Source of the DNA: Chamaelirium japonicum
Lineage: Eukaryota; Streptophyta; Magnoliopsida; Liliales; Melanthiaceae
Direction of reading: 5' to 3'
Assembly (NCBI GenBank): GCA_947650365.1
Contig: CANTAL010000138.1
Span: forward strand, 62,001-126,000
Length of the DNA: 64,000 bases
Shown here: positions 1 to 64,000 of the stretch, piece by piece
Layout of the letters: each line of letters starts with the position of its first letter
Numbering within the stretch: position 1 is the stretch's first letter
The notes under the pieces: model-generated
Database searches by the model: none
Told to the model about the DNA's origin: nothing
Seen by the model: the letters and a program-made list of their open reading frames with translations, nothing else
Translations under genes and position numbers: made by a program

Positions 1-3000
1 ATTCATTCGTATATTCCATTCTAATTCATTAGCACGATCCATGCTAATGAATTAGAATGGATCGTACGATCCAATCTAATTCATTCATACGATCCATTCT
101 TACTCATTCGTATGATCCATTCTAATTCAATCGTACGATCCATTCTAATTCCTTCGTACGATCCATTCTAATTCATCTGTACGATCCATTCTAATTCCTT
201 CGTACGATCCATTCTAATTCATTCGTACAATCTATTCTAATTCATTCGTACGAATGGATACATTTGTGTGAATGAATTAGAATGGATCGTACGAATGAGT
301 AAGAATGGATCGTACGAATGAAATAGAATGGATTGCACGAATGAATTAGAATTGATCGTACGAATGAATTAGAATGGATCGTGCGAATGAATTAGAATGG
401 ATCGTACGAATGAACTAGAATGGATACATTCGTGCGAATGAATTAGAATGGATCGTACGAATGAATCAGAATGGATCGTACGAATGAATTAGAATGGATC
501 TTACGAATGAATTAGAATGGATCGTACGAATGAATTAGAATGGATCGTACGAATGAATTAGAATGGATACATTCGTGCGAATGAATTAGAATGGATCGGA
601 CGAATGAATTAGAATGGATCGTACGAATGAATTAGAATGGATCAAATGAATGAATTAGAATGGTTACATTCATGCGAATGAATTAGAATGGATCGTACGA
701 ATGGATTAGAATGGATCGTACGAATGGATTAGAATGGATACATTCGAGCGAATGAATTAGAATAGATCGTACGAATGAATTAGAATGGATCATACGAATG
801 GATTAAAATGGATCCTACGAATGGATTAGAATGGATACCTTTGTGCATATGAATTAGAATGGATCGTACGAATGAATTAGAATGGATCATATTAATGAAT
901 TAGAATGGATCGTACGAATGAATTAGAATGGATCGTACGAATGAATTAGAATGGATGCATTCGTGCGAATGAATTAGAATGGATACATTCGTGCGAAAGA
1001 ATTAGAATAGATCGTATGAAGGAATTAGAATGGATCCTATGAATGAATTAGAATGGATCGTGCAAATGAATTAGAATGGATCGTACGAATGAATTAGAAT
1101 GGATCGTGCTAATGAATTAGAACTGATCGAACGAATGAATTAGAATGGATACATTCATGCGAATGAATTAGAATAGGTCGGACGAATGAATTAGAATGGA
1201 TCGTACGAATGAGGAAGAATGGATCGTACGAATGAAATAGAATAGATCGTAAGAATGAATTAGAATGGATCGTACGAAGGAATTAGAATGGATCAAACGA
1301 ATGAATTAGAATGGATATATTCGTGCAAATGAATTAGAATGGATCGTGCGAATCCATTAGACTGGATCGTGCGAATGAATAAGAATGGATCATACGAATA
1401 AATTAGAATGGAACGTACGAATTAATTAGAATGCATACATTCGTGCGAATGAATTAGAATGGATTGTATGAACGAATTAGAATGTATCGTACGAATGAAT
1501 TAGAATGGATCATACGGATTAATTAGAATGGATCATACGAATGAATTAGAATGGATCGTACGAATGAATTAGAATGGATCGTACGAATGAACTAGAATGG
1601 ATCGTACGAATGAACTAGAATGGATACATTCGTGCAAAAGAATTAGAATGGATCGTACGAATGAATTAGAATGGATCGTACGATTCATTTTAATTCATTC
1701 GTACGATCTATTCTAATACATTCGTACGATTCATGCTAATTCATTCGCACGATCCATTCTAATTCATTCGTACGATCCATTCTTATTCATTCATACGATC
1801 CATTCTAATTCAATCGTATGATCAATTCTAATTCATTCGCACAAATGTATCCATTCTACGTCATTCGTACGATCCATTCTAATTCATTCGCACGATCCAT
1901 TCTAATTCATTCGTACGATCCATTCTAATTCTTTCATACGATCCATTCTAATTCATTCGTACAATCCATTCTAATTCATTCACAGGATCCATTCTAATTC
2001 ATTCGTACGATCCATTCTAATTCATTCATAGGATCCATTCTAATTCATTCGTACGATCCATTCTAATTCATTCGCACAAATGTATCCATTCTAATTCATT
2101 CGTACGATCCATTCTAATTCATTCACACGATCCATTCTAATTCATGCGTACGATCCATTCTAATTCATTCGCATGATCCATTCTAATTCATTCGTACGAT
2201 CCATTCTAATTCATTCATACGATCCATTCTAATTCATTCGTACGATCCATTCTAATTCATTCGCACAAATGTATCCATTCTAATTCATTCGTACGATCCA
2301 TTCTAATTCATTCACATGATCCATTCTAATTCATTCGTACGATCCATTCTAATTCATTCGCACAAATGTATCCATTCTAATTCATTCGTACGATCCATTC
2401 TAATTCATTCACATGATCCATTCTAATTCATTCGTACGATCCATTCTAATTCATTCCCACGATCCATTCTAATTTATTCGTACGATCCATTCTAATTCAT
2501 TCGTAAGATCTATTCTAATTCATTCGCACGAATGTAACCATTCTAATTCATTCATACGATTCATTCTAATTCATTCGTATGAGCTATTCTAATTCATTCG
2601 TACGATCCATTCTAATTCATTCGTACGATCCATTGTAATTCATTCATACAATCCATTTAGATTCCTTCGCACAAATGTATCCATTCAAATTCATTCGTAC
2701 GATCCAGTCTAATTCATTCGTACGATCCATTCTAATTCATTCGCACGAATATATCCATTCTAATTCTTTCGTACGATGCATTCTAATTCATTCGTACGAT
2801 CCATTCTAATTCATTCATTTGATCTATTCTAATTCATTCGTACGATCCATTCTAATTCATTCGTCCGATCCATTCTAATTCATTCGCACGAATGTATCCA
2901 TTCTAATTCATTCGTATGATCCATTCTAATTCATTCGTACGATCCTTTCTAATTCATTCGTAAGATCCATTCTAATTCATTCGCACAATCCATTCTAATT

Positions 3001-6000
3001 CATTCGCGCGAATGTATCCATTCTAGTTCATTCGTACGATCCATTCTAATTCATTCGTACGATCCATTCTAATTCATTCGCACGATCTATTCAAATTCAT
3101 TCTTACGATCAATTCTAATTCATTTGCACGAATGCATCCATTCTAATTCGTTTGTACGATCCTGAATTAGAATGGATCGTACGAATAAATGGATCGTGCG
3201 AATGAACTAGAATGGAATATACGAATGAATTAGAATGGATCATACGAATTAATTAGAATGGATCATACGAATGAATTATAATGGATTGTACGAATGAATT
3301 AGAATGGATCGTACGAATGAATTAGAATGGATCGTGCGAATGAATTAGAATGGATCGTACGAATGAATTAGAATGGATACATTTGTGCGAATGAATTAGA
3401 ATGGATCGTACGAATGAATTAGAATGGATCGTACGAATGAATTAGAATGGATCGTGCGAATGAATTAGAATGGATCGTACGAATGAATTAGAATGGATCG
3501 TGTGAAAGAATTAGAATGGATCGTACAAATGAATTAGAATGGATCGTGCGAATGAATTAGAATGGATTGTACGAATGAATTAGAATGGATACATTCGTGC
3601 GAATGAATTAGAATGGATCGGACGAATGAATTAGAATGGATCGTACGAATGAGTAAGAATGGATCGTACGAATGAACTAGAATAGATCGTACGAATTAAT
3701 TAGAATGTATCGTACGAAAGAATTAGAATGGATCGTATGAATGAATTAGAATCGATATATTCGTGCAAATGAATTAGAATGGATCGTATGAATGTATTAG
3801 AATGGATCGTATGAGTGAATTAGAATGGATCGTACGAATGAATTAGAATGGATCGTATGAATGAATTAGAATGGATACATTCGTGTGAATCAATTAGAAT
3901 GGATCGTATGAATGAATTAGAATAGATTTTGTGAATGAATTAGAACTGATCGTACGAAAAAATTAGAATGGATACATTCGTGCGAATGAATTAGAATGGA
4001 TTGTATGAATGAATTAGAATGGATCCTATGAATGAATTAGAATGGATCGTACGAATGAATTAGTATGGATACATTCGTGCGAATGAATTAGAATTGATCG
4101 TACGAATGAATTAGAATGGATCGTGCGAATGAATTAGAATGGATCGTACGAATGAATTAGAATGGATACATTCGTGCGAATGAATTAGAATGGATACATT
4201 CGTGCGAAAGAATTAGAACAGATCGTATGAATGAATTAGAATGGATTGTATGAATGAATTAGAATGGATCGTATGAATGAATTAGAATGGATCGTGCGAA
4301 TGAATTCGAATGGATCGTACGAATTCATTCTAATTCATTCATACAATCCATTCTAATTCTTTGACACGATCCATTCTAATTCATTCGTACGTTCCATTCT
4401 AATTCATTCGCACGATCCATGCTAATTCATTCGTTCGATCAATTCTAATTCATTAGCACGATCCATTCTAATTCATTCATACGATCCATTCTAATTCATA
4501 TGCACAAAGGTATCCATTCTAATCCATTCGTAGGATCCATTCTTATCCATTCGTACGATCCATTCTAATTCATTCATACGATCCATTCTAATTCATTCGC
4601 TCGAATGTATCCATTCGTACGATCCATTCTAATCCATTCGTACGATCCATTCTAATTCATTCGCATGAATGTAACCATTCTAATTCATTCATTTGATCCA
4701 TTCTAATTCATTCGTACGATCCATTCTAATTCATTCGTCCGATCCATTCTAATTCATTCGCACGAATGTATGCATTCTAATTCATTCGTACGATCCATTC
4801 TAATTCATTCGTACGATCCATTCTAATTCATTCGTAAGATCCATTCTAATTCCTTCGTACGATCCATTCTAATTCATTCGTACGATCCATTCTAATTCAT
4901 TCGCACGAATGTATCCATTCTAATTCATTCGTACAATCCATTCTACTTCATTCGTACTATCCGTTCTAATTCACTCATACGATCCATTCTAATTCATTCA
5001 TACGATCCATTCTAATTCATTTGCACGAATATATCCATTCTAATTCATTAGTACGATCTATTCTAATTTCTTCGTACGATCCATTCTAATTCCTTCGTTC
5101 GATCCATTCTAATTCCTTCGTACGATCCATTCTATTTCATTCGTATGATCCATTCTAATTTCTTCGTACGATCCATTCTGATTCCTTCGTATCCATTCTA
5201 ATTCACTCATACGATCCATTCTAATTCATTCGTACGATCCACTCTAATTCATTTATACAATCCATTCTAATTCATTCGCACGAATGTATCCATTCTAATT
5301 CATTCGTACGATCGGTTCTAATTCATTCACAAAATCTATTCTAATTCATTCATACGATCCATTCTAATTCATTCACATGAATGTATCCATTCTAATTCAT
5401 TCATACGATCCATTCTAATTCATTCGTACGATCCATTCTAATTCACTCATACGATCCATTCTAATACATTCATACGATCCATTCTAATTCATTTGCACGA
5501 ATATATCAATTCTAATTCATTCGTACGATCCATTCTAATTTTTTCGTACGATCCATTCTAATTCATTCGTACGATCTATTCTAATTCATTCGTCCGATCC
5601 ATTCTAATTCATTCGCACGAATGTATCCATTCTAATTTATTCGTACGATCCATTCTAATTCATTCGTACGATCCATTCTAATTCATTCATTTGATCCATT
5701 CTAATTCATTCGTACGATCCATTCTAATTCATTCGTCTGATCCATTCTAATTCATTCGCACGAATGTATCCATTCTAATTCATTCGTATGATCCAGTCTT
5801 ATTCATTCGTACGATCCATTCTAATTTATTCGTACGATCCATTCTAATACATTCGTACGATCCATTCTAATACATTCGCACGAATGTATCCATTCTAGTT
5901 CATTCGTACGATCCATTCTAATTCATTCGTACGATCCATTCTAATTCATTCGCACGATCCATTCTAATTCATTCGTACGATCAATTCTAATTCATTCGCA

Positions 6001-9000
6001 CGAATGTATCCATTCTAATTCATTCGTACGATCCTGAATTAGAATGGATCGTACGAATGAATTAGAATGGATACCTTTGTGCATATGAAATAGAATGGAT
6101 CGTACGAATGAATTAGAATGGATCATATTAATGAATTAGAATTGATCGTACGAATGAATTAGAATGGATACATTCGTGCGAATGAATTAGAATGGATCGT
6201 GCGAATCAATTAGACTGGATCGTGCGAATGAATAAGAATAGATCATACGAATGAATTAGAATGGATCGTACGAATTAATTAGAATGGATACATTCGTGCG
6301 AATGAATTAGAATGGATTGTATGAATGAATTAGAATGGATCGTACGAATGAATTAGAATGGATCATACGAATTAATTAGAATGGATCGTTCCAATGAATT
6401 AGAATGGATCGTACGAATGAATTAGAATGGATACATTCGTGCGAATGAACTAGAATGGATCGGACGAATGAATTAGAATAGATCGTACGAATGAATTAGA
6501 ATGGATCGTACGAAGGAATTAGAATGGATCGTACGAATGAATTAGAATGGATATATTCGTGCAAATGAATTAGAATGGATCGTATGAATGTATTAGAATG
6601 GATACATTCGTGCGAATGAATTAGACTGGATCGGACGAATGAATTTGAATAGATCGTACGAATGAATTAGAATGGATCGTACGAAGGAATCAGAATGGAT
6701 CGTACGAATGAACTAGAATGGATTAGAATGCATCGTACGAATGAATTAGAATGGATCGTATGAATGAATTAGAATGGATCGTATGAATGAATTAGAATGG
6801 ATCGTATGAATGAATTAGAATGGATCGTACGAATGAATTAGAATGGATCGTGCGAATGAATTAGAATGGATCGTAGGAATGAATTAGAATGGATCGTACG
6901 AATGAACTAGAATGGATACATTCGTGCGAATGAATTAGCATGGATCGTACGAATGAATTAGAATGGATCGTACGAATGAATTAGAATGGATCGTACGAAT
7001 GAACTAGAATAGATACATTCGTGCGAATGAATTAGAATGGAACGTACGAATGAATTAGAATGCATCGTACGAATGAATTAGAATGGATCTTACGAATGAA
7101 TTAGAATGGATCGTACGAATGAATTAGAATGGATCTTACGAATGAATTAGAATGGATTGCACGAATGAATTAGAATGGATCGTACGAATGAATTAGAATG
7201 GATACATTCATGCGAATGACTTAGAATGGATCGGACGAATGAATTAGAATGGATCGTACGAATGAATTAGAATGGATCGTACGAATAAATTAGAATCGAT
7301 ACATTCGTCCGAATGAATTAGAATGGATCATACGAATGAGTAAGAATGGATCGTACGAATGAAATAGAATAGATCGTATAAGTGAATTAGAATGGATTGT
7401 ATGAATGAATTAGAATGGATCGTATCAATGAATTAGAATGGATCGTGCGAATGAATTCGAATGGATCGTACGAATTCATTCTAATTCATTCATACAATCC
7501 ATTCTAATTCTTTCACACGATCTATTCTAATTCATTCGTAGGATCCATTCGAATTGATTCGTACAATCCATTCTATTTCATTTGTACGATCCATTCTTAC
7601 TCATTCGTACGATCCATTCTAATTCCTTCGTATCCATTCTAATTCACTCATACGATCCATTCTAATTCATTCATACGATCTATTCAAATTCATTCATACA
7701 ATCCATTCTAATTCTTTCACACGATCCATTCTAATTCATTCATATGATCCATTCTAATTCATTCGCACAATCCATTCTACTTCATTCATACGATCCATTC
7801 TTACTCATTGGTACGATCCATTCTAATTCATTCGCACGAATGTATCCATTCTAATTCATTCGTACGAATCCATTGTAATTCATTCGTACAATCTATTCTA
7901 TTTCATTCGTAAGATCCATTCTTACTCATTCGTATGATCCATTCTAATTCATTCGGACGAATGTATCCATTCTAATTTATTTGTACGATCCATTCTAATT
8001 CATTCGTACGATCCATTCTAATTCATTCGTACGATCCATTCTAATTCATTCGTCCGATCCATTCTAATTCATTCACACGAATGTATCCACTCTAATTCAT
8101 TCGTACGATCCATTCTAATTCATTCGTAAGATCCATTCTAATTCATTCATACGATCCATTCTAATTCATTCGTACGATCCATTCTAATTCATTCGTACAA
8201 TCCATTCTAATTCATTCGTACGATCCATTCTAATTCATTCGCACAAATGTATCCATTCTAATTCGTTCATACGATCCATTCTAATTTATTCGTACGATCC
8301 ATTCTAATTCATTCGTAAGATCCATTCTAATTCATTCGTACGATCCATTCTAATTCATTCGTACGATCCATTCTAATTCATTCGCACGAATGTATCCATT
8401 CTAGTTCATTCGTACGATACATTCTAATTCATTCATACGATCCATTCTAATTCATTCGCACGATCCATTCTAATTCATTCGTACGATCCATTCTAATTCA
8501 TTCATACGATCCATTCTAAATCATTCGTACGATCCATTCTAATTAATTCGCACAAATGTATCCATTCTAATTAATTCGCACGATCTGTTCTTATTCATTC
8601 GCACAATCCATTCCAATTCATTCGCACGAATGTATCCATTCTAATTCATTCGTAAGATCCATTCTAATTCATTCGTACGATCCATTCTAATTCATTCGTA
8701 TGATCCATTCCAATTAATTCGTATGATCCATTCTAATTCACTCATACGATCCATTCTAATACATTCATACGATCCATTCTAATTCATTTGCACGAATATA
8801 TCCATTCTAATTCATTCGTACGATCTATTCTAATTCCTTCGTACGGTCCATTCTAATTTATTCGTACGATCTGTTCTAATCCATTCGTATGATCTATTCT
8901 AATTCATTCGTACGATCCATTCTAATTCCTTTGTACGATCCATTCTAATTTATTCGTACGATTCATTCTAATTCATTCGTACAATCTATTCTAATTCATT

Positions 9001-9003
9001 CGT
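1..9003. repeat. Satellite orientation map, large alternating blocks
   Basis: Block borders, good to about 5-10 bp: minus 1-249, plus 250-1679, minus 1680-3162, plus 3163-4323, minus 4324-6034, plus 6035-7474, minus 7475-9003. The pair minus-then-plus ending at 4323 and the pair ending at 7474 have the same entry junction (ACGATCC joined to TGAATTAG) and the same exit junction (centred on GAATTC). They therefore look like two copies of a composite unit of about 2.9-3.2 kb. The segment 2454-2810, with marks such as CATTCCCACG and a GTAACC variant of the 28-bp unit, recurs at 12537-12895 and 32548-32970. Confidence 0.85.
15..61. repeat. Satellite hairpin cassette, copy 1
   Basis: Perfect inverted repeat: left arm TCCATTCTAATTCATTAGCA at 15-34, 7-nt loop CGATCCA, right arm at 42-61 fully complementary to the left. 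Confidence 0.9.
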
Positions 9004-12000
9004 ACGAATAGATACATTCGTGTGAATTAATTAGAATGGATCGTACGAATGAGTAAGAATGGATCGTACGAATGAAATAGAATGGATTGCACGAATGAAT
9101 TAGAATGGATCGTACGAATGAATTAGAATGGATCGTGTGAAAGAATTAGAATGGATTGTATGAATGAATTAGAATGGATCGTACGAATGAATTAGAATGG
9201 ATACATTCGTGCGAATGAATTAGAATGGATCGTCCGAATGAATTAGAATGGATCGTACGAATGAATTAGAATGGATCGTACGAATGAAATAGAATAGATT
9301 GTACGATTGAATTAGAATGGATCCTACGAATGAATTAGAATGGATCGTGTGAAAGAATTAGAATGGATTGTATGAATGAATTAGAATGGATCGTATGAAT
9401 GAATTAGAATGGATTGCGCGAATGAATTAGAATGGATCGTGCGAATGAAATACTATGGATACAAATGAAATAGAATGAATCATACGAATGAATTAGAATG
9501 ACGATCCATTCTTACTCATTCGTATGATCCATTCTAATTTATTCGCACGAATGTATCCATTCTAATTCATTTGTACGTCTAATTCATTCGTACGGTCCAT
9601 TCTAATTCAATCGCACAATCCATTCTATTTCATTCGTACGATCCATTCTTACTCATTCGTATGATCCATTATGGATACATTCGTGCGAACGAATTAGAAT
9701 GGATCATACGAATGAGTAAGAATGGATCGTACGAATGAAATAGAATGGATTGTTCGAATGAATTAGAATGGATCGTACGAATGAATTAGAATGGATCGTG
9801 TGAAAGAATTAGAATGGATTGTATGAATGAATTAGAATAGATCGTATGAATGAATTAGAATAGATCGTACGAATGAATTAGAATGGATCGTACGAATGAA
9901 TTAGAATGGATCGTAAGAATGAATTAGAATGGATACATTCGTTCGAATGAATTAGAATGGATACATTCATGCGAAAGAATTAGAATAGATCGTATGAATG
10001 AATTAGAATGGATCCGATGAATGAATTAGAATGGATCGTGCGAATGAATTAGAATGGATCGTACGAATGAATTAGAATTGATCGAACGAATGAATTAGCA
10101 TGGATCGTGCTAATGAATTAGAATGGAATGTACGAACGAATTAGAATGGATCGTGTGAAAGGATTAGAATGGATTGTATGAATGAATTCATACGATCCAT
10201 TCGAATTCATTCGCACGATTCATTCTAATTCATTCATACGATCCATTCTAATTCATTCATACAATCCATTCTAATTCTTTCACACGATCCATTCTAATTC
10301 ATTCGTAGGATCCATTCTAATTCATTCGTACAATCTATTCTATTTCATTCGTACGATCCATTCTTACTCATTCGTATGATCCATTCTAATTCAATCGGAC
10401 GAGTGTATCCATTCTAATTTATTCGTACGATCCATTCTAATTCATTCGTACGATCCATTCTAATTCATTCGTACGATCTATTCTAATTCATTCGTACGAT
10501 CCATTCTAATTTCATTCGTACGATCCATTCTAATTCATTCGCTCGAATGTATCCATTCGTACGATCCATTCTAATCCATTCGTACGATCCATTCTAATTC
10601 ATTCGCATGAATGTAACCATTCTAATTCATTCATTTGATCCATTCTAATTCATTCTTACGATCCATTCTAATGCATTCGTCCGATCCATTCTAATTCATT
10701 CGCACGAATGTATCCATTCTAATTCATTCGTATGAGTGAATTAGAATGGATCGTACGAATGAATTAGAATGGATCGTATGAATGAATTAGAATGGATACA
10801 TTCGTGTGAATGAATTAGAATGGATCGTACGAATGAATTAGAATAGCTCATACGAATGAATTAGAATGAATCGTATGAATGAATTAGAATGGTTACATTC
10901 GTGCGAATGAATTAGAATAGATCGTACGAATGAATTAGAATGGATCCACCGAATGAGTTCGAATGGATCATACGAATGAATTAGAATGGATTGTACGAAT
11001 GAATTAGAATGGATTGTGCGAATGAATTAGAATGGATCGTATGAATGAATAAGAATGGATCGTACGAATGAATTAGAATGGATCGTGCGAATGAATTAGC
11101 ATGAATCGTACGAATGTATTAGAATGGATCGTACGAACAAATTAGAATGAATCATACGATCCATTCTAATTCAATCGTCCGATCCATTCTAATTCATTCG
11201 CATGAATGTATCCATTCTAATTCATTCGTACAATCCATTCTATTTCATTCGTACGATCCATTCTTACTCATTCGTAAGATCCATTCTAATTCATTCGTAT
11301 GATCCATTCTAATTCATTCATACGATCCATTCTAATTCATTCGTACGATCCATTCTAATTCATTCGTATGATCCATTCTAATTCATTCGCACGATCCATT
11401 CTAATTCATTCATACGATCCATTCAAATTCATTCATACGATCCATTCTAATTCATTCCTACAATCCATTCTAATTCATTCGCCCGATCCATTCTAATTCA
11501 TCCATACGATCCATTCTATTCGAATGGATCATGCGATCCATTCGAATTCATTCGCACGATCCATTCTAATTCATTTATACGATCCATTCTAATTCATTCA
11601 TAGAATGCATTCTAATTCTTTCACACGATCCATTCTAATTCATTCGTACGATCCATTCTAATTCATTCGTACAATCCATTCTATTTCATTTGTACGATCC
11701 ATTCTTACTCATTCGTATGATCCATTCTAATTCATTCATACGATCCATTCTAATTCATTTATACGATCCATTCTAATTCATTCGTACAATCCTTTCTATT
11801 TCATTCGTACGATCCATTCTTACTCATTCGTATGATCCATTCTAATTCATTCGCATGAATATATCCATTCTAATTCATTCATACAATCCATTCTAATTCA
11901 TTCCGTACGATCCATTCTAATTCATTCGTACGATCGTACGAATGAATTAGAATGGATCGTACGAATGAATTAGAATAGATTGTGCGAATGAATTAGAATG

Positions 12001-13954
12001 GATCGTACGAATGAATTAGAATGGATCGTACGAATGAATTAGAATGGATCGTACGAATGAATTAGAATGGATCGTACGAATGAATTAGAATGGATCATAC
12101 GAATGAATTAGAATGGATCGTACGAATGAATTAGAATGGATCGTACGAATAAATTAGAATGGATACATTCGTCCGAATGAATTAGAATGGATCATAGGAA
12201 TGAGTAAGAATGGATCGTACGAATGAAATAGAATAGATTGTACGAATGAATTAGAATGGATCCTATGAATGAATTAGAATGGATCGTGTGAAAGAATTAG
12301 AATGGATTGTATGAATGAATTAGAATGGATCGTATGAATGAATTAGAATGGATCGTGCGAATGAATTCGAATGGATCGTACGAATTCATTCTAATTCATT
12401 CATACAATCCATTCTAATTCTTTCACACGATCCATTCTAATTCATTCATACGTTCCATTCTAATTCATTAGCACGATCCATGCTAATTCATTCGTTCGAT
12501 CAATTCTAATTCATTAGCACGATCCATTCTAATTCATTCCCACGATCCATTCTAATTTATTCGTACGATCCATTCTAATTCATTCGTACGATCTATTCTA
12601 ATTCATTCGCACGAATGTAACCATTCTAATTCATTCATACGATTCATTCTAATTCATTCGTATGCGCTATTCTAATTCATTCGTACGATCCATTCTAATT
12701 CATTTGTACGATCCATTGTAACTCATTCATACAATCCATTTAGATTCATTCGCACAAATGTATCCATTGAAATTCATTCGTACGATCTAGTCTAATTCAT
12801 TCGTACGATCCATTCTAATTCATTCGCACGAATATATCCATTCTAATTCTTTCGTACGATGCATTCTAATTCATTCGTACGATCCATTCTAATTCATTCG
12901 TACGATCCATTTACGAATGAAGTAGAATGGATCGTATGAATGAATTAGAATGGATACATTCGTGCGAATGAATTAGAATGGATCGTATGAATGAATTAGA
13001 ATAGATTGTGCGAATGAATTAGAATGGATCGTACGAATGAATTAGAATGGATACATTCGTGCGAATAAATTAGAATGGATCGTACGAATGAATTAGAATG
13101 GATCGTACGAATGAATTAGAATGGATCGTACGAATGAATTAGAATAGATTGCGCGAATGAATTAGAATGGATCGTGCGAATTAAATAGAATGGATACAAA
13201 TGAATTAGAATGGATCATAAGAAAGAATTAGAATGACGATCCATTCTTACTTATTCGTATGATCCATTCTAATTTATTCGCACGAATGTATCAATTCTAA
13301 TTCATTCGTACGTCTAATTCATTCGTACGGTCCATTCTAATTCATTCGCACAATCCATTCTATTTCATTCGTACGATCCATTCTTACTCATTCGTATGAT
13401 CCATTATGGATACATTCGTGCGAATGAATTAGAATGGATCATACGAATGAGTAAGAATGGATCGTACGAATGAAATAGAATGGATTGTGCGAGTGAATTA
13501 GAATGGATCGTACGAATGAATTAGAATGGATCGTGTGAAAGAATTAGAATGGATTGTATGAATGAATTAGAATAGATCGTATGAATGAATTAGAATGGAT
13601 CGTACGAATGAATTAGAATGGATCGTACGAATGAATTAGAATGGATCGTACGAATGAATTAGAAAGGATACATTCGTGCGAATGAATTAGAATGGATACA
13701 TTCATGCGAAAGAATTAGAATAGATCGTATGAATGAATTAGAATGGATCCTATGAATGAATTAGAATGGATCGTGCGAATGAATTAGAATGGATCGTACG
13801 AATGAATTAGAATGGATCGTGCTAATGAATTAGAATTGATCGAACGAATGAATTAGCATGGATCGTGCTAATGAATTAGAATGGAACGTACGAATGAATT
13901 AGAATGGATTGTGTGAAAGAATTAGAATGGATTGTATGAATGAATTAGAATAAA
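9004..13954. repeat. Satellite orientation map, fine mosaic
   Basis: The most finely shuffled part: plus 9004-9500, minus 9501-9670, plus 9671-10186, minus 10187-10731, plus 10732-11155, minus 11156-11933, plus 11934-12384, minus 12385-12910, plus 12911-13235, minus 13236-13405, plus 13406-13954. Blocks are 170-780 bp. The stretch about 9455-10190 is repeated at about 13185-13960 with constant spacing of 3,735 bp, including both internal switches and a short odd unit (TACGTCTAATTC). Confidence 0.82.
11904..11963. repeat. 60-bp perfect palindrome at an orientation switch
   Basis: Two 30-base arms meet without any spacer at 11933/11934, in the centre of CGTACGATCGTACG. The minus array on the left and the plus array on the right are exact complements over the 30 bases. 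The match ends at an extra C in the left array at 11903. Confidence 0.88.
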
Positions 13955-16900
13955 TTCGTACGATCCAATCGAATTCATTCGCACGATCCATTCTAATTCA
14001 TTCATACGATCCATTCTAATTCATTCATACAATCCATTCTAATTCTTTCACACGATCCATTCTAATTCATTCGTAGGATCCATTCTAATTCATTCGTACA
14101 ATCTATTCTATTTCATTCATACGATCCATTCTTACTCATTCGTATGATCCATTCCAATTCATTCGGACGAATGTATCCATTCTAATTTATTCGTACGATC
14201 CATTCTAATTCATTCGTACGATCCATTCTAATTCATTCGTACGATCCATTCTAATTCATTTGTCCGATCCATTCTAATTCATTCGCACGAATGTATCGAT
14301 TCTAATTCATTCGTACGATCTATTCTAATTCATTCGTACGATCCATTCTAATTCATTCGTAAGATCCATTCTAATTCATTCGTACGATCCATTCTAATTC
14401 ATTCGTACGATCCATTCTAATTCATTCGCATGAATGTATCAATTCTAGTTCATTCGTACGATCCATTCTAATTCATTCGTACAATCCTTTCTAATTCATT
14501 CGCACGATCCATTCTAATTCATTCGTACGATCCATTCTAATTCATTCATACGATCCATTCTAATTCATTCGTACGATCCATTCTAATTCATTCACACAAA
14601 TGTATCCATTCTAATTCATTCGTACGATCCATTCTAATTCATTCGCACGATCCATTCTAATTCATTCGTACGATCCATTCTAATTCTTTCACACGATCCA
14701 TTCTAATTCATTCGTACGATCCATTCTAATTCATTCGCACGATCCATTCTAATTCATTCGTACGATCCATTCTAATTCATTCATACGATCCATTCTAATT
14801 CATTCGCACAAATGTATCCATTCTAATTCATTCGTACGATCCATTCTAATTCATTCGCACGATCCATTCTAATTCATTCGTACGATCCATTCTAATTCAT
14901 TTGCACGATCTGTTCTTATTCATTCGCACAATCCATTCTAATTCATTCGCACGAATGTATCCATTCTAATTCATTCGTACGATCCATTCTAATTCATTCG
15001 TACGATCCATTCTAATTCATTCGTATGATCCATTCTAATTAATTTGTATGATCGATTCTAATTCATTCGTACGATCCATTCTAATTCATTCATACAATCC
15101 ATTCTAATTTATTCGTACGATCCATTCTAATTCACTCATACGATCCATTCTAATACATTCATACGATCCATTCTAATTCATTTGCACGAATATATCCATT
15201 CTAATTCATTCGTACGATCCATTCTAATTCATTCGTACGATCCATTCTAATTCATTCGTACGATCCATTCTAATTCATTCGTACAATCTATTCTAATTCA
15301 TTTGTACGAATGGATACATTCGTGTGAATGAATTAGAATGGATCGTACGAATGAATAAGAATGGATCGTACTAATGAAATAGAATGGATTGCACGAATGA
15401 ATTAGAATGGATCGTACGAATGAATTAGAATGGATCGTGTGAAAGAATTAGAATGGATTGTATGAAAGAATTAGAATGGATCGTACGAATGAATTAGAAT
15501 GGATCGTACGAAAGAATTAGAATGGATCGTACAAATGAATTAGAATGGATCGTACGAATGAATTCGAATAAATCGTACGAATGAATTAGAATGGATCGTA
15601 CGAAGGAATTAGAATGGATTGTACGAATGAATTAGAATGGATATATTCGTGCAAATGAATTAGAATGGATCGTATGAATGTATTAGAATGGATCGTATGA
15701 GTGAATTAGAATGGATCGTACGAATGAATTAGAATGGATCGTATGAATGAATTAGAATGGATACATTCGTGTGAATGAATTAGAATGGATCGTATGAATG
15801 AATTAGAATAGATTTTGTGAATGAATTAGAACTGATCGTACGAATGAATTACAATGGATACATTCGTGCGAATGAATTAGAATGGATTGTATGAATGAAT
15901 TAGAATGGATCGTACGAATGAATTAGAATGGATCGTATGAGTGAATTAGAATGGATACGAAGGAATTAGAATGGATCGTACGAAGGAATTAGAATGGATC
16001 ATACGAATGAAATAAAATGGATCGTACGAAGGAATTAGAATGGATCGTACGAAGGAATTAGAATGGTTATATTCGTGCAAATGAATTAGAATGGATCGTA
16101 TGAATGAATTAGAATGGATCGTATGAATGAATTAGAACGGATAGTACGAATGAAGTAGAATGGATCGTATGAATGAATTAGAATGGATACATTCGTGCGA
16201 ATGAATTAGAATGGATCGTATGAATGAATTAGAATAGATTGTGCGAATGAATTAGAATGGATCGTACGAATGAATTAGAATGGATTGTATGAATGAATTA
16301 GAATGGATCGTACGAATGAATTAGAATGGATCGTACGAATGAATTAGAATAGATTGCGCGAATGAATTAGAATGGATCGTACAAATGAATTAGAATGGAT
16401 CGTACGAAGTAATTAGAATGGATCGTACGAATGAATTAGAATGGATCGTATGAATGAATTAGAATGGATCGTACGAAGGAATTAGAATGGATCGTACGAA
16501 TGAATTAGAATGGATCGTACGATTGAATTAGAATGGATCATACGAATGAGTAAGAATGGATCGTATGAATGAATTAGATTGGATCGTACGATCCATTCTA
16601 ATTCATTAGCATGGATCGTGCTAATGAATTGGAATGGAATATACGAATGAATTAGAATGGATCGTAGAATGGATCGTACGAATGAATTAGAATGAATTAG
16701 AATGGATCGTACGAACGAATTAGAATAGATCATAGGAATGAATTAGAATGGATCGTGCAAATGAATTAGAATGGATACATTCGTGCGAATGAATTAGAAT
16801 GGATCGTGCGAATGAATTAGAATGGATCGTACGAATGAATTAGAATGGATATATTTGAACAAATAAATTAGAATAGATCATACGAATTAATTAGAATGGA

Positions 16901-18830
16901 TCGTACGAATGAATTAGAATGGATAGTGCGAATGAATTAGAATCGATCGTACGAATGAATTAGAATGGATCGTACGAATGAATTAGAATGTATCATACGA
17001 ATGAGTAAGAATGGATCGTACGAATGAATTAGAATGGGTTGTACGAATGAATTAGAATGGATCGTACAAATAAATTAGAATGGATACATTCGTCCGAATG
17101 AATTAGAATGGATCATACGAATGAGTAAGAATGGATCGTACGAATGAAATAGAATAGATTGTACGAATGAATTAGAATGGATCCTAGTACGATCCATTCT
17201 AATTCATTCGTACGATCTATTCTAATTCATTCATACAATCCATTCTTATTCTTTCACACGATCCATTCTAATTCATTCGTACGATCCATTCTAATTCATT
17301 CGTGCAATCCATTCTATTTCATTCGTACGATCCATTCTTACTCATTCGTACGATCCATTCTAATTCATTCACACGAATGTATCCATTCGTACGAATGAAT
17401 TAGAATAGATTGTACGAATGAATTAGAATGGATCGTACGACTGAATTAGAATGGATCGTACGAAGGAATTAGAATAGATCGTACGAATGAATTAGAATGG
17501 ATCGTACGAATGAATTCGAATAGATCGTACGAATGAATTAGAATGGATCTACGAAGGAATTACAATGGATTGTACGAATGAATTAGAATGGATATATTCG
17601 TGCAAATGAATTAGAATGGATCGTATGAATGTATTAGAATGGATCATATGAGTGAATTAGAATGGATCATACGAATTAATTAGAATGGATCATACGAATG
17701 AATTAGAATGGATCGTACGAATGAATTAGAATGGATCATACGAATGAATTAGAATGGATACATTCGTGCGAATGAACTAGAATGGATTGTGCGAATGAAT
17801 AAGAACAGATCGTGCGAATGAATTAGAATGAATCGTACGAATGAATTAGAATGGATCGTGCGAATGAATTAGAATGGATCGTACGAATGAATTAGAATGG
17901 ATACATTTGTGCGAATGAATTAGAATGGATCGTACGAATTAATTAGAATGGATCGTACGAATGAATTAGAATGGATCGTACGAATGAATTAGAATAGATC
18001 GTACGAATGAATTAGAATGGATCGTACGAATGAATTAGAATGGATCGTACGAATGAATTAGAATGGATACATTCGTACGAATGAATTAGAATGGATCGGA
18101 CGAATGACGTACGACCCATTCTATTTCATTCGTATGATCCATTCGAATTCCTTCGTACGATCCATTCTAATTCCTTCGTATCCATTCTAATTCACTCATA
18201 TGATCCATTCTAATTCATTCGTACGATCCATTCTAATTCATTCATACAATCCATTCTAATTCATTCGCACGAATGTATCCATTCTAATTCATTCGTACGA
18301 TCAGTTCTAATTCATTCACAAAATCTATTCTAATTCATTCATGCGATCCATTCTAATTCATTCACACGAATGTATCCATTCTAATTCATTCATACGATCC
18401 ATTCTAATTCATTCGTACGATCCAGTCTAATTCACTCATACTATCCATTCTAATACATTCATACGATCCATTCTAATTCATTTGCACGAATATATCCATT
18501 CTAATTCATTCGTGCGATCCATTCTAATTGCTTCGTACGATCCATTTTAATTCATTCGTACGATCTATTCTAATTCATTCGTACGATCCATTCTAATTCA
18601 TTCGTACGATCCATTCTAATTCCTTCGTACGATCAATTCTAATTCATTCGTACGATCCATTCTAATTCATTCATACAATCCATTCTAATTCTTTCACACG
18701 ATCCATTCTAATTCATTCGTACGATCCATTCTAATTGATTCGTGCAATCCATTCTATTTCATTCGTACGATCCATTCTTACTCATTCGTACGATCCATTC
18801 TAATTCATTCACACGAATGTATCCATTCGT
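13955..18830. repeat. Satellite orientation map 13955-18830
   Basis: Minus 13955-15305, plus 15306-17185 (with a short hairpin inversion at 16588-16618), minus 17186-17390, plus 17391-18110, minus 18111-18830. The part up to about 17180 is a direct copy of about 21600-25360 at a spacing of 8.05-8.16 kb. The minus-to-plus junction at 17391 (GTATCCATTCGTACGAATG) is repeated at 18831 and 55047. Confidence 0.82.
16592..16638. repeat. Satellite hairpin cassette, copy 2
   Basis: 20-bp arms at 16592-16611 and 16619-16638 with one non-Watson-Crick pair. The loop is TGGATCG, the reverse complement of the loop in copy 1, so the surrounding cassette is inverted relative to copy 1. Confidence 0.88.
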
Positions 18831-21800
18831 ACGAATGAATTAGAATAGATTGTACGAATGAATTAGAATGGATCGTACGAATGAATTAGAATGGATCGTA
18901 CGAAGGAATTAGAATGGATCGTACGAATGAATTAGATTGGATCGTACGAATGAATTAGAATAGATCGTACGAATGAATTAGAATGGATCGTACGAAGGAA
19001 TTAGAATGGATCGTACGAATGAATTAGAATGGATATATTCGTGCAAATGAATTAGAATGGATCGTATGAATGTATTAGAATGGATCGTATGAGTGAATTA
19101 GAATGGATCGTACGAATGAATTAGAATGGATCGTATGAATGAATTAGAATGGATACATTCGTGCGAATGAACTAGAATTGATCGTACGAATGAATTAGAA
19201 TGGATCGTGCGAATGAATTAGAATGGATCATACGAATGAATTATAATGGATCGTACGAATGAACTAGAATGGATATGTTCGTGCGAATGAATTAGAATAG
19301 ATCGTACGAATGAATTAGAATGGATCGTACGAATGAATTAGAATGGATCTAACGAATGAATTAGAATGGATCGTACGAATGAATTAGAATGGATCGTACG
19401 AATGAATTAGAATGGATACATTTGTGCGAATGAATTAGAATGGATCGGTCGAATGAATTAGAATGGATCGTACGAATGAATTAGAATGGATCAAATGAAT
19501 GAATTAGAATGGTTACATTCATGCGAATGAATTAGAATGGATCGTACGAATGGATTAGAATGGATCGTACGAATGGATTAGAATGGATACATTCGAGCGA
19601 ATGAATTAGAATGGATCGTACGAATGAATTAGAATGGATCGTACGAATGGATTAGAATGGATCCTACGAATAGATTAGAATGGATACCTTTGTGCATATG
19701 AATTAGAATAGATCGTACGAATGAATTAGAATGGATCATATTAATGAATTCGAATGGATCGTACGAATGAATTAGAATGGATACATTCGTGCATGATCCA
19801 TTCTAATTCATTCGCACGAATGTATCCATTCTAATTCATTCGTACGATCCATTCTAATTCATTAATATGATCCATTCTAATTCATTCGTACGATCCATTC
19901 TAATTCATATACACAAAGGTATCCATTCTAATTCATTCATACGATCCATTCTAATTCTGGATCGTACGAATGAATTAGAATGGATACATTCGTGCGAATG
20001 AATTAGAATTGATCGTACGAATGAATTAGAATGGATCGTACGAATGAATTAGAATGGATCGTACGAATGAACAAGAATGGATACATTCGTGCGAATGAAT
20101 TAGAATGGATCGTACGAATGAATTAGAATGGATCGTACGAATGAATTAGAATAGATCTTACGAATGAATTAGTATGGATCGTACGAATAAATTAGAATGG
20201 ATACACTCGTGCGAATGAATTAGAATGGATCAGACGAATGAATTAGAATGGATCGTACGAATGAATTAGAATGGATCAAATGAATCAATTAGAATGGTTA
20301 CATTCATGCGAATGAATTAGAATGGATCGTACGAATGGATTAGAATGGATCGTACGAATGGATTAGAATGGATACATTCGAGCGAATGAATTAGAATGGA
20401 TCGTACAAATGAATTAGAATGGATTGTACGAATGGATTAGAATGGATCCAACGAATGGATTAGAATGGATACCTTTGTGCATATGAATTAGAATGGATCG
20501 TACGAATGAATTAGAATGGATCATATTAATGAATTAGAATGGATCGTACGAATGAATTAGAATGGATACATCCGTGCGAATGAATTAGAATGGATCATGC
20601 GAATCAATTAGACAAGATCGTGCGAATGAATAAGAATAGATCATACGAATGAATTAGAATGGATCGTACGAATTAATTAGAATGGATACATTCGTGCGAA
20701 TGAATTAGAATGGATTGTATGAATGAATTAGAATGGATTGTACGAATGAATTAGAATGGATCATACGAATTAATTAGAATAGATCATACGAATGAATTAG
20801 AATGGATCGTACGAATGAATTAGAATGGATCGTACGAATGAATTAGAATGGATACATTTGTGCGAATGAATTAGAATGGATCGGACGAATCAATTAGAAT
20901 GGATCGTACGAATGAATTAGAATGAATCAAATGAATGAATTAGAATGGTTACATTCATGCGAATGAATTAGAATGGATCGTACGAATGGATTAGAATGGA
21001 TCATACGATTGGATTAGAATGGATACATTCGTGCGAATGAATTAGAATGGATTGTATAAATGAATTAGAATGGATCGTACGAATGAATTAGAATGGATCG
21101 TATGAGTGAATTAGAATGGATACGAAGGAATTAGAATGGATCGTACGAAGGAATTAGAATGGATCATATGAATGAAATAGAATGGATCGTACGAAGGAAT
21201 TAGAATGGATCGTACGAAGGAATTAGAATGGATCGTACGAAGGAATTAGAATGGATTGTACGAATGAATTAGAATGGATATGTTCGTGCAAATGAATTAG
21301 AATGGATCGTATGAATGAATTAGAATGGATCGTATGAGTGAATTAGAACGGATAGTACGAATAAAGTAGAATGGATCGTATGAATGAATTAGAATGGATA
21401 CATTCGTGCGAATGAATTAGAATGGATCGTATGAATGAATTAGAATAGATTGTGCGAATGAATTAGAATGGATTGTACGAATGAATTAGAATGGATACAT
21501 TCGTGCGAATAAATTAGAATGGATTGTATGAATGAATTAGAATGGATCGTACGAATGAATTAGAATGGATCGTAGGAATGAATTAGAATAGAATGCGCGA
21601 ATGAATTAGAATGGATCGTGCGAATGAAATAGAATGGATACAAATGAATTAGAATGGATCATACGAATGAATTAGAATGACGATCCATTCTTACTTATTC
21701 GTATGATCCATTCTAATTTATTCGCGCGAATGAATTAGAATGGATACATTCGTGCGAAAGAATTAGAATAGATCGTATGAATGAATTAGAATGGATCCTA

Positions 21801-22002
21801 TGAATGAATTAGAATGGATCGTGCGAATGAATTAGAATAGATCGTACGAATGAATTCGAATTGATCGTGCTAATGAATTAGAATTGATCGAACGAAGGAA
21901 TTAGCATGGATCGTGCTAATGAATTAGAATGGAACGTACGAATGAATTAGAATGGATCATGTGAAAGAATTAGAATGGTTTGTATGAATGAATTAGAATG
22001 AA
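18831..22002. repeat. Satellite orientation map 18831-22002
   Basis: Plus 18831-19792, minus 19793-19957, plus 19958-21679, minus 21680-21723 (only about two units), plus 21724-22002. The GGATACCTTTGTGCATATG variant followed by GGATCATATTAATG appears at about 19690 and 20465 and is one of the best markers of the higher-order unit. It also occurs near 840, 6070, 29340, 35720, 36550, 44015, 61100 and 61825. Confidence 0.82.
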
Positions 22003-22489
22003 TTCGTACGATCCATTCGAATTCATTCGCACGATCCATTCTAATTCATTCATACGATCCATTCTAATTCATTCATACAATCCATTCTAATTCTTTCACA
22101 CGATCCATTCTAATTCATTCGTAGGATCCATTCTAATTCATTCGTACAATCTATTCTATTTCATTCGTACGATCCATTCTTACTCATTCATATGATCCAT
22201 TCTAATTCATTTGGACGAATGTATCCATTCTAACTTATTCGTACGATCCATTCTAATTCATTCATACGATCCATTCTAATTCATTCGTACGATCCATTCT
22301 AATTCATTCGTCCGAACCATTCTAATTCATTCGCACGAATGTATCCATTCTAATTCATTCGTACGATCCATTCTAATTCATTCGTATGATCCATTCTAAT
22401 TCATTCGTAAGATCCATTCTAATTCATTCGTACGATCCATTCTAATTCATTCGTACGATCCATTCTAATTCATTCGCACGAATGTATCC

Positions 22490-24705
22490 ATTCTAGTTCA
22501 TTCGTACGATCCATTCTAATTCATTCGTACGATCCATTCTAATTCATTCGCACGATCCATTCTAATTCATTCGTACGATCCATTCTAATTCATTCATACG
22601 ATCCATTCTAATTCATTCGTACGATCCATTCTAATTCATTCGCACAAATGTATCCATTCTAATTCATTCGTACGATCCATTCTAATTCATTCGAATGATC
22701 CATTCTAATTCCTTCGTACGATCCATTCTAATTCTTTCACACGATCCATTCTAATTCATTCGTACGATCCATTCTAATTCATTCGCACTATCCATTCTAA
22801 TTCATTTGTACGATCCATTCTAATTCATTCATACGATCCATTCTAATTCATTCGTACGATCCATTCTAATTCATTCGCACAAATATATCCATTCTAATTC
22901 ATTCGTACGATCCATTCTAATTCATTCGCACGATCCATTCTAATTCATTCGTACGATCCATTCTAATTCATTCGCACGATCTGTTCTTATTCATTCGCAC
23001 AATCCATTCTAATTCATTCGCACGAATGTATCCATTCTAATTCATTCATACGATCCATTCTAATTAATTCGTATGATCCATTCTAATTCATTCGTACGAT
23101 CCATTCTAATTCATTCGTACGATCCATTCTAATTCACTCATACGATCCATTCTAATACATTGATACGATCCATTCTAATTCATTTGCACGAATATATCCA
23201 TTCTAATTCATTCGTACGATCCATTCTAATTCCTTCGTACGATCCATTCTAATTCATTCGTACGATCCATTCTAATTCATTTGTACAATCTATTCTAATT
23301 CATTCGTACGAATGGATACATCCGTGTGAATGAATTAGAATGGATCGTACGAATGAGTGAGAATGGATCGTACGAATGAAATAGAATGGATTGCACGAAT
23401 GAATTAGAATGGATCGTACGAATGAATTAGAATGGATCGTGTGAAAGAATTAGAATGGATTGTATGGATGAATTAGAATGGATCGTACGAATGAATTAGA
23501 ATGGATCGTACGAAGGAATTAGAATGGATCGTACGAATGAATTAGAATGGATCGCACGAATGAATTAGAATAGATCGTACGAATGAATTAGAATGGATCG
23601 TACGAAGGAATTAGAATGGATTGTACGAATGAATTAGAATGGATATATTCGTGCAAATGAATTAGAATGGATCGTATGAATGTATTAGAATGGATCGTAT
23701 AAGTGAATTAGAATGGATCGTACGAATGAATTAGAATGGATCGTATGAATGAATTAGAATGGATACATTCGTGTGAATCAATTAGAATGGATCGTATGAA
23801 TTAATTAGAATAGATTTTGTGAATGAATTAGAACTGATCGTACGAATGAATTAGAATAGATACATTCGTGCGAATGAATTAGAATGAATTGTATGAATGA
23901 ATTAGAATGGATTGTATAAATGAATTAGAATGGATCGTACGAATGTGTGAGAATGGATCGTACGAATGAAATAGAATGGATTGTATGAATGAATTAGAAT
24001 GGATTGTACGAATGAATTAGAATGGATTATATGAATGAATTAGAATAGATCGTATGAATGAATTAGAATGGATCGTACGAATGAATTAGAATGAATCGTA
24101 CGAAGGAATTAGAATGGATCATACGAATGAAATAGAATGGATCGTACGAAGGAATTAGAATGGATCTTACGAAGGAATTAGAATGGATCGTACAAATGAA
24201 TTAGAATGGATATATTCGTGCAAATGAATTAGAATGGATAGTATAAATGAATTAGAATGGATCGTATGAGTGAATTAGAACGGATAGTACGAATGAAGTA
24301 GAATGGATCATATGAATGAATTAGAATGGATACATTCGTGCGAATGAATTAGAATGGATCGTATGAATGAATTAGAATAGATTGTGCGAATGAATTAGAA
24401 TGGATCGTACGAATGAATTAGAATGGATACATTCGTGCGAATAAATTAGAATGGATTGTATGAATGAATTAGAATGGATCGTACGAATGAATTAGAATGG
24501 ATCGTACGAATGAATTAGAATAGATTGCGCGAATGAATTAGAATGGATCGTACGAATTAGAATGGATCGTACGAAGGAATTAGAATGGATCGTACGAATG
24601 AATTAGAATGGATCGTACGAATGAATTAGAATGGACCGAACGAAGGAATTAGCATGGATCGGACGAATGAATTAGAATGGATCGTACGATTGAATTAGAA
24701 TGGAT
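22490..24705. repeat. Long direct satellite duplication, partner of 61875-64000
   Basis: Unit order, rare variants (TTCGAATGATCC, GCACTATCC, ATACATTGATACG) and the internal minus-to-plus switch at 23308 all match 61875-64000 (switch at 62693). The partner lacks a few single 23-bp units. Base identity appears high by eye; I did not compute it. Confidence 0.85.
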
Positions 24706-24758
24706 CATACGAATGAGTAAGAATGGATCGTATGAATGAATTAGATTGGATCGTATGA

Positions 24759-24805
24759 TCCATTCTAATTCATTAGCATGGATCGTGCTAATGAATTAGA
24801 ATGGA
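24759..24805. repeat. Satellite hairpin cassette, copy 3
   Basis: Perfect 20-bp arms at 24759-24778 and 24786-24805 with loop TGGATCG, in the same orientation as copy 2. It sits in the 8.1-kb-spaced copy of the block that holds copy 2. Confidence 0.9.
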
Positions 24806-27800
24806 ATATACGAATGAATTAGAATGGATCGTAGAATGGATCGTACGAATGAATTAGAATGGATCGTACGAATGAATTAGAATAGATCATAGGAATGAAT
24901 TAGAATGGACCATGCAAATGAATTAGAATGTATACATTCGTGCGAATGAATTAGAATGGATCGTGCGAATGAATTAGAATGGATCGTACGAATGAATTAG
25001 AATGGATATATTTGAACGAATAAATTAGAATGGATCATACGAATGAATTAGAATGGATCGTACGAATGAATTAGAATGGATAGTGCGAATGAATTAGAAT
25101 CGATCCTACGAATGAATTAGAATGGATTGTATGAATGAATTAGAATGGATCGTACGAATGAATTAGAATGGATCATACGAATGAGTAAGAATGGATCGTA
25201 CGAATGAGTTAGAATGGATCGTACGAATGAATTAGAATGGATCATATGAATAAATTAGAATAGATACATTCGTCCGAATGAATTAGAATGGATCATACGA
25301 ATGAGTAAGAATGGATCGTACGAATGAAATAGAATAGATTGTACGAATGAATTAGAATGGATCCTACGAATGAATTAGAATGGATCGTGTGAATGAATTA
25401 GAATGGATCGTATGAATGAATTAGAATGGATCGTGTGAATGAATTCGAATGGATCGTACAAATTTATTCTAATTCATTCATACAATCCATTCTAATTCTT
25501 TCACACGATCCATTCTAATTCATTCGTACGTTCCATTCTAATTTATTAGCACGATCCATGCTAATTCATTCGTTCGATCAATTCTAATTCATTAGCACGA
25601 TCCATTCTAATTCATTCGTACGATCCATTCTAATTCATTCGCACGATCCATTCTAATTCATTCATAGGATCCATTCTAATTCATTCATACGATCTATTCT
25701 AATTCTTTCGCACGAACGTATCCATTCTAATTCATTCACACGAATGTATCCATTCTAATTCATTCGTACGATCCATTTAAATTCATTCGTACGATCCATT
25801 CTAATTCATTCGTACGATCCATTCTAATTCATTCATACGATCTATTCTAATTCATTCATACAATCCATTCTAATTCTTTCACACGATCCATTCTAATTCA
25901 TTCGTACGATCCATTCTAATTCATTCGCACAATCCATTCTATTTCATTCGTACGATCCATTCTTACTCTTTGGTACGATCCATTCTAATTCATTCGCACG
26001 AATGTATCCATTCTAATTCATTCGTACGAATCCATTCTAATTCATTCGTACAATCTATTCTATTTCATTCGTACGATCCATTCTTACTCATTCGTATGAT
26101 CCATTCTAATTCATTAGGACGAATGTATCCATTCTAATTTATTCGTACGATCCATTCTAATTCATTCGTACGATCCATTCTAATTCATTCGTACAATCCA
26201 TTCTAATTCATTCGTCCGATCCATTCTAATTCATTCGCACGAATGTATCCATTCTAATTCATTCGTATGATCCATTCTAATTCATTCGTAAGATCCATTC
26301 TAATTCATTCGTACGATCCATTCTAATTCATTCGTACGATCCATTCTAATTCATTCGCACGAATGTATCCATTCTAGTTCATTCGTACGATCCATTCTAA
26401 TTCATTCGTACGATCCATTCTAATTCATTCGCACGATCCATTCTAGTTCATTCGTACGATCCATTCTAATTCATTCATACGATCCATTTTAATTCATTCG
26501 TACGATCCATTCTAATTCATTCGGACAAATGTATTCATTCTAATTCATTCGTACGATCCATTCTAATTCATTCGCACGATCCATTCTAATTCATTCGTAC
26601 GATCCATTCTAATTTTTTCACACGATCCATTCTAATTCATTCGTACGATCCATTCTAATTCATTTGCACGATCCATTCTAATTCATTCGTACGATCCATT
26701 CTAATTCATTCACACGATCCATTCTAATTCATTCGTACGATCCATTCTAATTCATTCATACGATCCATTCTAATTCATTCGTACGATCCATTCTAATTCA
26801 TTCGCACAAATGTATCCATTCTAATTCATTCGTACGATCCATTCTAATTCATTCGCACGATCCATTCTAATTCATTCGTAGGATCCATTCTAATTCATTC
26901 GCACGATCTGTTCTTATTCATTCGCACAATCCATTCTAATTCATTCGCACGAATGTATCCATTCTAATTCATTCATACGATCCATTCTAATTCATTCGTA
27001 CGATCCATTCTAATTCATTCTTATGATCCATTCTAATTAATTCGTATGATCCATTCTAATTCATTCGTACGATCCATTCTAATTCATTCATACAATCCAT
27101 TCTAATTCATTCGCACGAATGTATCCATTCTAATTAATTCGTACGATCCATTCTAATTCATTCGTATGATCTATTCTTATTCATTCGCACGATCCAGTCT
27201 AATTGATTCGCACGATCCATTCTAATTCATTCGCACGAATGTATCCATTCTAATTCATTCATACGATCCATTCTAATTCATTAATATGATCCATTCTAAT
27301 TCATTTGTACGATCCACTCTAATTCATATCCACAAAGGTATCCATTCTAATCCATTCGTAGGATCCATTCTAATCCATTCGTACGATCCATTCTAATTCA
27401 TTCGTACGATCCATTCTAATTCATTCGCTCGAATGTATCCATTCTAATCCATTCGTACGATCCATTCTAATCCATTCGTACGATCCATTCTAATTCATTC
27501 GTATGAATGTAACCATTCTAATTCATTCATTTGATCCATTCAAATTCATTCGTACGATCCATTCTAATTCATTCGTCCGATTCATTCTAATTCATTCGCA
27601 CGAATGTATCCATTCTAATTCATTCGTACGATCCATTCTAATTCATTAATATGATCCATTCTAATTCATTCGTACGATCCATTGTAATTCATTTGTACGA
27701 TCCATTCTAATTCATTCGTACGATCCATTCAAATTCATTCGTAAGATCCATTCTAATTCATTCGTACGATCCATTCTAATTTATTCGTACGATCCATTCT

Positions 27801-28027
27801 AATTCATTCGCACGAATGTATCCATTATAGTTCATTCGTACGATCCATTCTAATTCATTCGTACAATCCATTCTAATTCATTCGCACGAATGTATCCATT
27901 CTAATTCATTCGTACGATCCATTCTAATTCATTAATATGATCCATTCTAATTCATTCGTACGATCCATTCTAATTCATATGCACAAAGGTATCCATTCTA
28001 ATTCATTCGTACGATCCATTCTAATTC

Positions 28028-31000
28028 AAGATCGTACGAATGAATTAGAATGGATACATTCGTGCGAATGAATTAGAATTAATCGTACGAATGAATTAGA
28101 AAGGATCGTGCGAATGAATTAGAATGGATCGTACGAATGAATTAGAATGGATCGTACGAATGAACTAGAATGGATACATTCATGCGAATGAATTAGAATG
28201 GATCGTACGAATGAATTAGAATGGATCTTACGAATGAATTAGAATGGATCGTTCGAATGAATTAGAATGGATCGTACGAATGAATTAGAATGGATACATT
28301 CGTGCGAATGAATTAGAATGGATCGGACGAATGAATTAGAATGGATCGTACGAATGAATTAGAATGGATCAAATGAATGAATTAGAATGGTTACATTCAT
28401 GCGAATGAATTAGAATGGATCGTACGAATGGATTAGAATGGATCGTACGAATGGATTAGAATGGATACATTCGAGCGAATGAATTAGAATGGATCGTACG
28501 AATGAATTAGAATGGATCGTACGAATGGATTAGAATGGATCCTACGAATGGATTAGAATGGATACCTTTGTGCAGAATGGATCGTACGAATGAATTAGAA
28601 TGGATACATTCGTGCACGATCCATTCTAATTCATTCGCACGAATGTACCCATTCTAATTCATTCGTACGATCCATTCTAATTCATTAATATGATCCATTC
28701 TAATTCTTTCGTACGATCCATTCTAATTCATATGCACAAAGGTATCCATTCTAATTCATTCGTACGATCCATTCTAATTCTGGATCGTACGAATGAATTA
28801 GAATGGATACATTCATGCGAATGAATTAGAATTGATCGTACGAATGAATTAGAATGGATCGTGCGAATGAATTAGAATGGATCGTACGAATGAATTAGAA
28901 TGGATCGTACGAATGAACTAGAATGGATACATTCGTGCGAATGAATTAGAATGGATCGTACGAATGAATTAGAATGGATCGTACGAATAAAATAGAATGG
29001 ATCTTACGAATGAATTAGAATAGATCGTACGAATGAATTAGAATGGATCGTACGAATGAATTAGAATGGATACATTTATGCGAATGAATTAGAATGGATC
29101 GGACAAATGAATTAGAATGGATCGTACGAATGAATTAGAATGGATCATTTGAATGAATTAGAATGGTTACATTCATGCGAATGAATTAGAATGGATCGTA
29201 CGAATGGATTAGAATGGATCATACGAATGGATTAGAATGGATACATTCGAGCGAATGAATTAGAATGGATCGTACGAATGAATTAGAATGGATCGTACGA
29301 ATGGATTAGAATGGATCCTACGAATGGATTAGAATGGATACCTTTGTGCATATGAATTAGAATGGATCGTACGAATAAATTAGAATGGATCATATTAATG
29401 AATTAGAATGGATCGTACGAATGAATTAAAATGGATACATTCATTCGAATGAATTAGAATGGATCGTGGGAATCAATTAGACTGGATCGTGCGAATGAAT
29501 AAGAATAGATCATACGAATGAATTAGAATGGATCGTACGAATTAATTAGAATGGATACATTTGTTCGAATGAATTAGAATGGATTGTATGAATGTATTAG
29601 AATGGATCGTACGAATGAATTAGAATGGATCATACGAATTAATTAGAATGGATCAAACGAATGAATTAGAATGGATCGTACGAATGAGTTAGAATAGATC
29701 GTACGAATGAATTAGAATGGATACGGTCTATTCTAATTCATTCGTAGGATCCATTCTAATTCATTCGTACAATCTATTCTATTTCATTCGTACGATCCAT
29801 TCTTACTCATTCGTATGATCCATTCTAATTCATTCGGACGAATGTATCCATTCTAATTCATTCGTTCGATCCATTCTAATTCATTCGTACGATCCATTCT
29901 AATTCATTCGTCCGATCCATTCGAATTCATTCGCACGAATGTATCCATTTTAATTCATTTGTACGGTCCATTCTAATTCATTCGCACAATCCATTCTATT
30001 TCATTCGTACGATCCATTCTTACTCATTCGTATGATCCATTATGGATACATTCGTGCGAATGAATTAGATTGGATCATACGAATGAGTAAGAATGGATCG
30101 TACGAATGAAATAGAATGGATTATGCGAATGAATTAGAATGGATCGTACGAATGAATTAGAATGGATCGTGTGAAAGAATTAGAATGGATTGTATGAATG
30201 AATTAGAATAGATCGTATGAATGAATTAGAATGGATCGTACGAATGAATTAGAATGGATCGTACGAATGAATTAGAATGGATCGTACGAATGAATTAGAA
30301 TGGATCGTAAGAATGAATTAGAATGGATCTTACGAATGAATTAGAATGGATCGTACGAATGAATTAGAATGGATCGTACGAATAAATTAGAATGGATATA
30401 TTCATCCGAATGAATTAGAATGGATCATACGAATGAGTAAGAATGGATCGTACGAATGAAATAGAATAGATTGTACGAATGAATTAGAATGGATCCTACG
30501 AATGAATTCGAATAGATCGTGTGAAAGAATTAGAATGGATTGTATGAATGAATTAGAATGGATCGTGGGAATGAATTAGAATGGATCGTACGAATGAATT
30601 AGAATGGATCCACCGAATGAGTTAGAATGGATCATATGAATGAATTAGAATAGATTGTACGAATGAATTAGAATGGATTGTGCGAATGAATTAGAATGGA
30701 TCGTATGAATGAATAAGAATGGATCATACGAATGAATTAGAATCTATTCTATTTCTTTCACATGATCCATTCTAAGTCATTTGTAGGATCCATTCTAATT
30801 CATTCGAACAATCTATTCTATTTCATTCGTACGATCCATTCTTACTCATTCGTATGATCCATTCTAATTCATTCGCACGAATATATCCATTCTTATTCAT
30901 TCGTACGATCCATTCTAATTCCTTCGTACGATCCATTCTAATTCATTCGTACGATCTATTCTAATTCATTCGTACGATCCATTCTAATTTATTCGTACGA

Positions 31001-31716
31001 TCCATTCTAATTCCTTCGTACGATCCATTCTAATTCATTCGTATGATCCATTCTAATTCATTCGTACAATCTATTCTAATTCATTCGTACGAATGGATAC
31101 ATTCGTGTGAATGAATTAGAATGGATCGTACGAATGAGTAAGAATGGATCGTACGAATGAAATAGAATGGATTGCACGAATGAATTAGAATGGATCGTAC
31201 GAATGAATTAGAATGGATCGTGTGAAAGAATTAGAATGGATTGTATGAATGAATTAGAATGGATCGTACGAAGGAATTAGAATGGATCGTACGAATGAAT
31301 TAGAATGGATCGTACGAATGAATTAGAATAGATCGTACGAATGAATTAGAATGGATCGTACGAATGAATTAGAATGGTTCGTGTGAAGGAATTAGAATGG
31401 ATCGTGCGAATAAATTAGAATGGATCGTACGAATGAATTGGAATGGATCGTGCTAATGAATTAGAATTGATCGAACGAATGTACTAGAATGGATACATTC
31501 GTGCGAATGAATTAGAATGGATCGTACGAATGAATTAGAATGGATCTTACAAATGAATTAGAATGGATCGTACGAATGAATTAGAATGGATCGTACGAAT
31601 GACTTAGAATGGATCGTGCGAATGAATTAGAATGGATACATTCGTGCGAATGAAATAGAATGGATCGGACGAATGAATTAGAATAGATTAGAATGGATCG
31701 TATAAATGGATTAGAA
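28028..31716. repeat. Satellite orientation map 28028-31716
   Basis: Plus 28028-28614, minus 28615-28780, plus 28781-29724, minus 29725-30041, plus 30042-30743, minus 30744-31088, plus 31089-31716. The 28781-29700 stretch resembles 19958-20840, and both begin with the same unusual junction TTCTAATTCTGGATCGTAC. The 30025-30250 part is a shorter copy of the 9671/13406 junction cassette. Confidence 0.8.
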
Positions 31717-34700
31717 TTCCTACGATCTATTCTAATTCATTCGCTCGAATGTATCCATTTTAATTCATTCGTACGATCCATTCTAATTCATTCGTACGAT
31801 CTAATTCATTCGTACGATCCATTCTAATTCATTCGTACGATCGATTCTAATTCATTCGCACTATCCATTCTAATTCATTCATACGATCCATTCTAATTCA
31901 TTCGTATGATCCATTCTAATTTATTCGTTCAAATATATCCATTCTAATTCATTCGTACGATCTATTCTAATTAATTCGCACGATCCATTCTAATTCATTC
32001 GCACGAATGTATCCATTCTAATTCATTTGCACGATCCATTCTAATTCATTCCTATGATCTATTCTAATTCATTCGTACGATCCATTCTAATTCATTCGCT
32101 CGAATGTATCCATTCTAATTCATTCGTACGATCCATTCTAATTCGTTTATATGATCCATTCTAATTCGTTCGTACGATCCATTCTAATTCGTTCGTACGA
32201 TCCATTCTAATTCACTCGTATGATCCATTCTAATTCATTCGTACGATCCATTCTAATTCATTCATACAATCCATTCTAATTCATTCGCACGAATGTATCC
32301 ATTCTAATCCATTCGTACGATACATTATAATCCATTCGTACGATCCATTCTAATTCATTCGCATGAATGTAACCATTCTAATTCATTCATTTGATCCATT
32401 CTAATTCATTCGTACGATCCATTCTAATTTATTCGTTCGATCCATTCTAATTCATTCGCACGAATGTATCCATTCTAATTCATTCGTACGATCCATTCTA
32501 ATTCATTCGTACGATCCATTCTAATTCATTCATAAGATCTATTCTAATTCATTCCCACGATCCATTCTAATTTATTCGTACGATCCATTCTAATTCATTC
32601 GTACGATCTATTCTAATTCATTCGCACGAATGTAACCATTCTAATTCATTCATACGATTCATTCTAATTCATTCGTACGAGCTATTCTTATTCATTCGTA
32701 CGATTCATTCTAATTCATTCGTACGATTCATTCTAATTCATTCGTATGCGCTATTCTTATTCATTCGTACGATCCATTCTAATTCATTCGTACGATCCAT
32801 TGTAATTCATTCATACAATCCATTTAGAATCATTCGCACAAATGTATCCATTCAAATTCATTCGTATGATCCAGTCTAATTCATTCGTACGATCCATTCT
32901 AATTCATTCGCACGAATATATCCATTCTAATTCTTTCGTACGATGCATTCTAATTCATTCGTACGATCCATTCTAATTAATTCTCACAAATGTATCCATT
33001 CTAATTCATTCGTACGATCCATTCTAATTCATTCCTACGATCTATTCTAATTCATTCGCTCGAATGTATCCATTTTAATTCATTCGTACGATCCATTCTA
33101 ACTCATTCGTACGATCTAATTCATTCGTACGATCCATTCTAATTAATTCGTACGATCGATTCTAATTCATTCGCACTATCCATTCTAATTCATTCGTACG
33201 ATCCATTCTAATTCATTCGTATGATCCATTCTAATTTATTCGTTCAAATATATCCATTCTAATTCATTCGTACGATCCATTCTAATTCATTCGCACGATC
33301 CATTCTAATTCATTCGCACGAATGTATCCATTCTAATTCATTTGCACGATCTATTCTAATTCATTCCAATGATCTATTCTAATTCATTCGTACGATCCAT
33401 TCTAATTCATTCTAATTCATTCGTACGATCCATTCTACGATCCATTCTAATTCATTCGTATATTCCATTCTAATTCATTAGCACGATCCATGCTAATGAA
33501 TTAGAATGGATCGTACGATCCAATCTAATTCATTCATACGATCCATTCTTACTCATTCGTATGATCCATTCTAATTCAATCGTACGATCCATTCTAATTC
33601 ATTCGTACGATCCATTCTAATTCATTCGTACGATCCATTCTAATTCATTCGTACGATCCATTCTAATTCATTCGTACGATCCATTCTAATTCCTTCGTAC
33701 GATCCATTCTAATTCATTCGTACGATCCATTCTAATTCATTCGCGCAATCTATTCTAATTCATTCGTATGATCCATTCTAATTCATTCGTACGATCCATT
33801 CTAATTCATTCATACAATCCATTCTAATTTATTCGCACGAATGTATCCAGTCTAATTCATTCGTACGATCCATTCTAATTCATTCGCACAATCTATTCTA
33901 ATTCATTCATACGATCCATTCTAATTCATTCGCACGAATGTATCCATTCTAATTCATTCATATGATCCATTCTACTTTATTCGTACTATCCGTTCTAATT
34001 CACTCATACGATCCATTCTAATTCATTCATACGATCCATTCTAATTCATTTGCACGAATATATCCATTCTAATTCATTCGTACGATCCATTCTAATTCCT
34101 CCGTACGATCCATTCTAATTCCTTCGTACGATCCATTCTAATTCCTTCGTACGATACATTCTAATTCCTTCGTATCCATTCTAATTCACTCATATGATCC
34201 ATTCTAATTCATTCGTACGATCCATTCTAATTCATTCATACAATCCATTCTAATTCATTCGCACGAATGTATCCATTCTAATTCATTCGTACGATCAATT
34301 CTAATTCATTCACAAAATCTATTCTAATTTATTCATACGATCCATTCTAATTCATTCACACGAATGTATCCATTCTAATTCATTCATACGATCCATTCTA
34401 ATTCATTCGTACGATCCATTCTAATTCACTCATACGATCCATTCTAATACATTCATACAATCCATTCTAATTCATTTGCACGAATATATCCATTCTAATT
34501 CATTCGTACGATCCATTCTAATTCCTTCATACGATCCATTCTAATTCATTTGTACGATCTATTCTAATTCATTCGTACGATCCATTCTAATTCATTCGTA
34601 CGATCCATTCTAATTCCTTCGGACGATCCATTCTAATTCATTCGTACGATCCATTCTAATTTATTCATACAATCCATTCTAATTCTTTCACACGATCCAT

Positions 34701-34946
34701 TCTAATTCATTCGTACGATCCATTCTAATTCATTCGTGCAATCCATTCTATTTCATTCGTACGATCCATTCTAATTCCTTCGTACGATCCATTCTAATTC
34801 ATTCGTACGATCCATTCTAATTCATTCATACAATCCATTCTAATTCTTTCACACGATCCATTCTAATTCATTCGTACGATCCATTCTAATTCATTCGTGC
34901 AATCCATTCTAATTCATTCGTGCAATCCATTCTAATTCATTCATAA
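31717..34946 (-). repeat. Long minus-orientation satellite block
   Basis: About 3.2 kb in a single orientation apart from a hairpin inversion at 33464-33510, the longest such run seen. It holds a local tandem duplication: the stretch from 31719 recurs from 33034 (period 1,315 bp), including a shortened unit TACGATCTAATTC shared by both copies. The part 33400-34380 recurs at 46610-47600. Confidence 0.83.
33464..33510. repeat. Satellite hairpin cassette, copy 4
   Basis: Perfect 20-bp arms at 33464-33483 and 33491-33510 with loop CGATCCA, in the same orientation as copy 1. The flanking bases also match copy 1, including CGTATATTCC before it and GTACGATCCAATC after it. Confidence 0.9.
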
Positions 34947-37900
34947 AATAGTACGAATGAATTAGAATGGATCGGACGAATGAATTACAATGGATCGTAG
35001 GAAGGAATTAGAATGGATCCCACGAATGAATTAGAATGGATACATTCGTGCGAATGAATTAGAATGGATTGTGCGAATGAATTAGAATGGATCGTACGAA
35101 TGAATTAGAATGGATCGTACGAATGAATTAGAATGGATACATTCGTGCGAATGAATTAGAATGGATCGGACGAATGAATTAGAATGGATCGTACGAATGA
35201 ATTATAATGGATCGTACGAATGAATTAGAATGGATCGTATGAATGAATTAGAATGGATACATTCGTGCGAATGAATTAGAACTGATCGTACGAATGAATT
35301 AGAATGGATCGTGCGAATGAATTAGAATGGATCGTACGAATGAATTAGAATGGATCGTACGAATGAACTAGAATGGATACATTCGTGCGAATGAATTAGA
35401 ATGCATCGTACGAATGAATTAGAATGGATCGTACGAATGAATAAGAATGGATACATTCGTGCGAATGAATTAGAATGGATCAGACGAATGAATTAGAATG
35501 GATCGTACGAATGAATTAGAATGGATCAAATGAATGAATTAGAATGGTTACATTCATGCGAATGAATTAGAATGGATCGTACGAATGGATTAGAATGGAT
35601 CGTACGAATGGATTAGAATGGATACATTCGAGCGAATGAATTAAAATGGATCGTACGAATGAATTAGAATGGATCGTACGAATGGATTAGAATGGATCCT
35701 ACGAATGGATTAGAATGGATACCTTTGTGCATATGAATTAGAATGGATCGTACGAATGAATTAGAATGGATCATATTAATGAATTAGAATGGATCGTACG
35801 AATGAATTAGAATGGATACATTCGTGCACGATCCATTCTAATTCAATCGCACGAATGTATCCATTCTAATTCATTCGTACGATCCATTCTAATTCATATG
35901 CACAAAGGTATCCATTCTAATTCATTCGTACGATCCATTCTAATTCAGGATCATACGAATGAATTAGAATGGAAACATTCGTGCGAATGAATTTGAATTG
36001 ATCGTACGAATGAATTAGAATGGATCTTGCGAATGAATTAGAATGGATCGTACGAATGAATTAGAATGGATCGTACGAATAAACTAGAATAGATACATTC
36101 GTGCGAATGAATTAGAATGGATCGTACGAATAAATTAGAATGGATCATACGAATGAATTAGAATGGATCTTACGAATGAATTAGAATGGATACCTTTGAG
36201 CATATGAATTAGAATGGATCGTACGAATGAATTAGAATGGATCATATTAATGAATTAGAATGGATCGTACGAATGAATTAGAATGGATACATTCGTGCGA
36301 ATGAATTAGAATGGATCGGACGAATGAATTAGAATGGATCGTACGAATGAATTAGAATGGATCAAATGAATGAATTAGAATGGTTACATTCATGCGAATG
36401 AATTAGAATGGATCGTACGAATGGATTAGAATGGATCGTACGAATGGATTAGAATGGATACATTTGAGCGAATGAATTAGAATGGATCGTACGAATGAAT
36501 TAGAATGGATCGTACGAATGGATTATAATGGATCCTACGAATGGATTAGAATGGATACCTTTGTGCATATGAATTAGAATGGATCGTACGAATGAATTAG
36601 AATGGATCATATTAATGAATTAGAATGGATCGTACGAATGAATTAGAATGGATACATTCATGCGAATGAATTATAATGGATCGTGCGAATCAATTAGACT
36701 GGATCGTGCGAATGAATAAGAATAGATCATACGAATGAATTAGAATGGATCGTACGAATTAATTAGAATGGATACATTCGTGCGATTGAATTAGATTGGA
36801 TTGTATGAATGAATTAGAATGGATCGTACGAATGAATTAGAATGGATCATACGAATTAATTAGAATGGATCATACGAATGAATTAGAATGGATCGTACGA
36901 ATGAATTAGAATGGATCGTACGAATGAATTAGAATGGATACATTCGTGCGAATGAAGTAAAATGGATTGTGCGGATGAATAAGAACAGATCGTGCGAATG
37001 AATTAGAATGGATCGTACGGATGAATTAGAATGGATCGTGCGAATGAATTAGAATGGATCGTACGAATGAATTAGAATGGATACATTTGTGCGAATGAAT
37101 TAGAATGGATCGTACGAATGAATTAGAATGGATCGTATGAATGAATTAGAATGGATCGTATGAATGAATTAGAATGGATCGTGCGAATGAATTAGAATGG
37201 ATCATACGAATGAATTAGAATGGATCATACGAATGAACTAGAATGGATACATTCATGCGAATGAATTAGAATGGATCGTACGAATGAATAAGAATGGATC
37301 GTACGAATAAATTAGAGTGGATTTTACGAATTAGAATGGATCGTACGAATGAATTAGAATGGATCGTACGAAGGAATTAGAATGGATACATTCGTGCGAA
37401 TGAATTAGAATGGATCGGACGAATGAATTAGAATGGATCGTACGAATGAATTAGAATGGATCGTACGAATGAATTAGAATGGATCGTACGAATGAACTAG
37501 AATGGATCGTACGAATAAATTAGAATGGATACATTCGTCCGAATGAATTAGAATGGATCATACGAATGAGTAAGAATGGATCGTACGAATGAAATAGAAT
37601 AGATTGTACGATTGAATTAGAATGGATCGTGTGAAAGAATTAAAATGGATTGTATGAATGAATTAGAATGGATCGTATGAACGAATTAGATTGGATCGTG
37701 CGAATGAATTCGAATGGATCGTACGAATTCATTCTAATTCATTTATACAATCCATTATAATTCTTTCACACGATCCATTCTAATTCATTCGTACGTTCCA
37801 TTCTAATTCATTAGCACGATCCATGCTAATTCATTCGTTTGATCAATTCTAATTCATTAGCACGATCCATTCTAATTCATTCGTACGAACCATTCTAATT

Positions 37901-40391
37901 CATTCGCACGATCCATTCTAATTCATTCATAGGATCCATTCTAATTCATTCATACGATCTAGTCTAATTCTTTCGCACGAATGTATCCATTCTAATTCAT
38001 TCGCACGAATGTATCCATTCTAATTCATTCGTACGATCCATTCTAATTCATTCGTACGATCCATTCTAATTCATTCGTACGATCCATTCTAATTCATTCC
38101 TACGATCTATTCTAATTCATTCATACAATCCATTCTAATTCTTTCACACGATCCATTCTAATTCATTCGTACGATCCATTCTAATTCATTCGCACAATCC
38201 ATTCTATTTCATTTGTACGATCCATTCTTACTTATTGGTACGATCCATTCTAATTCATTCAAACGAATGTATCCATTCTAATTCATTAGTACGAATCCAT
38301 TCTAATTCATTCGTACAATCCATTCTATTTCATTCGTACGATCCATTCTTACTCATTCGTATGATCCATTCTAATTCATTCGCACGAATGTATCCATTCT
38401 AAATCATTCGTACGATCCATTCTAATTCATTCGTACGATCCATTCTAAATCATTCGTACAATCCATTCTATTTCATTCGTACGATCAATTCTAATTCATT
38501 AGCACAATCCATTCTAATTCATTCATACGATCTATTCAAATTCATTCGCACGATCCATTCTAATTCATTCATACAATCCATTCTATTTCATTCGTACGAT
38601 CCATTCTTACTCATTCGTATGATCCATTCTAATTCATTCGCACGAATGTATCCATTCTAATCCATTCGTACGATCCATTCTAATTCATTCGCATGAATGT
38701 AACCATTCTAATTCATTCATTTGATCCATTCGAATTCATTCGTACGATGCATTCTAATTCATTCGTCCGATCCATTCTAATTCATTCGCACGAATGTATC
38801 CATTCTAAACCATTCATACGATCCATTCTAATTTATTCGTACGATCCATTCTAATTCATTCGTAAGATCCATTCTAATTCATTCGTACGATCCATTCTAA
38901 TCCATTCGTACGATCCATTCTTACTCATTCGTATGATCTATTATGGATACATTTGTGCGAATGAATTAGAATGGATCATACGAATGAGTAAGAATGGATC
39001 GTACGAATGAAATAGAATGGATTGTGCGAATGAATTAGAATGGATCGTACGAATGAATTAGAATGGATCGTGTGAAAGAATTAGAATGGCGAATGAATTA
39101 GAATGGATACATTTGTGCGAATGAATTAGAATGGATCGTATGAATGAATTAGAATGGATCGTATGAATGAATTAGAATGGATCGTACGAATGAATTAGAA
39201 TGGATCGTGCGAATGAATTAGAATGGATCGTACAAATGAATTAGAATGGATCGTACGAATGAACTAGAATGGAAACATTCGTGCGAATGAATTAGAATGG
39301 ATCGTACGAATGAATTAGAATGGATCGTACGAATGAATTAGAATGGATCTTACGAATGAATTAGAATTGATCGTACGAATGAATTAGAATGGATCGTACG
39401 AATGAATTAGAATGGATCTTACGAATGAATTAGAATAGATCATACGAATAAATTAGAATGGATCGTATGAATGGTTTAGAATGGATACATTCGTGCGAAT
39501 GAATTAGAATGGATCGGACGAATGAATTAGAATGGATCGTACAAATAAATTAGAATGGATCAAATGAATGAATTAGAATGGCTACATTCATGCGAATGAA
39601 TTAGAATGGATCGTACGAATGGATTAGAATGGATCGTACGAATGGATTAGAATAGATACATACGTGCGAATGAATTAGAATGGATCATACGAATGAGTAA
39701 GAATGGATCGTACGAATGAAAAAGAATGGATTGTACGAATGAATTAGAATGGATCGTGCGAATGAATTTGAATGGATCGTACGAAAGAATTAGAATGGAT
39801 CGTGCTAATGAATTAGAATTGATCGTACGAATGAAATAGAATGGATTGTACGAATGATTTAGAATGGATAGTACGAATGAATTAGAATGGATCGTACGAA
39901 TGATTTAGAATGGATACATTCGTGCGAATGAATTAGAATGGATCATACGAATGAGTAAGAATGGATCGTATGAATGAAATAGAATGGATTGTACGAATGA
40001 ATTAGAATGGATTCGTACGAATGAATTAGAATGGATACATTCGTGCGAATGAATTAGAATGGATCGTATGAATGAATTAGAATAGATTGTGCGATCGTAC
40101 GATCCATTCTAATTCATTCGTACGATCCATTTTAATTCATTCGTAAGATCCATTCTAATTCATTCGTAAGATCCATTCTAATTCATTCGTACGATCCATT
40201 CTAATTCATTCGTACGATCCATTCTAATTCATTCGCACGAATATATCCATTCTAGTTCATTCGTACGATCCATTCTAATTCATTCGTATGATCCATTCTA
40301 ATTCATTCGCACGATCCATTCTAATTCATTCGTACGATCAATTCTAATTCATTCGCACAAATGTATCCATTCTAATTCATTCGTACGATCC
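34947..40391. repeat. Satellite orientation map 34947-40391
   Basis: Plus 34947-35826, minus 35827-35946, plus 35947-37727, minus 37728-38942, plus 38943-40098, minus 40099-40391. About 36600-39090 recurs at about 55700-58110 with spacing of 19.0-19.1 kb. The copies share a fused unit (GAATTAGAATGG followed directly by a second GAATGAATTAG) near 39085 and 58115. Confidence 0.82.
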
Positions 40392-43300
40392 TGAATTAGA
40401 ATGGATCGTACGAATGAATTAGAATGGATCGTACGAATGAACTAGAATGGATACATTCGTGCGAATGAATTAGAATGGATCGTACGAATGAATTAGAATG
40501 GATCGTACGACTGATCTAGAATGGAACGTACGAATGAATTAGAATCGATCGTACGAATGAGTAAAAATGGATTGTACGATTAAAATAGAATGGATTGTAC
40601 GAATGAATTAGAATGGATCGTACGAATGAATTAGAATGGATCGTGTGAAAGAATTAGAATGGATTGTATGAATGAATTAGAATGGATCATATGAATGAAT
40701 TAGAATGGATCGTGCGAATGAATTCGAATGCATCGTACGAATGAATTAGAATGGATCGTACGAATGAATTAGAATGGATATATTCGTGCGAATGAATTAG
40801 AATGGATACATTCGTGTGAAAGAATTAGAATAGATCGTATGAATGAATTAGAATGGATCCTGTGAATGAATTAGAATGGATCGTGTGAATGAATTAAAAT
40901 GGATCATACGAATGAATTAGAATGGATCGTGCTAATGAATTAGAATTGATCGAACGAATGAATTAGCATGGATCGTGCTAATGAATTAGAATGGAACGTA
41001 CGAATGAATTAGAATGGATCGTGTGAAAGAATTAGAATGGATTGTATGAATGAATTAGAATGAATTCGTACGATCCATTCAAATTCATTCGCACGATCCA
41101 TTCTAATTCATTCATACGATCCATTCTAATTCATTCATACAATCCATTCTAATTCTTTCACACGATCCATTCTAATTCATTCGTAGGATCCATTCTAATT
41201 CATTCGTACAATCTATTCTATTTCATTCGTACGATCCATTCTTACTCATTCGTATGATCCATTCTAATTCCTTCGGACGAATGTATCCATTCTAATTTAT
41301 TCGTACGATCCATTCTAATTCATTCGTACGATCCATTCTAATTCATTCGTACGATCCATTCTAATTCATTCGTCCGATCCATTCTAATTCATTCGCACGA
41401 ATGTATCCAGTCTAATTCATTCGTACGATCCATTCTAATTCATTCGTACGATCCATTCTAATTCATTCGTACGATCCATTCTAATTCATTCGCACGAATG
41501 TATCCATTCTAGTTCATTCGTACGATCCATTCTAATTCATTCGTACGATCCATTCTAATTCATTCGCACGATCCATTCTAATTCATTCGTGCGATCCATT
41601 CTAATTCATTCATACGATCCATTCTAATTCATTCGTACGATCCATTCTAATTCATTCGCACAAATGTATCCATTCTAATTCATTCATACGATCCATTCTA
41701 ATTAATTCGCACGATCCATTCTAATTCATTCGTACGATCCATTCTAATTCATTCGCACGATCTGTTCTTATTCATTCGCACAATCCATTCTAATTCATTC
41801 GCACGAATGTATCCATTCTAATTCATTCATACGATCCATTCTAATACATTCGTACGATCCATTCTAATTCATTCGTATGATCCATTCTAATTAATTCGTA
41901 TGATCAATTCTAATTCATTCGTACGATCCATTCTAATTCATTCATACAATTCATTCTAATTCATTCGCACGAATGTATCCATTGTAATTAATTCGTACGA
42001 TCCATTCTAATTCATTCGTATGATCTATTCTTATTCATTCGCACGATCCAGTCTAATTGATTCGCACGATCCATTCTAATTCATTCGCACGAATGTATCC
42101 ATTCTAATTCATTCGTACGATCCATTCTAATTCATTAATATGATCCATTCTAATTCATTCGTACGATCCATTCTAATTCATATGCACAAAGGTATCCATT
42201 CTAATCCATTCGTAGGATCCATTCTAATCCATTCGTACGATCCATTCTAATTCATTCGTACGATCCATTCTAATTCATTCGCTCGAATGTATCCATTCTA
42301 ATCCATTCGTACGATCCATTCTAATCCATTCGTACGATCCATTATAATTCATTCGCATGAATGTAACCATTCTAATTCATTCATATGATCCATTCTAATT
42401 CATTCGTACGATCCATTCTAATTCATTTGTCCGATCCATTCTAATTCATTCGCACGAATATATCCATTCTAATTCATTCATACGATCTATTCTAATTCAT
42501 TCGTAAGATCCATTCTAATTCATTCGTACGATCCATTCTAATTCATTCGTACGATCCATTCTAATTCATTCGCACAAATGTATCCATTCTAGTTCATTCG
42601 TACGATCCATTCTAATTCATTCGTACGAATTAGAATGGATCGTACGAATGAATTAGTATGGATCATATTAATGAATTAGAATGGATCGTAGGAATAAATT
42701 AGAATGGATCATATTAATGAATTAGAATGGATCGTACGAATGATTTAGAATGGATACATTCGTGCGAATGAATTAGAATGGATCGTGCACGAATGTATCC
42801 ATTCTAATTCATTCGTACGATCCATTCTGCACAAAGGTATCCATTCTAATCCATTCGTAGGATCCATTCTAATCCATTCGTACGATCCATTCTAATTCAT
42901 TCGTACGATCCATTCTAATTCATTCGCTCGAATGTATCCATTCTAATCTATTCGTACGATCCATTCTAATCCATTCGTACGATCCTTTCTAATTCATTCG
43001 CATGAATGTAACCATTCTAATTCATTCATTTGATCCATTCTAATTCATTCGTACGATCCATTCTAATTCATTCGTCCAATCCATTCTAATTCATTCGCAC
43101 GAATGTATCCATTCTAATTCATTCATACGATCCATTCTAATTCATTCGTACGATCCATTCTAATTCATTCGTAAGATCCATTCTAATTCATTCGTACGAT
43201 CCATTCTAATTCATTCGCATGAATGTATCCATTCTAGTTCATTCGTACGATCCATTCTAATTCATTCGTACGATCCATTCTAATTCATTCGCACGATCCT

Positions 43301-45981
43301 TTCTAATTCATTCGTACGATTAATTCTAATTCATTCGCACGAATGTATCCATTCTAATTCATTCGTACGATCCTGAATTAGAATGGATCATACGAATGAA
43401 TTAGAATGGATACCTTTGTGCATATGAATTAGAATGGATCATAATAATGAATTAGAATGGATCGTACGAATGAATTAGAATGGATACATTCGTTCGAATG
43501 AATTAGAATGGATTGTACGAATGAATTAGAATGGATCGTACGAATGAACTAGAATGGATACATTCGTGCGAGTGAATTAGAATGGATCGTACGAATGAAT
43601 TAGAATGGATCGTACGAATGAATTAGAATGGATCTTACGAATGAATTAGAATGGATCGTACGAATGAATTAGAATGGATCGTACGAATGAATTAGAATGG
43701 ATCATATTAATGAATTAGAATGGATCGTACGAATGAATTAGAATGGATACATTCGTGCGAATGAATTAGAATGGATCGGACGAATGAATTAGAATGGATC
43801 GTACGAATAAATTAGAATGGATCAAATGAATGAATTAGAATGGTTACATTCATGCGAATGAATTAGAATGGATCGTACGAAAGGATACGAATGGATCGTA
43901 CGAATGGATTAGAATGGATACATTCGAGCGAATGAATTAGAATGGATCGTACGAATGAATTAGAATTGATCGTACGAATGGATTAGAATGGATCCTACGA
44001 ATGGATTAGAATGGATACCTTTGTGCATATGAATTAGAATGGATCGTACGAATGAATTTGATTGGATCATATTAATGAATTAGAATGGATCGTACGTATG
44101 AATTAGAATGGATACATTCGTGCGAATGAATTAGAATGGATCGTGCGAATCAATTAGACTGGATCGTGCGAATGAATAAGAATAGATCATACGAATGAAT
44201 TAGAATGGATCGTACGAATTAATTAGAATGGATACATTCGTACTAATGAATTAGAATGGATTGTATGAATGAATTAGAATGGATCGTACGAATGAATTAG
44301 AATGGATCATACGAATTAATTAGAATGGATCATAAGAATGAATTAGAATGGATCGTACGAATGAATTAGAATGGATCGTACGAATGAATTAGAATGGATA
44401 CATTCGTGCGAATGAATTAGAATGCATTGTGCGAATGATTAAGAACAGATCGTGCGAATGAATTAGAATGGATCCTACGAATGAATTAGAATGGATCGTG
44501 CGAATGAATTAGAATGGATCGTACGAATGAATTAGAATGGATACATTTGTGCGAATGAATTAGAATGGATCGTACGAATGAATTAGAATGGATCGTATGA
44601 ATGAATTAGAATGGATCGTACGAATGAATTAGAATGGATACATTTGTGCGAATGAATTAGAATGGATCGTACGAATGAATTAGAATGGATCGTATGAATG
44701 AATTAGAATGGATCGTACGAATGAATTAGAATGGATCGTGTGAATGAATTAGAATGGATCGTACGAATGAACTAGAATGGATACATTCGTGCGAATGAAT
44801 TAGAATTGATCGTACGAATGAATTAGAATGGATCGTGCGAATGAGTTAGAATGGATCGTACGAATGAATTAGAATGGATCGTGTGAAAGAATTAGAATGG
44901 ATCGTACGAATGAATTGGAATGGATCGTGCGAATGACTTAGAATGGATCGTACGAATGAATTAGAATGGATACATTTGTGCGAATGAATTAGAATGGATC
45001 GTACGAATGAATTAGAATGGATCGTATGAATGAATTAGAATGGATCGTACGAATGAATTAGAATGGATCGTACGAATGAATTAGAATGGATCTTACGAAT
45101 GAATTAGAATGGATCTTACGAATGAATTAGAATAGATCGTACGAATGAATTAGAATGGATCGTACGAATGAATTAGAATGGATATATTCGTGCGAATGAA
45201 TTAGAATGGATCGGAAGAATGAATTAGAATGGATCGTACGAATGAATTAGAATGGATCGTACGAATGAATTAGAATGGATCGTACGAATAAATTAGAATG
45301 GATACATTCGTCCGAATGAATTAGAATGGATCATATGAATGAGTAAGAATGGATCGTACGAATGAAATAGAATAGATTGTACGAATGAATTAGAATGGAT
45401 TCGTACGAATGAATTAGAATGGATTCATTCGTGCGAATGAATTAGAATGGATCGTACCAATGAGTAAGAATGGATTGTACGAATGAAATAGAATGGATTG
45501 TGCGAATGAATCAGAATGGATCGTAGGAATGAATTAGAATGGATCATATGAAAGAATTAGAATGGATTGTATAAATGAATTAGAATAGATCGTATGAATG
45601 AATTAGAATGGATCGTACGAATGAAATAGAATGGATTGTGCGAATGAATTAGAATGGATTGTACGAATGGATTAGAATGGATCGTACGAATGAATTAGAA
45701 TGAATACATTCGTGCGAATGAATTAGAATGGATACATTCGTGCGAAAGAATTAGAATAGATTGTATGAATGAATTAGAATGGATCCTATGAATGAATTAG
45801 AATGGATCATGCGAATGAATTAGAATGGATCGTACGAATGAATTAGAATGGATCGTGCTAATGAATTAGAATTGATCGAACGAATGAATTAGCATGGATC
45901 GTGCTAATAAATTAGAATGGAACGTACGAATGAATTAGAATGGATCGTGTGAAAGAATTAGAATGGATTGTATGAATGAAT
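40392..45981. repeat. Satellite orientation map 40392-45981
   Basis: Plus 40392-41064, minus 41065-42624, plus 42625-42787, minus 42788-43373, plus 43374-45981. About 40560-44040 recurs at about 58310-61850. Spacing is exactly 17,753 bp at 41061 and still 17,753 bp at 42181. It drops to 17,679 bp by 42826 because the short plus insert at 42625-42787 is present in only one copy. Confidence 0.83.
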
Positions 45982-46670
45982 TCGATTTCATTCATACGAT
46001 CCATTCGAATTCATTCGCACGATCCATTCTAATTCATTCATACGATCCATTCTAATTTATTCATACAATCCATTCTAATTCTTTCACACGATCCATTCTA
46101 ATTCATTCGTAGGATCCGTTCTAATTCATTCGTACAATCTATTCTATTTCATTCATACGATCCATTCTTACTCATTCGTATGATCCATTCTAATTCATTC
46201 GGACGAATGTATCCATTCTAATTTATTCGTACGATCCATTCTAATTCATTCGTACGATCCATTCTAATTCATTCATACGATCCATTCTTACTCATTCGTA
46301 TGATCCATTCTAATTTATTCGTACGATCCATCCTAATTCATTCATACAATCCATTCTAATTCATTCGTACGATCGATTCTAATTCATTCGCACTATCCAT
46401 TTTAATTCATTCGTAGGATCCATTCTAATTCATTCGTATCATCCATTCTAATTTATTCGTTCAAATATATCCATTCTAATTCATTCGTACAATCCATTCT
46501 AATTCATTCGCACGATCCATTCTAATTCATTCGCACGAATGTATCCATTCTAATTCATTTGCACGATCCATTCTAATTCGTTCCTATGATCTATTCTAAT
46601 TCATTCGTACGATCCATTCTAATTCATTCGTACGATCCATTCTACGATCCATTCTAATTCATTCGTATAT

Positions 46671-46717
46671 TCCATTCTAATTCATTAGCACGATCCATGC
46701 TAATGAATTAGAATAGA
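46671..46717. repeat. Satellite hairpin cassette, copy 5
   Basis: Arms at 46671-46690 and 46698-46717 with one mismatch and loop CGATCCA. It lies in the 13.2-kb-spaced copy of the block that holds copy 4. Confidence 0.88.
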
Positions 46718-47606
46718 TCGTTCGATCCAATCTAATTCATTCATACGATCCATTCTTACTCATTCGTATGATCCATTCTAATTCAATCGTATGATCCATT
46801 CTAATTCATTCGTATGATCCATGCTAATTCTGTCGTTCGATCCATTCTAATTCATTCGTACGATCTATTCTAATTCATTCGTACGATCCATTCTAATTCC
46901 TTCGTACGATCCATTCTAATTCATTCGTACGATCCATTCTAATTCATTCGCGCAATCTATTCTAATTCATTCGTACGATCCATTCTAATTCATTTGTACG
47001 ATCCATTCTAATTCATTCATACAATCCAATCTAATTTATTCGCACGAATGTATCCATTCTAATTCATTCGTACGATCCATTCTAATTCATTCGCACAATC
47101 TATTCTAATTCATTTATACGATCCATTCTAATTCATTCGCACAAATGTATCCATTCTAATTCATTCATACGATCCATTCTACTTCATTCATACGATCCGT
47201 TCTAATTCACTCATACGATCCATTCTAATTCATTCATACGATCCATTCTAATTCATTTGCACGAATATATCCATTCTAATTCATTCGTACGATCCATTCT
47301 AATTCCTTCGTACGATCCATTCTAATTCCTTCGTACGATCCATTCTATTTCATTCGTATGATCCATTCTAATTCCTTCGTATGATCAATTCTAATTCCTT
47401 CGTATCCATTCTAATTCACTCATACGATCCATTCTAATTCATTCGTACGATCCATTCTAATTCATTCATACAATCCATTCTAATTCATTTGCACGAATGT
47501 ATCCATTCTAATTCATTCGTACGATCAGTTCTAATTCATTCACAAAATCTATTCTAATTCATTCATACGATCCATTCTAGTTGATTCACACGAATGTATC
47601 CATTCT

Positions 47607-48476
47607 AATTCATTCGTACGATCCATTCTAATTCATTCGTACAATCCATTCTAATTCATTCGTATGATCCATTCTAATTCATTCGTACGATCCATTCTAA
47701 TTCATTCGTCCGATCCATTCTAATTCATTCGCACGAATGTATCCATTCTAATTCATTCGTACGATCCATTCTAATTCATTCGTACGATCCATTCTAATTC
47801 ATTCGTAAGATCCATTCTAATTCATTCATACGATCCATTCTAATTCACTCGTACGATCCATTCTAATTCATTCGCACGAATGTATCCATTCCAGTTCATT
47901 CGTACGATCCATTCTAATTCATTCGTACGATCCATTCTAATTCATTCGCACGATCCATTCTAATTCATTCGTACGATCCATTCTATTTCATTCATACGAT
48001 CCTTTCTAGATCATTCGTACGATCCATTCTAATTCATTCGCACAAATGTATCCATTCTAATTCATTCGTACGATCCATTCTAATTCATTCGTACGATCCA
48101 TTCTAATTCATTCGCACGAATGTATCCATTCTAATTCATTCGTACGATCCATTCTAATTCATTCATACGATCCATTCTAATTCATTCATACGATCCATTC
48201 TAATTAATTCGTATGATCCATTCTAATTCATTCGTACGATCAATTCTAGTTCATTCGTACGATCCATTCTAATTCATTCGTACGATCCATTCTAATTCAT
48301 TCGTATGATCCATTCTAATTCATTCGTACGATCCATTCTAATTCATTCGTCCGATCCATTCTAATTCATTCGTACGAATGTATCCATTCTAATTCATTCG
48401 TACGATCCATTCTAATTCATTCGTACGATCCATTCTAATTCATTGGTAAGATCCATTCTAATTCATTCGTACGATC
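47607..48476 (-). repeat. 641-bp higher-order satellite unit, left part
   Basis: GTCCGATCC occurs at 47708 and again at 48349, and GTAAGATCC at 47805 and 48446, both exactly 641 bp apart. The second copy is cut by the retrotransposon at 48476 and continues at 54422. The TGTATCCATT mark at 47881 is matched at 54467, which is 641 bp away once the 5,945 bp of element plus one target copy are subtracted. Confidence 0.9.
48472..48476. repeat. Target-site duplication CGATC, left copy
   Basis: CGATC lies immediately before the 5' LTR and again immediately after the 3' LTR at 54417-54421. A 5-bp duplication is usual for Ty3/gypsy elements. CGATC is present in most satellite units, but the two flanks also rejoin in phase (ACGATC + CATTC), which supports a true insertion site. 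Confidence 0.9.
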
Positions 48477-48512
48477 TGTTGGGGGTAGCTGAAATCTGCC
48501 CTGGAGTTCGCA

Positions 48513-48531
48513 CCCCCCCCCCCCCCCCCCC
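48513..48531 (+). repeat. C19 homopolymer in 5' LTR
   Basis: Nineteen consecutive C. The same run of 19 occurs at the same place in the 3' LTR (53407-53425). The complementary strand is G19, which could fold as a quadruplex. Exact length is unreliable in most sequencing data. Confidence 0.9.
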
Positions 48532-48657
48532 GTGCTCACCAAATCACCTTGACAGGGAGCGAGATCGACATTAGGCTGAAATGGCCTAGGCCAAGAGCAC
48601 TCTTAGGAGCTCGCCTAAGCTCGATGGAGCTCGCCTGAGATCGCCCAGGAGCTCGCC

Positions 48658-48767
48658 AAGCTCACCCAGGAGCTCGCCTAAGCTCGCTCAGGAGCTCGCC
48701 CCGGAGCTCGCCAAGCTCACCCAGGAGCTCGCCTAAGCTCGCTCAGGAGCTCGCCCCGGAGTTCGCC
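48658..48767 (+). repeat. 55-bp tandem subrepeat in 5' LTR, two copies
   Basis: Two adjacent 55-bp copies starting AAGCTCACCCAGGAGCTCGC at 48658 and 48713. They belong to a wider stretch (about 48600-48770) rich in GAGCTCGCC words. The 3' LTR carries the same pair from about 53552. Confidence 0.85.
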
Positions 48768-48850
48768 AAGCCCGCGCGAGAACTCGCTGGCAGTGATAGC
48801 GGGAGTTAGACCGTCATGCATAACGAAGAGACCGGCATCGCGAACGCCCC

Positions 48851-48919
48851 TAGCTCGCGCAGGAGCTCGCCCCTAGCTCGCTCAGGAGCTCGCCCCTAGC
48901 TCGCTCAGGAGCTCGCCCA
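48851..48919 (+). repeat. 23-bp tandem subrepeat in 5' LTR, three copies
   Basis: Copies start at 48851, 48874 and 48897 with TAGCTCGC, followed by CAGGAGCTCGCCCC in the first two; the third ends in CCAA instead. Only two copies are present in the 3' LTR (from 53745), which explains the full LTR length difference. The 23-bp length equals the satellite period, but the sequences are unrelated. Confidence 0.88.
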
Positions 48920-49309
48920 AGCTCGCCAGAATTCCCCAGTTTATCGAAGAGGTTGCTCCCGCGAGGTCCGACTCTTGATAGATGTGGAAGAGAAGGCGGA
49001 GCAATGGAGGGCGAGCTCACCTTAGCTCCCCATCGGAGGTCGCCCACAATGTATGAGAGGGTGCCAGGTGTCAAAACCCCACGGAAGCTACGTGGACAAA
49101 CGTGGCCCACGGAAGCTCGCTCGAATCAGTTCGAGACCTCCCAGACTCGAACATTCCAGAATGGCCACCTGGCCACGACAAGAAAGATGCCCTCCCCCAC
49201 TCAAACCGCCTGGCAGGCTTGACGACAGAATGTCAGGGCGCGAATACCAAGGACTGTCAGACCCACGCGAGCCAGAACGTGGGGGTCTAGAAGGCCCTGG
49301 AAGAATCTC

Positions 49310-49315
49310 CACGTG
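49310..49315 (+). promoter_or_regulatory. G-box / ABRE-like site in 5' LTR
   Basis: CACGTG followed by TC gives CACGTGTC. This contains the plant G-box, and its ACGTGTC matches the core of abscisic-acid response elements bound by bZIP factors. It lies about 30 bp upstream of the TATA box, a sensible place for a promoter element. Function is inferred from position and motif only. Confidence 0.55.
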
Positions 49316-49341
49316 TCGGGCCACGGTAGGTCGCCGATTGC

Positions 49342-49348
49342 TATAAAT
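49342..49348 (+). promoter_or_regulatory. TATA box of 5' LTR
   Basis: TATAAAT in an otherwise GC-rich stretch. Transcription would be expected to start about 25-35 bp downstream, near 49375, which would place the U3/R border there. The same motif is conserved in the 3' LTR. Confidence 0.7.
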
Positions 49349-49547
49349 GCTCACCCCCAGGCTCCATAGTGGAGGTTCAAATTCCTTTTCCCTACCACTT
49401 TGGTATACCGCAGCTCGCCGTTGTGCCACCGTGACTGACTTGAGCGTCGGAGGGTCTGCGCTCCTAAGGGAGCCAGCCGTTCTCACGTTCTCTTTTCTTT
49501 GTCTTGCAGGCAGCCCGCACGGACCAGCAAAAAATCCCCCGTACATC

Positions 49548-49564
49548 TGGCGCCGTCTGTGGGA
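49548..49564 (+). other. Primer-binding site, tRNA-Asp-like
   Basis: TGGCGCCGTCTGTGGGA starts two bases after the 5' LTR. The first nine bases TGGCGCCGT match the complement of the 3' end of plant tRNA-Asp; the rest fits only in part. Primer-binding sites beginning TGGCGCCGT are common in plant Ty3/gypsy elements. Confidence 0.75.
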
Positions 49565-49634
49565 TCTTCGACTGGTTCCGGCGAGAACGCCCACGACCAC
49601 GCGGTTGAGCGCCGTTCTCTCTCGTAACCTCAAG

Positions 49635-50973
49635 GATGGCTCCGGCGACAAGGGGACGCAGGCGACCGAGGACTCGTGCCAGATCTGCGCGCAGCGAGCC
49701 TCCGGTCGAGACCCCTTAGCCCCAGGTCCCGCTCAGCGACCAACTCTTGTTGGAGATGTTGGCCACCCAGCGGGCCATGATGGAGGAACTGACGCGATTG
49801 CGACAGGCTCCGGCGGCCAGCCGGCGGTCTGGGCCGGCGAAGACGGCGTCTCCGGTGCGACCACCGGTGTCAACATCGCGACCGCCCACGGTCGCTCCGG
49901 CGCGGCAGGTTTCCCATCCGGAACCCCCAGTCGGGAGAGCGGCTGCGCGAGGGGTACCGGAAACCCCACTCACGAGGTTGCAGAAGCTGGTCACCCAGCG
50001 ATCTAGCAACCGGGCGACCTCGCGTGCGACCATCCCTTGCCGCCGTAGCCGGAGCATTGATTCTGACGGATCGGAGGAAAGGTCTCTAGAGCGGGACCGC
50101 GACCCGCGCCATCGGCGACGAGGGAAAGAGCCCGCGGTGGAAATACCTTCCGAAGCTCGCGAGGCAACGTCCTCCCACAGGCCAACTGACGCGTTGAAGG
50201 AATCCGCGGGTGGACGGCAAGGAGGCCGCCGAGCGGTTGCCTCCGAGGGTCGCCGCGGAGTGGGACCGACCTCGCCACAAGGGAGCGTACGAGACCGCCT
50301 AGGACCTGCGCAGCCGCCTCTGGGAGTTCTCCCCGGGCACTGGCAGCGATCTAGTGCGCCAGTAGATTTACTGGAAGATCTCGCCGCCCACGGAGGTAGC
50401 TCGCCTTTCACCAGCGAGGTCCACCGAGGGGGTTTTCCGCACCACTGGACCCCCCCAAAGTTTGTTTTGTTCAACGGATCGCAAGACCCCGTGGACCACC
50501 TCTTGGCCTACCGAAAGTTGTTATTCTTTCGGGATCAGGACCACGTTCTGTGCCGCGCCTTCCCGAGCAGCTTGGCGGGTTCGGCCCTCGACTGGTTTCA
50601 TAAGTTACCTCCAGGCTCGGTCCCTAATTTCACTGCTCTATCCGGGCTGTTCATGGAACAGTACCGGTGCAATCGGCGACCTCCGAAGCAGATCGAATCA
50701 CTGTTCGGTCTTACCATGGGCGCAAGAGAGACCCTCCGGTGCTTCTCGATGTGATTCCGGAACGCCTATCTCGCTCTTGAGGACTCAGCAGGGCGAGACC
50801 GGACGGCCGTGAGTGCCTTTCGGAGTGCGCTCCCCGAAGGAGGTGAGCTTCATGACGCGATAGTCATCTCTGATCCCCGCACCATGATCGAGCTCTTTGC
50901 CTTGGTCCAACAACACATTAAGCTCGAAGATGTGGTGCTGGATCGCCGAGGGAAGATGGCCGAGCAGCAGTAG
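49635..50973 (+). pseudogene. gag: Gag-like region of the retrotransposon (broken)
   Basis: Begins with an ATG opening a basic N-terminus (MAPATRGRRRPRTRARS). A Gln/Leu/Arg-rich stretch follows, then a long low-complexity region rich in Arg, Pro and Ser. A conserved Gag core (Retrotrans_gag-type, known from plant Ty3/gypsy elements) lies at about 50450-50750: it shows FNGSQDPVDHLLAYRK, then CRAFPSSLAGSALDWF, then LPPGS and the FxxQY pattern. No zinc knuckle (CCHC) and no protease motif is seen. The region is broken in at least two places, with one uninterrupted stretch of about 330 codons covering the core. Gag would form the particle that packages the element RNA. Lineage within Ty3/gypsy is not certain. 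Confidence 0.8.
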
Positions 50974-51114
50974 CCCCCTACCTTGTGCGTAGGCGCCCTC
51001 TTGTAAACCATTTTGTGCGATAGTGTGTTTGGACTAGTTCAAATCTGTGCTCGATAGAAATCTACAGCGAACAGCTCGCACGCGATCAGCTCACGTACAG
51101 CGTCCTCAAAGAAC

Positions 51115-51270
51115 AGTCCACCGTTGTGCGGACTTAAAGCAAGACCGGGATCCTCAGAGGCAGCCAGTGGGCGACCTTGAGCTTCCCGGGGTAGTCCGCC
51201 GTTGTGCGGACTTAAAGCAAGACCGGGATCCTCAGAGGCAGCCAGTGGGCGACCTTGAGCTTCCCGGGGC
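51115..51270 (+). repeat. 78-bp tandem repeat, two copies
   Basis: Two copies starting at 51115 and 51193, each containing CGTTGTGCGGACTTAAAGC and ending CTTCCCGGGG. Near-identical, so the duplication is recent. It lies in the noncoding part of the retrotransposon after gag. Confidence 0.92.
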
Positions 51271-51544
51271 AGTCTTAAACCGAGGTTCTGAGGATCCTTA
51301 ACCGGTCAGGGGGTAGCTAGCTTTTTGATTCTCTCATCGCTCGTTGGATTTCCACCCTTTAGCCCTTACGCTCTGTTTTGGTTCGATTTCTATCGTTTTG
51401 TATTTTCGTCGAGCTATAGGGCCCCACTATTTCGCGCATATCGAATTTTTATGCATATCGATCTTTTTGCGATGTTGTTTATTTTTTATCGATTTAGCTA
51501 CCTCGTCCGGGGTATGGTCCTCGGATCGTCGGGGAGAACACATA
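51271..51544 (+). other. AT-richer unique spacer of the retrotransposon
   Basis: About 270 bp with T-rich words (CTTTTTGATTC, TTGTATTTTC, ATTTTTTATCG) in an otherwise GC-rich element. It has no repeat structure and no recognised coding similarity. I see nothing functional in it. Confidence 0.6.
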
Positions 51545-51760
51545 CGCGGCCTGATGCCACGCAGCTTAGCTCGTTGAGCGACCTGGTGACATCACGGGCA
51601 GACGCGGCAGAGACACCTTCCGCGGCCTGATGCCACGCAGCTTAGCTCATTGAGCGATCTGGTGACATCACGGGCAGACGCGGCGGAGACACCTTACGCG
51701 GCCTGATGCCACGCAGCTTAGCACGTTGAGCGATCTGGTGACATCACGGGCAGACGCGGC
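51545..51760 (+). repeat. 76-bp tandem repeat, about 2.8 copies
   Basis: Copies start at 51545, 51621 and 51697 with CGCGGCCTGATGCCACGCAG. The third is cut off after CAGACGCGGC. Near-identical copies. Confidence 0.92.
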
Positions 51761-51768
51761 ACAACTTT

Positions 51769-51838
51769 CGGCACAAGGCCACACCAGTTTGTTGTCCACG
51801 TGGCGGCACAAGGCCATACCAGTTTGTTGTCCACGTGG
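51769..51838 (+). repeat. 35-bp tandem repeat, two copies
   Basis: Copies at 51769 and 51804 beginning CGGCACAAGGCCA and ending GTCCACGTGG. They differ at one base. Each carries a CACGTG word. Confidence 0.9.
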
Positions 51839-51961
51839 CAGTAGCGGGAGGCAGTTTGGGCAGAACACAGAGAGAAGAAGCACCAGTGGCCATGGGTCAC
51901 AGCCCGCCCGGGACCAACCCGTGGCTGTGGCTCGTAACCCGCCCGGAGACCCTACGCGAGG
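51839..51961 (+). other. Short unique spacer
   Basis: About 120 bp linking the 35-bp and 146-bp repeats. Its last part (CCGTGGCTGTGGCTCGTAACC) is loosely similar to the 146-bp unit. No coding content recognised. Confidence 0.5.
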
Positions 51962-53231
51962 TTGCTTGCGGCTGGTGCCCGCAGCTCGCCCGATGCAGAC
52001 CCTGATCGCGTGTGACAAGCTCGCACCGGAAGGAGATCGCTCGTGGCTGACGCTCCCGGCCCGCCCAGACCGCCCACGGCTGGTGCTCGCAGCTCGCCCG
52101 AGGCAGACCCTGACCGCGAGTGATGAGCTCACGCCGGAAGGAGATCGCTCGTGGCTGACACTCCCGGCCCGCCCAGCGTTTGTGAAATACTGACAGTCAA
52201 AGCTCTCGGCGCAGACCGCCCACGGCTGGTGCCCGCAGCTCGCCCGAGGCAGACCCTGACCGCGAGTGATGAGCTCACGCCGGAAGGAGATCGCTCGTGG
52301 CTGGCGCTCCCGGCCTGCCCAGCGTTTGTGAAATACTGACAGTCAAAGCTCTCGGCGCAGACCGCCCACGGCTGGTGCCCGCAGCTCGCCCGAGGCAGAC
52401 CCTGACCGCGAGTGATGAGCTCACGCCGGAAGGAGATCGCTCGTGGCTGACGCTCCCGGCCCGCCCAGCGTTTGTGAAATACTGACAGTCAAAGCTCTCG
52501 GCGCAGACCGCCCACGGCTGGTGCCCGCAGCTCGCCCGAGGCAGACCCTGACCGCGAGTGATGAGCTCACGCCGGAAGGAGATCGCTCGTGGCTGACGCT
52601 CCCGGCCCGCCCAGCGTTTGTGAAATACTGACAGTCAAAGCTCTCGGCGCAGACCGCCCACGGCTGGTGCCCGCAGCTCGCCCGAGGCAGACCCTGACCG
52701 CGAGTGATGAGCTCACGCCGGAAGGAGATCGCTCGTGGCTGATGCTCCCGGCCCGCCCAGCGTTTGTGAAATACTGACAGTCAAAGCTCTCGGCGCAGAC
52801 CGCCCACGGCTGGTGCCCGTAGCTCGCCCGAGGCAGACCCTGGCCGCATGTGACATGCTCGCATCGGAAGGAGATCGCTCGGGGCTGATGCTCGCGGCCC
52901 GCCCAGCGTTTGAGAAGTACTGGCAGTCAAAGCTCTCGGTGCAGACTGCCCGCGGCAGGCGCCCAAGCTCGCCCGAAGCAGACCCTGACCGCATGTGAGG
53001 AGCTCGCATCGGAAGGAGATTGCTCGGGGCTGATGCTCGTGGCCCGCCCAGTGTTTGAAAAGTACTGAGAGTCAAAACTCTCGACGCAGATCGCTCGCGG
53101 CAGGTGCCCGCAGCTCGCCCGAGGCAGACCCTGGCCGCATGTGACAAGCTCGTATCGGAAGGAGATCGCTCGTGGCTGACGCTCCCGGCCCGCCCAGCGT
53201 TGGTGAAATACTGGCAGTCAAAGTTCTCGGC
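51962..53231 (+). repeat. 146-bp tandem repeat array, about 8.7 copies
   Basis: Full copies start at 52065, 52211, 52357, 52503, 52649, 52795, 52941 and 53086 (145-146 bp each), after one partial copy from 51962. Each has GCTGGTGCCCGCAGCTCGCC, then GAAGGAGATCGCTCG, then GTGAAATACTGACAGTCAAA. The four copies 52211-52794 are nearly identical. The outer copies are more divergent, as expected if new copies arise by unequal exchange in the middle. The array occupies about a third of the internal region and has no coding pattern under constraint. Confidence 0.94.
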
Positions 53232-53358
53232 GCAGCCCGCCATCGCTACTATCTCCGCCCGAAACTGTTGCAGCAGACATTGATATCAGGCACATTACCA
53301 GGGTTAGGAGCTCGTTAAGACTCCTGAGCAAGCGTCGAGTTTCCTCGATCACTCCCTC
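53232..53358 (+). other. 3' unique end of the internal region
   Basis: About 130 bp between the last 146-bp copy and the polypurine tract. It starts with the first bases of another 146-bp copy (GCAGCCCGCC) and then departs. No gene recognised. Confidence 0.6.
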
Positions 53359-53367
53359 AGGAGGGGG
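53359..53367 (+). other. Polypurine tract
   Basis: AGGAGGGGG followed by TAA and then the 3' LTR. This is where plus-strand DNA synthesis is primed in LTR retrotransposons. GGGGGTA recurs a few bases later at the start of the LTR, but the target-site duplication fixes the LTR start at 53371. Confidence 0.75.
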
Positions 53368-53406
53368 TAATGTTGGGGGTAGCTGAAATCTGCCCTGGAG
53401 TTCGCA

Positions 53407-53425
53407 CCCCCCCCCCCCCCCCCCC
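53407..53425 (+). repeat. C19 homopolymer in 3' LTR
   Basis: Counterpart of 48513-48531, with the same length as given in this sequence. Confidence 0.9.
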
Positions 53426-53744
53426 GTGCTCACCAAATCACCTTGACAGGGAGCGAGATCCACATTAGGCTGAAAAGGCCTAGGCCAAGAGCACTCTTAG
53501 GAGCTCGCCTAAGCTCGATGGAGCTCGCCTGAGATCGCCCAGGAGCTCGCCAAGCTCACCCAGGAGCTCGCCTAAGCTCGCTCAGGAGCTCGCCCCGGAG
53601 CTTGCCAAGCTCACCCAGGAGCTCGCCTAAGCTCGCTCAGGAGCTCGCCCCGGAGTTCGCCAAGCCCGCGTGAGAACTCGCTGGCAGTGATAGCGGGAGT
53701 TAGACCGTCATGCATAACGAAGAGACCGGCATCGCGAACGCCCC

Positions 53745-53790
53745 TAGCTCGCGCAGGAGCTCGCCCCTAGCTCGCTCAGGAGCTCGCCCA
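53745..53790 (+). repeat. 23-bp tandem subrepeat in 3' LTR, two copies
   Basis: Copies start at 53745 and 53768. One copy has been lost here or gained in the 5' LTR since insertion. Confidence 0.87.
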
Positions 53791-54180
53791 AGCTCGCCAG
53801 AATTCCCCAGTTTATCGAAGAGGTTGCTCCCGCGAGGTCCGACTCTTGATAGATGTGGAAGAGAAGGCGGAGCAATGGAGGGCGAGCTCACCTTAGCTCC
53901 CCATCGGAGGTCGCCCACAATGTATGAGAGGGTGCCAGGTATCAAAACCCCACGGAAGCTACGTGGACAAACGTGGTCCACGGAAGCTCGCTCGAATCAG
54001 TTCGAGACCTCCCAGACTCGAACATTCCAGAATGGCCACCTGGCCACGACAAGAAAGATGCCCTCCCCCACTCAAACCGCCTGGCAGGCTTGACGACAGA
54101 ATGTCAGGGCGCGAATACCAAGGACTGTCAGACCCACGCGAGCCAGAACGTGGGGGTCTAGAAGGCCCTGGAGGAATCTC

Positions 54181-54186
54181 CACGTG
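54181..54186 (+). promoter_or_regulatory. G-box / ABRE-like site in 3' LTR
   Basis: CACGTG, same context as in the 5' LTR. In this position it could drive outward transcription into the satellite at 54417 and beyond. Confidence 0.5.
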
Positions 54187-54212
54187 TCGGGCCACGGTAG
54201 GTCGCCGATTGC

Positions 54213-54219
54213 TATAAAT
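54213..54219 (+). promoter_or_regulatory. TATA box of 3' LTR
   Basis: TATAAAT identical to the one in the 5' LTR. A transcript started about 30 bp downstream would leave the element after about 170 bp and read into minus-orientation satellite. Confidence 0.6.
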
Positions 54220-54416
54220 GCTCACCCCCAGGCTCCATAGTGGAGGTTCGAATTCCTTTTCCCTACCACTTTGGTATACCGCAGCTCGCCGTTGTGCCAC
54301 CGTGACTGACTTGAGCGTCGGAGGGTCTGCGCTCCTAAGGGAGCCAGCCGTTCTCACGTTCTCTTTTCTTTGTCTTGCAGGCAGCCCGCACGGACCAGCA
54401 AAAAATCCCCCGTACA

Positions 54417-54421
54417 CGATC
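54417..54421. repeat. Target-site duplication CGATC, right copy
   Basis: Direct match to 48472-48476 at the other edge of the element. Confidence 0.9.
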
Positions 54422-57400
54422 CATTCTAATTCATTCGTACGATCCATTCTAATTCATTCGCACGAATGTATCCATTCTAGTTCATTCGTACGATCCATTC
54501 TAATTCATTCGTACGATCCATTCTAATTCATTCGCACGATCCATTCTAATTCATTCGTACGATCCATTCTATTTCATTCATACGATCCATTCTAATTCAT
54601 TCGTACGATCCATTCAAATTTATTCGCACAAATGTATCCATTCTAATTCATTCGTACGATCCATTCTAATTCATTCGTACGATCCATTCTAATTCATTCG
54701 CACGAATGTATCCATTCTAATTCATTCGTACGATCCATTCTAATTCATTCGTACGATCCATTCTAATTAATTCGTATGATCCATTCTAATTCATTCGTAC
54801 GATCAATTCTAGTTCATTCGTACGATCCATTCTAATTCATTCGTACGATCCATTCTAATTCATTCGCACGATCCATTCTAATTCATTCATACAATCCATT
54901 CTAATTCTTTCACATGATCCATTCTAATTCTTTTGTACGATCCATTATAATTCATTCGTGCAATCCATTCTATTTCATTCTTACGATCCATTCTTACTCA
55001 TTCGTACGATCCATTCTAATTCATTCACACGAATGTATCCATTCGTACGAATGAATTAGAATAGATTGTACGAATGAATTAGAATGGATCGTACGAATGA
55101 ATTAGAATGGATCGTATGAATGAATTAGAATGGATCGTACGAATGAATTAGAATGGATCGTGCGAATGAATTAGAATGGATCGTGCGAATGAATTAGAAT
55201 GGATCGTTCGAATGAATTAGAATGGATCGTACGAATGAACTAGAATGGATACATTCGTGCGAATGAATTAGAATGGATCGTTCGAATGAATTAGAATGGA
55301 TCGTACGAATGAATTAGAATAGATCTTACGAATGAATTAGAATGGATCGTACGAATGAATTAGAATGGATCGTACAAATGAATTAGAATGGATACATTCG
55401 TGCGAATGAATTAGAATGGATCGGACGAATGAATTAGAATGGATCGTACGAATGAATTACAATGGATCAAATGAATGAATTAGAATGGTTACATTCATGC
55501 GAATGAATAAGAATGGATTGTACGAATGGATTAGAATGGATCGTACGAATGGATTAGAATGGATACATTCGAGCGAATGAATTAGAATGGATCGTACGAT
55601 TGAATTAGAATGGATCGTACGAATGGATTAGAATGGAACCTACGAATGGATTAGAATGGATACCTTTCTGCATATGAATTAGAATGGATCGTACGAATGA
55701 ATTAGAATGGATCATATTAATGAATTAGAATGGATCGTACGAATGAATTAGAATGGATACATTCGTGCGAATGAATTAGAATGGATCGTGCGAATCAATT
55801 AGACTGGATCGTGCGAATGAATAAGAATAGATCATACAAATGAATTAGAATGGATCGTACGAATTAATTAGAATGGATACATTCGTGCGAATGAATTAGA
55901 ATGGATTGCATGAATGAATTAGAATGGATCGTACGAATGAATTAGAATGGATCATACGAATTAATTAGAATGGATCATACGAATGAATTAGAATAGATTG
56001 TACGAATGAATTAGAATGGATCGTACGAATGAATTAGAATGGATACATTCGTGCGAATGAATTAAAATGGATTGTTCGAATGAATAAGAACAGATCGTGC
56101 GAATGAATTAGAATGGATCGTACGAATGAATTAGAATGGATCGGGCAAATGAATTAGAATGGATCGTACGAATGAATTAGAATGGATACATTTGTGCGAA
56201 TGAATTAGAATGGATCGTACGAATGAATTAGAATGGATCGTACGAATGAATTAGAATGGATCGTGCGAATGAATTAGAATGGATCGTACGAATGAATTAG
56301 AATGGATCATACGAATGAACTAGAATGGATACATTCGTGCGAATGAATTAGAATGGATCGTACGAATGAATTAGAATGGATCGTACGAATAAATTAGAAT
56401 GGATCTTACGAATGAATTAGAATGGATCGTACGAATGAATTAGAATGGATCGTACGAATGAATTAGAATGGATACATTCGTGCGAATGAATTAGAATGGA
56501 TCGGACGAATGAATTAGAATGGATCGTACGAATGAATTAGAATGGATCGTACGAATGAATTAGAATGGATCGTACGAATAAATTAGAATGGATACATTTA
56601 TCCGAATGAATTAGAATGGATCATACGAATGAGTAAGAATGGATCGTACGAATGAAATAGAATAGATTGTACGAATGAATTAGAATGGATCCTACGAATG
56701 AATTAGAATGGATCGTGTGAAAGAATTAAAATGGATTGTCTGAATGAATTCGAATGGATCGTATGAATGAATTAGAATGGATCGTGCGAATAAATTCGAA
56801 TGGATCGTACGAATTCATTCTAATTTTTTTATACAATCCATTCTAATTCTTTCACACGATCAATTCTAATTCATTCGTACGTTCCATTCTAATTTATTAG
56901 CACGATCCTTGCTAATTCATTCGTTCGATCAATTCTAATTCATTAGCACGATCCATTCTAATTCATTCGTACGATCCATTCTAATTCATTCGCACGATCC
57001 ATTCTAATTCATTCATAGGATCCATTCTAATTCATTCATACGATCTATTCTAATTCTTTCGCACGAATGTATCCATTCTAATTCATTCGCACGAATGTAT
57101 CCATTCTAATTCATTCGTACGATCCATTCTAATTCATTCGTACGATCCATTCTAATTCATTCATACGATCTATTCTAATTCATTCATACAATCCATTCTA
57201 ATTCTTTCACACGATCCATTCAAATTCATTCGTACGATCCATTCTAATTCATTCGCACAATCCATTCTATTTCATTCGTACGATCCATTCTTACTCATTG
57301 GTACGATCCATTCTAATTCATTCGCACGAATGTATCCATTCTAATTCATTCGTACGAATCCATTCTAATTCATTCGTACAATCCATTCTATTTCATTCGT

Positions 57401-58817
57401 ACGATCCATTCTTACTCATTCGTATGATCCATTCTAATTCATTCGCACGAATGTATCCATTCTAAATCATTCGTACGATCCATTCTAATTCATTCGTACG
57501 ATCCATTCTAAATCATTCATACAATCCATTCTATTTCATTCGTACGATCAATTCTAATTCATTAGCACGATCCATTCTAATTCATTCGCACAATCCATTC
57601 TAATTCATTCGTAATCCATTCTATTTCATTCGTACGATCCATTCTTACTCATTCGTATGATCCATTCTAATTCATTCGCACGAATGTATCCATTCTAATC
57701 CATTCGTACGATCCATTCGCATGAATGTAACCATTCTAATTCATTCATTTGATCCATTCTAATTCATTCGTACGATCCATTCTAATTCATTCGTCTGATC
57801 CATTCTAATTCATTCACACGAATGTATCCATTCTAAACCATTCATACGATCCATTCTAATTTATTCGTACGATCCATTCTAATTCATACGTAAGATCCAT
57901 TCTAATTCATTGGTACGATCCATTCTAATCCATTCGTATGATCCATTCTTACTCATTCGTACGATCCATTATGGATACATTCGTGCGAATGAATTAGAAT
58001 GGATCATACGAATGAGTAAGAATGGATCGTACGAATGAAATAGAATGGATTGTGCGAATGAGTTAGAATGGATCGTACGAATGAATTAGAATGGATCGTT
58101 TGAAAGAATTAGAATGGTGAATGAATTAGAATGGATACATTTGTGCGAATGAATTAGAATGGATCGTACGAATGAATTAGAATGGATCGTATGAATGAAT
58201 TAGAATGGATCGTACGAATGAATTAGAATGGATCGTACGAATGAATTAGAATGGATCGTACGAATGAATTAGAATGGATCGTACGAATGAATTAGAATGG
58301 ATCATACGAATGAGTAAGAATGGATCGTACGAATGAAATAGAATGGATTGTACGAATGAATTAAAATGGATCGTACGAATGAATTAGAATGGATCGTGTG
58401 AAAGAATTAGAATGGATTGTATGAATGAATTAGAATGGATCATATGAATGAATTAGAATGGATCGTGCGAATGAATTCGAATGGATCGTACGAATGAATT
58501 AGAATGGATCGTACGAATGAATTAGAACGGATATATTCGTGCGAATGAATTAGAATGGATACATTCGTCCGAAAGAATTAGAATAGATCGTATGAATGAA
58601 TTAGAATGGATCCTATGAATGAATTAGAATGGATCGTGCAAATGAATTAGAATGGATCGTAGGAATGAATTAGAATGGATCGTGCTAATGAATTAGAATT
58701 GATCGAACGAATGAATTAACATGGATCGTGCTAATGAATTAGAATGGAACGTACGAATGAATTAGAATGGATCGTGTGAAAGAATTAGAATGGATTGTAT
58801 GAATGAATTAGAATGAA
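54422..58817. repeat. Satellite orientation map 54422-58817
   Basis: Minus to 55046, plus 55047-56813, minus 56814-57970, plus 57971-58817. The minus block completes the interrupted 641-bp unit. The remainder mostly mirrors 36600-39090 in order and in junctions. Confidence 0.83.
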
Positions 58818-61800
58818 TTCGTACGATCCATTCGAATTCATTCGCACGATCCATTCTAATTCATTCATACGATCCATTCTAATTCATTCATACAATCCAT
58901 TCTAATTCTTTCACACGATCCATTCTAATTCATTCGTAGGATCCGTTCTAATTCATTCGTACAATCTATTCTATTTCATTCGTACGATCCATTCTTACTC
59001 ATTCATATGATCCATTCTAATTCCTTCGGACGAATGTATCCATTCTAATTTATTCGTACGATCCATTCTAATTCATTCGTACGATCCATTCTAATTCATT
59101 CGTCCGATCCATTCTAATTCATTCGTCCGATCCATTCTAATTCATTCGCACGAATGTATCCATTCTAATTCATTCGTACGATCCATTCTAATTCATTCGT
59201 ACGATCCATTCTAATTCATTCGTACGATCCATTCTAATTCATTCGTACGATCCATTCTAATTCATTCGCACGAATGTATCAATTCTAGTTTATTCGTACG
59301 ATCCATTCTACTTCATTCGTACGATCCATTCTAATTCATTCGCACGATCCATTCTAATTCATTCGTACGATCCATTCTAACTCATTCACAAAAATGTATC
59401 CATTCTAATTCATTCGTACGATCCATTCTAATTCATTCGCACGATCCATTCTAATTCATTCGTACGATCCATTCTAATTCATTCGCACGATCTGTACATA
59501 TTCATCCGCACAATCCATTCTAATTCATTCGCACGAATGTATCCATTCTAATTCATTCGTACGATCCATTCTAATTCATTCGTACGATCCATTCTAATTC
59601 ATTCGTACGATCCATTCTAATTCATTCGTATGATCCATTCTAATTAATTCGTATGATCCATTCTAATTCATTCGTACAATCCATTCTAATTCATTCATAC
59701 AATCCATTCTAATTCATTCGCACGAATGTATCCATTCTAATTAATTCGTACGATCCATTCTAATTCATTCGTATGATCTATTCTCATTCATTCGCACGAT
59801 CCAGTCTAATTGATTCGCACGATCCATTCTAATTCATTCGCACGAATGTATCCATTCTAATTCATTCGTATGATCCATTCTAATTCATTAATATGATCCA
59901 TTCTAATTCATTCGTACGATCCATTCTAATTCATATGCACAAAGGTATCCATTCTAATCCATTCGTAGGATCCATTCTAACCCATTTGTACGATCCATTC
60001 TAATTCATTCGTAAGATCCATTCTAATTCATTCGCTCGAATGTATCCATTCTAATCCATTCGTACGATCCATTCTAATCCATTCGTACGATCCATTCTAA
60101 TTCATTCGCATGAATGTAACCATTCTAATTCATTCATATGATCCATTCTAATTCATTCGTACGATCCATTCTAATTCATTTGTCCGATCCATTCTAATTC
60201 ATTCGCACGAATGTATCCATTCTAATTCATTCGTACGATCCATTCTAATTCATTCGTACGATCTATTCTAATTCATTCGTAAGATCCATTCTAATTTATT
60301 CGTACGATCCATTCTAATTCATTCGTACGATCCATTCAAATTCATTCGCACGAATGTATCCATTCTAGTTCATTCGTACGATCCATTCTAATTCATTCGT
60401 ACGATCCATTCTAATTCATTCGCACGATCCATTCTAATTCATTCGTACGATCAATTCTAATTCATTCGCACGAATGTATCCATTCTAATTCATTCGTACG
60501 ATCCATTCTGCACAAAGGTATCCATTCTAATCCATTCGTAGGATCCATTCTAATCCATTCGTACGATCCATTCTAATTCATTTGTACGATCCATTCTAAT
60601 TCATTCGCTCGAATGTATCCATTCTAATCCATTCGTACGATCCATTCTAATCCATTCGTACGATCCATTCTAATCCATTCGTACGATCCATTCTAATTCA
60701 TTCGCATGAATGTAACTATTCTAATTCATTCATTTGATCCATTCTAATTTATTCGTACGATCCTTTATAATTCATTCGTCCGATCCATTCTAATTAATTC
60801 GCACGAATGTATCCATTCTAATTCATTTGTACGATCCATTCTAATTCATTCGTACGATCCATTCTAATTCATTCGTAAGATCCATTCTAATTCATTCGTA
60901 CGATCGATTCTAATTCATTCGCATGAATGTATCCATTCTAGTTCATTCGTACGATCCATTCTAATTCATTCGTACGATCCATTCAAATTCATTCGCACGA
61001 TCCTTTCTAATTCATTCGTATGATTAATTCTAATTCATTCGCACGAATGTATCCATTCTAATTCATTCGTACGATCCTGAATTAGAATGGATCGTACGAA
61101 TGAATTAGAATGGATACCTTTGTGCATATGAATTAGAATGGATCGTACGAATGAATTAGAATGGATCATATTAATGAATTAGAATGGATCGTACGAATGA
61201 ATTAGAATGGATACATTCGTGCGAATTAATTAGAATGGATTGTACGAATGAATTAGAATGGATCGTACGAATGAACTAGAATGGATACATTCGTGCGAAT
61301 GAATTAGAATGGATCGTACGAATGAACTAGAATGGATACATTCGTGCGAATGAATTAGAATGGATCGTACGAATGAATTAGAATGGATCGTACGAATGAA
61401 TTAGAATGGATCTTACGAATGAATTAGAATGGATCGTACGAATGAATTAGAATGGATCGTACGAATGAATTAGAATGGATTATATTAATGAATTAGAATG
61501 GATCGTACGAATGAATTAGAATGGATACATTCGTGCGAATGAATTAGAATGGATCGGACGAATGAATTAGAATGGATCGTACGAATAAATTAGAATGGAT
61601 CAAATGAATGAATTAGAAAGGTTACATTCATGCGAATGAATTAGAATGGATCGTACGAATGGATTAGAATGGATCGTGCGAATGGATTAGAATGGATACA
61701 TTCGAGCAAATGAATTAGAATGGATCGTACGAATGGATTAGAATGGATACATTCGAGCGAATGAATTAGAATTGATCGTACGAATGGATTAGAATGGATC

Positions 61801-64000
61801 CTACGAATGGATTAGAATGGATACCTTTGTGCATATGAATTAGAATGGATCGTACGAATGAATTAGAATGGATCATTCTAGTTCATTCGTACGATCCATT
61901 CTAATTCATTCGTACGATCCATTCTAATTCATTCGCACGATCCATTCTAATTCATTCGTACGATCCATTCTAATTCATTCATACGATCCATTCTAATTCA
62001 TTCGTACGATCCATTCTAATTCATTCGCACATATGTATCCATTCTAATTCATTCGTACGATCCATTCTAATTCATTCGAATGATCCATTCTAATTCCTTC
62101 GTACGATCCATTCTAATTCTTTCACACGATCCATTCTAATTCATTCGTACGATCCATTCTAATTCATTCGCACTATCCATTCTAATTCATTTGTACGATC
62201 CATTCTAATTCATTCATACGATCCATTCTAATTCATTCGTACGATCCATTCTAATTCATTCGCACAAATATATCCATTCTAATTCATTCGTACGATCCAT
62301 TCTAATTCATTCGCACGATCCATTCTAATTCATTCGTACGATCCATTCTAATTCATTCGCACGATCTGTTCTTATTTATTCGCACAATCCATTCTAATTC
62401 ATTTGCACGAATGTATCCATTCTAATTCATTCGTACGATCCATTCTAATTAATTCGTATGATCCATTCTAATTCATTCGTACGATCCATTCTAATTCATT
62501 CGTACGATCCATTCTAATTCACTCATACGATCCATTCTAATACATTGATACGATCCATTCTAATTCATTTGCACGAATATATCCATTCTAATTCATTCGT
62601 ACGATCCATTCTAATTCCTTCGTACGATCCATTCTAATTCATTCGTACGATCCATTCTAATTCATTTGTACAATCTATTCTAATTTATTCGTACGAATGG
62701 ATACATTCGTGTGAATGAATTAGAATGAATCGTACGAATGAGTGAGAATGGATCGTACGAATGAAATAGAATGGATTGCACGAATGAATTAGAATGGATC
62801 GTACGAATGAATTAGAATGGATCGTGTGAAAGAATTAGAATGGATTGTATGAATGAATTAGAATGGATCGTACGAAGGAATTAGAATGGATCGTACGAAT
62901 GAATTAGAATGGATCGCACGAATGAATTAGAATAGATCGTACGAATGAATTAGAATGGATCGTACGAAGGAATTAGAATGGATTGTACGAATGAATTAGA
63001 ATGGATATATTCGTGCAAATGAATTAGAATGGATCGTATGAATGTATTAGAATGGATCGTATGAGTGAATTAGAATGGATCGTACGAATGAATTAGAATG
63101 GATCGTATGAATGAATTAGAATGGATACATTCATGTGAATCAATTAGAATGGATCGTATGAATTAATTAGAATAGATTTTGTGAATGAATTAGAACTGAT
63201 CGTACGAATGAATTAGAATGGATACATTCGTGCCAATGAATTAGAATGAATTGTATGAATGAATTAGAATGGATTGTATGAATAAATTAGAATGGATCGT
63301 ACGAATGAGTGAGAATGGATCGTACGAATGAAATAGAATGGATTGTATGAATGAATTAGAATGGATTGTACGAATGAATTAGAATGGATTGTATGAATGA
63401 ATTAGAATAGATCGTATGAATGAATTAGAATGGATCGTACGAATGAATTAGAATGGATCGTACGAAGGAATTAGAATGGATCATACGAATGAAATAGAAT
63501 GGATCGTACGAAGGAATTAGAATGGATCGTACGAATGAGTTAGAATGGATATATTCGTGCAAATGAATTAGAATGGATAGTATGAATGAATTAGAATGGA
63601 TCGTATGAGTGAATTAGAACGGATAGTACGAATGAAGTAGAATGGATCATATGAATGAATTAGAATGGATACATTCGTGCGAATGAATTAGAATCGATCG
63701 TATGAATGAATATGAATAGATTGTGCGAATGAATTAGAATGGATCGTACGAATGAATTAGAATGGATATATTCGTGCGAATAAATTAGAATGGATTGTAT
63801 GAATGAATTAGACTGGATCGTACGAATGAATTAGAATGGATCGTACGAATGAATTAGAATAGATTGCGCGAATGAATTAGAATGGATCGTACGAATGAAT
63901 TAGAATGGATCGTACGAATGAATTAGAATGGACCGAACGAAGGAATTAGCATGGATCGTACGAATGAATTAGAATGGATCGTACGATTGAATTAGAATGG
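58818..64000. repeat. Satellite orientation map 58818-64000
   Basis: Minus 58818-61077, plus 61078-61874, minus 61875-62692, plus 62693-64000. The part up to about 61850 follows 41065-44040. At 61875 it jumps abruptly to the 22490-type sequence (a TTCTAGTTC unit directly after a truncated GGATCA unit) and follows that to the window end. Confidence 0.83.

Follow-up and report, generated by a model that had tools for sequence, protein, structure and literature searches.

Strand-switch junctions in the Chionographis japonica centromere satellite recur in classes, cassettes and multi-switch blocks

A satellite array of alternating strand

The record names its source organism Chamaelirium japonicum, which we take to be the plant that the literature on its satellite calls Chionographis japonica. 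The stretch analysed (the window) comprises 64,000 nt, C150:62001-126000, of a 1.519-Gb assembly matching the published Chionographis japonica genome (PMC10264360). Nearly all of it is a satellite array (Table 1) of 23-bp units (about 2,448 units in all) and a 28-bp variant (about 383 of them), the latter being the shorter unit with a 5-bp ACATT insert and an A to G change. This repeat fits the Chio1/Chio2 centromere satellite when compared by published unit lengths and variant description: Chio1 and Chio2 are intermingled units of 23 and 28 bp that differ by 5 bp and one substitution, and their alternating or mixed orientation has already been reported, as has a higher-order repeat cluster, CL73 (PMC10264360, PMC12722358). 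The window shows the same 5-bp indel and single substitution, and forward and reverse arrays are mixed. A literature text search with five stretches of the 23-bp unit matched no paper; the published monomers appear in a figure. The chromosomes of this plant are holocentric, with spindle attachment along their whole length (PMC10264360).

The only non-satellite stretch is an LTR retroelement, which is absent from a matching copy on C7. Its LTRs start at 48477 and 53371, and their alignment over 1068 columns has 8 mismatches and 23 gap columns. The element is flanked on each side by CGATC, a probable target-site duplication, and one gag domain (PF03732) was found in the one frame searched.

Table 1. 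Features of the window, with strand-switch classes and the identity of their flanks (slash, point of join).
Feature	Position	Strand	Sequence or content	Further members or copies	Flanks and remarks
Satellite array	1..48476	alternating	23-bp unit GAATGAATTAGAATGGATCGTAC and 28-bp variant
LTR retroelement, 5.94 kb	48477..54415	+	inserted in array		to 54416 counting terminal CA
Satellite array, resumed after retroelement	54416..64000	.			profile model
Switch class K1	4325..4326	+ to -	GTACGAATTCATTCTAATTC	7476, 12386, 13955, 22003, 25468, 37729, 41065, 56815, 58818	0.924, 90 comparisons; 6 one way, 4 reversed
Switch class K2	3162..3163	- to +	CGTACGATCC/TGAATTAG	6034, 19957, 28028, 28780, 35947, 40391, 43373, 61077	0.918, 51 comparisons
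Switch class K3	1685..1686	+ to -	palindrome GGATCGTACGATCC or near relative	11159, 40094	0.870, 0 of 6 comparisons at 0.92 or more
Switch class K4	251..252	- to +	CATTCGTACGAATGGATAC	9005, 15307, 17383, 18823, 23309, 31090, 55039, 62694	0.917, 64 comparisons
Switch class K5	9670..9671	- to +	GATCCATT/ATGGATAC	13405, 30041, 38942, 57970	0.923, 13 comparisons, 38% at 0.92 or more
Switch class K8	19792..19793	+ to -	CATTCGTGC/ACGATCC	28615, 35827, 42788	0.947, 6 comparisons
Switch class K10	9500..9501	+ to -	GAATTAGAATG/ACGATCC	13235, 21679	0.915, only 3 comparisons; weakest of the six raised classes
Switch class K11	10724..10725	- to +		42626	0.805, sole comparison, below control mean
Inverted cassette, about 165 bp	19793..19957	-	bounded by K8 and K2	28616-28780; 120-bp version 35828-35947
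Inverted cassette, 170 bp	9501..9670	-	bounded by K10 and K5	13236-13405
Block, 7 switches	1..9400	.		full length at 98% twice on C8
Block, 10 switches	29588..39400	.		92% on C11:68757041-68766925
Block, 7 switches	39401..48474	.		95% on C11:68766926-68775762

Number and density of strand switches

A Viterbi profile model, built on the 23-bp unit together with the 28-bp variant, divided the 58 kb of array outside the 5.94-kb retroelement into 59 segments with 57 strand switches, about one flip per kb. Bases are balanced between the strands (29,399 plus, 28,662 minus) and segments have a median length of 774 bp; the longest reaches 3,225 bp, so the array is not one that keeps a single strand over long distances. 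A previous sequence-only reading had counted about 57 changes in about 58 kb, which agrees with the model, and its 41 coordinates are all 8 bp or less from a called switch, 37 of them 3 bp or less. It had also called the arrangement unusual; the alternating orientation is real, but it is not new for the Chio satellite (PMC10264360, PMC12722358). Small satellite samples from elsewhere in the genome (23 of 34 samples proved to be satellite) have 9 switches in a total of 9.7 kb, a density equal to that of the window.

Junctions fall into a limited number of classes

Junctions from the window and 17 other loci were grouped by star clustering; single-linkage clustering chained different junctions together and was rejected. 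The 57 window switches represent 20 junction classes, and 45 of them belong to the eight classes that occur more than once in the window. Recurrence at another of these loci (49 of 57) is an inflated figure, because only two of these loci flank the window and the other 15 were picked by similarity to window 3000-3600. Clustered alone, the window yields 22 classes, and 42 of its 57 switches share their class with at least one other. Random plus/minus joins drawn from the same window (60 runs of 57) formed 50.0 classes on average (minimum 45), with a mean of 12.6 switches in shared classes (maximum 21). Real junctions thus cluster far more than random ones, and the sequence-only observation is confirmed.

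The list of classes in that reading stands in part: the junctions do recur, but several entries listed apart are one junction seen on opposite strands. The "GAATTC-centred" class and four of the six "GAATTCGTACG" switches are both K1, the other two (10188 and 45987) being singletons in the window. K4 likewise unites "CATTCGTACGAATGGATAC" with "CCATTCGTACGAATGAATT", and K2 unites "ACGATCC/TGAATTAG" with four "TTCTAATTC/TGGATCG" switches, two of which differ by one base at the join.

Shared flanks in six classes

If a junction was copied rather than made anew, is its neighborhood shared as well? Flanks 25-225 bp from window switches of the same class were compared, those containing another switch being dropped; the pairs are not independent. 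Mean identity was 0.919, with 56% of 234 comparisons at 0.92 or above, against 0.854 and 4.45% for 2,000 phase-matched control pairs. Flanks are raised in six classes (K1, K2, K4, K5, K8 and K10), which hold 40 of the 57 switches, and for these classes copying is well supported. K3 flanks are not clearly above control, and flips at its CGTACG palindrome may be recurrent. The two K11 switches share a junction, and their flank identity gives no sign of common descent. Not every shared class is therefore demonstrably copied: the earlier claim that the flips are copied and not independent holds for the six classes but is too strong for the CGTACG flips.

Sharing decays quickly with distance in the window. 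The share of flanks above the 95th percentile of the control is 42% at 25-225 bp; it drops to 16% by 425-625 bp and to about 5% at distances over 1 kb, so most same-class window pairs lie outside any one intact large unit.

Cassettes and blocks recur across the genome

Two junctions were counted genome-wide as exact 25-mers, giving 4,950 copies for K2 and 3,283 for K8; a single control, a junction displaced by 3 bp (28 bases), has 16. These junctions also bound an inverted cassette (Table 1) that is present three times in the window; the starts of the two patterns, K8 and K2, are separated there by 167, 167 and 121 bp. In the first 17.9 Mb of C1, 18 of 64 listed exact K8 copies are paired, in the opposite-strand arrangement and at no more than 1 kb, with an exact K2, the spacing being 167 bp in 15 pairs and 121 bp in 3; two pairings have other arrangements. 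Perfect CGTACG flips occur at 3,509 places (plus to minus) and 4,185 places (minus to plus) in the genome, and neither form has an exact copy in the window.

On a larger scale, other scaffolds contain further copies, 91-98% identical, of window blocks that span 3-10 kb and include 3-10 switches. Seventeen picked matches off C150 (91-98%, 3.1-9.8 kb) include 45 of the 57 window switches, and the remaining 12 are in none of them. Most of the block at 1..9400 is also present on C11 (from 225, 97%) and twice on C7 (from 483, 94%), and along about 50-70 kb of C11 and C8 several window blocks follow one another in the same order. Window 3000-3600, which spans a switch, has at least 39 other matches of at least 585 of 601 bases at 84-99% (best 40 of 3,474 candidates); those listed lie on 11 of 12 chromosomes and on unplaced contigs. 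Same-strand copies of window sequence are spaced at 33.4 kb (C60), 29.7 kb (C1), 26.2 kb (C8), 23.9 kb (C2), 20.5 kb (C9) and 11.4 kb (C5). One fixed large repeat unit is not supported, given that spacings vary by place and flank sharing in the window reaches about background within some 1 kb. Since the measured genome (1.368 Gb; PMC10264360) is smaller than the assembly, nearly identical copies may in some cases be alternative haplotypes or duplicates; C150 with C8, and C7 at 3.7 and 4.5 Mb, may be such cases.

The window was also compared with itself by BLAST. The 5,000 pieces listed were mostly uninformative, because satellite stretches of any kind tend to match at about 83-85%; some long pairs, few in number, reach 88-90%.

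How the switches may have multiplied

The explanation that we consider very probable starts from what was observed (the switches, their shared classes, the shared flanks of six classes, the genome-wide number of two junctions and the cross-scaffold blocks) and holds that a limited set of old strand joins was fixed in cassettes or blocks and multiplied along with them, on a short and on a long scale. How each flip first arose, and by which recombination pathway the blocks were copied, we infer as follows. The window would be part of a centromere unit of holocentric Chionographis japonica, built of Chio1/Chio2 satellite, in which plus and minus tracts were joined at some past time. A limited set of these joins would then have become a fixed part of larger cassettes and blocks. 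Short cassettes (about 0.1-1 kb) would have been multiplied over and over inside arrays; the blocks, several kb to tens of kb long, would have been copied inside arrays and also from the centromere units of one chromosome to those of another. The strand pattern would be inherited along with the block like any sequence variant. Likely routes would be unequal exchange and, between centromere units brought together in interphase chromocenters, either ectopic break-induced replication or gene conversion over long tracts. The sequence-only proposal that inversions were captured in higher-order units and then amplified survives in large part, through the shared flanks, the junction copy number and the recurring multi-switch blocks, but not as a single repeat unit.

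Could the same junctions instead have been remade independently, at hot spots where monomer palindromes (TCGTACGA, AATT, GATC), hairpins or template switches act? The abundance of perfect CGTACG flips genome-wide and the unremarkable K3 flanks would suit this, as would palindromes of at least 8 bp at the join in 10 of 24 scorable classes (8 of 32 were unscorable), the figure for random joins being 23%. However, K1 and K2, which are the two largest classes, are joined without microhomology (overlap -1 and 0), and overlaps of at least 2 bp occur in 5 of the 24 classes against 18% of random joins. With microhomology not raised and palindromes raised only weakly, microhomology was rejected as a general cause of flips, and a hairpin origin is possible for K3 and the perfect flips alone. 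Recurrent flipping also sits poorly with the raised flanks of six classes and with the repeated, exact 167- and 121-bp distances between two different junctions, and is very unlikely. That the assembler itself made the inversions or chimeric joins is extremely improbable: satellite arrays are hard to assemble, the findings rest on assembled sequence and the assembly exceeds the measured genome size, yet the multi-switch blocks differ by 2-9% between several scaffolds, which makes repeated mis-assembly an unlikely source, switch density is the same in small satellite samples from elsewhere, and the authors of the HiFi assembly (58.5x) report mixed orientation too (PMC10264360).

Flips might also be kept by selection for dyad symmetry, with hairpins or macro-dyads helping to define centromere chromatin, as proposed for Tribolium. 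Tribolium madens has conserved inversion sites and kilobase dyads (PMC13081366), and a hairpin between adjacent Chio monomers has been predicted (PMC10264360). Against this, arms across the 41 switches with clear flanks have a mean identity of 0.856 (highest 0.91) and controls 0.854, and repetition is explained by copying alone. Centromere arrays of the Chama satellite in Chamaelirium luteum are consistently oriented, so flips are not needed for a centromere (PMC12722358), and such selection appears quite unlikely here. The same arm comparison led to rejection of a mirror-image (fold-back) origin, and a fold-back predating the copying is possible. Dispersal of blocks by a mobile element or as reinserted circular DNA is fairly unlikely. 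Circle reinsertion is among the routes suggested by the genome authors (PMC10264360), whereas the retroelement is missing from the matching C7 copy, and block order kept over about 50-70 kb means that one small circle is not an easy source.

Under the preferred explanation of fixed and multiplied joins, flip junctions could serve as heritable markers. We tentatively suggest, with rather more doubt than confidence, that long tracts (about 10 kb, perhaps 50-70 kb) of one unit, whole strand patterns included, replace those of units on other chromosomes, and that this happens preferentially among units near chromosome ends. Chromosome matches to window 1-9400 (about 2 kb or longer, at least 90%; best 24 of 26,356 candidates) fall at 12 places once those within about 2 Mb are merged, and 10 of the 12 are within 5 Mb of a scaffold end, a bias noticed after the fact; with two terminal units among some eight per chromosome, the expected share would be about a quarter. 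To account for the spread of centromere satellites along chromosomes into a holocentromere, the genome paper puts forward gene conversion, inversions or circle reinsertion as proposals (PMC10264360). Ancestral flip junctions can be traced between units, each by a recognizable 25-mer with, in two cases, thousands of copies. With them, exchange between centromere units could be measured directly: how long its tracts are, which way it runs and which units take part. Base changes in a 23-bp repeat are poorly suited to this.

Comparison with other satellite systems

The macro-dyad satellites of Tribolium madens likewise change strand inside long arrays, and TmSat1 has two predominant, conserved types of inversion site (PMC13081366). 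Tribolium arrays, as described there, mostly consist of two mirrored subarrays, whereas the window has 57 flips in 58 kb, in 20 classes, and its arms (0.856 against 0.854) form neither mirror subarrays nor kilobase dyads. The Chama satellite of the sister species Chamaelirium luteum is also a centromere satellite with higher-order structure, but this is consistently oriented and kept over hundreds of kb (PMC12722358). Closest is Chio1/Chio2 itself, with which the window shares intermingled 23- and 28-bp units, large chromosomal arrays and mixed strands (PMC10264360, PMC12722358). No analysis of flip junctions, junction classes or flip-bearing blocks common to several chromosomes was found in those papers; unlike the alternating orientation, the copied nature of the flips was not found in print.

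Identity of the Array and Its Strand Switches

Outside a single LTR retroelement, the window (C150:62001-126000) consists of a tandemly repeated 23-bp unit, GAATGAATTAGAATGGATCGTAC; approximately 383 of some 2,448 units are a 28-bp variant. The centromere satellites Chio1 and Chio2 of the same holocentric species (Chionographis japonica) are reported to be CENH3-bound, 23 and 28 bp long, and to differ from each other by 5 bp plus a single substitution (PMC10264360). Since the window units share both lengths and this difference, the window is concluded to be Chio centromere array, as judged from unit lengths and difference pattern. In the next 10 kb of the same scaffold (C150:126001-136000), non-satellite sequence replaces the array in the last 126 bases (9875-10000).

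A profile Viterbi model called 57 points at which the array changes strand. The switch coordinates proposed in the sequence-only reading are confirmed in the assembly: all 41 fall within 8 bp of a called switch, and 37 within 3 bp. Their density is not exceptional, because satellite sampled elsewhere holds 9 switches in 9.7 kb, or 0.93 per kb (23 of 34 small samples were satellite, at chosen positions, many close to known arrays).

Junction Classes and Their Flanks

The 57 switches were clustered together with 162 from seventeen 10-kb loci, two adjoining the window and fifteen picked for matching window 3000-3600. With reverse complements merged, these 219 switches form 32 classes; those of the window fall into 20, and 45 of them belong to the eight classes represented two or more times in the window. 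Clustered alone, the window switches form 22 classes, and 42 of the 57 sit in shared classes, whereas random joins give on average 50.0 classes and 12.6 such switches (sixty runs; maximum 21), and the junctions thus group beyond chance. No published analysis of Chio flip junctions was found in main texts, largely outside subscription journals.

Because a hot spot could yield one class twice, flanks were also compared, from 25 to 225 bp from the switch and excluding those containing another switch. Same-class identity averaged 0.919 (234 comparisons, which as pairs are not independent) vs. 0.854 for the control (2,000). Given their raised flank identity, junction classes K1, K2, K4, K5, K8, and K10, with 40 of the 57 switches, are best read as copied, tentatively so for K10 with its few comparisons. 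The earlier claim that flips are copied rather than independent is therefore supported for these six classes, but not by the flanks of K3 or K11 (Table). K3, a flip at a CGTACG palindrome, may be recurrent.

Table. Features of the window and flank identity of junction classes (cassette patterns matched with no more than one mismatch each).
Feature	Window position	Spacing (bp)	Flank identity	Comparisons or remark
LTR retroelement	48477-54415			in-array insertion
146-bp tandem unit	52066-53241			~8 copies, internal region of retroelement
K8-K2 cassette	19793-19957	167
K8-K2 cassette	28616-28780	167
K8-K2 cassette	35828-35947	121
K1			0.924	90
K2			0.918	51
K4			0.917	64
K5			0.923	13
K8			0.947	6
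K10			0.915	3
K3			0.870	0 of 6 at or above 0.92
K11			0.805	1

Across the assembly (1,518,659,071 bases), the K2 25-mer is present in 4,950 exact copies, 2,405 of them on one strand and 2,545 on the other; for the K8 25-mer the figure is 3,283 (1,655 and 1,628). The one control junction counted, a 28-base form of K2 with a 3-bp displacement, occurs 16 times. Of these copies, nine lie on chromosome scaffold C5 at 40.86-42.33 Mb, with two pairs 2,378 bp apart, so the control is itself a rare flip that has been copied locally. The two perfect palindromic flips are present at 3,509 and 4,185 places and may be copied or recurrent; neither has an exact copy within the window.

K2 and K8 are carried together. 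Among the 64 exact K8 copies listed for the first 17.9 Mb of C1, 18 have an exact K2 within 1 kb in opposite-strand arrangement, always separated by either 167 bp (15 cases) or 121 bp (3 cases); other arrangements account for two pairings. The window's three cassettes, short inverted segments bounded by K8 and K2, show the same two spacings.

Blocks Shared With Other Scaffolds

The search with window 1-9400 (7 switches) scored the best 24 of 26,356 candidates. Among the matches listed, two lie on C8 at 98%, 26.15 kb apart, and most of the segment is found on C11 at 97% (from 225), twice on C7 at 94% (from 483) and on C3 at 94% (from 1634). Window 29588-39400 (10 switches) matches C11 at 92%, adjoining the 95% match of 39401-48474 (7 switches), and 54416-61876 matches C8 at 97%. 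On C11, 68.715-68.789 Mb, matches to 225-9400, 29.6-48.5 and 54.4-60.2 kb follow in window order, but 19.4-26.3 kb matches elsewhere (68.595 Mb, 91%). The C8 minus strand, from 1.196 to 1.147 Mb, matches 1-9400, 19.4-22.5, 39.4-44.5, and 54.4-61.9 kb in order. Of the 57 switches, 45 lie inside one of 17 matches picked from those listed (91-98%, on scaffolds other than C150), and 12 lie outside all 17. An absent match says little in these incomplete lists: for 9401-19400 four candidates were scored, and across 9401-39400 the window's own place on C150 is missing among the matches listed. These multi-switch blocks support the proposal that inversions were captured in larger units and then amplified.

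The matches listed for window 11482-15282 (95-96%; four candidates scored) lie on C2 (91.7 Mb), on C7 (20.06 Mb), and on two unplaced contigs, unlike those of 1-9400, most of which are close to the ends of chromosomes. The window may be a mosaic. Near 3.7 and 4.5 Mb, C7 carries the same array blocks twice, 746.8 kb apart and with nearly identical scores, suggesting either a large duplication or a duplicate in the assembly. The genome size measured for this species (PMC10264360) is smaller than this assembly, so part of the C150-C8 similarity, and the C7 pair, may represent haplotypes or duplicates; this is scarcely plausible for every one of the 94-97% matches on several further chromosomes.

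The LTRs of the retroelement differ by 8 mismatches and 23 gap columns in 1,068 alignment columns, and contain a long run of C as well as AGCTCGCC-type repeats; the one frame searched has a gag domain (PF03732, E 1.2e-05). The insertion site is empty in a C7 copy, where both sides meet: window 48476 corresponds to C7:4408854 and 54418 to C7:4408880 on the minus strand, overlapping by 27 bp. With the C7 site empty, the window array most likely gained the element after the two blocks, which differ by 6-9% around this point, had separated.

A Probable Route to Amplified Flips

Most likely, plus and minus tracts were joined to each other in the past; the joins show no excess of microhomology, and mirror-image arms around the switches were not found. 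The joins would then have become part of cassettes and blocks and been amplified along with them. Copying is seen at two scales. Within the window, same-class sharing exceeds the control 95th percentile in 42% of comparisons at 25-225 bp, 16% at 425-625 bp and ~5% beyond 1 kb (six classes, leaving out switches close to the retroelement or to either end of the window). Between scaffolds, it spans up to ~10 kb per match and continues further in order. Unequal exchange would yield repeated spacings, and blocks common to chromosomes would result if centromere units underwent ectopic break-induced replication or long-tract conversion with one another. Clustering of centromere units in chromocenters, as reported for this species (PMC10264360), would supply contact between units.
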